Shown: positions 1 to 64,000 of the stretch, piece after piece
Position numbering within the stretch: the stretch's first letter is position 1
Layout: each line of letters starts with the position of its first letter
NCBI GenBank assembly: GCA_018823415.1
Contig: JAHJIN010000501.1
Coordinates: forward strand, 46,518-110,517
Direction: 5' to 3'
Origin: Chloroflexota bacterium
GTDB lineage: Bacteria; Chloroflexota; JAHJIN01
Length of the DNA: 64,000 nt
Notes under the pieces: generated by a model
Told to the model about the DNA's origin: nothing
The model's database searches: none
What the model saw: only the letters and a program-made list of their open reading frames with translations
Position numbers and translations under genes: made by a program

Positions 1-30
1 GTGAACCCAACACGATATGGAGATCTCAAC

Positions 31-693
31 ATGACCAACTTGCGAATTGCATTCTGCGTGGGCTTATTGGCCCTGAGCCTGGCGCTCGCGATGGCGGGCT
101 GCGAATCGGCGGCCGAACCCACGCCGGCGCCCACGTGGACGGCGCGCGTGGTCCAAGTGGTGGTGACGGCGACCCCGTCGCCCACCCCCCCGGCGACACC
201 CACGCCCACCGCCACTGAAACGCCCATCCCGTCGCCCACCGCCACCGCGACGCCGGTGCCCACTGATACGCCGGTGCCCACCGCCACCAACACCCCCAAG
301 CCCAAACCAACCCGGACGCCGGCCCCCCCGCCCACGGCCACCACGCCGCCCTATGACTTTGTGATCCTCAGCGGCCCGGCCGGCGAGCGCACGCCAGCCA
401 CCACCAATTTCAAAGGCTATGTGTATGATGCCGCCGGCCAGCCGCTTAACGGCGTGTGGCTGTACTTGAGAGAGAATAGCGGCTGGGAAGCCTGGACCGT
501 GACCGGCTATAGCGCCGATCCGCCGGGCTATTACAGCTATGGCCTCAAAGACTATTCCGTCAACGGCGCGTGGGGACTGTGTATCGTGCGCGAACAAGGA
601 AGCCGCGAGGCCATCTCCCCGTGGGCCTCGTTCCAGACCAGCTTTGACCTGGAAATTTCGACGTTCACTACCGACTGGAAACGCACGTATTGA
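31..693 (+). CDS. Secreted Thr/Pro-rich lipoprotein with C-terminal beta-sandwich-like domain (copy 1)
   Basis: The predicted protein is 220 aa and should be a surface lipoprotein. The ATG at 31 is chosen because GGAG lies about 10 bases upstream and it gives a signal peptide ending in the lipobox AMAGC; the GTG at position 1 would add 10 residues in front of it. A low-complexity Thr/Pro linker of about 80 residues (TPTATxTP-type repeats) follows. The C-terminal ~110 residues contain a VYDAAGQPLNGVWLYL segment that resembles carboxypeptidase-regulatory/transthyretin-like beta-sandwiches. The next gene encodes a clear paralogue with the same layout, ending DWKRTY here and DWKRTW there. The function is unknown; display of a small binding domain away from the membrane is inference. 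Confidence 0.7.
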   Translation: MTNLRIAFCVGLLALSLALAMAGCESAAEPTPAPTWTARVVQVVVTATPSPTPPATPTPTATETPIPSPTATATPVPTDTPVPTATNTPKPKPTRTPAPPPTATTPPYDFVILSGPAGERTPATTNFKGYVYDAAGQPLNGVWLYLRENSGWEAWTVTGYSADPPGYYSYGLKDYSVNGAWGLCIVREQGSREAISPWASFQTSFDLEISTFTTDWKRTY

Positions 694-696
694 TGG

Positions 697-716
697 TGGA
701 TTGGTAGATTGGTAGC
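697..716. repeat. Short TTGGTAG tandem repeat in an intergenic gap
   Basis: The gap between the two lipoprotein genes reads as back-to-back degenerate copies of GATTGGTA just before the GAGGAG ribosome binding site. The same motif family recurs near 52.1, 53.6, 56.3 and 57.7 kb. Confidence 0.6.
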
Positions 717-727
717 GAGGAGTCGGG

Positions 728-1393
728 ATGCGATTTGCCATGCGTTGTAAACAAGGGTTTGTTTGGATAGTGTTGCTCATCGCCGGGGGAACGCTGCTGG
801 CTGGCTGCGAGACCGGCCCGGCGCCGATTCCCACGCTGCCGGCTACACAGACCGCCGAGGTAGCCACGGTGGTGATCACGGCTACCCCGTCACCCACGCC
901 ACCGGTGACGCCTACGCCTATGGCCACTGCCACGCCTACCGCGACGGCGTCGCCCACCATGACTGCGACGCCGGTGCCTACCGACACGCCGGTGCCCACC
1001 GCCACCGACACCCCCCGGCCCCAACCAACCCGGACGCCGGCCCCGCCGCCCACTGCCACCACCCCGCCTTTCGCGTTCATGCCCGACGGTCCCACGCGCC
1101 ACGAGTCCAACCCTTCGTTCACCGAGATTCGCGGCGTGGTGCGCACCGCCGACGGCACACCGCTGGACGGCGTCATCGTGATACTGGACACCGGGGGCCA
1201 ACGCATTCCGCTACCCACCGGCCAACGACCCGGCTACTACTCGTGGGTCTGGTGTGACTGGGCCCGCGATGGCATTTTTGACATGTACGTGCTGGGGGCA
1301 GACGGCCAGCGAGCCTCACCGGTGATCAAGGTGCAAACCTTTAGCGAAGGCTGGATGGCCATCGCCATCCAGGACTGGAAACGCACCTGGTAG
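728..1393 (+). CDS. Secreted Thr/Pro-rich lipoprotein with C-terminal beta-sandwich-like domain (copy 2)
   Basis: This 221-aa paralogue of the preceding gene has a signal peptide with the lipobox LLAGC, a Thr/Pro-rich stalk (about residues 35-115) and a C-terminal domain with VVRTADGTPLDGVIVILD, again like a carboxypeptidase-regulatory-type sandwich. GCGAGGAG lies 8 bases before the ATG. The shared stalk and the matching C-terminal ends point to a tandem duplication. It is followed after 21 bases by the penicillin-binding protein, so the three genes probably form one transcript with a cell-envelope theme. No catalytic motif is visible. Confidence 0.7.
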   Translation: MRFAMRCKQGFVWIVLLIAGGTLLAGCETGPAPIPTLPATQTAEVATVVITATPSPTPPVTPTPMATATPTATASPTMTATPVPTDTPVPTATDTPRPQPTRTPAPPPTATTPPFAFMPDGPTRHESNPSFTEIRGVVRTADGTPLDGVIVILDTGGQRIPLPTGQRPGYYSWVWCDWARDGIFDMYVLGADGQRASPVIKVQTFSEGWMAIAIQDWKRTW

Positions 1394-1414
1394 CCATATA
1401 ACAGGGAGAATCCC

Positions 1415-4408
1415 ATGTCTGTCGTATCCACGCGCCGCAAGCGCATCTATTTGCGGCGAAATCGTCGCAAAAAAAGCAACATCCTGATCCCCATCCTATC
1501 AGTGATGGGTGGCCTGGTCTTTGCCAGCGTGTTCGGGGTATTGTTGACCATGGGCCTGGGGGTGGGCGCCGCATTTGGCATATACACCTACTTTGCCCAG
1601 GACTTGCCAGACCCGGAAGGCGTCGTCGCCGTGACGCGCGCTTCGTTCAAGACCACCAAGATCTATGACCGCAACGGCATCCTGCTCTACGAGATCGTAG
1701 ACCCGCAAGGGGGCGACCGCATCCCGATCAAGCTGGACCAGGTGCCCAAGTACCTCATCTATGCCACCGTCGCCAGCGAAGACGCCAGCTTTTACGAAAA
1801 CCCGGGCTTTGACCCCCGGGGCGTGTTGCGCGCGGCCGTCAACAACCTCACCGGCGGTGGTCGCCAGGGCGCCAGCTCGATCACCCAGCAATTGGTCAAG
1901 AACGTGCTGCTGGACCCAGAAGAACGCTACGAGATCTCGTACGAGCGCAAGATCCGCGAGGCGATCCTGGCCATGGAACTGTCGCGGCGCTATTCCAAAG
2001 ACCAGATTCTGGAATGGTACCTCAACACCAACAACTATGGCAACCGAGCCTATGGCGTGGAGGCCGCCGCCCAGAACTATTACGGCAAGCACGCGTGGGA
2101 GCTGGACCTGGCCGAGTGCGCCATGCTCGCCGCCATCCCCCAGTACCCGGCCGCCAACTCGCCGGTCGAAAACCCGGACCGGGCTAAAAGTGTGCGCGAG
2201 GCCGTGCTCACATCCATGGTCCGTGAAGGTTACATCACCCAGTCCCAGGCCGAAACCGCCGCCAGCCAGCCACTCAACGTCGTGACCAAAGAATACGACA
2301 TCAAGGCCCCGCACTTTGTGTTCTATGTGCGGCAATTGCTGGAAGAAAAATACAGCCTGCCTATGGTCTATCGCGGCGGCCTCAAGATCTACACAACCCT
2401 GGACCTGAGCATGCAAGACAAGGTCCAGGAAATCGCCCGTGAGCACGTGGCCTCCATGAAACCCGAGCAAAACGTCCACAACGCTGCCGTGGTGGTGCTA
2501 AACACCAACACAGCCGAGATCCTTACCATGCTGGGCAGCCTGGACTATTACAACAAGGGCATCGATGGACAGGTGAACGTGGCCCTGGCCGAACGCCAGC
2601 CCGGGTCCTCCTTCAAGCCCTTTACCTATGTGACAGCGTTTTCCCTGGACTGGACCCCGGCCAATATGGTCTTGGACGTGCGCACCTCGTTCGCTGACCC
2701 GCCGCACCCGCCCTACATCCCTGAAAACGTGGACGGCAAGTTCCTGGGACCCATTACCCTGCGCTATGCCCTGGCGAACAGCCGCAACATCCCGGCCCTC
2801 AAGGTGATGGACCATGTGGGAGTCCAGAATGTGCTGGACATGGCCCACAAAATGGGCATCAACACGCTGAACCGCGAAGGCGTGTATGGCCTTAGCCTCA
2901 CGCTGGGCGGCGGCGAAGTGACGTTGCTAGACGAGGCCTTTGCCTACATGGTCTTTGCCAACGCCGGCCAGGCCCACGGCGAGCCGATCCCGGTCGAACG
3001 GCAGCGCGAAGGCTATCGCGAGGTCAACCCGGTGGCCATCTTGAAGGTGGTCGATGCCGAAGGACGCACCTTGTACGAATACCAGGAGCCTACCAAGGTC
3101 CCGGTGCTCAGCACCCAACTGGCCTGGCTCGTCACCAGCATCCTGTCCGACAACCGCGCCCGCCGCGAAACCTTTGGCTGGGACACTCCACTGGAAATAG
3201 ACCGGCCCGCCGTCGTCAAGACCGGCTCCACCAACAACTGGCGCGACTCGTGGACCCTGGGCTTTACACCCGACTATACCGTGGGCGTATGGGTGGGCAA
3301 TTCCGACAACACGGCCATGGACCGCGTGCCCGGTTCCCAGGGCGCCGGCCCCATCTGGCACAATGTCATGATGGCCATCCACGAAGGTCTGGCCGTCCGC
3401 GATTTCGAGCGCCCGGCCGAAGGGCTGGTGCAGGCCACGGTCTGCCAGGAAAGCGGGCTACGGGCCACGCAAAACTGCCCGCACGTGTACCGCGAGTGGT
3501 TCCTGGACGGGACCGAGCCCCAGGACGAGTGCAACATTCACCAAAAGCTCCGCATCTGCACCGCCTCGGGCAAGCTCGCCACGCCCAACTGCCCGTTGGA
3601 TCTGGTGGAAGAAACGGTATTCATGGTATTGCCGCCCGAGGCCGCTGACTGGGTGCGAGAAAACAACGTCCTCCAGCCCCCCACCCAATATTGCGACCTG
3701 CACGGCCCCAGCACCTCCAACGCCGACGTCGCCATCATCCAGCCCAGCACCTATGCCTATGTGGGCGGCGTCGCCGAGATCATGGGCAACGCCCGGGGCG
3801 GCAATTTCCAGTTCTACAAGCTGGAATACGGCAAGGGCTTTGCGCCCAAGGACTGGCTCCAGATCGGCGGGCTGCACAACAATCAGGTGAGCAACGGCCT
3901 GCTGGAATACTGGGACACCACCGGCCTGGACGAAGGACCTTACACACTCCAGCTCAGCGTGGTGGGCTGGGACGGCAGCTATCGCCAGACCAGCATCCAG
4001 GTGACGGTGGACAATACGCCGCCGGACGTACAACTGACCTATCCCATCACCGGCGAGCTGTTCATCATGGAGCTGGACAAGGTGATCAAGGTCCATGCCG
4101 ACGCCACAGACAATACCTCCATGGACCGGGTCGAGTTCTATGTCGACAATATCACCCAGCCCTTTGGCATTGCCACCATGGCCCCATTCAACCAGGAATG
4201 GAAGATCGTCATGACCACCACCCTCACCGAGACGCACTCGGTCTATGTCATCGGCTATGACAGCACCGGCAACAGCACTCAGACCTACGAAGTCCAGTTC
4301 CAGGTGATCCACAAGCCCAAGCCCACCGAGGCCAGCGCGCCGTGGTGGGACATCGACCAGCCACGACTGGTGGCAGTGGTGCCGCCAAGCCGGTGGTGGG
4401 GCACCTAG
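1415..4408 (+). CDS. Class A bifunctional penicillin-binding protein (PBP1-type) with Cys-containing and Ig-like C-terminal extension
   Basis: This 997-aa membrane-bound protein should polymerise glycan strands and cross-link peptidoglycan. It has a basic N-terminus and one membrane segment (about residues 20-55). A GT51 transglycosylase domain follows, with the conserved stretches EDASFYENPGFD and GASSITQQLVKN. The transpeptidase domain has SSFK (Ser near 398), SRN (near 456) and KTGST (near 601). After residue ~670 there is a segment with several cysteines and then an Ig-like/bacterial surface domain (IQVTVDNTPPDVQLTYP). The total length exceeds a minimal PBP1A (about 750-850 aa) because of this tail. 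All catalytic motifs look intact, and an AGGGAG site precedes the ATG. Confidence 0.93.
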   Translation: MSVVSTRRKRIYLRRNRRKKSNILIPILSVMGGLVFASVFGVLLTMGLGVGAAFGIYTYFAQDLPDPEGVVAVTRASFKTTKIYDRNGILLYEIVDPQGGDRIPIKLDQVPKYLIYATVASEDASFYENPGFDPRGVLRAAVNNLTGGGRQGASSITQQLVKNVLLDPEERYEISYERKIREAILAMELSRRYSKDQILEWYLNTNNYGNRAYGVEAAAQNYYGKHAWELDLAECAMLAAIPQYPAANSPVENPDRAKSVREAVLTSMVREGYITQSQAETAASQPLNVVTKEYDIKAPHFVFYVRQLLEEKYSLPMVYRGGLKIYTTLDLSMQDKVQEIAREHVASMKPEQNVHNAAVVVLNTNTAEILTMLGSLDYYNKGIDGQVNVALAERQPGSSFKPFTYVTAFSLDWTPANMVLDVRTSFADPPHPPYIPENVDGKFLGPITLRYALANSRNIPALKVMDHVGVQNVLDMAHKMGINTLNREGVYGLSLTLGGGEVTLLDEAFAYMVFANAGQAHGEPIPVERQREGYREVNPVAILKVVDAEGRTLYEYQEPTKVPVLSTQLAWLVTSILSDNRARRETFGWDTPLEIDRPAVVKTGSTNNWRDSWTLGFTPDYTVGVWVGNSDNTAMDRVPGSQGAGPIWHNVMMAIHEGLAVRDFERPAEGLVQATVCQESGLRATQNCPHVYREWFLDGTEPQDECNIHQKLRICTASGKLATPNCPLDLVEETVFMVLPPEAADWVRENNVLQPPTQYCDLHGPSTSNADVAIIQPSTYAYVGGVAEIMGNARGGNFQFYKLEYGKGFAPKDWLQIGGLHNNQVSNGLLEYWDTTGLDEGPYTLQLSVVGWDGSYRQTSIQVTVDNTPPDVQLTYPITGELFIMELDKVIKVHADATDNTSMDRVEFYVDNITQPFGIATMAPFNQEWKIVMTTTLTETHSVYVIGYDSTGNSTQTYEVQFQVIHKPKPTEASAPWWDIDQPRLVAVVPPSRWWGT

Positions 4409-4429
4409 GATTCTTTGTGTCAATACAGG

Positions 4430-4471
4430 GGCGGGCCGGCTCATCCGGTCTCACCGGGCGAGCGGCCCGCC
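4430..4471. terminator. Intergenic stem-loop after the PBP gene
   Basis: Nine bases GGCGGGCCG (4430-4438) pair with CGGCCCGCC (4463-4471), with a smaller CCGG pairing inside. There is no T-run, so attenuation or mRNA stabilisation is as likely as termination. Confidence 0.4.
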
Positions 4472-4504
4472 TATGAATGCAACCCTACTCTTGTTGGAGG
4501 ACCT

Positions 4505-5689
4505 ATGAGCTACCGATATGCGATCCTGGGGGCCGGGCGGCAGGGCATCGCCGCGGCATATGACTTGGCCCGGTTTGGCGACGCAAGCCAGATCATCCTG
4601 GCGGACGTGGACCAAGCCACGGCCCAGGCTGCGGCCGACCGGGTGAACCGACTGGCCGGCGCCAACCTCACCGTGGCCCAGGCTGCCGACGTGACCGACG
4701 AGGCGGCGTTGACGGCACTGCTGACCGACGCCCAGATCGACGCACTGCTCTCGGCCGTGCCGTACCGGTTCAACGTGGGCATTGCCCGGGCAGCGGTGGC
4801 GGCCGGCGCGCATATGGCCGACTTGGGCGGCAACACCGACGTGGTGCGCGTCCAACTGGCGCTGCACGAACAAGCACTGGCGGCCGGCGTAAGCATTATC
4901 CCCGACTGCGGCCTCATGCCGGGTCTGGGCAACACCCTGGCCGTGTACGCCCTGGAGCAGATGGACACCCCCCGCGAGGTGCGCATCTGGGTGGGCGGTC
5001 TTCCCCAGCGGCCCCGCCCCCCGTTCCACTACCAACTCACCTTTAACATCCGGGGGCTCACCAACGAGTACAGCGGCCACGCCGTGTACCTGCGCGACGG
5101 GCGCATCACCGAGGTCGAGGCCCTCACCGAGCCGGAGTCCATCGAGTTCCCTGAGCCGGTGGGCTGCTGCGAGGCGTTCGTGACCAGCGGCGGCACGTCC
5201 ACCGGCCCCGAAACGTTCGCCGGCCGGCTCCAGGTGTACGAGGAAAAGACGGTGCGCTATCCCGGCCACCTGGCGCAACTCCAGGCCATGAAAGCCCTGG
5301 GCCTGCTGGACCCCACGCCCATCTCCATCGACGACGGTGCCGTGGCCCCACGCGACATCTTCGAGGCGCTGCTGGAACCCCGCATCACGTTCCCCGGCGA
5401 CCCCGACGTGGTGGTGTTGCGCGTACAGGCCCAAGGCCGGCGCGGCGTTGACGAGGTGCAAGTGACGCTGGACCTGCTGGATTGGTACGACAAGGGCACC
5501 GGCTTGACGGCGATGGAGCGCACTACCGGATTCCCGGCGGCAATGGTGGTGGCCATGATGGCCCAGGGCCAGACGCCTCGCGGGGCCGTGCCGCTGGAAG
5601 TGGCAGTGCCGGCCCGGCCCACCGTAGAAGGGCTGGCAGCGCGCGGCATCCACCTTACCGAGCACATCACCATCACCCACAGCCACTAA
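4505..5689 (+). CDS. Saccharopine dehydrogenase-like NAD(P)-dependent oxidoreductase
   Basis: The ATG at 4505 follows TTGGAGGACCT, giving 394 aa. The N-terminus has a Rossmann nucleotide-binding loop, AILGAGRQGIAAAYDL. The segments SAVPYRFNVGIARAAV and GVSIIPDCGLMPGLGN are typical of the saccharopine dehydrogenase C/N family (Lys9/LysDH-like). Members reduce or oxidise lysine-derived or other amino-acid imines, and the true substrate cannot be read from sequence. No lysine pathway genes are adjacent. It lies between an envelope gene and a convergent acetyltransferase, so the context does not help assign a role. Confidence 0.8.
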   Translation: MSYRYAILGAGRQGIAAAYDLARFGDASQIILADVDQATAQAAADRVNRLAGANLTVAQAADVTDEAALTALLTDAQIDALLSAVPYRFNVGIARAAVAAGAHMADLGGNTDVVRVQLALHEQALAAGVSIIPDCGLMPGLGNTLAVYALEQMDTPREVRIWVGGLPQRPRPPFHYQLTFNIRGLTNEYSGHAVYLRDGRITEVEALTEPESIEFPEPVGCCEAFVTSGGTSTGPETFAGRLQVYEEKTVRYPGHLAQLQAMKALGLLDPTPISIDDGAVAPRDIFEALLEPRITFPGDPDVVVLRVQAQGRRGVDEVQVTLDLLDWYDKGTGLTAMERTTGFPAAMVVAMMAQGQTPRGAVPLEVAVPARPTVEGLAARGIHLTEHITITHSH

Positions 5690-5708
5690 ACACAGCGGGC
5701 AGTAAACC

Positions 5709-5760
5709 AAAGGGCACCAAGGGCACAAAGGCAGCCAGCCTAGCGTCCCTGGTGTCCTTT
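5709..5760. terminator. Convergent inverted repeat made of short tandem units
   Basis: AAAGGGCACCAAGGG (5709-5723) pairs imperfectly with CCCTGGTGTCCTTT (5747-5760). It sits between two genes pointing at each other, where it can stop both transcripts. The left arm is itself a degenerate tandem repeat (CCAAAGGGCA / CCAAGGGCA / CAAAGGCA). Confidence 0.55.
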
Positions 5761-5781
5761 ATTGTATGCTCCAACCAGCCC

Positions 5782-6252
5782 CTATGCCGGTTCAACCCGC
5801 TTTTCGTAGAACATGGTCTCGTGTTCCACAAACCCCAGCGACCGATAGAGCCGGCGCGCGGCGGCGTTTTCGGGACGCGCCAGCAGGCGCACGCCGGCCA
5901 ACCCCAGTTCGCCGGCCAGTTGCGCCGCGGCCTCCAACAACGCCGCTCCCACGCCATGCCGTCGATACGCCGGCAGCACGTACACCTCGTCCACGAACAG
6001 GAACCCGGCCCGCACGTCTAGCTTGGGGATGCGACACACGGCCACATAGCCGGCCAGCTCGCCGCTGGCCCGGGCCACCAATACCCAGAACCAATCGGAC
6101 CCGGTCACGTCATGACGGGCCAGGGCTTGCCTCAACCCGGCCACGGCCCGGTCCGGGACTTGCGGGTCAGCCGGCGTTTCGGCGCTGGCGATGGCCCGGA
6201 CCAGTTCGGTCAACTCGTGGGCCGTTTCGGGCCGGATGATAGTGACGGACAT
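5782..6252 (-). CDS. GNAT family N-acetyltransferase
   Basis: The predicted protein has 156 aa. The ATG at 6252 is preceded on the coding strand by GGAGGGTGCCC, which decides the start over longer in-frame options. The acetyl-CoA pyrophosphate loop motif is RRHGVGAALLEAA (motif A), with upstream FLFVDEVYVLPAY, and the C-terminal pattern ENAAARRLYRSLGFVEHE is standard for GNATs. The acceptor substrate is not predictable. It is monocistronic and convergent with the saccharopine-dehydrogenase-like gene. Confidence 0.88.
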   Translation of the reverse strand: MSVTIIRPETAHELTELVRAIASAETPADPQVPDRAVAGLRQALARHDVTGSDWFWVLVARASGELAGYVAVCRIPKLDVRAGFLFVDEVYVLPAYRRHGVGAALLEAAAQLAGELGLAGVRLLARPENAAARRLYRSLGFVEHETMFYEKRVEPA

Positions 6253-6370
6253 GGGCACCCTCCGCGTCTGGACTCGGGCCATTATACCCGATCCGCGCGT
6301 GCCGGTCCACAATATGAGGGCCGGAACCTTGCGGTCCCGGCCCTCGAAGTGCGCTAGTGGTGCTTGTGGT

Positions 6371-7249
6371 TTACTGGGTCTCGGTCTTGTTGCCCGGGGG
6401 ACACCAAGATCCACCCCGGCCGCCATGTCCCATCATACCTGGGCCACCCCGGCCGCCAAACTTGCCTCCGACCTTGTCGGCGCCTTCCAGATAGCTGGGG
6501 GCCATGACGCGCGTGACGTTCAAAAGCGCGTCTGCCTGGGCCTGGGTCAGCCGACCGTCAGTCACCGCCTGGTCCAACCGTTCTTTTTCCGCCGCCACAA
6601 TGGCGTTCACCAGCGTGTCGGTGGAAACACCCTTTTCCTGGGCCAGTTCAGTGATGGTCTTGCCATCCCGCATAGCGGTCATCAGCTCGGTCTGGGTTAT
6701 CCCCAGGGCCTTGGCCATGACCGACATGGGGTTGTTGTCGGCAAAGGACTGCTCCAGATACGTGGGCGCAAAGACGCGCACGGCTTCCAGGATGGCATCG
6801 GCCTGGGTCTGGGTCAGGTCGCCATTGGTCACAGATAGATCCAGGCTGGTCTTGTAGGCCGCCACGATGTCGTTGACGATAGCATCGGTGGAGACACTCT
6901 TGGCCTGGGCCAGTTGAGCAATCGACTTGCCGTTCTGGAGTTCTGTTTGCAGGTCAGACTGCGTCATCCCCAGAGACGTGGCGACCACGTTCATGATGTT
7001 GACGTTGCCGGTGCCGGGCAGTCCTCGCAGACCAAACCCGCCGGGCCGGCCACCGCGCATGAAATCCCCCCCATCGAACCCGCGCCCCATCATGGGCCAG
7101 CCTTCGTGACCGCCCGGATTACGCGCGCCAGGTTCCGGCGTGGGGGTCTGGGCCAGGGCCGCACCACCCACCACCAGCGTAAACAACACCGCCAGCGTCA
7201 GGGCGCCCGATAGGCCAAAGCCCAGCAAACCAATACGCTTCCAATTCAT
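6371..7249 (-). CDS. Secreted DUF2680/YckD-like repeat protein
   Basis: The predicted protein has 292 aa with a signal peptide ending near AALAQT. AAGGAGG lies before the ATG at 7249. Two homologous ~85-residue repeats each carry LGxTQxxLxxxxxxGKxIxxLAQxKxVSTDxxVNxIVAA, followed by a ThrGln-rich segment (DLTQTQADAI / RLTQAQADAL). This pattern is seen in DUF2680-type exported proteins of unknown function. Gly/Met/Arg-rich stretches (MMGRGFDGGDFMRGGRPGG and GGRGGPGMMGHGGRGG) flank the repeats and look like flexible or metal-tolerant low-complexity arms. No enzyme motif is present. Confidence 0.72.
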   Translation of the reverse strand: MNWKRIGLLGFGLSGALTLAVLFTLVVGGAALAQTPTPEPGARNPGGHEGWPMMGRGFDGGDFMRGGRPGGFGLRGLPGTGNVNIMNVVATSLGMTQSDLQTELQNGKSIAQLAQAKSVSTDAIVNDIVAAYKTSLDLSVTNGDLTQTQADAILEAVRVFAPTYLEQSFADNNPMSVMAKALGITQTELMTAMRDGKTITELAQEKGVSTDTLVNAIVAAEKERLDQAVTDGRLTQAQADALLNVTRVMAPSYLEGADKVGGKFGGRGGPGMMGHGGRGGSWCPPGNKTETQ

Positions 7250-7297
7250 AGATACACCTCCTTTTTCGTGTGTTCGTCTTGTTGCTCTTGGAAGCCA

Positions 7298-7316
7298 TCG
7301 AGGGACCGTCCCTCGA
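7298..7316 (-). promoter_or_regulatory. Leader hairpin upstream of the DUF2680-like gene
   Basis: TCGAGGGA (7298-7305) and TCCCTCGA (7309-7316) form a perfect 8-bp stem with a 3-base loop. It lies in the 5' leader of the minus-strand gene, between its likely -10 and its ribosome binding site. Confidence 0.4.
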
Positions 7317-7326
7317 CTCTGACCCA

Positions 7327-7335
7327 AGTATAGCA
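7327..7335 (-). promoter_or_regulatory. Extended -10 promoter element for the DUF2680-like gene
   Basis: On the minus strand the sequence reads TGCTATACT, an extended -10 (TGnTATACT). No good -35 is visible 17 bases upstream, which fits an extended -10 promoter. Confidence 0.5.
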
Positions 7336-7385
7336 GATGATTATGGAGAACCGATGGAAAACCTGTTGGGATCGTGTGGAGTTTA

Positions 7386-7414
7386 TTGACAGCGTTGGCC
7401 CCAGGCGGTATAAT
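7386..7414 (+). promoter_or_regulatory. Consensus sigma-70-type promoter for the STAS gene
   Basis: TTGACA (7386-7391) and TATAAT (7409-7414) are separated by exactly 17 bases. This is a perfect consensus housekeeping promoter, about 37 bases before the gene start. Confidence 0.85.
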
Positions 7415-7450
7415 GAAGGCTGTTATCCACACGGGGAGGAGCGGTTGAAC

Positions 7451-7807
7451 ATGGGAGAGATCACAGTCCACACACGCTGGACCGAGGAAGGGATTGCTGT
7501 CCTGAGCCTGACTGGCCGGCTCGACGCCCAGTCTGCGCCAGTGGTCCAGCAGACCTTGTGCGCGCTGATGGAGCGCGATGGGCACCACGTGCTGGTCAAC
7601 ATGGCCGAGGTCAATTTTATCGACAGTACCGGGCTGACGGCGCTGATGGCCGGGTTTCAACTGGCCGCAGCGCAAGGCCGATCGGTGCGGGTGTGCTGCG
7701 TCCAGCCTAACGTACGCGTGGTGCTCCAGTTAACCATGCTCGACCGGCTCCTGTCCGTCCACGACGACGAGGCCGGAGCCCTAGCCAACTTTCCTCAGTC
7801 CACATAG
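7451..7807 (+). CDS. STAS-domain anti-sigma factor antagonist-like protein
   Basis: The predicted protein has 118 aa and consists of one STAS domain. LSLTGRLDAQSAP is the first strand-helix of the family. VNMAEVNFIDSTGLTALM contains the conserved D-S-T-G-L motif, whose Ser is the phosphorylation site in SpoIIAA/RsbV-type antagonists. The ATG at 7451 is 10 bases after GGAGGA; a TTG at 7445 in the same frame is an alternative start only 4 bases from that site. No kinase or sigma factor is adjacent, so the partner switching module, if any, is encoded elsewhere. Confidence 0.85.
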   Translation: MGEITVHTRWTEEGIAVLSLTGRLDAQSAPVVQQTLCALMERDGHHVLVNMAEVNFIDSTGLTALMAGFQLAAAQGRSVRVCCVQPNVRVVLQLTMLDRLLSVHDDEAGALANFPQST

Positions 7808-7812
7808 CGCTT

Positions 7813-7885
7813 GGAAAGAGATAGAGGCGGGTCTTTGCCCCTGTCTCTGTTTCTGTCTCTATCTCTATTTCGCTTCCATCTCTAT
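7813..7885. repeat. Pyrimidine-rich tandem repeat with inverted arm
   Basis: After the STAS gene, AGAGATAGAG (7817-7826) is complementary to CTCTATCTCT (7857-7866). The right arm continues as degenerate 6-7 base units (CTGTCT, TTCTGT, CTCTAT). It resembles the other short-unit inverted repeats in this window and may serve as a terminator. Confidence 0.5.
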
Positions 7886-7899
7886 CCCCAGGAGTTACA

Positions 7900-10527
7900 A
7901 TGCCCCACGTCACCTGTGACCGCCGCAGTTTCTTGATCGACGGCGAGCGTATTCTCCTCCAGTGTGGCGCGTTCCAGTACTTTCGACTGCCGACCCCCGA
8001 CGCTGGCGCGTGGCGCGACGCCCTGCTGCGCCTGCGCCGGGCCGGCTATAACGCCATAGACCTGTATTTCCCCTGGAACTATCACTCCCCGGCCCCCGGC
8101 GTGTACGACTTTGCCGGCATTCGTGACGTAGCGCGGCTGCTCCGGCTCGTGGACAAAGTGGGACTCTACCTGGTGGCCCGGCCCGGCCCTTACATCTGCG
8201 CCGAGGTGGACGCCGGGGGGCTGCCAGGCTGGCTCGTCGCCCGGGACGACGTGATCTCCCGCTGCCGCCGCGACATGCACCACGCCGATTCGCCGGCGTA
8301 CCTGCGCCACGTGACCGAATGGTACGAGCAGATCGTCCCCCTCATCCTCCAGTGCCGCAACCTGATCATGTTCCAGATCGAGAACGAGTATTTCACCGAA
8401 GAGATGAGCGACGAGCCATCGTATATGCAATTTCTGTACGACCTGGCCCGGCGGCTGGGTGTAACCGTGCCCATCATGCACAACGACGCCTTTTTGCCGC
8501 TGCTGGGCGGCTGGGCCGACGTGGTGGACGTGACCACGGTGGACATGTACCCGGTGAATTTCAAGACCATGACCACCTGGCGGCAACAGCCAGAGGCGTT
8601 CTTTCACGTGGACAGCCTGGCTGAGGGCTGGGCCGACCTGGGCCTGGACTGCCCTATCGGCCTGGGGGAATACCAGGGCGGCTGGTTCGACGCCTGGGGC
8701 GGCCCCGGCTACGAGGTTCTGCGCGCGTGCCTGGGCGAGGACTATCACCGGCTGCTGGTGGGCAGCGCGTTGGGGCAGGGCGCCACGTTATACAGCCTGT
8801 ACATGTTCCACGGCGGCACCACCTGGGGATTCTGGGGCGAGCCGCGCGTGTATACGTCGTACGATTACGCGGCCCCGGCCGGCGAGGCCGGCACCCTCGC
8901 GCGCCGCTACTACCAGGCCAAGCGCCTGGCCATGACCGCCGAGGTTCTGGCCCCGGTCCTGGCCGATGCCGTCGCAGTGGATGACGTGACCGATCTAGAC
9001 TCCGATCTGCTCTATGCCGCCCGCACCGACGGCCGCGCCATCGCCGTCTTTTTGCGCAACCTGACGGACCGGCCCCAATCGACCGAACTGCCCTGGCGCG
9101 AACACGTCGTGCCGGTGACGGTCCCGGCCCACGGGCTGCACATCGTGCCACTGGACCTGCCGCTGGGCCCGGCCACGCTGGTCTACTCCACCGCCGAGCC
9201 GATCTTGAACCACGTGAGTGGCGATCACCGGCTCCTGGTCCTGGCCCGCAATCCCAACGGCGACGAAGAGACGGTTTTCGAGGGACCACCCCATCCCGAC
9301 GCGCGCAGCTCGCTCCGCACCCGGGGATTGCTTTGGGATGGGGATGATTTGGCAATGAATCGCCTGCGGTGGGACGGCGAGACCCTGGATCTGCTCATGC
9401 TGCCGCCGGCGCAAGCCGAGCGCGTGTGGCCGGCCGGTGACGTGGTACTCGTCGGCGCGGACTATGTGGGGGATGTGCGCGCCGGGAATAATGGCGTGGA
9501 GGCCGACGTCGAGATGGCAGCCCCGGGCCAGGTGCTCATCTGGTCCCCGGAGCCGGTGCGCGTCAGGGTGAACGGGCGACTCACACCCGACCGGTGGGAT
9601 TCCGAGCACCACCTGGTCACGATACAGCTTCCCGGCCCGGACCCCACCGCTCGCCCCCGCCGGGGACGGGGTGGAGCGGGGGGCTATCTCCCGGCGTTAG
9701 GGCCGTGGGAGAGCAACCCCGGCAGCCCGGAACGCCTCCCCGAGTTCGACGACGGCGACTGGCAGCGTATCCCGCCGGGCGCGCCGCTCCACATGGATGC
9801 CCACGGCATCCATCGCGGCGTGGCCTGGTATCGCGGGCGGTTCACGCGCCCGGTCGAGCGCATCGTCATCGACGCCCGGCACTGCTACGACGTGTTTCTC
9901 AACGGCGTGCGCCTGACCGCGGCGGATAGCGCCATCGAGGGCCTGGGTATGGGATCGTCGGAACCGCCGGTCATCGAGGTGCCGCCGGGTCTGTGTCGCG
10001 CTGGCGAGAACGTGCTGATCGTGCTGGTGGAGAGCCTGGGCCACGGCACCGGGTTCGAGAGCGACGAGGCCGCCCCCTGTGGTCTGCTCTCGTGCGAACT
10101 GGAGCCAGCCCGGTCCGTGGCGTGGCGCGTGCGCGGCGGCTTGTGGCACTCGGACACGCCGGATACCCTGGTCTGGTGCGACAAGTCGCTCCCCGAAAGC
10201 GACCCGGCCGTCGTGTGGCATCGCACGTCGTTCGCGCTGGACCTGCCCGCCAACCATCGCGTGCCGGTGGGCCTGCGCATCAAGGACACACCCGGCAAGG
10301 TGTTCATTTACCTCAACGGCCTGCTGGTGGGCCGTTACTGGCACCCGATGGGGCCTCAGACGTTGTTCTATCTGCCCGAGGGCCTGCTCCACGCGCAAGG
10401 GCACAACGAGCTGGTCCTGGCCCACTGGCGGCACGCGCCGGATGCCGCCCGCGATTCGCTGGGGCCGGTCAGCCTGGAAGCCTACCCGGCCTACCGCCAC
10501 GCCACCCTCTGTGTGCAGCGTTCGTAG
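7900..10527 (+). CDS. Glycoside hydrolase family 35 beta-galactosidase
   Basis: The predicted protein has 875 aa with no signal peptide, so it is probably cytoplasmic. The N-terminal TIM barrel has the GH35 signatures DLYFPWNYHSP and GPYICAEVDAGGLPGW. The expected acid/base Glu163 lies in QIENEYF and the nucleophile Glu257 in GLGEYQGGW. The rest is beta-sandwich domains, including two jelly-roll/galactose-binding-like modules near the C-terminus (VFLNGVRLT and VFIYLNGLLVGRYW), as in multi-domain beta-galactosidases. It would release terminal beta-galactose from imported oligosaccharides. AGGAG precedes the ATG. It is apparently transcribed alone and ends at a bidirectional terminator. Confidence 0.9.
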   Translation: MPHVTCDRRSFLIDGERILLQCGAFQYFRLPTPDAGAWRDALLRLRRAGYNAIDLYFPWNYHSPAPGVYDFAGIRDVARLLRLVDKVGLYLVARPGPYICAEVDAGGLPGWLVARDDVISRCRRDMHHADSPAYLRHVTEWYEQIVPLILQCRNLIMFQIENEYFTEEMSDEPSYMQFLYDLARRLGVTVPIMHNDAFLPLLGGWADVVDVTTVDMYPVNFKTMTTWRQQPEAFFHVDSLAEGWADLGLDCPIGLGEYQGGWFDAWGGPGYEVLRACLGEDYHRLLVGSALGQGATLYSLYMFHGGTTWGFWGEPRVYTSYDYAAPAGEAGTLARRYYQAKRLAMTAEVLAPVLADAVAVDDVTDLDSDLLYAARTDGRAIAVFLRNLTDRPQSTELPWREHVVPVTVPAHGLHIVPLDLPLGPATLVYSTAEPILNHVSGDHRLLVLARNPNGDEETVFEGPPHPDARSSLRTRGLLWDGDDLAMNRLRWDGETLDLLMLPPAQAERVWPAGDVVLVGADYVGDVRAGNNGVEADVEMAAPGQVLIWSPEPVRVRVNGRLTPDRWDSEHHLVTIQLPGPDPTARPRRGRGGAGGYLPALGPWESNPGSPERLPEFDDGDWQRIPPGAPLHMDAHGIHRGVAWYRGRFTRPVERIVIDARHCYDVFLNGVRLTAADSAIEGLGMGSSEPPVIEVPPGLCRAGENVLIVLVESLGHGTGFESDEAAPCGLLSCELEPARSVAWRVRGGLWHSDTPDTLVWCDKSLPESDPAVVWHRTSFALDLPANHRVPVGLRIKDTPGKVFIYLNGLLVGRYWHPMGPQTLFYLPEGLLHAQGHNELVLAHWRHAPDAARDSLGPVSLEAYPAYRHATLCVQRS

Positions 10528-10551
10528 GTCAAACTGGCTAATTGCCCTACC

Positions 10552-10583
10552 AGAAGGCCCCGCCGGTTCCGGTGGGGCCTTCT
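10552..10583. terminator. Bidirectional terminator between GH35 and GT4 genes
   Basis: AGAAGGCCCCGCC (10552-10564) pairs with GGTGGGGCCTTCT (10571-10583) with one wobble. It separates two convergent genes and its right arm touches the stop codon of the minus-strand gene. Confidence 0.8.
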
Positions 10584-11743
10584 CACGTGAGCGGGCCGCT
10601 CAACACCTGTTCATACAGGGATTCGACCCGGTCCACGTGCACCTCAACGCTGAAACCCGCTGACAGGGCCAGCGCGTTCCTGGAGAACGCGCGCCATTGG
10701 GCCTCGTCGTTCAGGATTTCCCACACGCGCGCGGCGATCTGGGAATCTGCGTCCACCAGGTAGCCGTTATAGCCATCTCGAACCAGGTCCAGATAGCTAT
10801 CATCGCGCCGCGCCACGATGGGCCGGCCGCACATGGCTGCCTCGATCACTGTGATGGGGTGTACCTCGCTCAGGGAGGCAGTAACGAACACGCCAGCCAT
10901 CGCATAGACCCTGGGCATCTGCTCCCACTCGACATATCCTGGGAAGAGGACCTGATCCCGCAGGTCGTTTCCCCCGGCTGCTCTGATCATCCGGTTCTGG
11001 GAAGGCCCACCGCCCACAAACATGGCCTTCACGTGGGGGTGCGTCTGCAAGAGAGGCGTCAGGGCGCGCAGCAGCTCCACGACCCGCTTTTCCGGCGCCA
11101 GCCGGCCGACAAAAAGGATCACCTTGTCCGACGGCGACAGGCCCAGCGTGTGCCGGGCCTGCGCTTTTTCTGCGTCGGTGAGGAGGTCCGGCCTGAACCG
11201 GGTCGGGCACACGCCGTTGCCGATGATCACGGTCCGGGCATGGGGCATGAACGACTGGAAATGCTTTTGCGCCTTGATCGACGGGCAAACCAGAAGGTTG
11301 TGGTTTCGCAAGAAGAGCTTGAGCCATCCCCTGATCATCGCGGCCGGCACCAACTCGCCCCCCGGCACATAGTGGCGATAGTCCTGGTACATGGTGTGCG
11401 CGGTGTGGACCAGCGGCAGCCCCAGCTTGCCGGCGGCGAGTCGCCCGGCCCACCCCACGCTGAACTCGGTGTGAGTGTGGATGAGGTCGATGCGCTCCTG
11501 TCGAACGATCTGGTACACGGTTCTCGGGTTTACCAGCCCCAGCCGGATCTCGATGTCCGGTCGAAACGGGATGGAGGGAAACCGATAGACGGAGGCATCC
11601 CCATCCTCCTGATGCGGTGTATCCACCGTCACGACGACGACGTGGTGTCCTCGTTGTTCCAGTCCTTCCTTCAACTGAATGATGGAGGTGACCACGCCGT
11701 TCTTGGTGGGCGTGTAGCAGTCTGTCATGATCCCAACGCGCAT
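10583..11743 (-). CDS. GT4-family glycosyltransferase
   Basis: The predicted protein has 386 aa with a GT-B fold. The N-terminal domain starts MRVGIMTDCYTPTKNGVV, with the Gly loop and the typical donor-independent GHHVVVVT. The C-terminal Rossmann domain has ILFVGRLAPEKRV and the EX7E-like region SEVHPITVIEAAMCGRPIVA, as in GT4 retaining enzymes of the phosphatidylinositol mannosyltransferase/1,2-diacylglycerol glucosyltransferase type. The ATG at 11743 is preceded by GGGAGGCGGC; a GTG 45 bases upstream is an alternative. The acceptor may be a lipid or a polysaccharide. It is downstream of, and on the same strand as, the unrecognised GT-like gene, but a strong terminator separates them. Confidence 0.85.
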   Translation of the reverse strand: MRVGIMTDCYTPTKNGVVTSIIQLKEGLEQRGHHVVVVTVDTPHQEDGDASVYRFPSIPFRPDIEIRLGLVNPRTVYQIVRQERIDLIHTHTEFSVGWAGRLAAGKLGLPLVHTAHTMYQDYRHYVPGGELVPAAMIRGWLKLFLRNHNLLVCPSIKAQKHFQSFMPHARTVIIGNGVCPTRFRPDLLTDAEKAQARHTLGLSPSDKVILFVGRLAPEKRVVELLRALTPLLQTHPHVKAMFVGGGPSQNRMIRAAGGNDLRDQVLFPGYVEWEQMPRVYAMAGVFVTASLSEVHPITVIEAAMCGRPIVARRDDSYLDLVRDGYNGYLVDADSQIAARVWEILNDEAQWRAFSRNALALSAGFSVEVHVDRVESLYEQVLSGPLT

Positions 11744-11778
11744 GCCGCCTCCCGATGCCCCGGTCCCCAAGCGAAAAT

Positions 11779-11806
11779 TGCGCCTCACCGTTGGGTGAGG
11801 CGCAAT
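11779..11806 (-). terminator. Rho-independent terminator of the GT-like gene
   Basis: TTGCGCCTCACC and GGTGAGGCGCAA form a perfect 12-bp stem around GTTG. On the minus strand the hairpin is followed by a TTTT run. Confidence 0.85.
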
Positions 11807-11836
11807 GAGGATGCTTTTGTCGATGTTTGCGAACCT

Positions 11837-13369
11837 TTACCCGGCCGGTTGGCGCTCGAACTTGGTTCCCGTCGCCAGCTCTACGCACCTGTACGCGCCG
11901 TCATAGATGCCAATGCTCTTGTTTTTGACAATGCAACCGCAGAACAGCTCCATCAGGTCGTGGTTCTGGGTGAGCAGGTCAATGGCCTGGAGGGTGTGGG
12001 GGATGCTCCGGGCCTCCACGGTGCCATCGCCCAGTTCGGCGCCCCGGATCGCGCCCCACATCTCGTGACCGCCCACGCGCTCGTTGAAAATCTTGGGCAC
12101 CGGGTAAAACGCCAGCTCGCTGGGCTTGGTGATCATGACGTCCACCACCCGCATGAGATAGTTGGTGGCATAGACGGCGTGAAAAATGTTATCGTGCAGG
12201 AACACGTGGAGCCCGTGGGCCGGCCCGGTCCGGATCTCGTCGGCAAAGGCCTGCGTGTCCTCCCACGTAAAGTGGGTCTGGATCAGGTCCTGATGCTCGG
12301 CCAGCTCGGCCTGGAGCCAATCCCAGTTCGTCTTGTGGTCCCCCAGGTTGACAAACAGAGACACCTGATCACGCTGGATGAGGGGTATGCAGTGCTCGAT
12401 CACGGCCTTGAACAGTTCCTTTTGCGCGCCGGCGCCGCCCATGGTGATGAGGAACCGGCGCGGCTCGTTGTCTTTCATGCGCCGGAGCCGGGCGGCACAG
12501 TCCACCTCGATGTTTTCCACCAGTTCGTGGTCCACGTGATGCCCTACGTAGAAAAGAGCGTCCGGCGGCACCGGGTTCATCACCTTGCCGGACTCGTCAA
12601 AGCCCCGCATGGTCCGGAACCCATAGTAGCCCGATGGCGATTGCACGCCGTGTTTCGCGCCCTCGGTCAGTTGAAAGGCCATGGGCCAGTTGTCGAACAT
12701 CATGTCCACCACGTTGGTCATGCCGCCGGCCACGGCCCCCATGCAGTTCCACATGTGCGAGGTAAGCACCGGCATGTCGGAGGGCAGAGCCTCGTGCAGG
12801 TTTCTGAATAGCTCGCTCATCTTGTAGTCTTTGACGTTGGTCTTGAGGAATCGCCAGGGCCAGCCCACGATCCAGGTATTGAGAAACCAGTACAGGCCGG
12901 GGAGGGTGGGCTCGCCGGTGGTGACCGGCTCCCACACGTACTTGTTGAACAGCCCACTCCTTTGCGATAGCCGGGACCACCGGCTGTACCACGTGTTGCA
13001 CCAGTTGATCACATCGGTGGTGATGCCGGGGATAGCCAGCAGGTCCAGCCAATACGGGTTAAAGCCCATCGCCCGGGCGCAGGATGCGCCGGCCATGGCG
13101 ATCCGATAGTGACCGAACCCCATGCGGATCGTGCTGCAAATCACGGCGTTCTCCGGGTCAATAGGTGCGCCCTGATCGCCGCGAACGATGTTTTTCACCC
13201 CGAAAATCGGTCCCAGGTATTCGTTTTCTTGCACGCTCAGCGTATATTTTTCGTCCGGATCATAGCCAAACTTGTTCACAAACATCTCTTGCCATTTCGT
13301 TGCCTTCTTCGAGTGCGATGCGGCGATGGCATTCCCATATACGACAAAACGGCCGTTTTCCAACCTCAT
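11837..13369 (-). CDS. Unrecognised GT-B-like protein, possible glycosyltransferase
   Basis: The predicted protein has 510 aa with no signal peptide. The ATG at 13369 is preceded by AGGAGGATGT. I do not recognise a named family. The segment RRFLITMGGAGAQKELF resembles the nucleotide-binding Gly-rich loop of MurG/GT28-like enzymes. STIRMGFGHYRIAMAGASCA near residue 80 could be the N-terminal Gly loop, and VDVMITKPSELAFYPVPK resembles the donor-binding GT-B stretch (TKPSE). This suggests a GT-B glycosyltransferase acting on an unknown acceptor. It has a good promoter divergent from the LacI gene and its own terminator, so it is a single-gene unit that could share regulation with the LacI gene. 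Confidence 0.5.
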   Translation of the reverse strand: MRLENGRFVVYGNAIAASHSKKATKWQEMFVNKFGYDPDEKYTLSVQENEYLGPIFGVKNIVRGDQGAPIDPENAVICSTIRMGFGHYRIAMAGASCARAMGFNPYWLDLLAIPGITTDVINWCNTWYSRWSRLSQRSGLFNKYVWEPVTTGEPTLPGLYWFLNTWIVGWPWRFLKTNVKDYKMSELFRNLHEALPSDMPVLTSHMWNCMGAVAGGMTNVVDMMFDNWPMAFQLTEGAKHGVQSPSGYYGFRTMRGFDESGKVMNPVPPDALFYVGHHVDHELVENIEVDCAARLRRMKDNEPRRFLITMGGAGAQKELFKAVIEHCIPLIQRDQVSLFVNLGDHKTNWDWLQAELAEHQDLIQTHFTWEDTQAFADEIRTGPAHGLHVFLHDNIFHAVYATNYLMRVVDVMITKPSELAFYPVPKIFNERVGGHEMWGAIRGAELGDGTVEARSIPHTLQAIDLLTQNHDLMELFCGCIVKNKSIGIYDGAYRCVELATGTKFERQPAG

Positions 13370-13442
13370 ACATCCTCCTGGTGCCGGCGCGCCCAAAGTA
13401 TGACGAATCAGAACAATGGTCGGGGACCACCCGACCAGGCGC

Positions 13443-13471
13443 AGTATAGCACAAAACGAGAGGTCGGGCAA
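13443..13471 (-). promoter_or_regulatory. Promoter for the GT-like gene
   Basis: On the minus strand TTGCCC (13471-13466) and TATACT (13448-13443) are 17 bases apart, with an extended TG before the -10. It is back to back with the LacI promoter. Confidence 0.7.
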
Positions 13472-13502
13472 GCCAGATCCGGTCGATTATGTCGCCAAAA
13501 TA

Positions 13503-13531
13503 TTGACACCGCTCCCCACATATGCTATAAT
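13503..13531 (+). promoter_or_regulatory. Consensus promoter of the LacI-family gene
   Basis: TTGACA (13503-13508) and TATAAT (13526-13531) are spaced by exactly 17 bases. The first operator lies immediately downstream, overlapping the expected transcription start. Confidence 0.88.
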
Positions 13532-13533
13532 AA

Positions 13534-13543
13534 CACACGTGTG
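13534..13543. promoter_or_regulatory. Operator 1, CACACGTGTG palindrome
   Basis: This 10-bp perfect palindrome has a central CpG, as LacI-family operators usually do. It starts 3 bases after the -10, a position that blocks initiation. With its flank it is the mirror image of operator 2 (AACACACGTGTGCAA here). Confidence 0.75.
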
Positions 13544-13589
13544 CAACGCCCTCCCAATCCCCCGAGGGCACTATTATACCCTGTGATTG

Positions 13590-13599
13590 CACACGTGTG
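13590..13599. promoter_or_regulatory. Operator 2, CACACGTGTG palindrome
   Basis: This is the second exact copy, centred 56 bases from operator 1 and 12 bases before the start codon. The flank TTGCACACGTGTGTA is the reverse complement of the operator 1 flank apart from its ends. The pair could support looping by a LacI-type tetramer or two dimers. Confidence 0.75.
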
Positions 13600-13610
13600 T
13601 AGAGATAGCG

Positions 13611-14645
13611 ATGGTCCCCGTATCGATCAAAGACATTGCCAAAAACGCCGGCGTCTCTCACTCCACCGTGTCCCGCGCCTTGCGAGACAGCCCCCTGGTG
13701 GCCGAGACCACGCGCGCACGTATCCAGCGCCTGGCCCGCGAGATGGGCTATAGCCCCAGCAGCATTGGCCGCAGCCTGGTTATGGGTCGCACCCAGACCA
13801 TCGGTGTGGTCGTAACCGCCATTACAGACCCCTTTATCGCCGAAATCGTGCAAGCCATCGAGGACAAGGCCCGCGAGTTTGCCTACTCGGTCATCTTGAC
13901 CAGTTCGGGCGCAGAGCCCACCCGCGAGTTTGCCGCCGTGGACATGTTGCAATCCAAGCGCGTCGATGGGGTCATTGTGATCTCGTCGCGCATTGGAGCC
14001 AGTTACGTGAGCGACCTGGAACGATTGGGCGTGCCAGTGGTGCTGGTCAACAATCACCAGGCCCAGAGCGGCCCGTATATCCTGGCTGTGAACGTAGACA
14101 ATCATCACGGTGGCTGTGTGGCGACCGAACACCTGGTACAACTGGGCCACCGGCGTATTGCCTACATCACCGGGCCGGCGGAGCACAGCGATAACCGCGA
14201 ACGGTTGGCCGGCTATCGCCATGTCTTGACCCAGGCTGGCCTGGGTTTCGATGCCGCCCTGGTGGTGGATGGGACCGGCACCGCCAGCGGCGGGGAGCAG
14301 GCTTTGCCCGGGCTGCTGGCCCTGGCCAAACCGCCTACCGCCGTTTTTTGTTACAACGACATGACCGCCGTGGGCCTGCTGCGAGCGGCCCGGCGCGTGG
14401 GTCTGGCGGTCCCGCAGGACATGGCAGTGGTGGGCTTTGACGACATTGCCCTGGCTGCCTACTTTTATCCCTCTCTGACCACCGTGGCCCAACCCATTGT
14501 CGACATGGGCCAGTTTGCCGTCGAGATGGTGCTGACCTCGTTGGACGGCCGCAATCCCCCGGACCAAGATGCCCGGCCAGACATCCTGGTGCAGGGCCAA
14601 CTGGTGATACGAGAATCGTCGGTGGGTAGGCCTGGACCGGCGTGA
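13611..14645 (+). CDS. LacI-family transcriptional regulator
   Basis: The predicted protein has 344 aa. The N-terminal helix-turn-helix has VSIKDIAKNAGVSHSTVSRA, followed by the hinge helix (YSPSSIGRSLVMGRT). The periplasmic-binding-like sugar domain follows, with TIGVVVTAITDPFIAEIVQ and VVGFDDIALAAYFYPSLTTV near the end. ATG 13611 is chosen as the standard distance before the HTH; the ribosome site is weak. Two identical palindromes between its promoter and start codon suggest autoregulation. It is followed by a sugar ABC transporter, which it probably controls. The effector cannot be read; the downstream enzymes suggest inositol or a related sugar. Confidence 0.92.
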   Translation: MVPVSIKDIAKNAGVSHSTVSRALRDSPLVAETTRARIQRLAREMGYSPSSIGRSLVMGRTQTIGVVVTAITDPFIAEIVQAIEDKAREFAYSVILTSSGAEPTREFAAVDMLQSKRVDGVIVISSRIGASYVSDLERLGVPVVLVNNHQAQSGPYILAVNVDNHHGGCVATEHLVQLGHRRIAYITGPAEHSDNRERLAGYRHVLTQAGLGFDAALVVDGTGTASGGEQALPGLLALAKPPTAVFCYNDMTAVGLLRAARRVGLAVPQDMAVVGFDDIALAAYFYPSLTTVAQPIVDMGQFAVEMVLTSLDGRNPPDQDARPDILVQGQLVIRESSVGRPGPA

Positions 14646-14668
14646 CTGGATGGCTCGCGCTGGCGCGC

Positions 14669-14685
14669 TACCGGCCACTGGCCGG
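14669..14685. other. Short palindromic hairpin after the LacI gene
   Basis: CCGGCCACTGGCCGG can fold into a 7-bp stem in the 163-base gap between regulator and transporter. No T-run follows. I see no convincing promoter in this gap, although one is expected. Confidence 0.3.
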
Positions 14686-14808
14686 CGACTAGTCAAATCG
14701 ACAGAAAGGAGGTGATCCCCTGCAAAATCCGGTTTGGCGTGCGGCATTGGCAGAACCACTAGTGTCTGATTTCCATTCGACCAGTATGACAAATCAAGGA
14801 GGAGAAAC

Positions 14809-15828
14809 ATGTCTCGTGGCAAGATGCTTTCGTTGTTCCTGGTAACTGCGGTGGTGTTGGCCGGCCTGATCGGGGCGCAGTGCCCCTCGACAACAACCGA
14901 GCCCACCAAAAGCGTAGCGCCCACCCAGGGCACGGTCCCCACGCAGGTCACCCAGACCAAGATGGTCATTGGCTTGGCGGTGCACTCGAACCCGGCTGAG
15001 GACGCCTTCTGGGGCGTGGTGGAAAAAGGCGCCAAGGATGCGGCAGCCACCTACGGGATCACCCTCAAGTCCGGCGGCAGCGGCGACCCGGTGGAACAGT
15101 CGCAGTTGATAGAGAACTATATCGCGGACAAGGTAGACGGCATCATCGTCTCCCTGGCTAACCCCGACGCGCTCACGGACGCCGTGAAAAAGGCCGTGGC
15201 GGCCGGCATCCCGGTGATCACCGTCAACTCGGGCGTGGATGTATACAAGGAGCTCGGGGCCTTGAATCACGTGGGCCAGACCGAGTTTGTGGCCGGCCAG
15301 GGCGCCGGACTCAAGTTCAACGACGCTGGCGCCAAAAAGGTGCTGGTGGTCATTCACGAAGAGAGCAACATCGGCCTGGAGCAGCGCGCCGATGGCCTGG
15401 CGGACTCGTTCAAGGGCGAGATGGTGCGCTTTAACATTGCCTCCACCGGCGTGCGCGACGTGGCCGGCACGGTAGCGGCCATCCAGAACAAGCTCATCGC
15501 CGACAAGGACATCGACGGCATTTTGACGCTGAACCCGGTTATTGCCATGGCGGCGCGCGATGCCATCAAGGCGGCCGGCGGCAGCCAAAAGCTGGCGACC
15601 TTTGACCTGAGCCCCGACGTGCTGGCAGCCCTGGAAGCCGATGAGATGCTGTTCGCCATCGACCAGCAGCAATATCTACAGGGCTATTTGCCCGTCGTCT
15701 TTTTGTACCTGTACAAGACCAACCTGAACACCGTGGGCGGCGGCCTGCCGGTGCTCACTGGCCCTGGTTTTGTCGACAAGAGCAATGCCGCGGCCGTGAA
15801 GGACCTGTCGGCCAAGGGCACCCGGTAA
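14809..15828 (+). CDS. CUT2-type sugar ABC transporter substrate-binding protein
   Basis: The predicted protein has 339 aa and belongs to the ribose/galactose/inositol periplasmic-binding class (Peripla_BP_4). It has an N-terminal signal sequence ending near LIGAQC; this is not a clean lipobox, so whether it is lipid-anchored is uncertain. The Ser/Thr/Pro linker is followed by KMVIGLAVHSNPAEDAFWGV, KVDGIIVSLANPDAL and AAGIPVITVNSGVD, the usual ligand-binding layout of RbsB-like proteins. AAGGAGGAG precedes the ATG. It is the first gene of the set with permease and ATPase. Inositol-specific members of this class (IbpA of Caulobacter) are known; assignment here rests on context only. Confidence 0.88.
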   Translation: MSRGKMLSLFLVTAVVLAGLIGAQCPSTTTEPTKSVAPTQGTVPTQVTQTKMVIGLAVHSNPAEDAFWGVVEKGAKDAAATYGITLKSGGSGDPVEQSQLIENYIADKVDGIIVSLANPDALTDAVKKAVAAGIPVITVNSGVDVYKELGALNHVGQTEFVAGQGAGLKFNDAGAKKVLVVIHEESNIGLEQRADGLADSFKGEMVRFNIASTGVRDVAGTVAAIQNKLIADKDIDGILTLNPVIAMAARDAIKAAGGSQKLATFDLSPDVLAALEADEMLFAIDQQQYLQGYLPVVFLYLYKTNLNTVGGGLPVLTGPGFVDKSNAAAVKDLSAKGTR

Positions 15829-15848
15829 ACACCCGTAACATATCAAGC

Positions 15849-15879
15849 GATGCGGGGTGGGACCATCCCACCCCGCATC
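15849..15879 (+). promoter_or_regulatory. Hairpin between binding protein and permease genes
   Basis: GATGCGGGGTGGGA and TCCCACCCCGCATC form a perfect 14-bp stem with a 3-base loop. No U-run follows directly. It is a likely 3' stabiliser or partial terminator that gives excess binding protein. Confidence 0.7.
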
Positions 15880-15909
15880 CTCTTGGCCCACAAGATAGGA
15901 GGTTGGCCT

Positions 15910-16986
15910 ATGACGACCAACACACAGGCCCGGTCCGACGAGCGCGTGGTGCGAATTGGCCTGATCAGAGGGCTGTTCCGGCGCGTCGAGATTGGGGCCA
16001 TCATTGGCGCTGTGGTAGTGTGGTGCCTGTTTGCGGCAGTGGCGCCGGAGAACTGGATCAGCGTGACCGGTGTGGCGCGCATCCTGGACCCGGCCTCTAC
16101 CCTGGGGATCATGGCCATTGGCGTGGCACTGCTCATGATCGGCGGCGAGTTTGACCTGTCTACCGGCGTCATGACCGGGACCACCGGGCTGGTGGCTGGC
16201 CTGTTGGCCACCCGGTTGGGCGTCAACCTGTGGGTGGCCATGCTGGCAGCGCTCGTCTTTGCCCTGGCCGTGGGCTATATCAACGGCGTCATGGTGAACC
16301 GCACCGGGCTACCCAGCTTTATCGTGACCTTGGCGACCTTTTTTGTGCTGCGCGGGGCCAACGTGGGCGTCACCCGAATGGTGACCGAGCAAGTCTATGT
16401 GGGCGGCATTGACAAAGCCGAGGGATTTGAATTGGCCCGGGCCTTTTTCAACACGGGCATTGATATATTCGGGATCGAGTTCAGGAGTGCGATCATCTGG
16501 TGGGTAGTCATTGCGCTCATTGCCACGTGGATCCTGTTACGCACCAAGTATGGGAGCTGGATATTTGCCACAGGCGGCGATGCCAATGCCGCTCGCAATG
16601 TGGGGGTGCCAGCCAATCGAGTCAAGGTCGCCCTGTTCATGACCACGGCCGGCTGTGCGTGGCTGGTGGGCATGATGAACATTGTGCGGCTGCGCTCGGC
16701 CGTCGCCAGCCAGGGTATCGGCCAAGAGTTTGTCTATATCATTGCGGCAACCATCGGGGGTTGCTTGCTGACTGGCGGTTATGGTTCGGTGATTGGCGCC
16801 TCCATCGGCGCCGTGATCTTTGGCATGGCCCAGGTAGGCATCGTCTTTGCCGGCTGGGATACCGACTGGTTCTATAGCTTTTTGGGCATCATGCTGCTCG
16901 CCGCCGTGCTGGTGAACAACTATACGCGGCGTCACGCCGAGCAGATCAGTGTCGCCGCCGCCAAAGCCCGGACGGAGGGAGAGTGA
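15910..16986 (+). CDS. CUT2-type sugar ABC transporter permease
   Basis: The predicted protein has 358 aa with about eight to ten hydrophobic segments and belongs to the BPD_transp_2 family (RbsC-like). The motif LGIMAIGVALLMIGGEFDLSTG is interrupted here for length; its core GGEFDLS is the family's conserved loop. NVGVPANRVKVALF is the cytoplasmic coupling helix that contacts the ATPase. The ATG at 15910 follows AGGAGG, and the longer in-frame reading through the hairpin is rejected. It makes the membrane channel as a homodimer with the binding protein upstream and the ATPase downstream. Confidence 0.9.
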   Translation: MTTNTQARSDERVVRIGLIRGLFRRVEIGAIIGAVVVWCLFAAVAPENWISVTGVARILDPASTLGIMAIGVALLMIGGEFDLSTGVMTGTTGLVAGLLATRLGVNLWVAMLAALVFALAVGYINGVMVNRTGLPSFIVTLATFFVLRGANVGVTRMVTEQVYVGGIDKAEGFELARAFFNTGIDIFGIEFRSAIIWWVVIALIATWILLRTKYGSWIFATGGDANAARNVGVPANRVKVALFMTTAGCAWLVGMMNIVRLRSAVASQGIGQEFVYIIAATIGGCLLTGGYGSVIGASIGAVIFGMAQVGIVFAGWDTDWFYSFLGIMLLAAVLVNNYTRRHAEQISVAAAKARTEGE

Positions 16987-16989
16987 CAC

Positions 16990-17766
16990 ATGGCCGAACC
17001 GATCTTGGAAGTCCGCAATGTCACCAAGATGTTTGGCAGCGTCATCGCGTTGAGCGACGTATCGGCCCAGGTCTACCCCGGCCAGGTGACGTGTTTGCTG
17101 GGCGATAATGGCGCCGGCAAATCGACCCTGATCAAGATCTTTGCCGGGGTTCACCAGCCCACCGAGGGCGATTATCTGTTCGAGGGCCAAAAGGTCACCT
17201 TTAACTCGCCGCGCGACGCGCTGAACATGGGCATTGCCACCGTGTACCAGGACCTATCGCTCATCCCCCTCATGCCCATCTGGCGCAACTTTTTCCTGGG
17301 GTCCGAGCCGGAAAAGGGTTGGGGGCCGTTCAAGCGCTATGACACGGTTCTGGCCAAACGCACGGTGCGCCAGGAAATGAGCAAGATGGGCATCGACATC
17401 CGCGATCCCGACCAGCCGGTGGGCACCATGTCGGGCGGCGAGCGTCAATCCATCGCCATCAGTCGGGCCATCTATTTTGGGGCCAAGGTCCTGATCCTCG
17501 ACGAGCCGACGGCCGCGCTGGGGGTCAAACAGGCCGGCATCGTGCTCCATTACATTTTGCAGGCCAAGAATCGCGGCCTGGGCGTGGTCTTTATCACGCA
17601 CAACCCCAACCATGCCTACCCGGTGGGCGACCGGTTTCTCATCTTGCGCCGGGGCCGCATCCTGGGCCACTATGAAAAGTCCGAAATCGAACGCGAAGAG
17701 CTGATCAATCTCATGGCCGGGGGTGAAGACCTTCAGAAACTGCTGCGGGAACTGGGAGAGCAATGA
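16990..17766 (+). CDS. Sugar ABC transporter ATPase, single-domain (FrcA-type)
   Basis: The predicted protein has 258 aa. It has Walker [13 protein letters not shown], the signature [15 protein letters not shown], Walker [12 protein letters not shown] and the switch His in FITHN. Unlike RbsA/MglA, it is a single nucleotide-binding domain, as in fructose-type FrcA systems; two copies would pair in the complex. It starts 3 bases after the permease stop and its stop codon overlaps the next start (ATGA), showing tight coupling with the HExxH gene. Confidence 0.92.
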
Positions 17767-18365
17767 ACCTCCGGGGCCTGGCGGCTGGCGCTGCGATCCT
17801 GCTCGTCAGCCTGATCCTGGCCAGCGGGATCGTGTTGAGCGGCCAGACCCGGTCGGCGGCTGCCAAGCCCCGCCTGATCGTGGACGAATCGGTGGGAACC
17901 GATTTGCAGGTCCTGGCCCAGGACACGTGGGACCAGTTTTTGACCGCGTTCGCCGGCCGGGCCGGGTGCTTGAGCGACGTGCGCCTGCGCGCGTCATACG
18001 ACCTGGACAGCCGGGGCGATTATGACCCGGCCACCGCCACCGTCACCGTGCGCGTGCCGGGCACCCGGGCCATGCTCCAGAGTGCGCTGCTGCACGAATG
18101 GGCGCACCACATCGAGTTCCAGTGCCCGGCGCACCAGGAACTGCGGCCGGCCTTTCTCAGCGCGCAACGCCTGGCGCCGGATACGCCGTGGCGCCCGGCC
18201 GATGCGTCGGCCGATCTGCCGGCCAGCGAGTGGGCCGCCATTCCGTCGGAACAATACGCCGAGGCCGTCATCGAACTGGTGCTGGGGAGCCGGCCCATCC
18301 CCACGCTGGCGCACGTGACCCCAGAGGCCGTTCAGGTCATACAACAATGGGCCACTGGCGAATGA
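17763..18365 (+). CDS. Putative exported zinc metallopeptidase-like protein (HExxH)
   Basis: The predicted protein has 200 aa and an N-terminal hydrophobic segment (residues 10-27, [16 protein letters not shown]) that is a signal peptide or anchor. [13 protein letters not shown] contains HExxH (H111, E112, H115) and a downstream acidic stretch [14 protein letters not shown] could supply the third ligand, as in M48/SprT-like enzymes. I do not recognise the family. Its ATG overlaps the ATPase stop codon, so it is translationally coupled to a sugar transporter, an unusual partner. Either an inactive structural role or a processing enzyme for a surface protein is possible. Confidence 0.55.
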
Positions 18366-18390
18366 TCCCGGCCCAAAGGAGCCATATATC

Positions 18391-18831
18391 GTGTTTGAGA
18401 AAATACTTGTCCCGGTGGATGGTTCGGCTCACGCCAAACGCGCCGTCGAGATGGCGGCGGCATTGGCCCACTGCCACAACTCGACCGTGTTCTTGTTGCA
18501 CGTGATCCGCGATCTGTCGTTGCCGCAAGAGATCCTGAGCATGATCCGGTCCGGCGAGGTCACAGAATCGCGCTCCGAGATCCTGGAAGATTCGGCCGAG
18601 ATCATCCTGGACAATGCACGCCAACAATTGACCGCCGCGGGCCTGACCGATCTCCAGTCCGAATACGTGATGGGCAACCCGGCCTCCCGGATCCTGGAGT
18701 ACGCCCAGGAAATAGGCGCCGACCTCGTGGTCATTGGGCACCGGGGCCTGGGGCCGTCGGATGGCCTGCTGGGCGGCGTGGCCCGCAAGATCGTCAACCG
18801 GACCACCGTTTCTGTGCTCATTGCCACATAG
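18391..18831 (+). CDS. Universal stress protein, UspA family
   Basis: The predicted protein has 146 aa starting at GTG. The N-terminus FEKILVPVDGSAHAKRAV is the Usp fold start. The C-terminus has the ATP-binding loop IGHRGLGPSDGLLGGVARKIV, close to the G2xG9xG(S/T) pattern of ATP-binding members. Usp proteins next to transporters and sugar genes are common and often respond to energy state. It is 25 bases after the HExxH gene and 12 before the URO-D-like gene, so it probably shares their transcript. Confidence 0.9.
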   Translation: MFEKILVPVDGSAHAKRAVEMAAALAHCHNSTVFLLHVIRDLSLPQEILSMIRSGEVTESRSEILEDSAEIILDNARQQLTAAGLTDLQSEYVMGNPASRILEYAQEIGADLVVIGHRGLGPSDGLLGGVARKIVNRTTVSVLIAT

Positions 18832-18843
18832 GGAGGCCACGAT

Positions 18844-19992
18844 TTGAACGGGCGCGAGCGAATGCGCCAGGCATTGAATCACCAGGAGCCAGACCACGTT
18901 CCCCTGGACCTGGGCGGCACCGGCCTGAGCACCCTGCACGTGACGGCCTATCACAACCTGCGCCGGTACCTGGGCCTGCCCCCGGTCCCGGCGCGGGTAC
19001 CCTTTGTCGCCGAGCAACTGGCGCTGGTGGATGACGACATGGCCGCGCGCTTGCAGACCGACGTGAGCCCGGCGCTGCCGGGCCTGCCCACCACCTTTGC
19101 CTATGATTTCCGGGACGAGGGCGCGTACCAGGCCTACACCGACGAGTGGGGCATTGGCTGGCGCAAGCCCCGCGCTGGTGGCTTTTACTATGACATGTAC
19201 CACCACCCCCTGACCGGCGCCACGTCGCTGGCTGAACTGCTGGCGCATCCCTTCCCCGACCCACTGGACGCCGGCCGGTTCGCCCCGTTGCGTGCCCAGG
19301 CCGAAGCCACCATCGCGCAGGGCCGGGCCGTGGCCCTGGCCGGGCCCTGCGCCGGCATCGCTGAGGTCTATTCGTGGCTGCGCGGCTATGAAGAATACTA
19401 TATCGACCTGGCGCGTCACCCGGACTGGGTGGGCGAGATGCTGGACCGGCTGGTGGCATTCAAGAGTGCCTATTGGGCGCGCGCCCTGGCCGAGGTGGGC
19501 GACCTGGTGGACGTGGTGATCGAGGCCGATGACCTGGGCGGCCAGCACGCGCCCCTCATATCGCCGCGCACCTATCGGCAGGTGATCCAGCCACGTCACC
19601 GGCGCCTTTTTGCGTTCATCAAGGCTGAGGCGCCGGTCAAGGTATTCTATCACACCTGCGGTGCGGTGCGCCGGCTTATTCCCGACCTCATCGACGCCGG
19701 CATAGACATCCTCAACCCGGTGCAGATCAGCGCGGCCGGCATGGACCTGGTGGAACTCAAGCGCGACTTTGGGCGCGACCTGGTCTTTTGGGGCGGTGGC
19801 GTGGACACCCAGGGGGTGCTGGGCACCGCCACACCGGCCGAGGTCCAGGCACACGTCCGGCGCAACATCGAGGCGTTGGCGCCCGGCGGGGGCTTTGTCT
19901 TTGCCGCCGTCCACGACATCCAGGCCAATGTGCCGCCAGAAAACATCATGGCCATGTGGCAGGCCTGGCACGAGTACGGGCGCTATCAATAG
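18844..19992 (+). CDS. Uroporphyrinogen decarboxylase/MtaA-superfamily protein
   Basis: The predicted protein has 382 aa from a TTG start (AGGGAGGCC is upstream). The N-terminus NGRERMRQALNHQEPDHVPL is typical of URO-D/MtaA/CmuA superfamily members used as corrinoid methyltransferases rather than in haem synthesis. YHTCGAVR (H270, C272) matches the zinc-binding H-x-C of that group. HemE and the other haem genes are absent nearby. Such genes are often scattered in Chloroflexota sugar clusters with no proven role. A function in methyl-group transfer or removal from a methylated sugar or polyol is speculation. Confidence 0.75.
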   Translation: MNGRERMRQALNHQEPDHVPLDLGGTGLSTLHVTAYHNLRRYLGLPPVPARVPFVAEQLALVDDDMAARLQTDVSPALPGLPTTFAYDFRDEGAYQAYTDEWGIGWRKPRAGGFYYDMYHHPLTGATSLAELLAHPFPDPLDAGRFAPLRAQAEATIAQGRAVALAGPCAGIAEVYSWLRGYEEYYIDLARHPDWVGEMLDRLVAFKSAYWARALAEVGDLVDVVIEADDLGGQHAPLISPRTYRQVIQPRHRRLFAFIKAEAPVKVFYHTCGAVRRLIPDLIDAGIDILNPVQISAAGMDLVELKRDFGRDLVFWGGGVDTQGVLGTATPAEVQAHVRRNIEALAPGGGFVFAAVHDIQANVPPENIMAMWQAWHEYGRYQ

Positions 19993-20038
19993 ACATCATC
20001 CAAACCGAACTCAGCAGTGCAACAAGGAGGTTGACAAT

Positions 20039-21193
20039 ATGAAAGGATTGGTACTGGAAGCAGACTGGAACCCCAAAGCGGGCTATGCCGTGTCCGAGTG
20101 GGAAACGCGCACGCACAAGGCCATCACCGGCAACGCGGTATGGCATCGCCCCCAATTGGGCATCAAAGACGTGCCCATGCCCACGATTCAGCCCAACGAG
20201 GTCTTGATCCAGATCAAGGCCTGCGGAGTCTGCGGTTCTGACATGCACTTTTACGAGACCGACAAGGACGGCTATATCCTCTACCCGGGCCTCACCAAGT
20301 TCCCGGCCATCCTGGGCCACGAATTCTCGGGCCAGATCGTAGAGGTGGGCTGCGACGTGGACGACCTGGTAGTGGGCGACATGGTCACGGCCGAAGAGAT
20401 GATCTGGTGCGGCCACTGCCGGCCCTGCCGCGACGGGTTCCCCAACCACTGCACCAACCTGGAAGAGATCGGGTTCACCATCGACGGGGCCTTTGCCGAG
20501 TACATTGCCATTGGGGCCAAGTATTGCTGGAAGCTGAACGACATCTATGAGCGGCTGGGCGACGAAACCAAGACCTACGAGGCCGGCGCCCTGGTGGAAC
20601 CGGCCAGCGTGGCCTACAACGGCATCTTTGAGCGCGCCGGCGGGTTCCGGCCCGGCGCGGCTGTGGTGGTCTATGGCGCCGGTCCCATCGGCCTGTCCTC
20701 CATCGCCGAATGCAAAGCGGCCGGCGCCGCCCGGCTCTTTGCCTTTGAAGTGGGCGAGGCGCGCCGTGAGCTGGCAAAAATGATGGGCGCCGATTACGTG
20801 TTCGACCCCCGCGCCGTCTCGCCGCATCAGGTGGTCCTGGACCTGACGCACGGCCTGGGCGCCGACTTCCAGGTCGAGGCGGCCGGTGCGCCGGACAAGA
20901 CCATCCCCGAGATGGAACAGTGCCTGGCGATCAATGGCAAGATCGTCCAGATCGGCCGGGCTGCCACCCGCGTGCCCATGTACCTGGAGACCTTGCAGGT
21001 GCGCCGCAGCCAGGTATTCGGCGCGCAGGGCCACAGCGGTCACGGCACGTTCCCCAACGTCATCAGCCTGATGGCCGCCGGCCTCGTGGACCTGACGCCC
21101 ATCATCACCGCCCGCTATGACCTGGACCACGCCGTAGACGGCATCGCCCAATCCACCAGCCGCCAGGACGGCAAGGTGATGGTCAAAATCTAG
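20039..21193 (+). CDS. iolM: Zinc-dependent dehydrogenase, probable scyllo-inosose 3-dehydrogenase (IolM-like)
   Basis: The predicted protein has 384 aa and is a medium-chain dehydrogenase. Catalytic zinc ligands are Cys65 (KACGVCGSD), His94 and Glu95 (GHEFSG). The structural zinc lobe is C124, C127, C130 and C138. The cofactor loop is VVYGAGPIGLSSIAEC. The insert YETDKDGYILYPGL before the GHE motif matches the Thermotoga IolM-type enzymes as I remember them. In that pathway IolM oxidises 2-keto-myo-inositol (scyllo-inosose) to a 1,3-diketone. AAGGAGG precedes the ATG. It sits apart from the other iol genes, behind URO-D; sorbitol/xylitol dehydrogenase is the alternative. Confidence 0.7.
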   Translation: MKGLVLEADWNPKAGYAVSEWETRTHKAITGNAVWHRPQLGIKDVPMPTIQPNEVLIQIKACGVCGSDMHFYETDKDGYILYPGLTKFPAILGHEFSGQIVEVGCDVDDLVVGDMVTAEEMIWCGHCRPCRDGFPNHCTNLEEIGFTIDGAFAEYIAIGAKYCWKLNDIYERLGDETKTYEAGALVEPASVAYNGIFERAGGFRPGAAVVVYGAGPIGLSSIAECKAAGAARLFAFEVGEARRELAKMMGADYVFDPRAVSPHQVVLDLTHGLGADFQVEAAGAPDKTIPEMEQCLAINGKIVQIGRAATRVPMYLETLQVRRSQVFGAQGHSGHGTFPNVISLMAAGLVDLTPIITARYDLDHAVDGIAQSTSRQDGKVMVKI

Positions 21194-21267
21194 CCTGACT
21201 GGCCGCTGCCGGCCATTCGCAGCCGAATCGTGAATGAGATCTATGGCCCGATACCCGCACAGACATC

Positions 21268-21296
21268 TTGACAGGTGCCATCCAAAATGATACACT
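21268..21296 (+). promoter_or_regulatory. Promoter for the second ABC transporter
   Basis: TTGACA (21268-21273) and TACACT (21291-21296) are 17 bases apart, with TGA directly before the -10 (extended -10). The remaining 150 bases to the gene form a long leader with no evident ORF. Confidence 0.65.
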
Positions 21297-21452
21297 GGAC
21301 AGGCGACGAGTCGAGCGCGCACGCTGCGCAGACCGGCGACACTCACCCAGGAGGTGCTGGCGGCCACTCGATAGCAAGGGGATTGGCCGGTCCCCACCCA
21401 ACAAGTGATCAGAACACAGTATAGAAGCCACATTTCAAGGAGGAAAAAGGAC

Positions 21453-22505
21453 ATGAATCGCAAGGGATTCTCTGTGGTAGCCCTGCTGCTCGTGCTGGGA
21501 ATGGTGATGAGTGGGCTGGTGGCCTGCGATCTGCAGCCGCAGCCCCCGGAGAGCAAAGAGCTCAACGTGCTCATGACCCCCCAGGAAGAGTGGTGCCAGG
21601 GCATGAAGCAAGAATTTGAGGCCAAGTATGGCATCACCGTGAACTATGTCCGCATGTCCAGCGGCGAGTCGCTGGCCCGGCTGCGGGCCGAGAAGGACAA
21701 CCCCCAGTTCGACATCTGGTGGGGTGGCCCCATCGACAGCTTTGTGGCAGCCAAGCAAGAGGGCCTGTTGGAAGCCTACAACTCGCCCAACTATGTCAAC
21801 CTACTGGATCAGACCAAGTACAAGGACGTAGACAACCAGTGGGTGGGCATCTATGTGGGGACCTTGGGCTTTTGCACCAACACAGACTGGCTAGCGGCCC
21901 ATCCTGGCACCGCAGCTCCCGAGTCGTGGGACGATCTGCTCAAGCCCGAGTTCGCCAAGCAGATCCTGGTGGCGCACCCCTCCACCTCCGGCACGTCGTA
22001 CACGGCCCTGGCTACCATCCTCCAGATCCGAGGCCAGGATGCTGGCTGGGAGTATATCAAAAAGTACGCCGCTCAGATGCTCCAGTTCACCAAAAGCGGC
22101 GCAGCCCCGGCCAAGTTTGTCGGCCAGGGCGAGGCGGCCGTGGGCGTTGTCTTTTCCCACGACATCGTGAACGAGATCGACAACAACAAGCTGCCCCTGG
22201 TGCTGACCTTCCCGAAGGAAGGCACCGGCTACGAGATCGGCGGCATGGGCATCATCAAGGGCGGTCAGCACCGAGACGCTGCCCAAAAGTGGTTCGACTG
22301 GGCGCTGACCGCTGAAGCGCAGGCCCTGGGCCCCAAGTACAAGGCCTACCAGGCGCCCACCGTCAAGGGCGTAGAGCTCTCGCACCCCGAGCTGCTCCAG
22401 GTCAACCTCATCGACTATAACTTCCAGTGGGCCGGCGAGCACAAAAAAGAGTACGTGGACAAGTTCACCAACGAGATCGTCGCGGCCGACGCGCTCAAGG
22501 AATAG
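21453..22505 (+). CDS. Fbp/Afu-type ABC transporter substrate-binding lipoprotein
   Basis: The predicted protein has 350 aa. The signal ends in GLVAC (Cys25), a lipobox. The mature part has FEAKYGITVNYVRMSSGES, NPQFDIWWGGPIDSFVAA and TSGTSYTALATIL, which belong to the iron/2-aminoethylphosphonate/hexose-phosphate binding proteins (AfuA/FbpA-like, SBP_bac_6/8). AfuA of Actinobacillus binds hexose phosphates rather than iron, so the class does not fix the ligand. In a sugar-catabolic neighbourhood an organophosphate or sugar phosphate is more likely than ferric iron. The strong AAGGAGG and the consensus-like promoter suggest high expression. Confidence 0.85.
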   Translation: MNRKGFSVVALLLVLGMVMSGLVACDLQPQPPESKELNVLMTPQEEWCQGMKQEFEAKYGITVNYVRMSSGESLARLRAEKDNPQFDIWWGGPIDSFVAAKQEGLLEAYNSPNYVNLLDQTKYKDVDNQWVGIYVGTLGFCTNTDWLAAHPGTAAPESWDDLLKPEFAKQILVAHPSTSGTSYTALATILQIRGQDAGWEYIKKYAAQMLQFTKSGAAPAKFVGQGEAAVGVVFSHDIVNEIDNNKLPLVLTFPKEGTGYEIGGMGIIKGGQHRDAAQKWFDWALTAEAQALGPKYKAYQAPTVKGVELSHPELLQVNLIDYNFQWAGEHKKEYVDKFTNEIVAADALKE

Positions 22506-22522
22506 CGCTAACAGACCTTTAC

Positions 22523-22548
22523 GGGGCGAGGGGACAGCCCCTCGCCCC
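22523..22548 (+). promoter_or_regulatory. Hairpin between binding protein and permease genes (second ABC)
   Basis: GGGGCGAGGGG and CCCCTCGCCCC form a perfect 11-bp stem around ACAG, followed by TTTA. It sits between the binding-protein gene and the permease gene, as in the first transporter. Confidence 0.75.
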
Positions 22549-22572
22549 TTTATTCTGGCTGAGAGGAGTGCG

Positions 22573-24870
22573 ATGGCCGTTTCTAACAGGACGCAAACCC
22601 ACCGGACCACAGGATTGTGGTGGTCTTTCCGACGTCGCTATCGCGAGTTTGCCCTCATTGCTCGCGACCCGGTGCTGATGATCAGCCTGCTGTTCTGCGG
22701 GCTGTTCCTGTTCATCTTTGTGGTGTATCCCCTGTTTGAAGGCACCATCAACGGCTTTGTAAATGCCGAGGCCACCGGGCCCTGGTACACGCGCCTGAGC
22801 CTAGACTATTTCACCCGCTACTTTGACTCGTACTATGGCCCGTATAACCGCCAGGTGTTCATGGACACGCTGACGATGGGCGTGCTGACGGCCACCGGGG
22901 GCACGATCCTGGGTTTTGTCTTTGCCTATACGATGGTGCGCTGCAGCCTCCCGTTCAAGCGCTTGATCCACCTGCTGGCGCTGGTACCCACTGTCTCACC
23001 GCCCTTTGCCATTGCCCTGAGCACCATCTTGCTCTTTGGCCGCAATGGGCTGATCTCCCACAAGTTGCTGGGGATCGAGTTTTCGGCTGGGGTTAACGAC
23101 ATCTATGGCATGGACGGATTGGTGTTCGTGCAGGTGATCTCGTTTTTTTCGGTGGCGTATCTCATCGTGCGGGCCATGCTGGAACGGCTGGACCCCAGCA
23201 TGGAAGAGGCGGCGCACAGCCTGGGGGCCGGCAAGTTTCACATCTTTCGCACGGTGACGCTGCCGCTGCTTATCCCCGGCATCGCCGGCTCGTTCCTGCT
23301 GCTCTTTGTGGAGTCGCTGGCGGATTTGGGAAACCCGCTGTTTATCGCCGGCAACACCACGGTGCTTTCGGCGCAGATATTCCTGGCCGTGGCCGGCGAA
23401 TACAACTATCAAAAGGCCTCGGCGCTGGCGTTTGTGCTGATCATGCCCACGCTCATCGTGTTCCTGGTGCAGCGCTATTACGTGACGCGCCGGTCCTACG
23501 TCTCGGTGACCGGCAAGCCCACCGGCGGACACATCCTGGTCAAAGAGGCGTGGATTCGCTGGCCGTTCATCATCGTCACCTATGCCGTGTGCCTGCTCAT
23601 CGTGGTCTTGTACGTGGCCGTTTTCTGGGGTTCTTTTGCCGCGACCTGGGGAGTAGATTACACGCCCACGCTGCAATGGTGGAACTTGATGTTCACCCGG
23701 GGTGTCGAGTCGATCCTGGACACCACGTTCTTGAGCGCGTTTGCCACGCCTATCGCCGGGCTCACCGGCATGGTCATTGCCTTTCTGGTGGTGCGCAAAA
23801 AGTTCACCGGCAAGGACGCCGTGGATTTCGTCTCGAACCTGGGCGGCGCGGTGCCCGGCACCATTCTGGGCATAGGCTTCGTACTGGCCTTTAGCACGTC
23901 GCCCACGGTGGTGGTGGGTATCCTGTATGGACTGCTGGCCCTGTTCCTGACCCGGACCGTGTGCGACCGGGGCCGTGACCAGATCATTGTCCTGGGCATC
24001 GGCACGGCACTGGGCCTGGGGCTGGCCTTGTTGTACGATCTGATCACCCAGGCCGGCATGATGTATATGCTGGGCGTGCTATACGTGCTGCTGGGGCTGC
24101 TGGTGTGGCTGTGGCGCAAGAACCGGCGCGGGGGCTGGCTGCTCATGGGCCTGGGGCTGTACCTGGCCTCGGCCATCCTGGTCCAGTATCTGGCGTTGCC
24201 CATCGCCGAGTTGAGCCGGGCAGTCCCCAAGGGCTTTTTCAGCAACGCCATTTACCAGTTCTCCGAGTACATCCAGGTCTTTTTCCAGATGCCCACACCC
24301 CTGTCGGCGATTTTCTATACCTTTGCCACAGTGCTGGTGGTGAGCCCCGAAAAAGGCGCCCTGCGTTTGGCGTTGACCGCCGTACTGTTGGGGCTGGTGG
24401 GCACGATGTGCTTCATGGGCAAGCCGCTGGCTCTGGTGGGCACGCCGTTCATTATCGTGGCGGCCTTTGCCGTGCGCAGCTTGCCGGCCTCGGTACGCGC
24501 CGGCGTGGCGGCCCTGCAGCAGATCGACCCTAGCATCGAGGAGGCGTCCAATATCCTGGGCGCCGATGCCGAGTATACCTTTCGCAAAGTCACGTTGCCG
24601 CTCATCCTCCCCGCGCTGCTGGCGGGCCTCATCTTTAGCTTTACCCGCCACATGACCAGCCTGTCGGCCATCATCTTTCTGGTCAGTCCCCGGTGGAACA
24701 TTGTCACCGCCAAGATCCTGAGCGAGTGGGAGCAGGGCGGCATCAGCATTGCGGCGGCCTATTCCACCACCATCATCGTCCTGGTGCTCATTGCCATTGC
24801 CGTGTTGTACTTTGTGGTCAACCGGATGCTGGGCAGCCGGGGCGACGTCGATCTCTCGTTAGGAGCGTAA
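22573..24870 (+). CDS. Fused two-domain ABC permease (Fbp/Afu-type) with an extra membrane insert
   Basis: The predicted protein has 765 aa. The first half is a normal permease domain with the coupling motif LDPSMEEAAHSLGAGKFHIF. The second half has its own EAA motif, IDPSIEEASNILGADAEYTF. Between GIGFVLAFS (residue 437) and FIIVAAFAVRSLPASV (626) there are about 190 residues. In ordinary FbpB/AfuB-type permeases (about 500-560 aa) this stretch is only some 40-50 residues long, as far as I know. The surplus is hydrophobic (VVVGILYGLLALFLT, VLYVLLGLLVWLW, and others) and could add four to six membrane segments. It forms a pore with the flanking binding protein and ATPase. Confidence 0.85.
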   Translation: MAVSNRTQTHRTTGLWWSFRRRYREFALIARDPVLMISLLFCGLFLFIFVVYPLFEGTINGFVNAEATGPWYTRLSLDYFTRYFDSYYGPYNRQVFMDTLTMGVLTATGGTILGFVFAYTMVRCSLPFKRLIHLLALVPTVSPPFAIALSTILLFGRNGLISHKLLGIEFSAGVNDIYGMDGLVFVQVISFFSVAYLIVRAMLERLDPSMEEAAHSLGAGKFHIFRTVTLPLLIPGIAGSFLLLFVESLADLGNPLFIAGNTTVLSAQIFLAVAGEYNYQKASALAFVLIMPTLIVFLVQRYYVTRRSYVSVTGKPTGGHILVKEAWIRWPFIIVTYAVCLLIVVLYVAVFWGSFAATWGVDYTPTLQWWNLMFTRGVESILDTTFLSAFATPIAGLTGMVIAFLVVRKKFTGKDAVDFVSNLGGAVPGTILGIGFVLAFSTSPTVVVGILYGLLALFLTRTVCDRGRDQIIVLGIGTALGLGLALLYDLITQAGMMYMLGVLYVLLGLLVWLWRKNRRGGWLLMGLGLYLASAILVQYLALPIAELSRAVPKGFFSNAIYQFSEYIQVFFQMPTPLSAIFYTFATVLVVSPEKGALRLALTAVLLGLVGTMCFMGKPLALVGTPFIIVAAFAVRSLPASVRAGVAALQQIDPSIEEASNILGADAEYTFRKVTLPLILPALLAGLIFSFTRHMTSLSAIIFLVSPRWNIVTAKILSEWEQGGISIAAAYSTTIIVLVLIAIAVLYFVVNRMLGSRGDVDLSLGA

Positions 24871-24872
24871 CC

Positions 24873-25949
24873 ATGTACCTGGTGCTTGAAGATGCAGTCA
24901 AAATTTTCCCGGCCCGTGGCGGCAGCGGTGAAGTGATGGCCGTGGATCACGTGTCCATCGAGATTGAAAAGGGCGAACTGGTGACGCTGCTGGGGCCGTC
25001 GGGCTGCGGCAAGACCACCACGCTGCGGCTCATCGCCGGATTCGAGTTCCCCACCAGCGGCACCATCCGCCTGGACGGCAAGGTAATCAACGAAGAGCCA
25101 CCGCACAAGCGCAACATGAGCATGGTGTTTCAGAGCTATGCCATCTTTCCGCACCTCAGCGTGTTCGAGAACACGGCCTATGGATTGAAGGTCCAGCGGC
25201 TCCCGGGGGCCGAGACCCGGGAACGGGTGGCGCGGGCATTAGAACTGGTGGAACTGACGGGACTGGAGAACCGGGCGCCTAACCAACTCTCCGGCGGGCA
25301 ACAGCAGCGCGTGGCCCTGGCCCGGGCGTTGGTGATGGAGCCCAAGGTGCTGCTCATGGACGAGCCCCTGTCGAACCTGGACGCCAAACTGCGGGAGCAG
25401 ATGCGCACCGAGATCCGGCGCATCCAGAAACGACTGGGGATCACCAGCGTGTACGTGACCCACGATCAGGTGGAGGCCATGACGCTCTCGGACCGGATCG
25501 TGATCATGAACGAGGGTAGGGTGGAGCAGGTGGGACCGCCTACCGAGATCTATCGCCAGCCTCAGACGCGCTTTGTGGCAGATTTCATCGGCCGGGCCAA
25601 CTTTGTGGCCGCCACCGTGCAGGAGCGGCACGCCGGGCACCTGGTGCTGTCCGCGCTGGGCACGGTCATGACCATCCCCATACCCGACAACTATTTCGTC
25701 GAGGATGTGGCCGTCACGTTGGTGATACGTCCCGAGATGGTCGACATCGACTCGCCCGAGGCCCACGTGGAAGGCATCGTGCGCCGGGCCACCTACCTGG
25801 GCAACGTCATCGAGTACGACGTGGAAGTGGCCGGCGAGTTGCTCTCCCTGGTGGAAGACGACCCACGTCACCACACGATCCACCCAGAGGGTAAGCCGGT
25901 GCGGGTGCGATTCCTGGAGGATTGCCTGTACGTTTTGCCAAAAACGTGA
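24873..25949 (+). CDS. Fbp/Afu/Pot-type ABC transporter ATPase
   Basis: The predicted protein has 358 aa. Walker A is LLGPSGCGKTTTLR, the signature LSGGQQQRVALARAL, Walker B LLMDEPLSNLDA and the switch VTHDQVEAMTLSDR. A C-terminal TOBE-like regulatory domain follows (HLVLSALGTVMTIP onward). This is the canonical FbpC/PotA/UgpC type. GGAGCGTAACC precedes the ATG at 24873. It completes the three-gene importer and ends convergent with the first PfkB gene. Confidence 0.93.
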   Translation: MYLVLEDAVKIFPARGGSGEVMAVDHVSIEIEKGELVTLLGPSGCGKTTTLRLIAGFEFPTSGTIRLDGKVINEEPPHKRNMSMVFQSYAIFPHLSVFENTAYGLKVQRLPGAETRERVARALELVELTGLENRAPNQLSGGQQQRVALARALVMEPKVLLMDEPLSNLDAKLREQMRTEIRRIQKRLGITSVYVTHDQVEAMTLSDRIVIMNEGRVEQVGPPTEIYRQPQTRFVADFIGRANFVAATVQERHAGHLVLSALGTVMTIPIPDNYFVEDVAVTLVIRPEMVDIDSPEAHVEGIVRRATYLGNVIEYDVEVAGELLSLVEDDPRHHTIHPEGKPVRVRFLEDCLYVLPKT

Positions 25950-25950
25950 A

Positions 25951-25985
25951 ACGTCAAGCGTCAAACGTGACGCCGGGCGTTTGAC
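25951..25985. repeat. Heptamer repeat/inverted repeat at the convergent junction
   Basis: Tandem degenerate AAACGTC units end in GTCAAACG (25960-25967), which can pair with CGTTTGAC (25978-25985). The repeat runs into the last codons of the PfkB gene on the minus strand. Confidence 0.55.
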
Positions 25986-26865
25986 CGCTTCGCATGACGC
26001 GGTACAGCGCCTCGACCTCGGTCAGCTCGCGCCGGAAGGGGCCTTCTGCTTCCAGCTTTAGACTGGTGACGGCGGCGGCCCAGGCCACGGCCTCGGCCGG
26101 GGATGCGGTCAGCCGCCGGGACAGATACGCCGCCGTGCAGGTGTCGCCGCGCCCGCTGCGGCCCCGGACCTCCCGGGGGCGCCAAGGCGCCTCATCGAAT
26201 ACTCCATCATGATACACCAACACGCCGCCGCCGTGGGTGAGCAACACCTCGCGCGGTCCCAGGGCCGCCAGTCGCCGGGCGGCCTCATGGCGATCGGCTT
26301 GGCCGGTCAGCAACTCGGCCTCCACGGCATCGGTCTTGAGCACGGTCACCAGGGGCAAGATGGCCTCCCGGCCCGGCCAATCGTCATACACCAGCGCGCC
26401 GTCCCTGATGGCACGGACAAAGCCCTGCACGTCGAGCGAGACGGCGACGCCGCTGGCGGCAAGCGCCCGAATGACCTCGGCCGGCACTTCGCCCCGCACC
26501 GACGCCCCGATGTGCCAGGTGCGCGCCGACACGGGCGCTACTTCGGCAACGGTAAACGGCCCGGCCGAGCTGGTCAACTCGATGGTGCGCTCGTCCAGGT
26601 TGGCGGTGGGGTAGGTCAGACGCAGGCACGTGGACGTCGGCGTGGCCCGGGCATAGACCGTCACCCCCAGCCGCTCCAGCTCGTCGAGCACGCGCCGATC
26701 GGCCCGGGCCAGCCGGGTCACAACGGCCACGCGCAGGCCCATCCGGGCGGCCACGCTGGCCCCATAGTAGAACGCCCCGCCGTCCACCGTGCGCGAGGAC
26801 CCGGGGTAAACGATAGTATCCTGGGTATAGTGGCCCAAAAAGGCGATGTCGAACATTTGGGACAT
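25954..26865 (-). CDS. PfkB-family carbohydrate kinase, inositol-kinase-like (copy 1)
   Basis: The predicted protein has 303 aa. AGGAGCAGCC precedes the ATG at 26865. The ribokinase-family signature RSGRGDTCTAAYL carries the catalytic Asp241. The N-terminal FDIAFLGHYTQDTIVYPGSS and VSLDVQGFVRAIRDG are shared with the second PfkB gene of this cluster (31017-31898). The closest family I know with this pattern is the myo-inositol 3-kinase/IolK group of Thermotoga and Thermococcus, but fructokinase-like functions cannot be excluded. It is divergent from iolG across a 69-base gap with its own promoter, so it may be regulated separately from the plus-strand run. Confidence 0.72.
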   Translation of the reverse strand: MSQMFDIAFLGHYTQDTIVYPGSSRTVDGGAFYYGASVAARMGLRVAVVTRLARADRRVLDELERLGVTVYARATPTSTCLRLTYPTANLDERTIELTSSAGPFTVAEVAPVSARTWHIGASVRGEVPAEVIRALAASGVAVSLDVQGFVRAIRDGALVYDDWPGREAILPLVTVLKTDAVEAELLTGQADRHEAARRLAALGPREVLLTHGGGVLVYHDGVFDEAPWRPREVRGRSGRGDTCTAAYLSRRLTASPAEAVAWAAAVTSLKLEAEGPFRRELTEVEALYRVMRSGQTPGVTFDA

Positions 26866-26894
26866 GGCTGCTCCTGTGATGAGATGTGCGCAGT

Positions 26895-26923
26895 AGTATA
26901 GCGCAACCGCGACGAACCGGCAA
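26895..26923 (-). promoter_or_regulatory. Promoter of the first PfkB gene
   Basis: On the minus strand TTGCCG (26923-26918) and TATACT (26900-26895) are 17 bases apart. The 5' leader is only about 25 bases. The divergent iolG gene must start from the same 69-base gap. Confidence 0.6.
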
Positions 26924-26934
26924 ACGGAGGAAAT

Positions 26935-27951
26935 ATGGCATCACAACTCGGTATCGGATTGATTGGCGCGGGACGCATTGGCCGGGTCCACGCCGAAAAC
27001 CTGGCCTATCGCATCCCGCAGGCCCGGCTGCTGGCCGTGGCCGATGTGTATGCCGAGGCGGCGCACAAGCTGGCCCACGACCTGGGCATCCCGGCGGCCT
27101 ACCCGGACCACCGGCGCATCCTGGAAGACCCGGCCATTCAAGCAGTGGTCGTGTGTTCCAGCACCGACACTCACGCCCAGATGGTCGAGGAGGCAGCCCG
27201 GGCCGGCAAGCACATCTTTTGCGAAAAGCCCATAGCCCTGGACCTGGCCCGCATCGACCGGGCGTTGGCGGCGGTGGACCAGGCCGGCGTCAAGCTCCAG
27301 GTGGGCTTTCAGCGGCGCTTTGACCCCAGCTTTCAACGGGCGCACGAGGCGATCCGCGCCGGGCAGATCGGCGTGCCCCACATCCTGCGCATCACCAGCC
27401 GCGACCCGCAGCCTCCGCCCATCGAGTATGTGCGCGTGTGCGGCGGCATCTTTATGGACATGACCATCCACGATTTTGACATGGCCAGGTTCCTCATGGG
27501 CGACGAGGTGGACGAGGTATACGCCGCCTGTGGGGTGCTCATCGACCCGGCCATTGGCGAGGCCGGCGACGTGGACACGGCCGTGGTCACGCTCCAGTTT
27601 GCGAATGGCGGCCTGGGCGCCATCGACAACAGCCGCCGCGCCGCCTATGGCTATGACCAGCGGGTAGAGGTGTTTGGCTCGCAGGGCATGGTGACGGTGT
27701 CGAACAATGCGCCGAATGCGGCCGTCATCAGCGACGCCGGGGGCATTCACGCGCCACTGCCATTGCACTTTTTCATCGAACGCTACGCCGAGGCCTATGT
27801 GGCCGAGATGCGCGCGTTTGTCGAATGCGTGCTGCACGACACGCCGCCGCCGGTCACCGGCCACGACGGGCGCGTCCCGGTGGTGATGGGCTATGCGGCC
27901 AAACTGTCACTGGAAGAACACCGGCCCGTTCGCCTGAGCGAGATTGAATAA
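26935..27951 (+). CDS. iolG: Inositol 2-dehydrogenase-like Gfo/Idh/MocA enzyme (IolG, copy 1)
   Basis: The predicted protein has 338 aa. GIGLIGAGRIGRVHAENLA is the NAD-binding Rossmann start. EKPI carries Lys98, and GGIFMDMTIHDFDMARFL carries Asp175 and His179. The K, D and H spacing matches the catalytic triad of Bacillus IolG (K97/D172/H176). It should oxidise the C2 hydroxyl of myo-inositol to 2-keto-myo-inositol. GGAGGAAAT precedes the ATG. It leads the plus-strand catabolic run and is followed after 21 bases by a second copy. Confidence 0.85.
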   Translation: MASQLGIGLIGAGRIGRVHAENLAYRIPQARLLAVADVYAEAAHKLAHDLGIPAAYPDHRRILEDPAIQAVVVCSSTDTHAQMVEEAARAGKHIFCEKPIALDLARIDRALAAVDQAGVKLQVGFQRRFDPSFQRAHEAIRAGQIGVPHILRITSRDPQPPPIEYVRVCGGIFMDMTIHDFDMARFLMGDEVDEVYAACGVLIDPAIGEAGDVDTAVVTLQFANGGLGAIDNSRRAAYGYDQRVEVFGSQGMVTVSNNAPNAAVISDAGGIHAPLPLHFFIERYAEAYVAEMRAFVECVLHDTPPPVTGHDGRVPVVMGYAAKLSLEEHRPVRLSEIE

Positions 27952-27972
27952 CCCGTAACGAGGAGCATAACC

Positions 27973-28983
27973 ATGAGCGACATTCGCATCGCCGTCGTCG
28001 GCGCCGGCCGCATCGGGCTGGTCCACGCCGAAAACCTGGCGCACCGGGTCCGAGGCGCCCAACTGGCCGCTGTCACCACATCCAGGCCCGAACGGGCGGC
28101 GGCAGTTGGGGCCTGCTGCGGCGACGTGCCGGCCTACCCGGACCTGGACGCGCTGCTGGCCGCCGAGCGCGACAACCTGGACGCCGTGGTCATTGCCTCC
28201 AGCACGTCGGCCCACGCCGACAACGTGGAACAGTGCGCCGCGATCGGGCTGCACATCTTTTGTGAAAAGCCCCTGGCCCTGTCGCTGGCCGACTGCGACC
28301 GGGCCATCGCCGCCGCCGACCGGGCCGGCGCCAAGCTGATGCTGGGCCACGTGCGCCGGTTCGACGCCGGGCACGTGGAGGCCCGGCGCCTCATCGCGGC
28401 CGGGGCCATCGGCCAGGTCATCGCCTTCCGGGCCATCAGCGGCGATACCGACCCGCCGCCGGCCAGCTTTGCCGACCCGGCCGTGAGCGGCGGCCTCATT
28501 CTGGACGCCATGTACCACGACCTGTACCTGGCCCGCTGGCTCGTGGCCGACGAGGTGGTACGCGCCTATGCCGAGGGCGGCGCGCTGGTAGACGCCGGCG
28601 TGCGCTCGGTGGGCGACGTGGACAATGCCATCGTGAGCCTGCGCTTTGCCGGGGGCGCCATGGGCTCGCTGTTTGTCAGCCGCACCACGCGCTACGCCCA
28701 CGACCTGCGGGTAGAGGTCATCGGCGACGAGGGCGCGGTCCACATCGGCCGGCTGGCCCAGACGCCGGTGGTCCTGCTGGACCGCCAGGGCCTGCACCGC
28801 GACACGGTCCGCACGGCCACTCAGCGCTTTGGCGATGCCTTTGCCGCCGAGTTGCAGGCATTCGTAGATTGCGTGCGCCAGGATACCGCGCCGCCGGTCA
28901 CCGGCCTCGACGGCCGGGCCGTTACTGCCATCGGCCTGGCCGCGACGAGGTCTCTACACGAAAAATCACCTGTGCAAGTCTAG
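27973..28983 (+). CDS. Gfo/Idh/MocA dehydrogenase, IolG paralogue (copy 2)
   Basis: The predicted protein has 336 aa with the same fold and length as copy 1: NAD loop IAVVGAGRIGLVHAENLAH, EKPL Lys99, and GGLILDAMYHDLYLARWL with Asp178 and His182. It differs around the substrate pocket (TDPPPASFADPAVSGG against DPQPPPIEYVRVCGG), which suggests another isomer (scyllo- or D-chiro-inositol) or the phosphate of the same ring. It has its own AACGAGGAG site and a heptamer-repeat hairpin behind it. The GC-rich codon use is like the neighbours, so it looks like an old duplicate. Confidence 0.82.
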   Translation: MSDIRIAVVGAGRIGLVHAENLAHRVRGAQLAAVTTSRPERAAAVGACCGDVPAYPDLDALLAAERDNLDAVVIASSTSAHADNVEQCAAIGLHIFCEKPLALSLADCDRAIAAADRAGAKLMLGHVRRFDAGHVEARRLIAAGAIGQVIAFRAISGDTDPPPASFADPAVSGGLILDAMYHDLYLARWLVADEVVRAYAEGGALVDAGVRSVGDVDNAIVSLRFAGGAMGSLFVSRTTRYAHDLRVEVIGDEGAVHIGRLAQTPVVLLDRQGLHRDTVRTATQRFGDAFAAELQAFVDCVRQDTAPPVTGLDGRAVTAIGLAATRSLHEKSPVQV

Positions 28984-28993
28984 ATCGAGTCAA

Positions 28994-29072
28994 CCGTGAA
29001 ACGTCAAACGTCAGATAGCATCGTCTAGCAAATTCTAATCGCCTTGACGCATGACGTTTGACGCATGACTTT
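28994..29072. repeat. Heptamer-unit inverted repeat between iolG2 and iolN
   Basis: CGTCAAACGTCA (29002-29013) is perfectly complementary to TGACGTTTGACG (29052-29063). The right side repeats TTGACGC / ATGACGT / TTGACGC / ATGACTT in 7-base steps up to the AAAGGAGG of the next gene. Confidence 0.7.
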
Positions 29073-29087
29073 TAAAGGAGGATCAAC

Positions 29088-30206
29088 ATGACCGAACAAC
29101 CAATTCCCCCCGGACTATTACCCACCAACCAGCCGGACCTGTTCTTTGAGGACAATACCGTGGGCCGGCTCAAAAAAGAGATCTGGGACGCCACCGACGC
29201 CCAGATCGACGCCGTTCTCGCCGAATATGGCGTGCCCTCGCCGGTGGAATGGGGCAAGCCCAACTCTTATATCCAGACCACCGTGCGCTGGCAGGTAGAG
29301 GAGAACCGCAAAAAGAACGACATCGTGTTCATCCCCGTAGGATGCACCGAGCTGCACGGGGCGCACCTGCCCAGCGCCGCCGACACGCTATACGTCAGCC
29401 AGATCGTGGAAGGCGTGCGGCGCTATACCGCCCGGCGCGGCGCGCCGGTGAACCTGGCCCTGCCGCCGATCATGTACGGCGCGCACCCCTATCACCACCT
29501 GGGCATGCCCGGCACCGTCATCGTGCGCGAAGATGTGGTGCGCGAGTTGCTGATCGACGTGATGCTGGGCCTGTGGAACGACGGCTTTCGCAAGCAGGTC
29601 ATCGTCAACAACCACGGCCACCTGTGGGTGCTGGAAGCAGCCCTCCAACAGTTCCAGAAACGCTACCAGCTCCCCGGCATCTTTCGCGTCATCGACTGGC
29701 ACCGGGCCGTGCGCGAGTTTTTCCGCACCTGCGAGCGCGGCGGCTGCTGGGCCACCAACTTTGTCCACGCCGACGAGTCCGAAACGTCCCTGAGCCTGCT
29801 GTTCCATCCCGAGATGGTAGACATGACCCGGGCCGTAGATACCGAGGGCGAAAGCTATCTGCCAGAAGGCCATTTTGACAAGTCGGTGGACCCCTTTGGT
29901 CGGCCCAGTCGGTGGTCCGAGGGCGAGGGCCATTTCGCCATCGAGATCGCGGCCACCCCCGAGGGCGTGGTGGGCCAATCTACCCAGGGCGCGGCCCACA
30001 AGGCCAAGCGGCCCGTGGCGGCCATCCTCCGCTACCTGACCCTGCTCAACGACCAGATGTTGGAGGCATTCCCGGCCGGCACCGTGCCGCCGGTGGAAAA
30101 AGTCACCCTGCGCTCCGCCGCCGAGATGGAACCCTACCTGCGCGAGCCGCTGAGCGAAGGCTGGAAGCCGGTGTACGCACTGCCGCGCATCGGGCAAGAG
30201 GCATGA
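29088..30206 (+). CDS. iolN: Creatininase-family hydrolase, probable 3-dehydro-scyllo-inosose hydrolase (IolN-like)
   Basis: The predicted protein has 372 aa. The metal-binding pattern of the creatininase family is visible: PVGCTELHGAHLPSAADTL (E88, H90, H93, D99), NNHGH (H176, H178) and HADESETS (H227, E232). Creatininases hydrolyse cyclic amides, but in the Thermotoga inositol pathway the IolN enzyme, which I recall as a member of this family, opens the 1,3-diketone ring to 5-keto-L-gluconate. Position directly after two iolG copies and overlapping iolO supports that role. AAAGGAGG precedes the ATG. Creatininase or mycofactocin-type functions are less likely here. Confidence 0.75.
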   Translation: MTEQPIPPGLLPTNQPDLFFEDNTVGRLKKEIWDATDAQIDAVLAEYGVPSPVEWGKPNSYIQTTVRWQVEENRKKNDIVFIPVGCTELHGAHLPSAADTLYVSQIVEGVRRYTARRGAPVNLALPPIMYGAHPYHHLGMPGTVIVREDVVRELLIDVMLGLWNDGFRKQVIVNNHGHLWVLEAALQQFQKRYQLPGIFRVIDWHRAVREFFRTCERGGCWATNFVHADESETSLSLLFHPEMVDMTRAVDTEGESYLPEGHFDKSVDPFGRPSRWSEGEGHFAIEIAATPEGVVGQSTQGAAHKAKRPVAAILRYLTLLNDQMLEAFPAGTVPPVEKVTLRSAAEMEPYLREPLSEGWKPVYALPRIGQEA

Positions 30207-31012
30207 AGCTCAGCATCGTCCTTTCCACCCAACCCGCCCAGTTCAACGCCGTGGCCTTCAAGGGCGACCTGGAGGCCAACGCGCGCAAGATCGCCGGCTG
30301 GGGCTATGACGGCGTAGAGTTGGCTATCCGCGACCCCCGGCTCGTGGACGGCCCGGCGCTGCTGGACCTGCTCGCCCGGCACGGTCTGGCGGCGCCGGCC
30401 ATCGGCACCGGCCAGGCCTGGGGCGAGGAAGGGCTGTCATACACCGACCCGGACCCGGCCGTGCGCCAGGCCGCCATCCAGCGCACCATCGACCACGTGC
30501 CTCTGGCGGCCCAGGCCCACGCGCTTATCATCATCGGCCTGCTGCGCGGCATCGTCAAGCCTGGCGTGTCGCACCAGCAGGCCATGACCTGGCTGGTGGA
30601 CGCCCTGCAGCGGGCGTGCGCGGCCGCGCATGCAGGCGGCGTGCGCATCTGCCTGGAACCCATCAACCGCTACGAAACCACGCTCATCAACACCGTCAGC
30701 GAAGGGCTCGACCTGATCGAGCGGGTGGGCGCGGCCAACCTGGGCCTGCTGGTGGACACATTCCACATGAACATCGAGGAGCCGGTCATCGCCGACAGCA
30801 TCCGGGCCGCCGGCGACCAGGTCCACCACGTCCACGTGGCCGACTCGAACCGCTGGTACCCCGGGGCCGGGCACGTGGATTTCGCCGGCGTGCTTGGCGC
30901 CCTCGCGGTCATCGGCTATGATGGCTGGGTTTCGGGCGAGTTTATGCCCCGGCCCGACCCGGACACAGCGGCCCGGCGCGCCATCAAATACCTGAGACGA
31001 ATCGAGAAGTGA
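30203..31012 (+). CDS. iolO: TIM-barrel epimerase, probable 5-keto-L-gluconate epimerase (IolO-like)
   Basis: The predicted protein has 269 aa in the xylose isomerase-like barrel. The metal ligands Glu152 (CLEPINRYE), Asp185 (GLLVDTFHMN), His211 (HVHVADSNRW) and Glu246 (GWVSGEFMP) have the same numbering as in D-tagatose 3-epimerase. The length matches Thermotoga IolO (TM0416, about 270 aa), as does the stretch DTFHMNIEEP. IolO turns 5-keto-L-gluconate into D-tagaturonate. The ATG overlaps the iolN stop (ATGA), the tightest coupling in the cluster. Hydroxypyruvate isomerase or another sugar epimerase is the alternative reading. Confidence 0.8.
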   Translation: MKLSIVLSTQPAQFNAVAFKGDLEANARKIAGWGYDGVELAIRDPRLVDGPALLDLLARHGLAAPAIGTGQAWGEEGLSYTDPDPAVRQAAIQRTIDHVPLAAQAHALIIIGLLRGIVKPGVSHQQAMTWLVDALQRACAAAHAGGVRICLEPINRYETTLINTVSEGLDLIERVGAANLGLLVDTFHMNIEEPVIADSIRAAGDQVHHVHVADSNRWYPGAGHVDFAGVLGALAVIGYDGWVSGEFMPRPDPDTAARRAIKYLRRIEK

Positions 31013-31016
31013 CGCC

Positions 31017-31898
31017 ATGACCTATGACACAGACATCCTGATGATCGGCCATTTCGCCCGTGACGAGGTGTACGTGGACGGGCACGGCGGCGTGGTGCCC
31101 GGCGGCGCCGTCTACTTTGGCAGCGTGGCCCTACGCCACCTGGGCCGGCGCGTGGCGGTGGTCACCCGTCTGCGCCAGCAAGATTTTGCGCTGCTGGACG
31201 AACTCGATGCGGCCGGGGTGCAGGTGTTCGCCACGCCGGCGCCCCAGACCTCGGGCATTGCCAACTATTACCAGTCGGCCGACATGGAGCGGCGCATCTG
31301 CAAGCCGCTGGGCTTTGCCGGCCCTTTTACCCCGGCCGAGATCCCCGACCTGACCGCCCGGGTCATCGCCATCACGCCCATCATCGCCGGCGAGGTGGAT
31401 CTGCCGCTGCTAAAGTGGCTGGCGGCGCGGGGACCGGTGGCCCTGGACGTGCAGGGCTTTGTCCGCGTACGCCAGGGCGACGAACTGGTGTTCCGGCCGT
31501 GGCCCGACATGGTCGAAGGGTTGCGGCATGTGACCTATCTCAAGGTGGACCGGGCCGAGGCCGAGTTGCTCACCGGCGAGACCGATCTGCCCGCCGCCGC
31601 GCGCCAGTTGGCCGCCTTGGGCCCACGCGAGATCGTCCTCACCCAATCGGCCGGGGTCACGGTCTATGCCAACGGCGACACGTGCACCGCGCCGTTCACC
31701 TCGCGGTCCCTGGCCGGGCGCACCGGGCGCGGCGACACGTGCTTTGCCACCTACCTGGGCCAGCGGTTGACCATGTCGCCGGCCGAGGCGTGCCGCTGGG
31801 CAGCCGCCATCACGTCCCTCAAACAAGAGCAGCCCGGCCCCTGGCGCGGAGACCCGGCTGATATAGAATCCAACCTGCCTGACGAGCGTGACAGATAG
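31017..31898 (+). CDS. PfkB-family carbohydrate kinase, inositol-kinase-like (copy 2)
   Basis: The predicted protein has 293 aa and parallels the first PfkB gene: TDILMIGHFARDEVYV, VALDVQGFVRVRQGD and the catalytic GRTGRGDTCFATYLG (Asp240). It starts 4 bases after iolO and overlaps the next gene, so its product belongs to the pathway. By analogy with the inositol kinase IolK encoded in the Thermotoga cluster, it may phosphorylate inositol, possibly at the 3-position. A role on a downstream hexonate is an alternative. Retention of two paralogues suggests two substrates. Confidence 0.75.
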   Translation: MTYDTDILMIGHFARDEVYVDGHGGVVPGGAVYFGSVALRHLGRRVAVVTRLRQQDFALLDELDAAGVQVFATPAPQTSGIANYYQSADMERRICKPLGFAGPFTPAEIPDLTARVIAITPIIAGEVDLPLLKWLAARGPVALDVQGFVRVRQGDELVFRPWPDMVEGLRHVTYLKVDRAEAELLTGETDLPAAARQLAALGPREIVLTQSAGVTVYANGDTCTAPFTSRSLAGRTGRGDTCFATYLGQRLTMSPAEACRWAAAITSLKQEQPGPWRGDPADIESNLPDERDR

Positions 31899-32913
31899 CG
31901 TGCCTGCTGACCGCGTGATCGAGTGCTCGGCGCCGGGCCGGGCCGGCATCATTGGCAATCCCACCGATATGTACGGTGGCGCCGTGCTCTCGTGTTCGGT
32001 GAACATGCGAGCGCGCGTGCACGTCACCGTCTCCGCTGCCCCTCACGTCACCCTCGAAACCCTGGAGGGGACGTGCGTGATCGCCGGCCGGGACGGCCTG
32101 CGGCTCCAGGGCGACTGCTTTGACGTGGCCCGGGCCGTGCTGGACTATATGCAATTGCCGCCGCTGGCCTGTCGCGTGCGCTACGACAGCGACATCCCCG
32201 TGCGCAGCGGATTGGCCGGGTCCACGGCGCTGCTCGTCGCCCTGACGCAGGCATTGCTGGCCTGGCAAGGACGGCTTCTGCCCTCCTATCACCTGGCTGA
32301 AACAGCTCGCGCTATCGAGTTGAATCACCTGCAAGTGGCGTGCGGTTATCAAGACGCTTATATGTGCGCCTTTGGCGGCCTGAATTACATGGACTTTCGG
32401 GACAAGCAGTTCTATCGCGAGGCCGAGGCCGAGCTATTTGCCACCGTCGAGCCGCTGGCGGCCCACGTGTCGCAATTGCCATTCATCCTGGCAGTGACCG
32501 GCCTGCCGCACGAGTCCGACACCGTCCACCGGCCCATCCGGGACCGATGGCTGGCCGGCGAGCCTCGGGTGATCCAGGGCTATCAACGCATCACCGAGTT
32601 GGCCCAACTGGGCAAAAAGGCCCTGCTGGAGCGCGACTGGCCCACCCTGGGCCGCTTGATGAACGAGAATCATGCCATCCAGCGCGGTTTGGGCGGTTCG
32701 GGCGAGTCCAACGAGCGGCTCATCGCGGCAGCGCTGAAGGCTGGCGCGCTGGGGGCCAAGCTGGCCGGGGCCGGCGACGGCGGCACCATCATCGCCCTGT
32801 GGCCCGGGCCAGACCCGGCCCCGCTGGAAGGCGCCCTGCGCCAGGCCGGCGCGGCCGCTGTCTATCGCCCGGCTATCGTGCCCGGTGCCACTATCGAAAG
32901 GAACACACCATGA
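31888..32913 (+). CDS. GHMP-family kinase resembling plant glucuronokinase
   Basis: The predicted protein has 341 aa from GTG 31888, overlapping the upstream gene by 11 bases; GTG 31900 is also possible. GHMP motif 1 is APGRAGIIGNPTDMYGG, motif 2 SDIPVRSGLAGSTALLVAL and motif 3 KLAGAGDGGTII. The order and spacing, including CGYQDAYMCAFGGLNYMDF and RDRWLAGEP, follow the plant glucuronokinase subfamily, which makes glucuronate 1-phosphate in the inositol oxygenation pathway. A uronate or hexonate 1-kinase in this cluster is plausible. Heptose kinases of the same superfamily are an alternative. The stop overlaps the UxaE start. Confidence 0.68.
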   Translation: MTDSVPADRVIECSAPGRAGIIGNPTDMYGGAVLSCSVNMRARVHVTVSAAPHVTLETLEGTCVIAGRDGLRLQGDCFDVARAVLDYMQLPPLACRVRYDSDIPVRSGLAGSTALLVALTQALLAWQGRLLPSYHLAETARAIELNHLQVACGYQDAYMCAFGGLNYMDFRDKQFYREAEAELFATVEPLAAHVSQLPFILAVTGLPHESDTVHRPIRDRWLAGEPRVIQGYQRITELAQLGKKALLERDWPTLGRLMNENHAIQRGLGGSGESNERLIAAALKAGALGAKLAGAGDGGTIIALWPGPDPAPLEGALRQAGAAAVYRPAIVPGATIERNTP

Positions 32914-34445
32914 CCCACTCGCACCTATCCCCGGCCGAATGCGCCGCGCTCTCGGGCCTGACGGTCTATCCCCGCTCGGTGTCCGTCGCTGCCGCCGGCG
33001 CGGTCTATTTCCTGGGGCGCGATGCTGGCGGCTTGCGGCAACTGGGCATCGTCCAGCCGGGCAGCGCGCCACTGGACCCAGCTACCTGCGGTCTGGACCG
33101 CACCGTCTCGTTCGACGGGCAGGTGTGGGCCGTGCGCCTGTGCCCCGCTGACGCACGCCACGCCGCCGTCTTGCGCGCGGCCTTGCCGCACCTGCGCCCG
33201 CAACCCCTGGGCCTGTCCACATCGGTGGGGTTGGGGGACCGGCTGGGCCGGGCCACGCCGGGCCACGTGCGGGCCGTGCAGGGCACCGCGCCGGGCGCCA
33301 GCGTCACGCCGGTATTCGCCCAACAGAGCATCCGCGAAAACGCTCGCACCGGCCGCACGCCTCAACAGGTCATCGACGACGCCACCTGGGGCCTGTTCCA
33401 GGAAGGCTGGCGCGCGCCCTGGGGTGCCGACGCCGACCACCTCAAGACCCCCGCTGATATTGACGTCTGCGCCGCCGCTGGGTTTACCATGTACACCATC
33501 GACCCCGGCGATCACGTAGACAACACGGTACAATCCGCGTCGCCATCCGACCTGCGCGACCGGTTCCACGCCCTGCCGTGGAACACGCTGGAAGACAGCC
33601 CCTCGGCCCTGGACGCGCGCTACCAGGACCGGGTGTTCGAGTTTGGCGACCTGGTCTTCAAGCTTGACGTGTTGACGCTGGTGCGCGCCGCCGCCAAATA
33701 TGGCCGGGCCATCGCCCACGTGACGGTCATGGCCCGACATCTGGCCCAGGTCATGGGCGACCACCCCTACGAGGTCGAGGTGTCTGTGGACGAGACCGAA
33801 ACGCCCACGTCGCCGGCCGAGCACGTCTATATCGCCACCGAGTTGCGCCGGCTGGGCGTCCAGTGGGCGAGCCTGGCCCCGCGCTTTGTGGGGCGCTTTG
33901 AAAAGGGCGTCGACTATATCGGCGACCCTTCGATGGACTCGGGGCAAGCCCTGGCCGAGTTCGAGGCCGAGTTCGCCCAGCACGCCGCCATCGCCTGGCA
34001 TCTGGGACCATACAAGCTCAGCCTGCACTCGGGGTCAGACAAGTTTAGCATCTATCCCATCGCTGCCCGGCATACCGAGGGGCTGATCCACGTCAAAACG
34101 GCCGGTACCAGCTACCTGGAGGCCCTGCGCACCATCGCCCGGGTGGACCCGGCTCTCTTTCGCGACATCCTGGCCCTGGCCCGGGCGCACTACGAGGCGG
34201 ATCGGGCCTCCTACCACGTCTCGGCCGACGTGGGCCGGGTGCCGCCGCCAGAGGTGCTGCGCGACGACGAACTACCGGCCCTGCTGGACGATTTCCACGC
34301 CCGCGAGGTGCTGCACGTCACCTTTGGCTCGGCGCTGGACGTCTATGGCGACCGCCTGCGTGCCGTGCTGGACGCCCACGAGGAGACGTATTACGCGGCG
34401 TTGGAGGCGCACCTGGGCCGGCACCTGGCCCCGTTCGCTGCCTGA
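32910..34445 (+). CDS. uxaE: Tagaturonate epimerase (UxaE family)
   Basis: The predicted protein has 511 aa. The landmarks of the UxaE family (Thermotoga TM0440 type) are present: ADHLKTPADIDVCAAAGFT followed by YTIDPGDH, PYEVEVSVDETETPTSP and YKLSLHSGSDKFSIYPI. UxaE interconverts D-tagaturonate and D-fructuronate. Tagaturonate is the product of the preceding IolO step, so its place here is informative. Its start overlaps the GHMP stop (ATGA). A 10-bp hairpin follows the stop. Aldose/ketose epimerases of related barrels would be the alternative, but the signature stretches are specific. Confidence 0.88.
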   Translation: MTHSHLSPAECAALSGLTVYPRSVSVAAAGAVYFLGRDAGGLRQLGIVQPGSAPLDPATCGLDRTVSFDGQVWAVRLCPADARHAAVLRAALPHLRPQPLGLSTSVGLGDRLGRATPGHVRAVQGTAPGASVTPVFAQQSIRENARTGRTPQQVIDDATWGLFQEGWRAPWGADADHLKTPADIDVCAAAGFTMYTIDPGDHVDNTVQSASPSDLRDRFHALPWNTLEDSPSALDARYQDRVFEFGDLVFKLDVLTLVRAAAKYGRAIAHVTVMARHLAQVMGDHPYEVEVSVDETETPTSPAEHVYIATELRRLGVQWASLAPRFVGRFEKGVDYIGDPSMDSGQALAEFEAEFAQHAAIAWHLGPYKLSLHSGSDKFSIYPIAARHTEGLIHVKTAGTSYLEALRTIARVDPALFRDILALARAHYEADRASYHVSADVGRVPPPEVLRDDELPALLDDFHAREVLHVTFGSALDVYGDRLRAVLDAHEETYYAALEAHLGRHLAPFAA

Positions 34446-34450
34446 CCCGT

Positions 34451-34473
34451 GGGACAAATTGGCAATTTGTCCC
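34451..34473 (+). terminator. Hairpin after uxaE
   Basis: GGGACAAATT and AATTTGTCCC form a perfect 10-bp stem with the loop GGC. There is no T-run, so it may be a processing or stabilising element inside the operon. Confidence 0.5.
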
Positions 34474-34521
34474 GCACGGCCAACTCGACGCGTGGACTTG
34501 GGTCATCTACAAGGAGACACA

Positions 34522-35349
34522 ATGGACTATATCGATCAGTTATTCGGATTGACCGGCCAGGTGACCGTGATCACCGGCGGCGGCGGCGTGCTCTGCGGGG
34601 CCATTAGCCGGGCCTTGGCGCGCGCTGGCGCCCGGGTGGCCGTGCTGGACCTGTTCCCGGCGGCGGCTCAGGCTGTAGCCGACGACATCGTGGCGGCCGG
34701 CGGGACGGCCATCGCCCTCCCGGCCGACGTGCTCTCGCGCGAGAGCCTGGAAACGGCCCGCGATGCGGTGCTGGCCCGCTTTGGCCGCGTGGACGTGCTC
34801 ATCAATGGGGCCGGCGGCAACAAAAAGCAGGCCACCACCTCGGCCGACCTGTCGTTCTTTGACCTGCCGCCCGACGCGGTCCAGTGGGTGTTCAACCTCA
34901 ACCTGCTGGGCACACTCTTGCCCAGCCAGGTGTTCGGCCAGCACATGGCCGAGCAAGGGACCGGCGTCATCCTGAACATCTCGTCCATGAACGCCTTTCG
35001 GCCCCTCACGCGCATCCCGGCCTACTCGGCGGCCAAGGCCGCCGTGAGCAACTTTACCCAGTGGCTCGCCGTTCACCTGGCGCAGGAATACTCGCCGCGC
35101 ATCAGGGTCAACGCATTGGCGCCCGGCTTTTTCCTCACCGAGCAAAACCGCTTTCTGCTCACCGACGAGGCCACCGGCGCGCTGACCCCGCGCGGCCAGA
35201 CAATCATCGACCACACGCCCCTGGGGCGCTTTGGCGAGCCGGCTGACCTCATCGGCGCGACCTTGTGGCTGCTATCGCCGGCAGCCGGCTTTGTCACCGG
35301 CATCGTGGTGCCGGTCGATGGGGGCTTTTCGGCGTACAGCGGCGTATGA
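34522..35349 (+). CDS. uxuB: SDR-type D-mannonate oxidoreductase (fructuronate reductase, UxuB)
   Basis: The predicted protein has 275 aa and is a short-chain dehydrogenase. The cofactor loop is TGGGGVLCGA, the catalytic residues Ser154/155 (LNISSMNAF), Tyr168 and Lys172 (YSAAK). INGAGGNKKQATTS and NAFRPLTRIPAYSAAKAA are characteristic of the SDR-type UxuB (YjmF-like) that reduces D-fructuronate to D-mannonate. AAGGAGAC lies 9 bases before the ATG. It follows UxaE, which supplies its substrate, so the annotation is supported twice. Confidence 0.88.
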   Translation: MDYIDQLFGLTGQVTVITGGGGVLCGAISRALARAGARVAVLDLFPAAAQAVADDIVAAGGTAIALPADVLSRESLETARDAVLARFGRVDVLINGAGGNKKQATTSADLSFFDLPPDAVQWVFNLNLLGTLLPSQVFGQHMAEQGTGVILNISSMNAFRPLTRIPAYSAAKAAVSNFTQWLAVHLAQEYSPRIRVNALAPGFFLTEQNRFLLTDEATGALTPRGQTIIDHTPLGRFGEPADLIGATLWLLSPAAGFVTGIVVPVDGGFSAYSGV

Positions 35350-35370
35350 CGTCTGACGCTTGACGTTTTC
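35345..35370. repeat. Heptamer-unit tandem repeat
   Basis: The units ATGACGT, CTGACGC and TTGACGT follow each other in 7-base steps just before the CAGGAGAC site of the next gene. They match the family at 25.95 and 29.0 kb. Confidence 0.6.
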
Positions 35371-35383
35371 CAGGAGACGAACA

Positions 35384-36283
35384 ATGCCTACCAACGACCC
35401 TGCCCACTCATTGCGCGACCTGACGGCCCAACACGATTTCCTCATCGGCATCGACTCAGACGGCTGCGCCTTTGACACGATGGAGATCAAGCACAAAGAG
35501 TGCTTTTGCCCCAACACCGTCAAACACTGGGGCCTCCAGCCGGTGTCCCGGTTCGCCCGCGAGGCCGCCGAGTTTGTGAACCTGTATTCCCAGTGGCGCG
35601 GCATCAACCGATGGCCGGCCCTGGTGATGGTCCTGGACCTGCTGCGCGAGCGGCCGGCAGTGCAGGCCCGGCACGCCGCCATCCCTCCGGTCCCGCGTAT
35701 CCGCGCGTTCATCGCCGACGAGGCGTATCCCAAGAGCAACGATGGCCTGCGCGCTTACATGGCCGACCACCCGGACCCCGAACTGGACCGGGCGATGGCC
35801 TGGAGCCTGGCCGTCAACGCCGCCATCACCGACATGGTATACGGCATCCCGCCATTCCCCTACGTCCGCGAGAGCCTGGAATACCTCCATGACCGGGCCG
35901 ATATGCTCGTGGTGTCGCAGACGCCCACCGAGGCCCTGGAGCGCGAGTGGAGCGAACACGGCATCGACCGCCATGTGCGCGTCATCGCCGGGCAAGAGAT
36001 GGGCAAAAAGAGCGAGCATCTGGCCCTGGCGGCCAAAGGGCAGTATCCACCAGACCGCATCCTCATGATCGGTGACGCGCCCGGCGATCTGAAAGCCGCG
36101 CGGGCCAATCACGCCCGGTTCTATCCCATCAATCCCGGCCGCGAGGCCGAGAGCTGGCAGCGCTTTCGAGAAGAGGCCGTGGACCGGTTCCTGGCCGGCG
36201 ACTATGCCGGGGACTATGAGGCTACTCTCATCGCCGAGTTCGAAAAGCTGCTGCCGGGAGTGCCCCCCTGGAAAGGGTCATAG
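35384..36283 (+). CDS. HAD-superfamily hydrolase
   Basis: The predicted protein has 299 aa. HAD motif I is LIGIDSDGCAFDT (D-x-D), with a Ser/Thr motif II in VVSQTPTE, Lys in EMGKKSEH and motif IV ILMIGDAPGDLKAA. The large cap domain (about residues 55-165) includes YSQWRGINRWPALVMVLDLL. Phosphatase activity on a sugar or polyol phosphate is likely. In this cluster it could dephosphorylate an imported inositol phosphate or remove dead-end phosphates. AGGAGACGAAC precedes the ATG at 35384. Confidence 0.82.
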   Translation: MPTNDPAHSLRDLTAQHDFLIGIDSDGCAFDTMEIKHKECFCPNTVKHWGLQPVSRFAREAAEFVNLYSQWRGINRWPALVMVLDLLRERPAVQARHAAIPPVPRIRAFIADEAYPKSNDGLRAYMADHPDPELDRAMAWSLAVNAAITDMVYGIPPFPYVRESLEYLHDRADMLVVSQTPTEALEREWSEHGIDRHVRVIAGQEMGKKSEHLALAAKGQYPPDRILMIGDAPGDLKAARANHARFYPINPGREAESWQRFREEAVDRFLAGDYAGDYEATLIAEFEKLLPGVPPWKGS

Positions 36284-36285
36284 AC

Positions 36286-37545
36286 ATGGTCATCGGCCAA
36301 GGTAGTACCACTGACATGTTGATGGAAGAGCAGGTCCGCGAGTTGATGGCGGCCGCGCTGGCCCGGCGCGACTGGCGCGGCGCGCGCGTGCTGGTCATCA
36401 TTCCCGATAGCACCCGCACCGCGCCCATACCACTCTTTTACCGGCTGTTCAATGAACTGCTGCGCCCCCAGGTCACGGCGCTGGATTATTTGGTGGCCCT
36501 GGGCACGCACCAGCCCATGAGCGACGAGGCGTTGTGCCGGCTGGTGGGCGTATCGTCGCTGCCGGCGGACCCGCACATCTATAACCACCACTGGGAGCGG
36601 CCCGGCACGTTCGCCACGCTGGGCGTCATCCCGGCCGCCGCCATCAGCGCCCTCAGCGAGGGCCGGCTGACCGTGGACGTGCCGGTGGCCGTCAACCGGC
36701 TGGCCCTGGACCATGACCAGCTTATCATCTGCGGCCCCACCTTTCCCCACGAGGTGGTGGGCTTTTCGGGCGGCAACAAGTACCTGGTTCCCGGCATCGC
36801 CGGGCCAGACATCATCAACCTGACCCACTGGCTGGGCGCGCTCATCACCAGCATGGCCGTCATCGGCACCCGGCACACCCCGGTGCGCGCCGTCATCGAC
36901 CGGGCCGCCGCCCTCGTCGACCGGCCCAAGCTCTGCTTCAGCCTGGTCATCGCGCCGCCCGGCTCGGCGCACGCCGGCGAACTGGCCGGGCTGTACATCG
37001 GCTCGCCGGAAGAGGCCTACGAGGCCGCCGCCGACCTGTCATCACAGCTTCACATCGTCTGGCTGGACCAGCCGGTGCGGCGCGTCCTGTCCATCATCCC
37101 GCCCATGTACGACGACCTGTGGACCGCCGCCAAGGGCATGTACAAGCTGGAGCCGGCCATTGCCGACGGCGGCGAGGTGATCATCTATGCCCCGCACATC
37201 ACCGAGGTGTCATACACCCACGGCGCCGTCATCGACCAGGTGGGCTATCATTGCTGCGACTATTTCCAGAGCCAGTGGGACGAGTTCCAGGACCGGCCCT
37301 GGGGCGTGTTGGCCCACAGCACCCACCTGCACGGCCTGGGGACCTATGACCCGGCCACCGGCGTCGAGCAGGGCCGCATCAGGGTCACACTGGCGACCGG
37401 TATCCCTGAAGAACGCTGCCGGCGCATCAACGTGGGCTATATGGACCCGGCCACCATCGACGTGAATGAATGGGCCGGTCGGGGGGATGAGGGAATCCTG
37501 GTGGTGCCCAAGGCCGGCGAGATGTTGTACAAGATACGCAAATAG
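36286..37545 (+). CDS. LarA-family nickel-pincer racemase/epimerase
   Basis: The predicted protein has 419 aa. Residues that bind the nickel-pincer nucleotide in lactate racemase are kept: the PDSTRTAP loop (D41, R44, matching D72/R75), LGTHQPMS (H75, matching H108), H155, Lys165 in GFSGGNKYLVPG and H181 (matching H174, K184 and H200 with identical spacing). LarA homologues are known that racemise lactate or malate and that epimerise D-gluconate at C2. After UxuB makes mannonate, a mannonate/gluconate epimerase is the natural reading. LarB, LarC and LarE, which build the cofactor, are not in the window. Confidence 0.82.
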   Translation: MVIGQGSTTDMLMEEQVRELMAAALARRDWRGARVLVIIPDSTRTAPIPLFYRLFNELLRPQVTALDYLVALGTHQPMSDEALCRLVGVSSLPADPHIYNHHWERPGTFATLGVIPAAAISALSEGRLTVDVPVAVNRLALDHDQLIICGPTFPHEVVGFSGGNKYLVPGIAGPDIINLTHWLGALITSMAVIGTRHTPVRAVIDRAAALVDRPKLCFSLVIAPPGSAHAGELAGLYIGSPEEAYEAAADLSSQLHIVWLDQPVRRVLSIIPPMYDDLWTAAKGMYKLEPAIADGGEVIIYAPHITEVSYTHGAVIDQVGYHCCDYFQSQWDEFQDRPWGVLAHSTHLHGLGTYDPATGVEQGRIRVTLATGIPEERCRRINVGYMDPATIDVNEWAGRGDEGILVVPKAGEMLYKIRK

Positions 37546-37591
37546 GCAAATGAGCAAACAGACAACGAGTATTTGCGGATTTGCCGATTTG
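37538..37591. repeat. Octamer-unit inverted repeat between larA-like and gnd genes
   Basis: GCAAAT-type units recur every 8 bases on the left (37538, 37546, 37554) and ATTTGC-type units on the right (from 37570). The arms pair imperfectly over about 20 bases. The repeat begins inside the last codons of the LarA-like gene. Confidence 0.6.
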
Positions 37592-37606
37592 AAAAAGGAG
37601 CGTAAA

Positions 37607-39009
<1,403 letters not shown>

Positions 39010-39013
<4 letters not shown>

Positions 39014-40317
39014 GCCGATCCAAGAACGTCATCGTCGCCCAGAGCGGTGGGCCAACGCCGGTGATCAACGCCTCGCTGCGCGGGGTCGTGGAGGCGTGCC
39101 GCGCGCACCCCAACACGTTTGGCACGGTCTATGCCGGCTATCACGGCATCGAGGGCGTGCTGCGCGAAGAACTGCTGGACCTGTCGGCCCAGCCGGCCGA
39201 CGAGATTGCCCTGTTGAGCGTCACGCCGGCCGCCGGCGCCATCGGCACCTGCCGCTACAAGCTGCGGGGCGGCCAGCAGGAGGATTTCGAGCGCATCATC
39301 CGGGTGTTTCAGGCGCACAACGTCGGCTATTTCTTTTACAACGGCGGCAACGACAGCATGGACACCACCCACAAGGTGGCCCAACTGGCCCACGAGCGGG
39401 GCCTGGACCTGGTGGCTGTGGGCGTGCCCAAAACCATCGACAACGATGTGGGTGGCGGCCTGGGGGGCGCGGGCGAGTTCCAGCTCATCGACCACACGCC
39501 CGGCTATGGGTCAGTGGCCCGGTACTGGGCGCTGACGGTGCAGGGCGCCAATGAAGAGAACGCCGGCTCGTGCCCGTCGGACCCGGTGCTGGTGATGCAG
39601 GCGATGGGCCGCCAGATCGGCTTTATCCCGGCCGCCGCGCGCCTGGCCGACCCGGCCCGCCAGATGCCGCTCCTCATCGCCATGCGCGAGTCGGGCCTGA
39701 CGCTGCCAGACCTGGCCGACGCCGTGAACGATACACTGCACCGTCACGGCCGCTGTTTGGTGGTGGTCAGCGAGGGGTTCCCGGTGGGCGAGCTGGGCGA
39801 GCTAAAGGACAGCTTTGGGCACGTGGAATATGGGTCCAGCGAGATGACCGTGGAGCGGGCCGTGGTCAATTATCTCAACCGGGCCGGGCTAGCGGCGCGC
39901 GGCGCGGCCCGGGGCAACGTGCCCGGCAGTGACCAGCGCCACAACATGGTCTATGCCTCCACCGTGGACCTGGAAGAGGCATACCGCGTGGGCCAGCAGG
40001 CCGTCCGCATCGCCGTGGAGGACGGGTCCGGCTACATGGCGACCATCCTGCGCACCGGCGACGCGCCCTATGCCGTCCGCTACGACAAGGTGCCGCTGGA
40101 ACTGGTCGCCAACTCGGAGCGCCGCTTTCCGGCAGCCTGGATCGGCCCCTCGCGGCTGGACGTGACCGACGAGTTCCTGCACTATGCCCGGCCCCTCATC
40201 GGCGACAGTTGGCCCAGCATTCCGCTGGTGGATGGTCGCCAGCGATTTGCCCGGCTCCAACCCATCTGGGCCGACCGGCTGCTGCCAGCCTATGTGCCCC
40301 AGGCCCATCGAGGCTGA
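39010..40317 (+). CDS. 6-phosphofructokinase, probably pyrophosphate-dependent type
   Basis: The predicted protein has 435 aa; the ATG overlaps the gnd stop (ATGA). The start VIVAQSGGPTPVINASLRG, the GGNDSMD loop (G113, N114, D115) and PKTIDND (P140 to D146) place it in the PFK superfamily. ATP-PFKs have GGDGS and often G in place of K before TIDND. An Asp at the fourth loop position and the PKTIDND Lys are seen in PPi-dependent members, so PPi use is predicted. Asn in place of the usual first Asp (N114) is worth checking. It links pentose phosphate products back to glycolysis. Confidence 0.85.
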
Positions 40318-40335
40318 CACATATCAGGAGACACC

Positions 40336-42327
40336 ATGACCAATAGCCAAGACCTGATCACCCGCTGCATTCACACCATCCAGATGTTGGCCGTCGACAC
40401 GGTGGAGCAGGCACGCTCGGGCCACCCGGGACTGCCCCTGGAGGCTGCCGCCATCGCCTATGTACTGTGGACCCGCTACTTGCAGTACAACCCGGCCGAT
40501 CCGGCGTGGCCGGACCGGGACCGCCTGGTGCTCTCGGCCGGGCACGGCAGCGCCCTGCTCTATACCATGCTGCACCTCACCGGCTATGACCTGTCCCTGG
40601 ACGAACTGCGCCGGTTCCGCCAGTGGGACAGCCGCACCCCCGGCCACCCGGAGCACGGCCTCACCCCCGGCGTCGAGACCACCACCGGTCCCCTGGGGCA
40701 AGGGTTGGGCAACGCCGTGGGACTGGCCCTGGCCCGGGCGCACCTGACCGCCTGCTACCCCCACTGCCCCCTCGACCATCACACCGTGGTCATTGTCAGC
40801 GACGGCGACATGATGGAGGGCGTGGGCTATGAAGCGGCGTCCCTGGCCGGACACCTGCGCCTGCCCCGACTCATCGCCATCTATCTGGACAACCACATCA
40901 CCATCGACGGCGGCACTGACCTGAGTTTTTCCGACGACGTGGCGGCGCGCTATGCCAGTTTTGGCTGGCGCGTGCTGCGCATGGATGGCACCGACGTGGC
41001 CGACATCGACCGCGCGCTAGGCGACGCGTGGAGCCAGCCCAACCGGCCCATACTGGTCATCGCGCGCACGCACCTGGGCTGGGGCAGCCCCAAGCAAGAC
41101 ACTTCGGCCGCCCACGGCGAGCCCCTGGGGGCAGAGGCCCTGCGCGCCACCAAGGAGCACCTGGGTTGGCCCCTGGAACCATCGTTCCTGGTGCCAGACG
41201 ACGTGCGGACGCATTTTCGCTGGGCCGGGGACCGGGGCCAACAGGCGCAGGCCGCCTGGCAATCCCGGTGGAACGCCTATGCCGCCGCGTATCCCCAGGA
41301 GGCCGCCCGGTTCCAGGCCGAGTGGGCCGGCGATCTGCCGCCCGGCTGGGACGCCGACCTGCCCAGTTTTGCGCCGGACAAACCGATAGCGACCCGGGTG
41401 GCCGGCGGCCAGATCATGAACGCCATCGCGCCCCGGCTCCCGGCCCTCATCGGCGGGTCGGCGGACCTGGCAGCGTCGAACCGGACCGCGCTCAAAGACC
41501 TGGGCAACATCCGGCCCGGCGACTATGCCGGGCGCAACATCCACTTTGGCATCCGCGAGCACGCCATGGGTGCCATCCTCAACGGGCTGGCCCTCCACGG
41601 CGGGCTCATCCCCTTTGGTGCCACGTTCCTGGTCTTTAGCGACTACATGCGGCCCAGCATCCGCCTGGCGGCTATGATGGGCCTGCGCGTGATCTATGTG
41701 TTCACCCACGACAGCATTGGCCTGGGCGAGGATGGCCCCACGCACCAGCCTGTGGAGCAATTGGCCACGCTCCGGGCTATCCCCAACCTGACAGTCATCC
41801 GGCCGGCCGACGCCAACGAGACCGTCGTCGCCTGGCGCATGGCGTTGGAGCGGCGCGCCGGCCCCACGGCCCTGGCCCTCACCCGGCAGGGCGTGCCAGT
41901 GTTCGACCGAAGCCGGCTCGCGCCGGCCGCCGGACTGGCCCGGGGCGCATACATCCTGGCCGACGCCGCCGGGACGCCTGACGTGATCCTCATCGCCACC
42001 GGGTCCGAGGTGTCGGTGGCCCTCGGCGCGCGAGAGTTACTGGCGGCCGAGGGCATTCAGGCCCGGGTGGTGTCCATGCCGTCCTGGGGGTTGTTCGACG
42101 CGCAACCCCCCGCGTACCGGGACGGCGTGCTGCCGCCCGGCGTGCTGGCTCGCGTGGCTGTGGAGGCCGGCGTATCCCAGGGCTGGCATCGCTACGTGGG
42201 CCTGGCCGGCGACGTGGTGGGCCTGGACCGGTTCGGGGCCTCGGCGCCCTACCAGACGCTCATGCGCGAGTTCGGGTTCACGCCCGAGCACGTGGCGGCG
42301 CGCGCCCGGACCGTGCTGGGCCGATAG
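40336..42327 (+). CDS. tkt: Transketolase
   Basis: The predicted protein has 663 aa, the full length for the family. The thiamine diphosphate site is SDGDMMEGVGYEAASL with LDNHITIDG. The central pyrimidine domain has GIREHAMGAILNGLALHGG and the His-rich start ARSGHPGLPLEAAAI is typical. It exchanges two-carbon units between pentose and hexose phosphates and completes the path from ribulose 5-phosphate. AGGAGACACC precedes the ATG, 18 bases after PFK. It is the last gene of the long plus-strand run. Confidence 0.95.
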   Translation: MTNSQDLITRCIHTIQMLAVDTVEQARSGHPGLPLEAAAIAYVLWTRYLQYNPADPAWPDRDRLVLSAGHGSALLYTMLHLTGYDLSLDELRRFRQWDSRTPGHPEHGLTPGVETTTGPLGQGLGNAVGLALARAHLTACYPHCPLDHHTVVIVSDGDMMEGVGYEAASLAGHLRLPRLIAIYLDNHITIDGGTDLSFSDDVAARYASFGWRVLRMDGTDVADIDRALGDAWSQPNRPILVIARTHLGWGSPKQDTSAAHGEPLGAEALRATKEHLGWPLEPSFLVPDDVRTHFRWAGDRGQQAQAAWQSRWNAYAAAYPQEAARFQAEWAGDLPPGWDADLPSFAPDKPIATRVAGGQIMNAIAPRLPALIGGSADLAASNRTALKDLGNIRPGDYAGRNIHFGIREHAMGAILNGLALHGGLIPFGATFLVFSDYMRPSIRLAAMMGLRVIYVFTHDSIGLGEDGPTHQPVEQLATLRAIPNLTVIRPADANETVVAWRMALERRAGPTALALTRQGVPVFDRSRLAPAAGLARGAYILADAAGTPDVILIATGSEVSVALGARELLAAEGIQARVVSMPSWGLFDAQPPAYRDGVLPPGVLARVAVEAGVSQGWHRYVGLAGDVVGLDRFGASAPYQTLMREFGFTPEHVAARARTVLGR

Positions 42328-42338
42328 CCGAACACAAA

Positions 42339-42370
42339 AGACCTCCGAGGTGGGAAACCCTCGGAGGTCT
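42339..42370. terminator. Bidirectional terminator after transketolase
   Basis: AGACCTCCGAGG (42339-42350) and CCTCGGAGGTCT (42359-42370) form a perfect 12-bp stem with an 8-base loop. A-rich and T-rich flanks fit both directions. It ends the 16-kb cluster. Confidence 0.88.
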
Positions 42371-42389
42371 TGCTATTGGCCTCGCCGGC

Positions 42390-45300
42390 CTATTCACCGG
42401 CAGTGAACTCGCGCCCGATCTCCCGATGCGCCGGTACGTTCTCCAGGAACGACCGCCGCAGGGCCTCATCAGTGATCCGGGACGCGCGCTCCTGGAGCAG
42501 GCGATGCGCGGTTTGCAGGATGGCCCGGGCGCGTGGGTCTTGCTGGGCCTGAAGCACGCGATAGCAGGTCAGATAGACGCGCAGCGGTTCCTCCGTGCCG
42601 TCCAACGTGCCGCCCTCCTGGTCCAGGTAGCCGAGGATCTTGTCCACCTGGGCTTGCGCGCCGGCTAGGTCGCCCTGGGCGAGGCACACGCGCGCCTTGC
42701 CGGCCACCGCTTCCATCACCAGGTGATGCTCGCCGGATTCGCGCCGCATCGCCGCCGCTCGCTGATACGCAACCGCAGCCTCATCCAGTCGCCCCAGGCC
42801 CGCCAGGGCATGACCCTGGGTGGTCAGGGCATAGGCCTGATGAATCGGGCTGATGATCTCGCTGGCAAGCTGGAACACGAGCTCGCTGTATGCCAGGGAC
42901 GCTTCGTCATCGCCCAGGTTGTGAGAGACGAGACCCAGGTTGAGAACTGCGATGGTTTCGCCCCAGCGGTCGCCGATCTCGCGGCACATGCGCAGCCGGC
43001 GCTCATAATACGTCAGGGCCCCGGGATAGTCACCCTGCGAGCGCGCAGCCTCGCCCAGGTTACTCAACGCGCTGGCTTCGCCGGCCCGGTCGCCAATGTC
43101 GCGGCTGATGGGCAACGATCGCTTCCAGTAGGCCGCCGCCTCGCCATAATCACCCTGGTAATAGTACACGTTCCCCAAGATACGCAGGCTCTCGGCTTCC
43201 AGGTCGCGAGACCCGATGGATTGAGCCAGGGCCAGGGCCTTTTCCAGGCGTGCCCGGCATGACTCGAGATCGCCCAGCCGCCACAGGGCCAGGCCCCACT
43301 GCAAATAGCCGGCTGCTTCAAAGGCGGTATCCTGGGCAGCCTGGGCGTGGACAATCGTAGCCTGCGCCGCCCGAATCGCCGCCGAAAAGTCGCCGACCAC
43401 CTGGGCATAGTTGGCCTGACGCAGGGCCAACTCGGCTTGCCAACGGATGCACTGGTCGTCCGCCGGCAGGGCATTGACCAGCGTTTCCAGTTCAGCTAGG
43501 TCCCGCGCCTGGGCTGGCCGCATACCCTGCAAATCATATACCCTTTCGCGGGCCGACAAGAGGGCATAGCGAGTGTCGCGGGTCGTGTCCGTGTCTGGGA
43601 GCAGGGTGAGTGCCCGGCTAAAATAGTGAATGGCTTCGGCATTGGCAAACTGTCCGGCCGCCTGCTGCCCGGCCCAGCGCAAATAGACAATCGCCTGCTC
43701 GGTTCGTTCTGCCAATTCCAGGTGCTCTGCGATCAGACCAAACATCTCAACAGCCCGCTCGCCACTATGTTCGATGAGCCAATCGGCCACCAGAGCGTGA
43801 TAGCGGCGGCGCACGCTGCGCAACACGCTCTCGTAGGTCACTTCCCGGAGGATGGCGTGCTTGAACAGGTACTCCTGAGCACCGGCAAAGGCAGATGAAT
43901 CCTGCCAGAACAACATCTCTTTGGCAACCAGAGTCGCCAGAGCCTCCTCGATGGCGCTGGCCGGGCGGTCCGATTGGTCGTGTTGATTGATATACACCAC
44001 CACGCTGTCCCAGAACGTGCGCCCCACCACCGATGCCTGTTGCAAGACCATGCGTTCTGCCACCGACAGGCTATCCAGGCGCGCCTGGAGCACGCCGGTG
44101 AGGGTGGGAGGAACGCGCACGGTGCTCAGGCGCACCGGCTCTACGTGCCAGGGGCTTTGCTCGTCGGCGCCTTTGACAATGACGCCGTCTTCGATGAGCA
44201 TCTTGGTGAGTTCTTCGACATAGAATGGGTTGCCCTCGGCTTTGCTGACCACCAGCTCGCACAGGGCTGCCGGGGTAATCTCGACCTTTTGCAGGATCTC
44301 TTCCACCAGGCGCCGGCTGTCGGACTTGGATAGGGGATGCAGGTCCAGCCGGGTGTGAAAGGCTTGCCCCTCACCCCAGTGCGGCCGGCGCTCGAACAGG
44401 GCCGGCCGGGCCAGACAGACGATAAACAGAGGGTGCCCGGCCAGATTGCGGGCCAGGTGTTCCACGGCATCCAGCGACGTATCATCGGCCCAGTGGATGT
44501 CTTCGAGAAAGATGGTGGTGGGAGCCAGCCTGGTCGAGTCCTCAAAATACTCGACCAGATAGGACAGGGCGCGGTCGCGCAGTTGTTGTGCATCTTCGAG
44601 CACGCCCTGCACATGGGGGCTGGCGCTGAAATCGAAACCAAGCAGTTGCCCGATCAGGTGGGCGCGCATCTGCCCGGCATCATCCAAACCCAGCAACTCG
44701 CCCAAGCCCGCTTCTACCTTGTGCCGCACGACGGCGCCCGGGTCGCTGTCCTGGATCTGAAAGCGGAACGAGAACACGTCGCGGAGGAGCGCGTAGGGCT
44801 GGCGTTCCGAGGTCAGGCTGGCACGCCCGGCAAAAAAGCGAACCAACTCGGGCATGACCTCGATCCAGTGGTCAAATTCGTCCAGCAGACGCGACTTGCC
44901 CACGCCGGCGTCGCCCACAATGGTGATGACTTGGCGTTCACGGTCCTGGATCGTCGCGCGCAGCCGGTCTTGCAGGTATCCGAGTTCAACGTCGCGCCCG
45001 ATCAGGCGCGTGACCACGCCCTCTACCCCGCGTTGTTTGACGCGAAAGGCCCGCGCCTTGGCCCGTTCCACAATATACACCTGGATCGGTTCGGCTTTGC
45101 CACGCATGTCGATGGGGGACAGGCGCCGCACGTCAAAGACACCACGCACGTGACGATAGGTGTCATGCGAGATGAGCACGCTGCCGGCCGGGGTCGCCTG
45201 TTCGAGCCGGCTGGCCGTGTTGACGGTATCACCCATCGCGGTATATTCGCCGGTGGTGCCCATGGTGCCCAACAAGGCCTGTCCGGTGTTGATGCCAATG

Positions 45301-45761
45301 CGCATGGTCAGGTCCAATTGGCGTTCGGTGCTCAGGCTCGCCAAGCTGGCCTGCATGGTCAGCGCCGCCCTGATCGCCCGCTCCGGATCGTCCTCCCGCG
45401 CGGTTTCGGCACCCCAGATCGCCATGACCCCATCCCCCATGTGCTTGTCGATGGTGCCGCCGTGATGGACAATGTCCTGATCCAGACGAGACCACAAGGC
45501 GTTCATGATCTCGCTCACTTCTTCGGCGTCCACCTTTTCGCTCATGGCGGTAAAGCCGGGCACGTCGGCAAAGAGGACGGTGATCTGCTTGCGCTGGCGC
45601 GGGGCGACCGGCGGCGCCGGTTCCAGATGATCCAATTCCGCGCGCAGGGCCGCCACCGAGGCGTCGACGATCACGTCACCCAGGATGGCGCGTTGCGCCT
45701 CTAGCGCGGCGATGGCCTGTTCCAGTTGTTCCCGGTCCCTGGTTTGGTCGAGTCTGGTCAT
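42390..45761 (-). CDS. Class III adenylate/guanylate cyclase with AAA ATPase and TPR domains
   Basis: The predicted protein has 1123 aa; the ATG at 45761 has only a weak ribosome site. Domain order: an N-terminal coiled segment (residues 5-45), cyclase domain (55-235), ATPase (250-600), TPR-like helical repeats (about 700-1090). The two metal-binding Asp are present (D66 in VLFADVPGFT, D110 in HMGDGVMAIWG) and so are N181 and R185 (DTVNTASRL), so cyclase activity is expected. Walker A is GDAGVGKS (K289). This arrangement is common in Chloroflexota, where such proteins sense signals with the TPR part. The ligand is unknown. Confidence 0.88.
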   Translation of the reverse strand: MTRLDQTRDREQLEQAIAALEAQRAILGDVIVDASVAALRAELDHLEPAPPVAPRQRKQITVLFADVPGFTAMSEKVDAEEVSEIMNALWSRLDQDIVHHGGTIDKHMGDGVMAIWGAETAREDDPERAIRAALTMQASLASLSTERQLDLTMRIGINTGQALLGTMGTTGEYTAMGDTVNTASRLEQATPAGSVLISHDTYRHVRGVFDVRRLSPIDMRGKAEPIQVYIVERAKARAFRVKQRGVEGVVTRLIGRDVELGYLQDRLRATIQDRERQVITIVGDAGVGKSRLLDEFDHWIEVMPELVRFFAGRASLTSERQPYALLRDVFSFRFQIQDSDPGAVVRHKVEAGLGELLGLDDAGQMRAHLIGQLLGFDFSASPHVQGVLEDAQQLRDRALSYLVEYFEDSTRLAPTTIFLEDIHWADDTSLDAVEHLARNLAGHPLFIVCLARPALFERRPHWGEGQAFHTRLDLHPLSKSDSRRLVEEILQKVEITPAALCELVVSKAEGNPFYVEELTKMLIEDGVIVKGADEQSPWHVEPVRLSTVRVPPTLTGVLQARLDSLSVAERMVLQQASVVGRTFWDSVVVYINQHDQSDRPASAIEEALATLVAKEMLFWQDSSAFAGAQEYLFKHAILREVTYESVLRSVRRRYHALVADWLIEHSGERAVEMFGLIAEHLELAERTEQAIVYLRWAGQQAAGQFANAEAIHYFSRALTLLPDTDTTRDTRYALLSARERVYDLQGMRPAQARDLAELETLVNALPADDQCIRWQAELALRQANYAQVVGDFSAAIRAAQATIVHAQAAQDTAFEAAGYLQWGLALWRLGDLESCRARLEKALALAQSIGSRDLEAESLRILGNVYYYQGDYGEAAAYWKRSLPISRDIGDRAGEASALSNLGEAARSQGDYPGALTYYERRLRMCREIGDRWGETIAVLNLGLVSHNLGDDEASLAYSELVFQLASEIISPIHQAYALTTQGHALAGLGRLDEAAVAYQRAAAMRRESGEHHLVMEAVAGKARVCLAQGDLAGAQAQVDKILGYLDQEGGTLDGTEEPLRVYLTCYRVLQAQQDPRARAILQTAHRLLQERASRITDEALRRSFLENVPAHREIGREFTAGE

Positions 45762-45868
45762 ATCGCATCTCTTGTGCGCGCCGGGTCGTTCCAGGCGCAA
45801 AGCTACGCCGCGCCCCCCGCTGGGCAGTACGGTGTATATAATACCGCCATTATGCCCCCGGGGTTCAA

Positions 45869-45899
45869 AAGGGGACACGACGCGTGGTCGTGTCCCCTT
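45869..45899 (-). terminator. Rho-independent terminator downstream of the LamG-like gene
   Basis: AAGGGGACACGAC and GTCGTGTCCCCTT form a perfect 13-bp stem around GCGTG. On the minus strand TTTTG follows the stem. Confidence 0.85.
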
Positions 45900-45967
45900 G
45901 TTCAGATGGGAGACGCGATCCCGGTCCTAGGAACCGCCTGCGCGTCCCCCGGTGATAATGTCACTGC

Positions 45968-47551
45968 TCAAAAGCCCAGCGCCCCGCTGCCCCCGTTGGT
46001 CCCGCCGATGGTGCAGGTGGCGGTCTGCTCAAGCTTGCCGTCGATATAGATCTCGAGCTTGTAGGTGCCGACAGGCAATGTCTTGCCGCTGTTCATGAAC
46101 AAATAGTTGTCCCAGCGACCGTCTGTGCCACCGTTCCAGGCCTCAGTCTTGTCGATGGCGATTTTGCCATCCACATACCACTTGCGGCTCCACGTGTTCG
46201 ATGTCTTCATCCCGCTATAGTCCCAGGTGGCGTGCAATTCGCTGGTGCTGGCCGGGAACGAGGTGCCCGGGTCAGAAGGTTTGTTGGTGCCCTTTTCTAC
46301 CTGGGTGGAAAACGTGATTGGCCCAAAGCTGGTGCCGCCGGTCTGGGTGGTGGGCGTGGGCACCGGGGTTCCGGCGGTGACGGTCGTGGTGGGCGTGGGC
46401 GACGCCTCTGGGCCGGGGCTACCGGTCCACACCTTGAGGTTGTCAAACCGGGCCTCGGTGGGCATGTTCTCCCACCCCCCGGCGAACAGCCCAATCAGGC
46501 CCTCGGTCGGCCCCTGACCCTGGGCGGTGACGATGAACTCGTCGTTGATGTACAGGCTAATGTCCTCGCCGGCGCACACCACCTTGAGCACATTGACCTG
46601 ATCGCCGCGCTTGATGAGCCGGGACTCGGCCCAGTCCACCACCGCCGTCCATTCGCCATTCTGGCGCAGCGACAGGTGATAGTAGCCATCACCTGTCACG
46701 CCAAACTTGTAATAGTCGCCATCGACATAGCGAAAGATCAGGCCATACTCGTTCTCAGCGTCACCTTCCGCCTGGCGACCCTCGGCCTGGTAGATGAAAT
46801 CGCCAAACTCGAGGCCCGGGTACTGACCGCGGACCATATAGTTGTCCTGTTCTTCGCGGCAGAAATACTCGCCGTCCGCGTATCCATAGCTGTAATCGGT
46901 GGTCGTTTTGCTTTCCCACCCGCTGGTGGGGTCGCTGAAATCGTCCTCAAAGGCCGGCTTGGAGCTGCCTTCGACGGGCTTGGGCAGCGGGCCAACGGCC
47001 TCGGCCCCTTGCACGCCGGTGGGAGCGCCAAAGTTCTTGTGCAAAAAGTCCTTGTCTTCCACCCATTCCCCGGTTGCCAGGTCTAGGATGCGCATGGTGT
47101 ATTTGCCAGCAAATGCCTGATCGCTCAGGGTGCCGGCGATCCAGGCCTGGAAATCGGCCGGGGCCACGAAAAAGCACAGTAGATATTGTTCCTGGTAGAC
47201 CAAGCCCGACAGATAAACCTCGATGGCCGGGTCGGTATAGACCTTGCTGATGGCATACCAGCCGTCCACGATCTGCTGGCGCACCGTGTCATCGAATTCG
47301 TACGCGACCATGTCCATGTATACACCGGCCAGGTCGCCGCTGGTGCTGACGCCGACCTTGCGCACGGTATAGCCCTTGGCTTCCAGTTCGGCGCGGACCC
47401 GGTCGGCCGGGTCGGCTTCCTGGAATTGACCATCTTGCAGGGTGCTGGGCGGCCGGCTTTCTGACGCCAGGGCCGGCAACGCCAACGTGACGAGCAAACA
47501 GAGCGCAAACAGAACAGAACCGATAGACCAGATAATTCGTTTGGTGTGCAT
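45968..47551 (-). CDS. Secreted protein with conserved N-terminal domain, concanavalin-like domain and C-terminal beta domain
   Basis: The predicted protein has 527 aa with a signal peptide ending near ALASES. GGAGGGAATCCCC precedes the ATG. The N-terminal domain (about 40-180) contains GVYMDMVAYEFDD and ends in VEDKDFLHKNFG; it is shared with the next gene. A laminin-G/3-keto-disaccharide-hydrolase-like lectin fold follows (FEDDFSDPTSGWES, GLIFRYVDGDYYKFGV, ISLYINDEFIVTA, about 205-380). After a Thr/Pro-rich linker comes a C-terminal beta domain with GTYKLEIYIDGKLEQTATC. It could bind sugars or cell surfaces. It lacks the YLPLV tail of its neighbours. Confidence 0.65.
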   Translation of the reverse strand: MHTKRIIWSIGSVLFALCLLVTLALPALASESRPPSTLQDGQFQEADPADRVRAELEAKGYTVRKVGVSTSGDLAGVYMDMVAYEFDDTVRQQIVDGWYAISKVYTDPAIEVYLSGLVYQEQYLLCFFVAPADFQAWIAGTLSDQAFAGKYTMRILDLATGEWVEDKDFLHKNFGAPTGVQGAEAVGPLPKPVEGSSKPAFEDDFSDPTSGWESKTTTDYSYGYADGEYFCREEQDNYMVRGQYPGLEFGDFIYQAEGRQAEGDAENEYGLIFRYVDGDYYKFGVTGDGYYHLSLRQNGEWTAVVDWAESRLIKRGDQVNVLKVVCAGEDISLYINDEFIVTAQGQGPTEGLIGLFAGGWENMPTEARFDNLKVWTGSPGPEASPTPTTTVTAGTPVPTPTTQTGGTSFGPITFSTQVEKGTNKPSDPGTSFPASTSELHATWDYSGMKTSNTWSRKWYVDGKIAIDKTEAWNGGTDGRWDNYLFMNSGKTLPVGTYKLEIYIDGKLEQTATCTIGGTNGGSGALGF

Positions 47552-47588
47552 GGGGATTCCCTCCTATGATTGGTTGAAAAAAGTCCGG

Positions 47589-48638
47589 TTAACAGGAGGC
47601 AACGCCCGGTGGGGGCCGAATGAGCAGGGACGGCCAGACCAAAAGATACGGTCGGGCCGACGGCCAGCACTGTTCGCTGGCGTGGGGACGAGGGGGAGCA
47701 TCCAGAGAGTCGTATCGAGAGGGAGAGGTGCGCAACATTGAATCCGCACCCAACACGAGGCGCGCGTGCAGCAAGGGCCGCGGCGCGGCGGGCGGGTCGC
47801 CGGCTGGATCGGTATCCGCATTATGGGTAGCGGCCCGGGCCGGGTACACGTGCCGGTCCCAGGTCCGCGCTGACGCATGCGCCTGATCTAGCGCGTCGGC
47901 CGAGGCGCCAACCGGCGCCAACCGGGCCGGCGAAGCGAACGCACTGGTCGTGGCGGGCAGCGCGCGGCGCACCTCGGCCGGCCAGGGTTGGCGGCGTTCA
48001 CCATGCATGGCGATGTAGCCAGCCAGATCGTCAAAGGCCGGCAGGAGCTGAACGTCGCCCGTAGGCCCCGATCGTGCCGGCGTAGCCGGGCCCGGCCACG
48101 CCGGAGCCGGCAAAGGGCTGGCGCCAGTGGAAAGCAGCGGGCTCGACCGGCTAAAGTTCTTGTGGGTCAGATCCTTGGGCTGCACCCAGCGGCCCAGGAG
48201 GGTATCGTACAGAATCACGTGGGCCTGGGCCGGGACCGGCGCGGACCGGGATACCAGGGCGCACACCAGATAGCGATCCCCGGCGGGATAGGCGCTCAAG
48301 AGCCAGCGGGCCTGGGGATAGGCATCGGCCAGGGCTTGCCACCCGGCCTGTAACTGGGGCCACGCGGCCCCCGCCTGGGCCGACCGCGCCAGAGGCATGA
48401 TCACGCCTGCCATCTCGCCATCGCTGCCCAGGCCCACGTGGGTGACGGCATAGCCCTGCACGTTCAGCGCCGCACGAACCTGCCCGGCGGCACGCGGGTC
48501 GACCACTGGCGCAGCCGTGGTGAATGCGCCGGCCGAAGCGCGGACTGGCAACGCCAAGGCGCCAAGCATGAGCACGGCCCCCAGCCAGAGCCAGGTCCAC
48601 CAGAGCCAGGATTGTTGGCGCGATCTGCGGGCAATCAT
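47589..48638 (-). CDS. Secreted protein, paralogue of the adjacent N-terminal domain with a different C-terminus
   Basis: The predicted protein has 349 aa. The membrane-spanning N-terminus (residues 10-35) is followed by a domain homologous to residues 45-180 of the preceding entry: VRAALNVQGYAVTHVGLGS and LLGRWVQPKDLTHKNFSRS match VRAELEAKGYTVRKVGVST and ATGEWVEDKDFLHKNFGAP. After about residue 165 the sequence becomes Ala/Pro/Arg-rich with no clear fold and no shared C-terminal domain. The two genes look like a duplication in which this copy lost the lectin part or has a frameshifted tail. Confidence 0.5.
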   Translation of the reverse strand: MIARRSRQQSWLWWTWLWLGAVLMLGALALPVRASAGAFTTAAPVVDPRAAGQVRAALNVQGYAVTHVGLGSDGEMAGVIMPLARSAQAGAAWPQLQAGWQALADAYPQARWLLSAYPAGDRYLVCALVSRSAPVPAQAHVILYDTLLGRWVQPKDLTHKNFSRSSPLLSTGASPLPAPAWPGPATPARSGPTGDVQLLPAFDDLAGYIAMHGERRQPWPAEVRRALPATTSAFASPARLAPVGASADALDQAHASARTWDRHVYPARAATHNADTDPAGDPPAAPRPLLHARLVLGADSMLRTSPSRYDSLDAPPRPHASEQCWPSARPYLLVWPSLLIRPPPGVASC

Positions 48639-48697
48639 GATCCCGAAACTCCCTGTGCGTGTGCGTGCTCAGGATACCAGAACCGACTTAACCCCGC

Positions 48698-50299
48698 CTA
48701 ACCGGTCAATGAGAGTGCAATCAGGCAGCTACCCACATTGTAGCACCGGGGCACATGTTGTGTCAAGCCTCCGCGCGCCACGAAAGGCAGATACAACCAC
48801 GCCGTGGGCGTCCAGGTAGTGTATTCGTAGGCGCCCATGTCCGGGTGCGCGTCGCGGGGCCGGCCTTCCAGGTCATCGGCCGGGGCGCCGGCCGGCGTAC
48901 CGGCGTCGATGGCCGGGCTGCCGGCCTGCAGGTGATAGTCGCCATCGTGGCCCCAGGCCGGCGCCACGTACCGCGGGTCCCCGTACTGGTTCCCCGGCCC
49001 CAGGCTTCCGATGGTGGCGGCGGTATATTGCGTGCTGCCATGCTCCAGCACATGGCCGGCGTCCGGCAGGTAGAACAGGCTGTGCGTGACCGTCAGGTGC
49101 GTGGCCCACCCCACATAGACCGGGCAGTTTGGCCCCACGCCGCGAAAGATGGTGTTGCGGATGGTGAGGTCGATGGGGGTGTCCCGCTCGTCGTACTGGG
49201 CGTACATGATATAGTTCTGGCCCAGCGCATCGTCCACGGAAACATTCACGATGTCAAAACGGGCATTGGTCGTCTCGGTGCCGATGACGATGGCGGCCCA
49301 AGGAGTGGGGTCGGGGTCGCCGTCGCCCCGGCCGTAAATGAGCGTGTTCTCCACGCGACTGCCCGTACCCCACAGCTTGACGCCATCGCACGAGTTGTTG
49401 GCGACGATGCAGCGGCGAATGGTCGTGTTGGCGGCCTTGGAGTCCAGCCCGTCGCCGTAATTGTGCTCGGCCACGGTGTCTACGATCTCGATGGGGCCGG
49501 TGGATTCTTCGATACCGAACCCATCGGGCCGGTCGTAGGGCCGGGTGGAGCCATCGCCGCCCTGGTAGTAATGGCCACCGTAAGCGAGCCGGCAACCCTG
49601 GACGAACACGTTCTGCCAGCCGCCGTGCTCCCGGCTCGGCCCGCCCAGCGCGCCAAAGCCGCAGTACTCAAAGCGGCAGTTGAGCACGTGCAGGTCGTCC
49701 ACGTCCTGCACGTTCAGACCAAACTCGTCGAGGTGGTGGACATAGAGATCCTGCAGGACGACGTGGCTGGTCGGCGCCCCCATGATGACGATGCCGTCGC
49801 GAAAATAGACACCGGCCCCGCTGGCCTGATCATCGTGGGTGATCTCGATGTTCTCCAGGCGCACATAGCTGGCCCCGGAAAGGTCCACAGCCATGGCCAG
49901 GTCGTCGCGGCCGGCCAGGACCGGCCGGTTGCCGGCCTCGCCCCGGATGGTGATCCAGGCGTTGGCGGTGCCGGTGGGCGGCGTGACGATGTCGTCATCG
50001 TACACGCTCAAGGTGTAGCGCCCACCCAGGATGACCAGGGTATCGCCGGGCTGCAACTGCCGCGAGCCATAGCCCGGTGTGGCCCAGGGCTCGGCCAGCG
50101 TACCGAGGTTGTCGTTGTCGCCGCCGGGTGAGACATAGTACGTGGCGCCGGCGGCGCGGACCGGCGATGCGCCCGGGGTGGGCACAGGTTCCCTCGTGCT
50201 GGGAGGCGCAGTTGTGCGGGTCGGTGTCCCCCCTGTGGCCGGGCCGGCGAGCGTGCAGCCAAGCAACAGGAACGCGAGCATGACCAGCGGCTTGTTCAT
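48698..50299 (-). CDS. Right-handed parallel beta-helix lipoprotein
   Basis: The predicted protein has 533 aa. Lipobox FLLLGC (Cys15) and a Thr/Pro-rich linker precede YYVSPGGDNDNLGTLAEPW, the usual start of a pectate-lyase-like parallel beta-helix. Helix rungs such as YVRLENIEITHDD, HVVLQDLYVHHLD and TTIRRCIVANNSCDGVKLW follow, then DYHLQAGSPAIDAGT and DMGAYEY. The catalytic residues of a lyase are not evident. Near the end YLPFVARG resembles the YLPLVLRN tail of neighbouring proteins, but here the frame continues for about 24 residues. AGGAGTGCTGCG precedes the ATG. Confidence 0.75.
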   Translation of the reverse strand: MNKPLVMLAFLLLGCTLAGPATGGTPTRTTAPPSTREPVPTPGASPVRAAGATYYVSPGGDNDNLGTLAEPWATPGYGSRQLQPGDTLVILGGRYTLSVYDDDIVTPPTGTANAWITIRGEAGNRPVLAGRDDLAMAVDLSGASYVRLENIEITHDDQASGAGVYFRDGIVIMGAPTSHVVLQDLYVHHLDEFGLNVQDVDDLHVLNCRFEYCGFGALGGPSREHGGWQNVFVQGCRLAYGGHYYQGGDGSTRPYDRPDGFGIEESTGPIEIVDTVAEHNYGDGLDSKAANTTIRRCIVANNSCDGVKLWGTGSRVENTLIYGRGDGDPDPTPWAAIVIGTETTNARFDIVNVSVDDALGQNYIMYAQYDERDTPIDLTIRNTIFRGVGPNCPVYVGWATHLTVTHSLFYLPDAGHVLEHGSTQYTAATIGSLGPGNQYGDPRYVAPAWGHDGDYHLQAGSPAIDAGTPAGAPADDLEGRPRDAHPDMGAYEYTTWTPTAWLYLPFVARGGLTQHVPRCYNVGSCLIALSLTG

Positions 50300-50313
50300 C
50301 GCAGCACTCCTAT

Positions 50314-50342
50314 CCTCCCGCAGGTTGGAGACCTGCGGGAGG
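50314..50342. repeat. CCTCCCGCAGG-type intergenic hairpin (copy 1)
   Basis: CCTCCCGCAGGT and ACCTGCGGGAGG form a perfect 12-bp stem with a 5-base loop, directly after the stop codon of the minus-strand gene at 50352. Confidence 0.75.
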
Positions 50343-50351
50343 GTTTGCCGT

Positions 50352-50633
50352 TCAGTGGTTGCGCAGGGTGAGAGGCAGATAAGTACAGCAGCAATTGCCC
50401 CAGGGCCCGGTGCTGGACAGGCTCAGCAGGCGATAGCTGCCGCCGACGGCTGAACCGCTCGCGTGCCAGCGTAGGGCGGTCAGTTGATACCCCCCGCCGC
50501 CAGCGGTGCCGGCCTGAACCGTGTACCCCAGGCCCGGCTCACCGGTCTGTGCCTGGGCAACACCGCCCAGCAGCAGGAGAGCCGCAACCAGCAGAATCGC
50601 GATTCGAGTTTTCATCGTTCGGACGGTTTTCAT
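50352..50633 (-). CDS. Small secreted protein carrying a YLPLTLRNH tail
   Basis: The predicted protein has 93 aa. The signal peptide ends at AQAQT, leaving a mature part of about 65 residues that is mostly Gly/Ser/Ala-rich (GTAGGGGYQLTALRW). It finishes CCCTYLPLTLRNH. GGAGGTGGCGG before the ATG sets the start; a second ATG 6 codons later is possible. It is so short that the tail makes up a good part of the product. It lies 11 bases from the tail-fibre-like gene and so is co-transcribed. No function is known. Confidence 0.6.
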   Translation of the reverse strand: MKTVRTMKTRIAILLVAALLLLGGVAQAQTGEPGLGYTVQAGTAGGGGYQLTALRWHASGSAVGGSYRLLSLSSTGPWGNCCCTYLPLTLRNH

Positions 50634-50644
50634 CCGCCACCTCC

Positions 50645-52093
50645 CTACTGCAGCGTCACGAGCACCAGGATAATGCCAGTGCCCGCATCAAGCGATTCCA
50701 GCGCCTTGCCCAGGATGGTACCCGGCAGCGCGCTGGTCCGGTCGGCGCGCATGGCGTGGCCCGGCGTGGCGGACGTAACCAGCAGGTCGCCGGGCTGGAT
50801 GGCGCCGTTTTCGGCCGAGACCTTGCAGGCGACGATGCCCATGATGGCGACCGGCATGCCAGCCGGCGTATCGACCACCGGCTGCCCGCCCACGAACCCC
50901 GGCGCCGCCGAATAGACGCCGACGACAGCCGGCGAATAGGGCACGGCGGAGCGCTCCATCACCCCCTTCCCGGCGCTGCCGGCGACCAGCACATCGCCCG
51001 GCTCATAGGCCGCCTTGTCCCCGGCCACATCCATCATCACGGCGAAATCGCGGGCCGGGGTGCCAAAGCCGACCTTGGAACGTACCTCGCCGGTGTTCAA
51101 CACGGCAAAGTCCTCGTCCCCTTTTTTCCCAGAGCCATAGTATACTCCTCCGACAGGACCAACGACGTGTACCCCGTCCCAGCCGGCTGTACTAACGAGG
51201 ACGCCGTCCTGGTTCGCACTCGCGACCCACACGCCCGCCACGGCCGCAGACCCGACCGACACACCGCTCCAACCGGCAGAAGCGACGTACACACCATGAT
51301 CACTCGCAGAACCAACGTACACACCGTTCCCGCCGGCGCCATCCACGCGGATGCTGTCGCTGTTGGTGCTGTTGGCAAAGACGCCATAGCCGTTGGTGCT
51401 GTACCCCTCCACGCCCCGGCCGCTAGCGCTCCGGCCCGCGACGCCCGTGCTATTCTGACTTTCGCCATACACGCCCATGCCGGTGCCCGTGGCATAGCCC
51501 CGCAGCCCATTGCCGTTCCCCCCGTTCCAGCCCCAGATGCTGGGGCCGTTGCTATAGTTGAGCACCTTGAAGGCGCCGTTCGACCAGGGGATACTTGCGG
51601 TCCACTCTTCGCCCACGTGGTCGTGGGGGCAGGCCAGGCCAGCAGACGGGCTGTCCGGCGCAGCCGGCGCGGCGGCCGTCAACTGCTGGCGCGGGACCAG
51701 CGCGGTAAAGCTGGCCTCGCCGGGGCCGCGCACGGCCACCTCCAGCCAACGGTCACCGCCGCTCAGGGCCGTCGGCGGGATGGCCTGCACGCTGCCAAGC
51801 AGAGCCTGGAACGCACCGCCCTGCACCGGCACGCCGGTCTGCGCCTCGGTCCACAGCGGCGCGCCGTCGGTTTCGACGTCGTACAGGGCAAAGGCAAAGT
51901 CATAGGACCCGTCGGGGACGGGCTGGCCCGTCGCGTCGTCCAGGCGACCGGGATAGGGAATGGTAACGCCCAATTCCGCAGTGTGTTGGGTGGGGGCCGG
52001 GGGCTGCGCCCCGGCCATCTGGGAACCGATACCCAGCGCCAATAATACGGCGCTGGCCGCCAGGACTGTGAATAGTGCTCGTTTGGTAGACAT
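50645..52093 (-). CDS. Secreted beta-repeat, tail-fibre-like protein
   Basis: The predicted protein has 482 aa. The signal peptide ends near AGAQP. The N-terminal ~110 residues hold a domain with GVTIPYPGRLDDATGQPVPD and FQALLGSVQAIPPTALSGGD, found in front of many collagen- or fibre-like bacterial proteins. A beta-repeat region (about 170-350) follows with short motifs such as GVYVASAGWSGVSVGSA and GVWVASANQDGVLVSTA in roughly 9-residue steps. The C-terminal ~130 residues (YEPGDVLVAGSAGKGVMERS, AIMGIVACKV) resemble phage/exported fibre tips. ATG 52093 is preceded by AGGAGGGTC. Adhesion or surface display is likely. Confidence 0.6.
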   Translation of the reverse strand: MSTKRALFTVLAASAVLLALGIGSQMAGAQPPAPTQHTAELGVTIPYPGRLDDATGQPVPDGSYDFAFALYDVETDGAPLWTEAQTGVPVQGGAFQALLGSVQAIPPTALSGGDRWLEVAVRGPGEASFTALVPRQQLTAAAPAAPDSPSAGLACPHDHVGEEWTASIPWSNGAFKVLNYSNGPSIWGWNGGNGNGLRGYATGTGMGVYGESQNSTGVAGRSASGRGVEGYSTNGYGVFANSTNSDSIRVDGAGGNGVYVGSASDHGVYVASAGWSGVSVGSAAVAGVWVASANQDGVLVSTAGWDGVHVVGPVGGVYYGSGKKGDEDFAVLNTGEVRSKVGFGTPARDFAVMMDVAGDKAAYEPGDVLVAGSAGKGVMERSAVPYSPAVVGVYSAAPGFVGGQPVVDTPAGMPVAIMGIVACKVSAENGAIQPGDLLVTSATPGHAMRADRTSALPGTILGKALESLDAGTGIILVLVTLQ

Positions 52094-52103
52094 GTGACCC
52101 TCC

Positions 52104-52184
52104 TTGGTGGTAGATTGGTACATTGGTGGTTGGTAATTGGTAGAATTGTCCACCCTCCCGCAGGGTTCAAACCTGCGGGAGGGT
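52104..52184. repeat. TTGGTAG repeats plus CCCTCCCGCAGG hairpin (copy 2)
   Basis: TTGGTA-type units fill 52104-52143 in 7-8 base steps. ACCCTCCCGCAGG (52152-52164) then pairs perfectly with CCTGCGGGAGGGT (52172-52184). The hairpin follows the stop of the gene ending at 52190. Confidence 0.75.
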
Positions 52185-52189
52185 ATCTG

Positions 52190-53572
52190 CTAGTTCTTGC
52201 GCATGAGGGGCAGGTACAGCGCCTCGGGCCACCACATGCGCCCATAGATATGCTGATAGGTGGTGAGATTCGCCGAATCAGAGAGCGCGCCCGGCGGCGG
52301 CAGCTCTTCGTACACGATGAGGTAGCCGGGGATGTCGGCGGCCACGGCCGGGTTCCGGCACTCGTAGAACGTCCAGTTGATCACGTCAAACAAGTATGTG
52401 TACACGCTGGACCCGGCCGAGCCCCAGCGGAACCCGTGGATGGAATAGCCCGAGCCGCCCGGAAGCGCCCGCTGCCACACGGTCACCCACTCTTTGTTGG
52501 CCCCGTTGGCCGCCACGGCCGGGACCGTATCGTCCTGGGTCCACGAGGAGATGGTGAAATAGCTGCCGTCCGGGGTGCCGATGGCATTGTACTCCCGGCC
52601 ATAGATGTCGTGGTCATCCCACGCGTACTCGTGCTCCCAGACTACCATATACTTGTCTTGTTCGTTGGTGGCCACGGCCGGGGCGTTCTGGTGCTTTCTC
52701 CCGCCGGCATAGTCGTCCTTGTAAATCTCGATCCAGGCGCCGGGCGTGCCATTGGCGGCCACGCGCCGCCCATAGATGTCGTTGCCGGAGGAGGCCTCGG
52801 TGTGTATGATCACGCAGACCATCAGGTACTCGTTCATGGCCACGTTGTAGGCAATGTCCACCTGGTGCGGGCCACTATCGGTCGGGAAGGCGAGCATGTC
52901 GGTGTCGATAACCTTGCCCCCATCCTGGTTCGTGACCCGGGAGCCGGTAATGTCGCGGGGCACGCCGGGGAGCCCTCCCGATGTGTCAAAGGCGTTCCAG
53001 ACCACCATGTACTCGTTGGCATAGCTATTCCAGGCCACGCGCGGCGTCCAGAAAGTGCGGTCGGTCCAGGTGATGATCGTGAACTCGTTCCGCATATAGC
53101 TGCCATTCCAGGCGATGATGCGGCCGCGGATGTTATAGACGCCGGGCCTGGTATCGTCCTCTTGCATCCAGACCACCAGGTACTCGTCGTCGGTGGCACT
53201 GTAAGCCAGGACCGGCTGGACGCGGTCGCCGGTGCCGGCCGAGATGGCGAACCAGGGCCCCACGAGTTGGCCGGTCTCGGACACGCGCTGACCATAGATG
53301 TCCCGGCCGCCGCCGGGCCACTCGTTATGCCAGACCACCAGGTACTCTTTGTGCTTGTAATTGTGGGCCACGGCCGGCAGGTGCCGGTCGGCGTCGGTGG
53401 GCGTCGAAGTGGTCGAGATCTTGACTTCAGGGCCGAGCCGGTACAGAAACGAGGGATTGGTCAGATCGGGTCCCCACACGCCCTCGTTTGCCAGGGCGAT
53501 GGGGGTGATAAGGCCGGCCAGCAAGAGCAGGCCAGCGGTCAGGAACAGGGTGGTGCGGGTTCTTTTCTTCAT
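52190..53572 (-). CDS. Secreted seven-repeat propeller-like protein, subtype A (copy 1)
   Basis: The predicted protein has 460 aa with a signal peptide ending near ALANE. The mature part begins EGVWGPDLTNPSFLYRLGPE. Seven repeats of about 55-60 residues each carry a [YW]-hydrophobic-V-[VA]-W strand (YLVVWHNE, YLVVWMQE, YMVVWNAF, YLMVCVII, YMVVWEHE, WVTVWQRA, YLIVYEEL) preceded by AVAYN/AVAAN-type loops and followed by DIYGRR-type turns. Seven such units suggest a seven-bladed beta-propeller. It ends ALYLPLMRKN. It shares its N- and C-terminal regions with the subtype A copy at 54960. The ligand is unknown. Confidence 0.65.
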   Translation of the reverse strand: MKKRTRTTLFLTAGLLLLAGLITPIALANEGVWGPDLTNPSFLYRLGPEVKISTTSTPTDADRHLPAVAHNYKHKEYLVVWHNEWPGGGRDIYGQRVSETGQLVGPWFAISAGTGDRVQPVLAYSATDDEYLVVWMQEDDTRPGVYNIRGRIIAWNGSYMRNEFTIITWTDRTFWTPRVAWNSYANEYMVVWNAFDTSGGLPGVPRDITGSRVTNQDGGKVIDTDMLAFPTDSGPHQVDIAYNVAMNEYLMVCVIIHTEASSGNDIYGRRVAANGTPGAWIEIYKDDYAGGRKHQNAPAVATNEQDKYMVVWEHEYAWDDHDIYGREYNAIGTPDGSYFTISSWTQDDTVPAVAANGANKEWVTVWQRALPGGSGYSIHGFRWGSAGSSVYTYLFDVINWTFYECRNPAVAADIPGYLIVYEELPPPGALSDSANLTTYQHIYGRMWWPEALYLPLMRKN

Positions 53573-53591
53573 GGGGATCCTCCTTGTACAA

Positions 53592-53648
53592 GTTGGTACA
53601 TTGGTAGAATTGCCCACCCTCCCGCAGGGTTCAAACCTGCGGGAGGGT
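53592..53648. repeat. TTGGTA repeats plus CCCTCCCGCAGG hairpin (copy 3)
   Basis: ACCCTCCCGCAGG (53616-53628) pairs with CCTGCGGGAGGGT (53636-53648), perfect over 13 bases with a 7-base loop. TTGGTA units lie between it and the next start codon. Confidence 0.75.
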
Positions 53649-53653
53649 ATCTG

Positions 53654-54922
53654 CTAGTGGTTGCGCACCACCAGCGGCAGATAGACCCGGTTGCCCCAGA
53701 ATTGACCATAGATATTGGTATTGGTAGCAAAGGCCGGCTGATCCTGCCAGGCCACCAGGAAATCGCCGGCCAGCCCGGCGGCCACAGCCGGGTAATCGGC
53801 GTTGACGCCCGAGAACTGGGCTTCTTGCCCCACGAGCGCGCCGCCGTAAGAGACGGCTCGGCCTTTGATGGGCTTGTCTATCGTGCCCTGGGGATGTCGC
53901 CAGGTCACAAAGTACTGGTGTCCGTATTCTGTGCCGGCCACGGCCGGGCTGGATTCGTCGATCCCATTGGCCCATGAGATCCAAAAGTCTGTGCCCGGCG
54001 TACTGTCCTCCTGTACCAGCCGGCCATAGATGTCCCGGTCGTTCGGGGGCACGTACAGGACCTCCCAGACCACCAGGAATTTGTCGTTGGTGGGCGTGGT
54101 GGGGATGGCAGCCACGGCCGGGGCCGTACAGGACTTGGTATAGTAGGCGATGGTGATGTCGTTACCCCAGGTACCACCAGGGCCTTGCACCTGCCGGCCA
54201 TGGATGTCCCAGAGAGTGCCACCCCACTGCTGCCAGACCACCAGGTAGCGGTTGGCCTGGCGGTTATAGGCCAGGTCCAGGTTTTGCAAGTCGCTGCTGC
54301 TCTGGGCGATGCTGAACCGGCTGTTCTCAAGGGTGCCCGCGTCGGTCATGACTTGGCCATAGACATCGTGCGTGATGGGCAGCGGATGCCACGTCTCTGC
54401 CCACACCACCAGGTAACGGTCGGATGTGGACGCATAGGCCACCGCCGGCCTGAGCGGCGTATACAGGTTATAACCCGCGCTGCGAATGGCAATGTCTGTC
54501 GTGTCTAGGACTGCGCCGGTCCCAGAGACGCGCCGCCCTTTGATGCTATATCCGCTGGCGGCTTCGTACTGCTCCCAGACCACCAGGTATTGGTCGTGCG
54601 CGCTGTTGTAGGCCACGTCCGGGTAACGCCGCTCGGCGTTCATGGCCGAGATGTAGAACGGCCCACCAACGGGCGCCCCGGTCCGCGATAGGCGCTGGGC
54701 CCGGATGTCGTCGTTGCCGTCCCGGTCATTGTACCACACCACCAGGTATTGGTCGCGCTGGCTGTTGTAGGCCACGGCCGGCTGCGTCTCGCGCTCGGGT
54801 TCGGCGATGATGGTAAACTGGCTGCCCACCGGTGTGCCGGCGTTGACGATGGCCGGCACAGCCAGCACGACCAGCGTCAGGCTGACAGCCAGGAACAGCG
54901 AGCCGCGTTTTTTTTGCTTCAT
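53654..54922 (-). CDS. Secreted seven-repeat propeller-like protein, subtype B (copy 1)
   Basis: The predicted protein has 422 aa. The signal peptide ends near AIVNAG and the mature start is TPVGSQFTI. The seven strands are YLVVWYND, YLVVWEQY, YLVVWAET, YLVVWQQW, FLVVWEVL, YFVTWRHP and FLVAWQDQ, followed by the tail NRVYLPLVVRNH. GAGGATTCGC precedes the ATG. It lies between two subtype A genes and is close to the subtype B copy at 56383. Export through Sec is expected; the tail may direct anchoring. Confidence 0.65.
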   Translation of the reverse strand: MKQKKRGSLFLAVSLTLVVLAVPAIVNAGTPVGSQFTIIAEPERETQPAVAYNSQRDQYLVVWYNDRDGNDDIRAQRLSRTGAPVGGPFYISAMNAERRYPDVAYNSAHDQYLVVWEQYEAASGYSIKGRRVSGTGAVLDTTDIAIRSAGYNLYTPLRPAVAYASTSDRYLVVWAETWHPLPITHDVYGQVMTDAGTLENSRFSIAQSSSDLQNLDLAYNRQANRYLVVWQQWGGTLWDIHGRQVQGPGGTWGNDITIAYYTKSCTAPAVAAIPTTPTNDKFLVVWEVLYVPPNDRDIYGRLVQEDSTPGTDFWISWANGIDESSPAVAGTEYGHQYFVTWRHPQGTIDKPIKGRAVSYGGALVGQEAQFSGVNADYPAVAAGLAGDFLVAWQDQPAFATNTNIYGQFWGNRVYLPLVVRNH

Positions 54923-54959
54923 GCGAATCCTCCTCGTGTTGGTTGCTGGTTGCTCGTGG

Positions 54960-56285
54960 CTAGTGATTGCGCAGCATGAGGGGCAGGTACAGTGTCTCCG
55001 GCCAGTACAGCCGTCCATAGATGTGATAGGGCACCCAGCCCGATCCCTTCTCGTATGCGATGAGAAAGCCGGGGATATCACAGGCCACGACTGGGGCCAC
55101 GGCGTTCCAGCCCGGCGCGTAGAGCACGGCTACCACGCTCGCCAGGGTCCCGTTAGTGTTACGCAGCCGGGCCGTGACGATGCTCTGGCTGCCGGCATTG
55201 CGGTGCCAGACGGCCAGGTACTGTTGGGTAGCCCCGTTGGCCGCCACGTCCGGCATCATCTCGTCGTCCGTGGTGTTGGAGAGCATGAACGGGCCAGTGA
55301 CCGGGCTGCCGTTGGCCTGGAACAGCCGGCCATAGATGTCCCAGTCGCCCGGGACGTACGAGTTGTCAAAGTGCTGCCAGACCACCATATAGTGGTTCTG
55401 TTCGTTGGTGGTCACGGCCGGTGTCGTCTGGCCGCTGGCCCCCACATAGACGTCGAACTTGCCGGGCGGCGTGATCACGGCGCCGGTTTTGTTCAGGAAC
55501 GCCCCCCGAATGTCATAGCCCGTGGCGGCATCGTGCCTGGCCCAGACCGCCAGGTACCCGTTCAGGGCCACGTTGTAGACAATGTCCACTTCCTGGGGAG
55601 CGCCGACGTTGGAGATGATGAGGTGGCCATAGGGCATGGTGCCATCCGCCTTCACGCGCTTGCACGCCACGTCGGTATTGAGGAGCGTCCCGGTATCAAA
55701 GGCGCTCCAGACCACCAGGTACTCGTCGTCGATGCTGTTCCAGGCCACGCGGGGGGCCACAAAGCCCCGGTTGGACCAGGCAAAGATCTGAAATGCGGCG
55801 TACTGGGGCAGTCCCAGATCCGCGCCATTCCACTTGATGCGCCGGCCCCAGACCTCGCAGACGCCGCTGCTGACCTCGTGCTGCCAGACCACCAGGTACT
55901 CGTCGCTGGTGGCGTTGTAGGCCAGGGCCGGCCGACGGCGGTTGTTGGCGCCGGTGGTGACACAGAACCAACTCAGGAGTTGGCCGCTATCGGTCATGCG
56001 CCGGGCATAGATGTCATTTTTCCCGCCCAATTGGGTATTCTCCCAGACCACCATGTACTCGTTGTGGGCATAGTTGTGCGCCACGGCCGGCCAGCTCTGG
56101 TTGTATGCATCGCATTCAGGCGATGGCGTGAGCCGCGTTTCCGGGCCGAGCCGGTACAGGAACGAGGGATTGGTCAATTCGGGTCCCCATACACCCTCGC
56201 TGGCCAGGGCCACCGGGGCGATGAGGCCGGCCAGCAAGAACAGGCCGGCGACCAGGAACAGGGCGGTGCGGGGTCTTTTCTTCAT
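54960..56285 (-). CDS. Secreted seven-repeat propeller-like protein, subtype A (copy 2)
   Basis: The predicted protein has 441 aa. The signal LFLVAGLFLLAGLIAPVALA and the mature start EGVWGPELTNPSFLYRLGPE are nearly identical to copy 1. Seven repeat strands (YMVVWENT, YLVVWQHE, YLVVWSAF, YLAVWARH, YMVVWQHF, YLAVWHRN, FLIAYEKG) and a tail ETLYLPLMLRNH follow. GAGGACCCCC precedes the ATG. The repeat region has diverged much more than the termini, suggesting that binding surfaces vary while export and anchoring signals are kept. Confidence 0.65.
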   Translation of the reverse strand: MKKRPRTALFLVAGLFLLAGLIAPVALASEGVWGPELTNPSFLYRLGPETRLTPSPECDAYNQSWPAVAHNYAHNEYMVVWENTQLGGKNDIYARRMTDSGQLLSWFCVTTGANNRRRPALAYNATSDEYLVVWQHEVSSGVCEVWGRRIKWNGADLGLPQYAAFQIFAWSNRGFVAPRVAWNSIDDEYLVVWSAFDTGTLLNTDVACKRVKADGTMPYGHLIISNVGAPQEVDIVYNVALNGYLAVWARHDAATGYDIRGAFLNKTGAVITPPGKFDVYVGASGQTTPAVTTNEQNHYMVVWQHFDNSYVPGDWDIYGRLFQANGSPVTGPFMLSNTTDDEMMPDVAANGATQQYLAVWHRNAGSQSIVTARLRNTNGTLASVVAVLYAPGWNAVAPVVACDIPGFLIAYEKGSGWVPYHIYGRLYWPETLYLPLMLRNH

Positions 56286-56298
56286 GGGGGTCCTCCTC

Positions 56299-56377
56299 GG
56301 TGGTAGATTGGTACATTGGTGGCTAGTAATTGGTAGAATTGTCCACCCCCCCGCAGGTTTGGACCCTGCGGGAGGGT
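56299..56377. repeat. TTGGTAG repeats plus CCTCCCGCAGG-type hairpin (copy 4)
   Basis: The left arm (56345-56357) and right arm CCTGCGGGAGGGT (56365-56377) form a 13-bp stem with one C-A mismatch. TTGGTA units span 56299-56340. Confidence 0.7.
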
Positions 56378-56382
56378 ATCTG

Positions 56383-57669
56383 CTAGTGGTTGCGCACCAC
56401 CAGCGGCAAATAGACCCGGTTGCCCCAGAATTGACCATAGATGTTGGTGCTGGTCGCAGCGAGCGGCTGGTCTTGCCAGGCCACCAAAAAGTCGCCGGCC
56501 GGCCCGGCAGCCACGGCCGGGTAATCGGCAGCGGGTCCAGGGAACTCGGCCGGATCAGCAACAAGCGCCCCCGCGTAGGAAACGGGTCGGCCCAAGATGG
56601 GGACATCGACAGGGCCGCGAGGCAAGCGCCAGGTGACCAGGTATTGGTGTCCGTATTCGGTGCCGGCCACGGCCGGGTTGCTCTCGGCCGCCGGATCGGT
56701 CGCAATAGCAAAGTGATTGGGATGCGGTGTGCCATTTTCCTCCACCAGCTTGCCATAGATATCCCAATTGCCGGGGGAGACCTCGGCCGCCCAGACCACC
56801 AGGTACTTGTATGCAGTGGGCGTGGTGGGGATAGCCGCCACCGCCGGTGCCATAGAGCTCTGGACGTACCAGGCCACCTGGATGGGCAATGGCGTGGGGG
56901 GCAGGGTCCCATTGCCGTTCACCAGTTGACCATAGACATCCCAAACGGAAGTACCATTCCACTGCTGCCAGACGACCAGAAACCCGTTGGCGTGGCGGTT
57001 ATAGGCCACGTCCGGCAGGCGGCGGGGTTGCCCGCCGGGGTCCAGGGAGACGTTAAAGCTGCCCGCCGGGTCTTTGATGCCATTACCCCCCACCGCGTGC
57101 CCGGCGATGCTGACGGCTGCCGGGGTCGGGGGGATGACCTCCAGTTCCCACACCACTAGGTACTTGTCCGAGTTGGAGGAATAGGCCACGGCCGGGTTGA
57201 TGGATGTATACGTGCTAAAGGGGCCGACGATGAGGGTTTGCTGGCCTTCGGTCATGGGCTGCAAATCGGCCGTGAAACGCTGGGTCCGCACATAGCTATA
57301 GCCGCCGGATTCTTCTGCCCACACGATGAGGTACTCGTTGCGCTGGGTGTTATAGGCCACGTCCGGGTAGCGGTGCTCGTTGGGGCACCCGGCAGCGATC
57401 CACCGGCCCCCCAGCACTTGGCCGGTTCTCGACACGCGCTCGGCGCGGATGTCGTCGCAGCCCGGCCGGTCGTTCCAGAACACCACCAGGTATTCTTGCC
57501 ACTCGCTGTTATACGCGATGGCCGGCTGCTTGGCCGGTTCCGTGCTTGCGGCCCGAACGACGAACGTGCTGCCCACCGGCGCGCCGGCGTTGACGATGGC
57601 CGGCACAGCCAGCAGGACCAGCATCAGGCCGGCGGACAGAAATAGGGTGGTGCGCGTTCTTTTCTTCAT
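56383..57669 (-). CDS. Secreted seven-repeat propeller-like protein, subtype B (copy 2)
   Basis: The predicted protein has 428 aa with the signal VLLAVPAIVNAGAPVGS. Repeat strands are YLVVFWND, YLIVWAEE, YLVVWELE, FLVVWQQW, YLVVWAAE, YLVTWRLP and FLVAWQDQ, with the tail NRVYLPLVVRNH. It pairs with copy 1 of subtype B over the whole length; the last ~70 residues are the most similar. The start at 57669 is preceded by AGGAGGTTCTCC. The A-B-A-B order points to a duplication of a two-gene unit. Confidence 0.65.
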   Translation of the reverse strand: MKKRTRTTLFLSAGLMLVLLAVPAIVNAGAPVGSTFVVRAASTEPAKQPAIAYNSEWQEYLVVFWNDRPGCDDIRAERVSRTGQVLGGRWIAAGCPNEHRYPDVAYNTQRNEYLIVWAEESGGYSYVRTQRFTADLQPMTEGQQTLIVGPFSTYTSINPAVAYSSNSDKYLVVWELEVIPPTPAAVSIAGHAVGGNGIKDPAGSFNVSLDPGGQPRRLPDVAYNRHANGFLVVWQQWNGTSVWDVYGQLVNGNGTLPPTPLPIQVAWYVQSSMAPAVAAIPTTPTAYKYLVVWAAEVSPGNWDIYGKLVEENGTPHPNHFAIATDPAAESNPAVAGTEYGHQYLVTWRLPRGPVDVPILGRPVSYAGALVADPAEFPGPAADYPAVAAGPAGDFLVAWQDQPLAATSTNIYGQFWGNRVYLPLVVRNH

Positions 57670-57680
57670 GGAGAACCTCC

Positions 57681-57850
57681 TGATTGGCGAGTTGGTCATT
57701 GGTAGATTGGTAATTTGGTGGATTGGTCGGTGGGTAGGTGAGTGGAACGACTGAAAACGTGGCCGGTGTGGTAGAAAAAGGTTCAAGGTCTGCGATTAAA
57801 ACCTTGAAGGTTCAAGGCTCACAGGTTCAAGGTCTTGACCCAAATCCCAA
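57681..57850. repeat. Repeat-rich spacer with TTGGT and GGTTCAAGG units
   Basis: The 235-base gap has no gene. TTGGT-type units fill 57681-57740. At 57780-57836 three GGTTCAAGG-type units and the near-palindrome CCTTGAAGGTTCAAGG occur. They resemble the other short-unit repeats. Termination for the gene ending at 57905 is plausible. Confidence 0.6.
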
Positions 57851-57904
57851 GAGTTGGGCCAGGCCAGGGGAGGATTTGACTGCCTGGGGCGTTGTATCAG
57901 CCCA

Positions 57905-59182
57905 TCAATGGTTGCGCAGCACCAGCGGCAAAAAGGCCCGGTTGCCCCAGAACTGGCCATAGACACCCCGGAGCGGCGTGCCGCCTGACCAGTCGGTGTC
58001 GTCAAAGGCCACGAGCATGTCGCCGGCCGGCCCATTGGCGACGGCCGGGTTGTATACCTGCTGCCCGCTCATGGTCACGGTCCCCGGCCCCAGCAAGGTC
58101 CCGTTCAGGGCGACAGCCCGGCCCTGCAACTGCATCATGCCCGGCGGCGTGGGCGACGGGACCCACTGCCACACCGCCAGGAATTCCTGGTTGCTCTCGC
58201 AGCCGGCCGCGGCCGGGGTATGCTCGCCCCAGGCGGTGGAGGCCAGGGATTGGAGGGTGCCCGGGGTGCCGGTACCGGTCACCGTCTTGTAGTGGATGTT
58301 CTGGCTGGCCTCCCACACCACCAGGTATTGACCGGCATCGGGGACCGTGGGGATGGCGGCCACGGCCGGGGTCACGTCGTCGTTGGCCGAGGTGGTGATG
58401 GCAAAGATGCTGCCGGTGGGGGTGACGGCGCCGGTTGCGGCAATTCGCCGGGCATAGATATCGTGGTCGGTGGAGCTGTACTCCTGCTGCCAGATCACCA
58501 GAAACTCGTTGCGCGAGCGGTTGTAAGCCAGGTCGGGCCGATCCGGGAACTTGTTATCGGGGGCACTGACATATGGGCAGACCTCAAAGGCATAGTCTTC
58601 CTGGAGGCCATTGCTCGTATAGGCACGCGCTTGGATGCTGGAGCTATTGTCCAGATCCGAGATATAGCGTAAGGCCACCAGGTAGCGATTCGCCGTGGAC
58701 GCATAGTCCACGGCCGGTCGCGTGTAGTGAAAGCTGCCGTGCACATAGCCCACGGCGATGTCGATCTCGGAGCCCACAAGTGCGCCGGTAGCCAAGACGC
58801 GTTGCCCTTCGATATTGCTGCCGGTCTCATAGACCACCAGGTATTGGTCGGCAGCGCTGTTGTAGGCCACATCCGGGTTGTAGCCGCCGTTCTCCGGCGA
58901 GATGCGAAAGGCTGGGCTGAGCAGCGCGCCGGTCCGGGACACACGCCGGCCCCACACCTCTTTGATCGGGCTGGCCAGGTACTCGATATGCCACACCACC
59001 AGGTACTCCTGGCGAACAGGATTGTAAGCCACGGCCGGCTGGATCTCGGACGGGGTGGTGTCATTCTGGATGAGGAACCGGCCGCCGATAGGCGCGCCCG
59101 CCAGGGCCGCAGCCGGGACGAGCAAAGCGGCCATCAGGCTCATCAGCACGGTCTGTCGAAAACAGGCGCCAATTCTGTGCAT
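57905..59182 (-). CDS. Secreted seven-repeat propeller-like protein, divergent member
   Basis: The predicted protein has 425 aa. Signal peptide SLMAALLVPAAALAGAPIGG and then seven strands (YLVVWHIE, YLVVYETG, YLVALRYI, FLVIWQQE, YLVVWEAS, FLAVWQWV, MLVAFDDT) and the tail NRAFLPLVLRNH. It is more distant from the A and B pairs and is the promoter-proximal gene of the minus-strand run. The start at 59182 follows GAGGGGGATCTC. Why a separate version exists is unclear; it may be the ancestor of the set. Confidence 0.62.
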   Translation of the reverse strand: MHRIGACFRQTVLMSLMAALLVPAAALAGAPIGGRFLIQNDTTPSEIQPAVAYNPVRQEYLVVWHIEYLASPIKEVWGRRVSRTGALLSPAFRISPENGGYNPDVAYNSAADQYLVVYETGSNIEGQRVLATGALVGSEIDIAVGYVHGSFHYTRPAVDYASTANRYLVALRYISDLDNSSSIQARAYTSNGLQEDYAFEVCPYVSAPDNKFPDRPDLAYNRSRNEFLVIWQQEYSSTDHDIYARRIAATGAVTPTGSIFAITTSANDDVTPAVAAIPTVPDAGQYLVVWEASQNIHYKTVTGTGTPGTLQSLASTAWGEHTPAAAGCESNQEFLAVWQWVPSPTPPGMMQLQGRAVALNGTLLGPGTVTMSGQQVYNPAVANGPAGDMLVAFDDTDWSGGTPLRGVYGQFWGNRAFLPLVLRNH

Positions 59183-59399
59183 GAGATCCCCCTCGTATGA
59201 AATGCTCGTACGGTGTATCTGACCTGATCCTAGTGTACCACTCCGGCGCCCTCCCGTCAAGATGCGGCGTGGGACCGGCCGATTTACCCTTGCCAGAACC
59301 GCAGGGCCGGCCGTTTGTCTCCCAACGACCCGCAACCGATCCCATTTCTAGACTGATTCGAGTGGGTGCCGGCCCCGGTTTGTGCGCCGAGAGCCGGTC

Positions 59400-59428
59400 T
59401 TGTCGCCAACCAGGAAATGTGGTAGAAT
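59400..59428 (+). promoter_or_regulatory. Repeated promoter module, copy 1
   Basis: TTGTCG (59400-59405) and TAGAAT (59423-59428) have a 17-base spacer ending AATGTGG. The downstream GAAGCACGG leader is shared with copy 3 at 62251. The rest of the 377-base gap to 59183 shows nothing else I can name. Confidence 0.7.
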
Positions 59429-59457
59429 AGAAGCACGGTCGGTAGTGCGGTATGTAT

Positions 59458-59481
59458 GATCTGCGCAGTACTGCGCAGATC
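59458..59481. promoter_or_regulatory. 24-bp perfect palindrome in the leader of the small gene
   Basis: The element GATCTGCGCAG-TA-CTGCGCAGATC is a perfect palindrome, 30 bases after the -10. A further TACTGCGCAGAT copy follows at about 59511. It may be a protein-binding site or RNA hairpin. Confidence 0.65.
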
Positions 59482-59559
59482 ACGCCCAGATTGAGCGATA
59501 GACGCAATACTGCGCAGATTGAGTAGTTATGCCGGTCCTCGAAAGGAGCGAAAACGCAC

Positions 59560-59880
59560 ATGAGCACATCCATCAAGTTTGACATGGAACGTATCGATGA
59601 TTCGACGGTCGCATGGAAGGTTAAAGCGGAGACAGACCAATACTTCCTTCAAGTTTCGGTTAGTGTCGAAGACTCTATGGTCTTCAACTCCCCCGAGAAA
59701 ACCATTAATTCCGTAGGGTCAGGTGGAACAGTTCGAGTATCAATCCATCATTGGGGTGGTGCAAGGTACAATGCAACTGCGATTGGCCGACCCAAACAAG
59801 GCAACCCAGAGCGCGCCAGTGTCAGTGGCACTATGGCATCAAATCAATCGTTCTCTTCGGCTTCCGATACTACTCCGTAG
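59560..59880 (+). CDS. Small hypothetical protein, Ser/Thr-rich
   Basis: The predicted protein has 106 aa with no signal peptide, Cys or recognised domain. The segment WKVKAETDQYFLQVSVSVEDS suggests beta structure. GAAAGGAGCG lies before the ATG, and the start follows a conserved promoter and leader. The base composition is lower in GC than the neighbours. I do not recognise it. It may be a recently acquired or fast-evolving gene, possibly a short beta-sandwich. Confidence 0.5.
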   Translation: MSTSIKFDMERIDDSTVAWKVKAETDQYFLQVSVSVEDSMVFNSPEKTINSVGSGGTVRVSIHHWGGARYNATAIGRPKQGNPERASVSGTMASNQSFSSASDTTP

Positions 59881-60116
59881 AATCGCGTGCTCGCACAAAT
59901 GCCATGTGGACGCAACTACTCGGACATAATATCGGTCAAGACCCATTACTCTAGCATGGCCAAAACGCGGGCACAACAAGACGATGCACCCGCCCCGGCT
60001 CACTGTTGCACACTTTGGACATCGTTCGCTTCGATGACGGTTTCTGGTGTGCAAACGTTTTCTCCATTGGCCCGCCGGGCGGGTGATCTTGGTCATTAGT
60101 GCTTGTCAATGAGGAA

Positions 60117-60143
60117 CCCCCGGCCAAGCCGGGGGCTTTCTTG
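60117..60143 (+). terminator. Rho-independent terminator
   Basis: CCCCCGGC and GCCGGGGG form an 8-bp stem around CAA, followed by CTTTCTTG. It should end a transcript coming from 59560. Confidence 0.8.
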
Positions 60144-60202
60144 TTGAGGCCACGCGCCGGGGCTGCATCCTGGACGTGGCGAACTCGTGAGCGCGGGCGG
60201 CA

Positions 60203-60265
60203 AACTCATCTCAGATGATTTTCAAACTCACCTCAGATGACTTTTAAACTCGTCTGAGATGAGTT
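60203..60265. repeat. Three ~24-base tandem repeats forming a hairpin
   Basis: Units beginning AAACTC-TC-CAGATGA recur three times in ~24-base steps. The first (AACTCATCTCAGA, 60203-60215) is perfectly complementary to TCTGAGATGAGTT (60253-60265), giving a 13-bp stem. Confidence 0.6.
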
Positions 60266-60350
60266 GATGAACTCGACGCCGTGACTGGCGAGGTAGACAG
60301 GGGAACGGGGTCGGGCCCGAAAAGGGTGCCGGCCTCAGTGTTCTAGAGCC

Positions 60351-60379
60351 TTGTTGCCAGAGCGGAAAAGTAGTATAAT
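60351..60379 (+). promoter_or_regulatory. Repeated promoter module, copy 2
   Basis: TTGTTG (60351-60356) and TATAAT (60374-60379) are 17 bases apart, followed by GAAAGCAC as in copy 1. It precedes the secreted protein gene at 60516. Confidence 0.75.
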
Positions 60380-60471
60380 GAAAGCACCTCAGTGGGGCAG
60401 TTGCAAGAGGGGGTGGTAGGTAACACTGACGGAGCACATCGAGATTCGCCGTCGCATATCGGTATCTTGCC

Positions 60472-60495
60472 GGGCACATCAGTGATGATGTGCCC
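60472..60495 (+). promoter_or_regulatory. Leader hairpin upstream of the GEVED protein gene
   Basis: GGGCACATCA (60472-60481) and TGATGTGCCC (60486-60495) form a perfect 10-bp stem around GTGA, just ahead of the AAGGAGG site. Confidence 0.55.
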
Positions 60496-60515
60496 ACTAA
60501 CATCAAGGAGGATGT

Positions 60516-62135
60516 ATGAATCGTACTTCTCGTCTCGGTCGGATTACGAAAAAAATGACCTACGTGATGCTGTCATTGTGTTTGCTGCTGGCCCTGGGCA
60601 ACGCCACGGTGGTTCATGCGGGCGTTACGATTGACAATAGCAGCATCGCGTGCTCAAGTGGCATGTCTAGCCCGCGTCTGTACGCGGGGGCGGATATCTC
60701 TGCGGCCGGCGGCATCTATGTGCTGGTGGGGGTGACCACGTACGGTGGGGTCACTGTCAATGTATCTGATACCAAGGGCAGTACCTATACACTGGTGAAT
60801 ACGAGCCAGAACCCCTCTGGCTTTGTCAAAACCCACGTGTTCCTGGCTCAACTTGCCGGCAACATGACGGCCTGGACAGATTATATCGATATCAACACCG
60901 GCATTTACTCGGCCGATGCCTGCGCCATCGTGATCTGTGGGTTGCAGGTGAATCCGCTCGACGGCAGTGCCATTGGCAGCAACAACTGGAGCACCGCCAT
61001 GAGCACGGCCGCCGTGACCCCCTCAACCTCCAATACATTGCTGGTAGGAGTCTTTGGCTGGAGTACCAATACATATAGTGCAGCTCCTGGAACCAACTGG
61101 ACAGAACAGAAAGAAGCCGGCGTGCTCCAGATCGAAACCCGGCAGGTGTCATCCGGTTCGTATGCGGCTACGGCCAACCTGGATTACGTTGATCGCTGGG
61201 CCGGCGTAGAGGTCGCATTGAAAATCCGTCCGGCTCAGTCGCCGACGGACATCACCCTGAGCAACAATACCATTGCAGCCGCCGATACGCCTGGTACCGT
61301 CGGGACGCTGGCGGCGGTCGATCCTGATACGTGCGGTGATGAAACGTACACGTTCAGCCTGGTCAGCGGCGATGGTGATACGAACAACGGTTCCTTCACC
61401 ATCGCCGGCAACGAGTTGAAAACTAACGCCTCCCTGGCCCCTGGCACCTACAGCATCCGCGTCAACGTCAACGACGGCACCAACAACTTTGCCAAGGCCT
61501 TCAGTATCATCGTCTCCGCATACCCGGCCATCACGGGGGGCGACACAAGCTGGGGCGATTATATGACCAACGTCACCTTTGCCGGGATCAACCATGACTC
61601 GGGCGATGACGACGGCTACGCCGACTATACCGCCTTTGCCGCCTCGGTGAATGTCGAAAGCACCTATACTCTGTTTTGTACCATCAATGTAGGCAGTAGC
61701 ACGTACCCTGCCGTGGTGGTGGCCTGGATTGACTGGAACCACAATTATAGCTTTGAGGACGCCGAGAAATACGTCATTGGCACCAATCTCGGTGGCACCA
61801 AGACGGCCGGCGGGGACGCCCCCTCTGGCCTCGACACGGCCAGCGCGGAAATTGCCGTGCCGGCCGGGGCTTTGGAAGGCACCACGCGCATGCGCATCGT
61901 CATGAATGCGCTGGATGGCACCAACGAACCCCCCAACGCTGGCGGTACCGAGTTTTGGGGCGATGCCGAAGATTACACTGTCAATATCGGCCCGACGGCG
62001 GTGACGTTGAGCAGCCTGGACGCGCAATCGCCGGACATGCGGCAACTGGTCGCCGTGGGATTGTTCGCTGGATTGGCTGTTTCGGTCTGTGCCGGTTTAT
62101 TCCTGATTGTCAGCAAGCGTCCCACATCCGGGTGA
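60516..62135 (+). CDS. Secreted adhesin-like protein with cadherin-like and GEVED domains and a C-terminal membrane anchor
   Basis: The predicted protein has 539 aa. A signal peptide (VMLSLCLLLALGNATVVHAG) is followed by an unrecognised beta domain (about 35-235). A cadherin-like stretch comes next (TDITLSNNTIAAADTPGTVG, FTIAGNELKTNASLAPGTY). The GEVED domain is visible in VVAWIDWNHNYSFEDAEKYV with FWGDAEDYTVNIG. The C-terminus VTLSSLDAQSPDMRQLVAVG is followed by a hydrophobic segment and SKRPTSG, an anchor-type sorting end. AAGGAGGATGT precedes the ATG. It is likely exposed on the cell surface. Confidence 0.72.
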   Translation: MNRTSRLGRITKKMTYVMLSLCLLLALGNATVVHAGVTIDNSSIACSSGMSSPRLYAGADISAAGGIYVLVGVTTYGGVTVNVSDTKGSTYTLVNTSQNPSGFVKTHVFLAQLAGNMTAWTDYIDINTGIYSADACAIVICGLQVNPLDGSAIGSNNWSTAMSTAAVTPSTSNTLLVGVFGWSTNTYSAAPGTNWTEQKEAGVLQIETRQVSSGSYAATANLDYVDRWAGVEVALKIRPAQSPTDITLSNNTIAAADTPGTVGTLAAVDPDTCGDETYTFSLVSGDGDTNNGSFTIAGNELKTNASLAPGTYSIRVNVNDGTNNFAKAFSIIVSAYPAITGGDTSWGDYMTNVTFAGINHDSGDDDGYADYTAFAASVNVESTYTLFCTINVGSSTYPAVVVAWIDWNHNYSFEDAEKYVIGTNLGGTKTAGGDAPSGLDTASAEIAVPAGALEGTTRMRIVMNALDGTNEPPNAGGTEFWGDAEDYTVNIGPTAVTLSSLDAQSPDMRQLVAVGLFAGLAVSVCAGLFLIVSKRPTSG

Positions 62136-62176
62136 GGCCGGCCGGCGGCTCGCCCAGGGCGTTGGTAATTGTTCCA

Positions 62177-62206
62177 GAACCCCCGGTTCATCCCGGGGGT
62201 TCTTTT
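62177..62206 (+). terminator. Rho-independent terminator after the GEVED protein
   Basis: GAACCCCCGG and CCGGGGGTTC form a 10-bp stem around TTCATC, followed by TTTT. Confidence 0.85.
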
Positions 62207-62250
62207 GCGGGACGGGGCCGGGCCCGGTTTTATGGGCCGGGGGCCGGGTA

Positions 62251-62279
62251 TTGTCACCACGGAAGGAATGTGGTAGAAT
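62251..62279 (+). promoter_or_regulatory. Repeated promoter module, copy 3
   Basis: TTGTCA (62251-62256) and TAGAAT (62274-62279) are 17 bases apart, again with AATGTGG in the spacer. The following ~100 bases (GTACGG, CACGCCCAGG, CGCGCAGAT, GAGTAGTT) align with the leader of copy 1. Confidence 0.75.
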
Positions 62280-62419
62280 AAAAGTACGGCGGCGGTGCGG
62301 CATGTGTGATCGGTGAAGTACTTCGCATGTCACGCCCAGGTTGAACGACAGACGAAATACCGCGCAGATCGAGTAGTTGGGCGGCGTTTTGTATCACTGA
62401 GGCCAAGCGTAAAGCGGAA

Positions 62420-62458
62420 ATGGCGCAGACGGTTTTTTACAAGAAGGTGGAATTTTGA
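62420..62458 (+). CDS. Possible 12-codon leader peptide overlapping the kinase start
   Basis: ATG at 62420 reads 12 codons and ends in a TGA that overlaps the TTG start of the histidine kinase by two bases. No ribosome site is obvious for it. It could couple translation, but chance is likely. Confidence 0.25.
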   Translation: MAQTVFYKKVEF

Positions 62459-63789
62459 AAGGGCAAGTCACCGAACGTAAGCAGGTCGAACGGGCCCAGC
62501 GCCTGCTCGCCGAGGCGGGGCAGGCGCTGGAGGCATCCCTGGACCCCGCCGCCCGGTTGGCCAATATCGCCCAGGTGGTGGTGCCGCTGTTGGCCGATTG
62601 GTGCGTCGTACACATCACTGAAGCCGGCCAGCCGATCCGCCCGGTGGCAGTAGCGCACGCGGATCCCCAAAAACTGGTCCTGGCCGACGCGGTGCAACGG
62701 CGTTATCCCCCTGACCCAGACGCGCCGCTTGGGGTCGCCCACGTACTACGCACCGGCCAACCGGAATTCTACCCCGAGATATCGGACGAACTGCGCATTG
62801 CCATCGCCCGGGACCCCGAACACCTGGAACTCACCCGGTCGCTGGGATTAGGGTCGGTCATGATTGTGCCGCTCGTGACCCGGGGCCACACGCTCGGCAC
62901 GATCACCTTGGTGGTGTCGGCCGAGTCGGGGCGCCATTACACCGCGGCCGACCTGGCCCTGGCCGAAGAACTGGCCCGCCGCGCCGCGCTCGCGGTGGAC
63001 AACGCGCGGCTGTACGCCGAGGCGCAACAACTGAACGCCGAGCTGGAAGAGCGAGTCTTGCAACGCACCGCGCAACTGCAGGCGGCCAATATCGAGCTCG
63101 AAAACTCACGGACGCAGTTGCTCCGCCTGGCCCACCACGAGCAAACCGCCCGAGAAGAAGAACGTACCCGCCTGGCCCGCGAACTGCACGACGAGTTGGG
63201 CCAGGACCTCACGGGCCTCAAAATGGACTTGGCCTGGCTACAAAAGCATACCAGTCCTGGACAAAAAGCCCTGGTGCAGAAATTCAAAGCCATGTCCGAG
63301 CTGGTAGACGCCACCATCCGCAGCGTGCGCCGCATCGCCACCCAATTGCGCCCGGGCATCCTGGACGACCTGGGACTGCTGGCGGCAGTAGAGTGGCAGT
63401 TGCAGGAATTTGAAAAGCGCACCGGTATCCGCTGTAAATTCATTTCGAGTATGGAAGAGTTGGCATTGGACGCCGACGGCCGGACCGTCCTCTTTCGCAT
63501 CTTGCAGGAAACGCTGACCAACGTCGCGCGCCATGCCGGCGCTACCCAGGTGGAGGTCGCCCTGGATCAGGCCCAAGACATCGTCAGCCTGCGGATTCAC
63601 GATAACGGGCGCGGCATTACGGCCAGCGAAGCGGCCGGCTTGGAGTCATTGGGCTTGTTGGGGATGCGCGAGCGGGTTGCGTTGCGCGCCGGTGATTTTC
63701 ACATTCAGGGGACACCCGGCCAGGGCACCACCGTGGTGATCCGGTTGCCGCTTCATCAGGGGCGCGTGGATACACAGGAGGCCCCATGA
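62455..63789 (+). CDS. NarL-type sensor histidine kinase with GAF domain
   Basis: The predicted protein has 444 aa from TTG 62455; no in-frame ATG or GTG lies upstream before a stop. A GAF domain spans about residues 25-185 (GSVMIVPLVTRGHTLGTI). A coiled segment then leads into the HisKA_3 dimerisation helix REEERTRLARELHDELGQDL with phospho-His245. The C-terminal ATPase has an N-box VLFRILQETLTNVARHAGA and DNGRGI. It is cytoplasmic, with no membrane segment. Its ATGA overlap with the regulator gene marks a two-component pair. Confidence 0.88.
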   Translation: MKGQVTERKQVERAQRLLAEAGQALEASLDPAARLANIAQVVVPLLADWCVVHITEAGQPIRPVAVAHADPQKLVLADAVQRRYPPDPDAPLGVAHVLRTGQPEFYPEISDELRIAIARDPEHLELTRSLGLGSVMIVPLVTRGHTLGTITLVVSAESGRHYTAADLALAEELARRAALAVDNARLYAEAQQLNAELEERVLQRTAQLQAANIELENSRTQLLRLAHHEQTAREEERTRLARELHDELGQDLTGLKMDLAWLQKHTSPGQKALVQKFKAMSELVDATIRSVRRIATQLRPGILDDLGLLAAVEWQLQEFEKRTGIRCKFISSMEELALDADGRTVLFRILQETLTNVARHAGATQVEVALDQAQDIVSLRIHDNGRGITASEAAGLESLGLLGMRERVALRAGDFHIQGTPGQGTTVVIRLPLHQGRVDTQEAP

Positions 63790-64000
63790 TCAGAGTCCTC
63801 ATCGCCGACGATCATGCGGTGGTGCGCCGAGGGTTGAAACAGATTCTGCAAGACACGCACGAGATGGTGGTCGCCGGCGAGGCGCTCAACGGCCAAGAGG
63901 TCCTGGAGAAGGTCCGGGCCGAAGCGTGGGATGTGGTCGTACTCGACATCGCGATGCCGGGCCGCGGGGGGCTGGACATTCTCAAAGAACTGAAGCACGA
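63786..64000 (+). CDS. NarL/FixJ-type response regulator, cut by the window end
   Basis: The first 71 codons of a receiver domain are visible: MIRVLIADDHAVVRRGL with the acidic pair D8/D9 and the phospho-acceptor Asp54 in VVVLDIAMPGRGGL. The DNA-binding LuxR-type domain expected after it lies beyond the window. The start overlaps the kinase stop codon, so the two are made together. Being incomplete, the gene cannot be typed further. Confidence 0.85.
   Translation, partial: MIRVLIADDHAVVRRGLKQILQDTHEMVVAGEALNGQEVLEKVRAEAWDVVVLDIAMPGRGGLDILKELKH

Follow-up and report, generated by a model that had tools for sequence, protein, structure and literature searches.

The window, by which we mean the whole 64,000-nucleotide stretch of the Chloroflexota genome that was analysed, contained a cluster of genes for inositol, hexuronate and pentose phosphate enzymes (Table 1). 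The open reading frames named by an earlier note on this DNA were all present at their places, and their family assignments held by NCBIfam/Pfam profile scores, with IolG2 and the LarA homologue falling under their NCBIfam cut-offs. The adjacency claimed for the named genes was also seen, as the 13 genes from IolG1 to transketolase were separated by only −13 to +104 bp. The cluster was found to start further upstream than the earlier note had it, with a LacI-family regulator and a rhizopine/inositol-type ABC transporter. An AfuABC-type transporter and a divergent PfkB gene were present between IolM and IolG1, and a second PfkB, a GHMP kinase and a HAD phosphatase-like gene inside the run; the transporter with the AfuA-type binding protein, the HAD phosphatase and the three kinases were absent from the earlier note. 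The stem after transketolase was one of 6 terminator-like sites in the region, a number not above chance (mean of 6.9 in shuffled sequences). The assembly (code G000) consisted of 641 contigs and was 92.9% complete and 7.6% contaminated.

Table 1. Features of the cluster, in positions of the window.
Feature	Position	Strand	Evidence
LacI-family regulator, possible cluster regulator	13587..14645	+	PF00356/PF13377
Inositol/rhizopine-type ABC transporter: binding protein 14809-15828, permease 15850-16986, ATPase 16990-17766	14809..17766	+	NF052284 rhizopine SBP 213 bits (under cut-off 420), PF02653, PF00005
URO-D/MtaA-like protein	18844..19992	+	PF01208 89 bits
IolM, scyllo-inosose 3-dehydrogenase	20039..21193	+	NF041097 553 bits, cut-off 450
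AfuABC-type ABC transporter: SBP 21405-22505, fused permease 22573-24870, ATPase ORF 24693-25949	21405..25949	+	best PDB AfuA 4R72 212 bits
PfkB1r, TM0415-type PfkB kinase, probably PPi-using	25954..26865	-	7E4L 168 bits; TM0415 1VK4 163 bits
IolG1, inositol 2-dehydrogenase	26935..27951	+	TIGR04380 479 bits, cut-off 355
IolG2-like inositol dehydrogenase	27973..28983	+	TIGR04380 319 bits, under cut-off 355
IolN, 3-dehydro-scyllo-inosose hydrolase	29088..30206	+	NF041098 310 bits, cut-off 245
IolO, 5-keto-L-gluconate epimerase	30203..31012	+	NF041099 332 bits, cut-off 300
PfkB2, TM0415-type PfkB kinase, candidate gluconokinase or inositol kinase	31017..31898	+	1VK4 155 bits
GHMP kinase	31888..32913	+	PF00288/PF08544
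UxaE, tagaturonate/fructuronate epimerase	32910..34445	+	PF16257 477 bits
SDR-type UxuB, D-mannonate oxidoreductase	34522..35349	+	PRK08277 382 bits, cut-off 281
HAD phosphatase-like protein	35360..36283	+	beta-phosphoglucomutase/AlnB fold
GntE-like LarA homologue, predicted D-mannonate/D-gluconate 2-epimerase	36286..37545	+	4NAR (GntE2) 252 bits, residues 10-418 of 419
Gnd, 6-phosphogluconate dehydrogenase	37607..39013	+	PRK09287 715 bits, cut-off 413
PPi-type phosphofructokinase	39001..40317	+	PRK14072 369 bits, cut-off 273; 3K2Q PPi-PFK 250 bits
Transketolase	40336..42327	+	TIGR00232 838 bits, cut-off 682
Inverted repeat, 13 pairs, probable transcription-unit end	42338..42371	.	terminator-like stem just 3' of transketolase

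Inositol is a sugar-alcohol of plants. The Thermotoga-type inositol set was complete in one cluster, with IolG1, IolM, IolN and IolO each over the NCBIfam cut-off, and IolO contained the residues E152, D185, H211 and E246 that had been claimed for it. By these assignments, IolG and IolM would oxidise inositol to a diketone, IolN would open the ring to give 5-keto-L-gluconate and IolO would yield D-tagaturonate. Both members of the UxaE-UxuB uronate route were present by profile match; UxaE would convert D-tagaturonate to D-fructuronate, followed by reduction to D-mannonate by the SDR-type UxuB.

The LarA homologue is predicted to invert C2 of D-mannonate, giving D-gluconate. The earlier note had proposed it as a gluconate/mannonate epimerase, and this is supported by its closest solved structure, 4NAR, which is GntE2 of Thermotoga; excerpts of PMC7583248 give a measured D-mannonate epimerase activity for GntE2 and name it a D-mannonate/D-gluconate 2-epimerase. 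The homologue contained conserved D41, R44, H75, H155, E156, V157, K165, H181 and K283 and the HE[V/S] loop, the D, H and K equivalences with GntE2 being our own mapping from the alignment with 4NAR. On the substrate side, S156 and G286 of GntE2 were substituted by V157 and A282, respectively. W279 (in WTAAK) was present in 61 of 61 LarA rows and is, in our reading, probably the helix-11 tryptophan of the published GntE signature, which is unnumbered in the paper. The stretch 335-342 was variable among loci, and the placing of the equivalent of GntE2 N348 (helix 14, A/V) is approximate. The best NCBIfam profile was NF052594 'putative hexonate epimerase' (group 18), at 186 bits against a cut-off of 500, and the homologue was therefore not filed in group 18; its nearest solved relative belongs to group 20, GntE being groups 18-20 of the LarA superfamily.

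A kinase must then convert D-gluconate to 6-phosphogluconate, from which Gnd would form ribulose 5-phosphate, to be carried onward by transketolase and the PPi-type phosphofructokinase. The UxuA/KDG branch had been described as not visible in the window, and UxuA (PF03786; 5 of 14 controls positive) and KDPG aldolase (PF01081; 8 of 14) were without a match in the whole genome too. These two profiles made up the KDG-branch search.

We consider it probable (about 60%) that the operon-like run takes myo-inositol via tagaturonate, fructuronate, mannonate and gluconate, and then, after phosphorylation, into the pentose phosphate pathway. This reading was drawn from gene content, gene order, families, residue conservation and the lack of a UxuA or KDPG aldolase match; its predicted parts are each reaction with the direction it takes, transcription of the genes as one unit, the choice of kinase and the origin of the nickel cofactor. 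If it is true, several Chloroflexota lineages could burn inositol and hexuronates via the oxidative pentose phosphate branch, bypassing 2-keto-3-deoxygluconate. We count against the route that there is no recognised gluconokinase and no detected LarB, LarC or LarE, that LarA scored under the NF052594 cut-off and carries two substrate-side changes from GntE2, that TM0415-type kinases were seen in only 2 of 10 other LarA-Gnd loci, that PfkB2 keeps inositol contacts, that T. maritima carries TM0415 in addition to GntK and shows no growth on inositol in the excerpts of PMC3750489, and the contig number, completeness and contamination of the assembly.

Among 61 LarA loci, UxuB was found near LarA in 29 (at least 48% identity, centres within 2.5 kb), UxaE in 8, seven of these within 6 kb, and Gnd in 11. 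The last count can be read as a sign that the modules are merely neighbours: the inositol and hexuronate genes would stop at mannonate or exit by an unrecognised dehydratase, LarA would act on another hexonate, and Gnd, phosphofructokinase and transketolase would serve the ordinary pentose phosphate pathway only. The unrecognised gluconokinase, the LarA score and the omission of enolase-superfamily and IlvD/EDD types from the dehydratase search also favour such separate modules. However, the close spacing spans all of the modules, LarA and Gnd shared a locus in 8 family codes, which also supports Gnd as the exit claimed by the earlier note, gluconokinase-like genes occurred inside the LarA locus in 3 of the 15 genomes tested, and the solved structure nearest to LarA belongs to an enzyme with measured mannonate/gluconate epimerase activity. 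We regard separate modules as unlikely, though as the strongest of the alternatives.

The gluconokinase-like genes belonged to two unrelated families, FGGY and SKI. An FGGY gene was present between LarA and Gnd in genome G183 (best family gluconokinase, 217 bits, under the cut-off of 649), and SKI gluconokinases over the cut-off were found beside Gnd in G071, beside LarA in G331 and, in G231, on a contig other than that of LarA. Inositol genes were found in the LarA-Gnd locus of two other genomes, namely G191 (100% complete), with the order IolG-IolM-IolN-UxuB-HAD-LarA-Gnd-PFK-UxaE-like-PfkB2-IolO, and G183 (96% complete), with the order UxuB-LarA-FGGY-Gnd-IolO-UxaE. A contig scan with LarA alone gave only 5 loci, including Ktedonobacteria bacterium brp13. 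The Desulfobacterales locus L131 had the order UxaE-LarA-UxaC-FGGY-UxuB; L132 had the same layout with an FGGY 93% identical, and its 471-aa ORF is a putative part of that layout.

In the genome studied here, no gluconokinase GntK of the FGGY or SKI type (TIGR01314/TIGR01313) was found over the cut-off, the best SKI match being 25 bits; the FGGY cut-off is strict, in that none of the 15 genomes passed it and 2 of the 14 controls did. The earlier note was silent on this gap and on the undetected NPN-synthesis genes. Of the genome's four FGGY matches, one was assigned to XylB (584 bits), one to GlpK (800 bits) and one, under the cut-off, to a XylB-like type (245 bits). The best of the four, on contig C410, was rejected as a gluconokinase because it was classified as XylB, and the XylB-like gene on C121 (cut-off 380) is a weak candidate; the fourth, on C144, scored 98 bits to gntK_FGGY. 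We suggest, with low confidence, that 6-phosphogluconate is made by a TM0415-type PfkB kinase of the cluster, either PfkB1r or PfkB2, and that this enzyme is likely to use PPi. Four of the five PPi residues of TM0415 were conserved in PfkB2 (K171, F221, R229 and R232, with M266 substituted by Q) and three in PfkB1r (K171, R229 and R232, with F221 substituted by W and M266 by L). PfkB2 also keeps the inositol contacts D11, N78, Q141 and R145 of TM0415, and an inositol-like acceptor is therefore favoured over gluconate. Only 2 of the 10 other LarA-Gnd loci fetched contained a TM0415-type kinase, L033 and L035; in L035 the kinase gene lies at the edge of a contig, some 8.5 kb away from LarA.

Homologues of the GHMP kinase (at least 54% identity) were found in 22 other genomes of 400; three of them (G183, G381 and G135) also had a LarA homologue, on other contigs, and the remaining 19 had no LarA match. 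Some homologues elsewhere adjoined a nucleotidyl transferase (two transferases were checked with Pfam). The GHMP kinase was judged unlikely to be the gluconokinase.

The predicted cargo of the AfuABC-type transporter is a phosphorylated sugar or cyclitol. Its binding protein keeps all five ligand residues named for AfuA in the excerpts of PMC4546632 (H205, D206 and E229, plus S37 and T150) as H252, D253, E277, S86 and T197, respectively; in the alignment, AfuA chain numbers are two higher than those of that paper. The HAD protein contained D24/D26, conserved in 32 of 32 aligned relatives. The gene was found in six of the 400 genomes, each of which also carried a LarA homologue; in five it adjoined LarA, and in G175 a relative (50% identity) lay elsewhere, adjoining AfuB-like (25%) and AfuC-like (49%) genes. 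A sequence search gave at least 8000 matches, and general HAD names were seen among the 120 listed. A role as kinase or special enzyme was rejected on the basis of the fold, which is that of a beta-phosphoglucomutase/AlnB-type phosphatase.

It is improbable, in our view, that the cluster acts chiefly on inositol or hexuronates that arrive from outside in phosphorylated form and are dephosphorylated by the HAD protein after AfuABC-type import, with free inositol minor and the rest of the route unchanged. The five AfuA residues, the sugar-phosphatase fold with its conserved aspartates and the arrangement in G175 are consistent with this, as is glucuronate isomerase (UxaC) in the same locus as UxuB, LarA and Gnd in four relatives (L032, L076, L078 and L082), a finding that counts for the preferred route too. 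Yet the cluster has a second transporter, of the inositol/rhizopine type, L072 carries the HAD gene without any Afu match in 20 kb, and the AfuA residues by themselves do not specify the phosphorylated ligand.

LarB, LarC and LarE are needed for the nickel cofactor NPN, which the key epimerase of the preferred inositol-to-gluconate route would likely require. None of the three was found over the cut-off in a whole-genome profile search, and all three were likewise undetected in 5 of the 13 other LarA genomes in which each was looked for (G191, G183, G071, G396 and G331). IolO was found within the LarA locus in three genomes, all of them among those without detected LarB, LarC and LarE. That the route is non-functional, with an apo or otherwise employed LarA homologue in a decaying or partial cluster, would agree with the undetected NPN genes and gluconokinase but is very improbable, since the NPN-binding and catalytic residues were intact here and in seven other LarC-lacking loci, the reading frames of the cluster were all open, and the same NPN-gene absence in the nearly or fully complete genomes G183 and G191, which carry similar clusters, argues against recent decay.

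Because the NPN genes were missing, the AfuABC transporter was weighed as an NPN importer, the AfuA family including a pyridoxal-phosphate binder (6WCE). This was not supported: no AfuA match was found in 60 fetched LarA loci, and AfuB/AfuC-like genes also occurred in G175, a genome with LarC. A literature search on NPN salvage gave no paper on NPN uptake, judged by title. It would be a rather unlikely extension of the preferred route that a nickel-pincer epimerase operates in organisms unable to make NPN, which would acquire it from neighbouring organisms, as happens with vitamins, or use an undiscovered synthesis route, and serves an inositol(-phosphate) pathway without a KDG branch in which the sugar-acid kinase is a PPi-spending TM0415-type PfkB; two PPi-driven kinases would therefore be present in one operon, feeding the pentose phosphate pathway. 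The cluster points to two testable gaps, the gluconate-phosphorylating kinase and the NPN source for a LarA-family enzyme in genomes without detected LarB, LarC and LarE; the latter bears on whether microbes share NPN.

An IolG-IolM-IolN-IolO inositol pathway was reportedly described in Thermotoga maritima by Rodionova in 2013. The cluster studied here shares with it the four Iol enzyme families and a TM0415-type PfkB kinase. The T. maritima inositol operon is TM0411-TM0416 (PMC5931981, excerpts), whereas the cluster here is fused with a uxa/gnt half, has other transporters and contains HAD, GHMP kinase, Gnd, PPi-type phosphofructokinase and transketolase genes in the same run. The UxaR regulon of T. 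maritima includes gnd, uxaE, uxaD, gntE and gntK (PMC3750489, excerpts). That organism has GntK, carried together with TM0415, as well as a kdgA-kdgK-uxuB-uxuA operon under the UxaR regulator, and as a control of the profile search it was positive for LarC, whereas GntK, UxuA, KDPG aldolase and LarC had no match over the cut-off in this genome. The route of the earlier note, from inositol through mannonate, gluconate and 6-phosphogluconate to Gnd, thus kept its LarA role, its Gnd exit and the absence of UxuA and KDPG aldolase but lost its implied chemical novelty, as a counterpart from T. maritima has been published for each of the steps (Desguin et al.). What is new is that known halves are fused within a single cluster and that the KDG branch is missing.

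No printed description of the combined cluster was found in the open-licence literature by a text search, which also missed the mention of IolO in PMC12632266. In the excerpts of an inositol survey (PMC9430895), Chloroflexi are mentioned only with the classical iolBCDE order. The L-glucose pathway of Luteolibacter LG18, as given in excerpts of PMC12632266, shares an IolO-related 5-keto-L-gluconate 4-epimerase (35% identity to IolO), tagaturonate and a PPi-preferring sugar-acid kinase, but runs via altronate and KDG and not via mannonate and gluconate. The AfuABC sugar-phosphate transporter (PMC4546632, excerpts) shares the binding-protein family and the five named ligand residues, whereas its counterpart here sits in an inositol/uronate cluster.

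All open reading frames named in the earlier note were found in the window, and their family assignments were upheld by profile searches. The predicted route would lead from inositol through tagaturonate, fructuronate, mannonate and gluconate to 6-phosphogluconate, and by Gnd into the pentose phosphate pathway. The genes from IolG1 to transketolase were found to form a run of 13 with spacings of -13 to +104 bp, closed by a 13-pair inverted repeat. The genome assembly (G000) contained 6.94 Mb in 641 contigs, with a completeness of 92.9% and a contamination of 7.6%.

Coordinates and placement of features in the window and in loci of other genomes
Feature	Sequence	Position	Strand	Remark
IolG1-transketolase run	window	26935-42327	single	
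LacI regulator	window	upstream of IolG1	as run	
Inositol/rhizopine-type ABC transporter	window	upstream of IolG1	as run	
IolM	window	upstream of IolG1	as run	
AfuABC-type transporter	window	upstream of IolG1	as run	
PfkB kinase (PfkB1r)	window	immediately before IolG1	minus	
DUF6937/DUF6938 protein and adjoining glycosyltransferase	window	10583-13471	minus	glycosyltransferase resembles alpha-monoglucosyldiacylglycerol synthase
200-aa ORF	window	17763-18365		overlaps end of inositol-type transporter ATPase gene
URO-D/MtaA-like protein	window	18844-19992		between universal-stress protein and IolM
Guanylate/adenylate cyclase-AAA-TPR regulator, 1162 aa	window	42390-45878	minus	faces cluster end
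Four paralogues, 467-476 aa	window	52190-59335	minus	28-52% mutual identity; without Pfam match
IolB-family protein	L035	532-1359		adjoins UxaE-UxuB-LarA
IolB-family protein	L063	397-2112		adjoins UxaE-UxuB-LarA
Glycyl-radical enzyme and activase	L072	12210-15291	minus	directly adjoin UxuB-HAD-LarA-Gnd-PFK

IolM, IolG1, IolN and IolO passed their NCBIfam cut-offs and IolG2 was under its own; UxaE matched PF16257 with 477 bits, and the SDR-type UxuB scored 382 bits against a cut-off of 281. In Thermotoga these families are said, in work of Rodionova from 2012 and 2013, to convert myo-inositol as far as D-mannonate. The reaction of IolO is restated in a passage of PMC12632266. In the whole of G000 neither UxuA nor KDPG aldolase gave a match. 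UxuA, searched in G000 alone among the LarA genomes, matched in 5 of 14 control genomes; KDPG aldolase matched in 8 of 14 LarA genomes and had no match in 6.

The LarA homologue (36286), the predicted D-mannonate/D-gluconate 2-epimerase, aligned to 4NAR with 252 bits across residues 10-418. According to PMC7583248, 4NAR is the T. maritima GntE2, whose D-mannonate epimerase activity was measured. The GntE2 residues D38, R41, H73, H154, E155, K164 and H180 were all identical in the alignment; R41, K164, H180 and E155 are named in that paper, which numbers residues by L. plantarum LarA, and we mapped the remaining three positions from that numbering. V stood at the second loop position, and an EV/S loop is given there for LarA superfamily groups 18-20. 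The protein missed the cut-off of NF052594 (group 18), with 186 vs 500 bits. Residue 282, preceding the catalytic lysine, was A, and G in GntE2; W279 was kept in 61 of 61 LarA rows.

LarA matches at E <= 1e-20 were present in 87 of 400 genomes of the phylum. We compared 61 loci: the window and 60 fetched neighbourhoods, of which 56 came from the 61 other genomes whose match was substantial and at least 49% identical (short fragments in G223 and G375 excluded) and four were distant (34-36%). UxuB (at least 48%, centres within 2.5 kb) was found in 29 loci, Gnd in 11, spanning 8 family codes, and UxaE in 8 (7 within 6 kb); these counts are lower bounds because several contigs end nearby. In L032, L076, L078 and L082, UxuB, LarA and Gnd were accompanied by a glucuronate isomerase. 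Two other genomes, G191 and G183, also had inositol genes at their LarA-Gnd locus; the UxaE-like protein of G191 was divergent (PF16257, 50 bits).

A gluconokinase-like gene lay within the LarA locus in 3 of 15 genomes tested. In G183 an FGGY kinase between LarA and Gnd scored 217 bits as gluconokinase vs 192 as xylulokinase, both below cut-off; SKI gluconokinases above cut-off adjoined Gnd in G071 and LarA in G331. That kinases from two unrelated families, with one predicted product, lie at LarA loci is the strongest sign that the LarA product would be gluconate. G000 contained no SKI gluconokinase (25 bits) and four FGGY matches, three of them classified as XylB (584 bits), GlpK (800 bits) and XylB-like (245 bits, under cut-off), the fourth matching gntK_FGGY with 98 bits. 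Within the cluster, PfkB1r and PfkB2 (31017) are candidate gluconokinases. Their best solved relatives were TM0415 and 7E4L, a near-identical chain of it; PfkB2 kept 4/5 PPi residues and 4/4 inositol contacts, and PfkB1r 3/5 PPi residues. PMC5931981 describes TM0415 as a PPi-dependent inositol kinase, its authors leaving the true acceptor open. Since LguH is elsewhere a PPi-preferring sugar-acid kinase, according to PMC12632266, a PPi-using gluconokinase is possible by analogy. Of the ten other LarA-Gnd loci, just two showed TM0415-type kinases: L033 and L035, in the latter where the contig ends.

The most surprising feature is the cofactor gap. LarB, LarC and LarE, which make the nickel cofactor NPN, were sought in one set of 14 LarA genomes; all were above cut-off in 8 and all undetected in 6 (G000, G191, G183, G071, G396 and G331; completeness 93-100%), and the NPN site of the LarA homologue was intact in these six despite this. 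Across 62 LarA genomes LarC was present in 52 (G285 counted on a 39-bit fragment only) and undetected in 10 (G306 and G219 being 79% and 90% complete), including all three with IolO in the LarA locus; it was also present in 5 of 10 LarA-less genomes. Its absence is not confined to one lineage, because at least 4 changes are required on the LarA tree (59 rows, quick method). NPN and catalytic residues were intact in all 8 LarC-lacking loci read; either NPN comes from outside, or it is made otherwise, or the enzymes are idle. The only full-length row deviating at these residues was L074 (54%), with E, N and R for the NPN lysine, NPN histidine and catalytic lysine, in a genome with LarC (G088).

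Each step already has a published counterpart; a single cluster without the KDG branch was not found in searches of open-licence papers, and this is the new part. PMC7583248, citing Rodionova 2012, states that GntE2 probably admits mannonate to the pentose phosphate pathway; T. maritima did not grow on inositol, according to PMC3750489.

The 200-aa ORF had no Pfam or NCBIfam match. The URO-D/MtaA-like protein could be linked to methylated inositols; no corrinoid partner was found among the annotated window genes. GHMP kinase homologues adjoined a nucleotidyl transferase in L119, L120 and L121, with an AP_endonuc_2 TIM barrel also in L119 and L121, and the kinase-transferase set is possibly a sugar-1-phosphate activation module.
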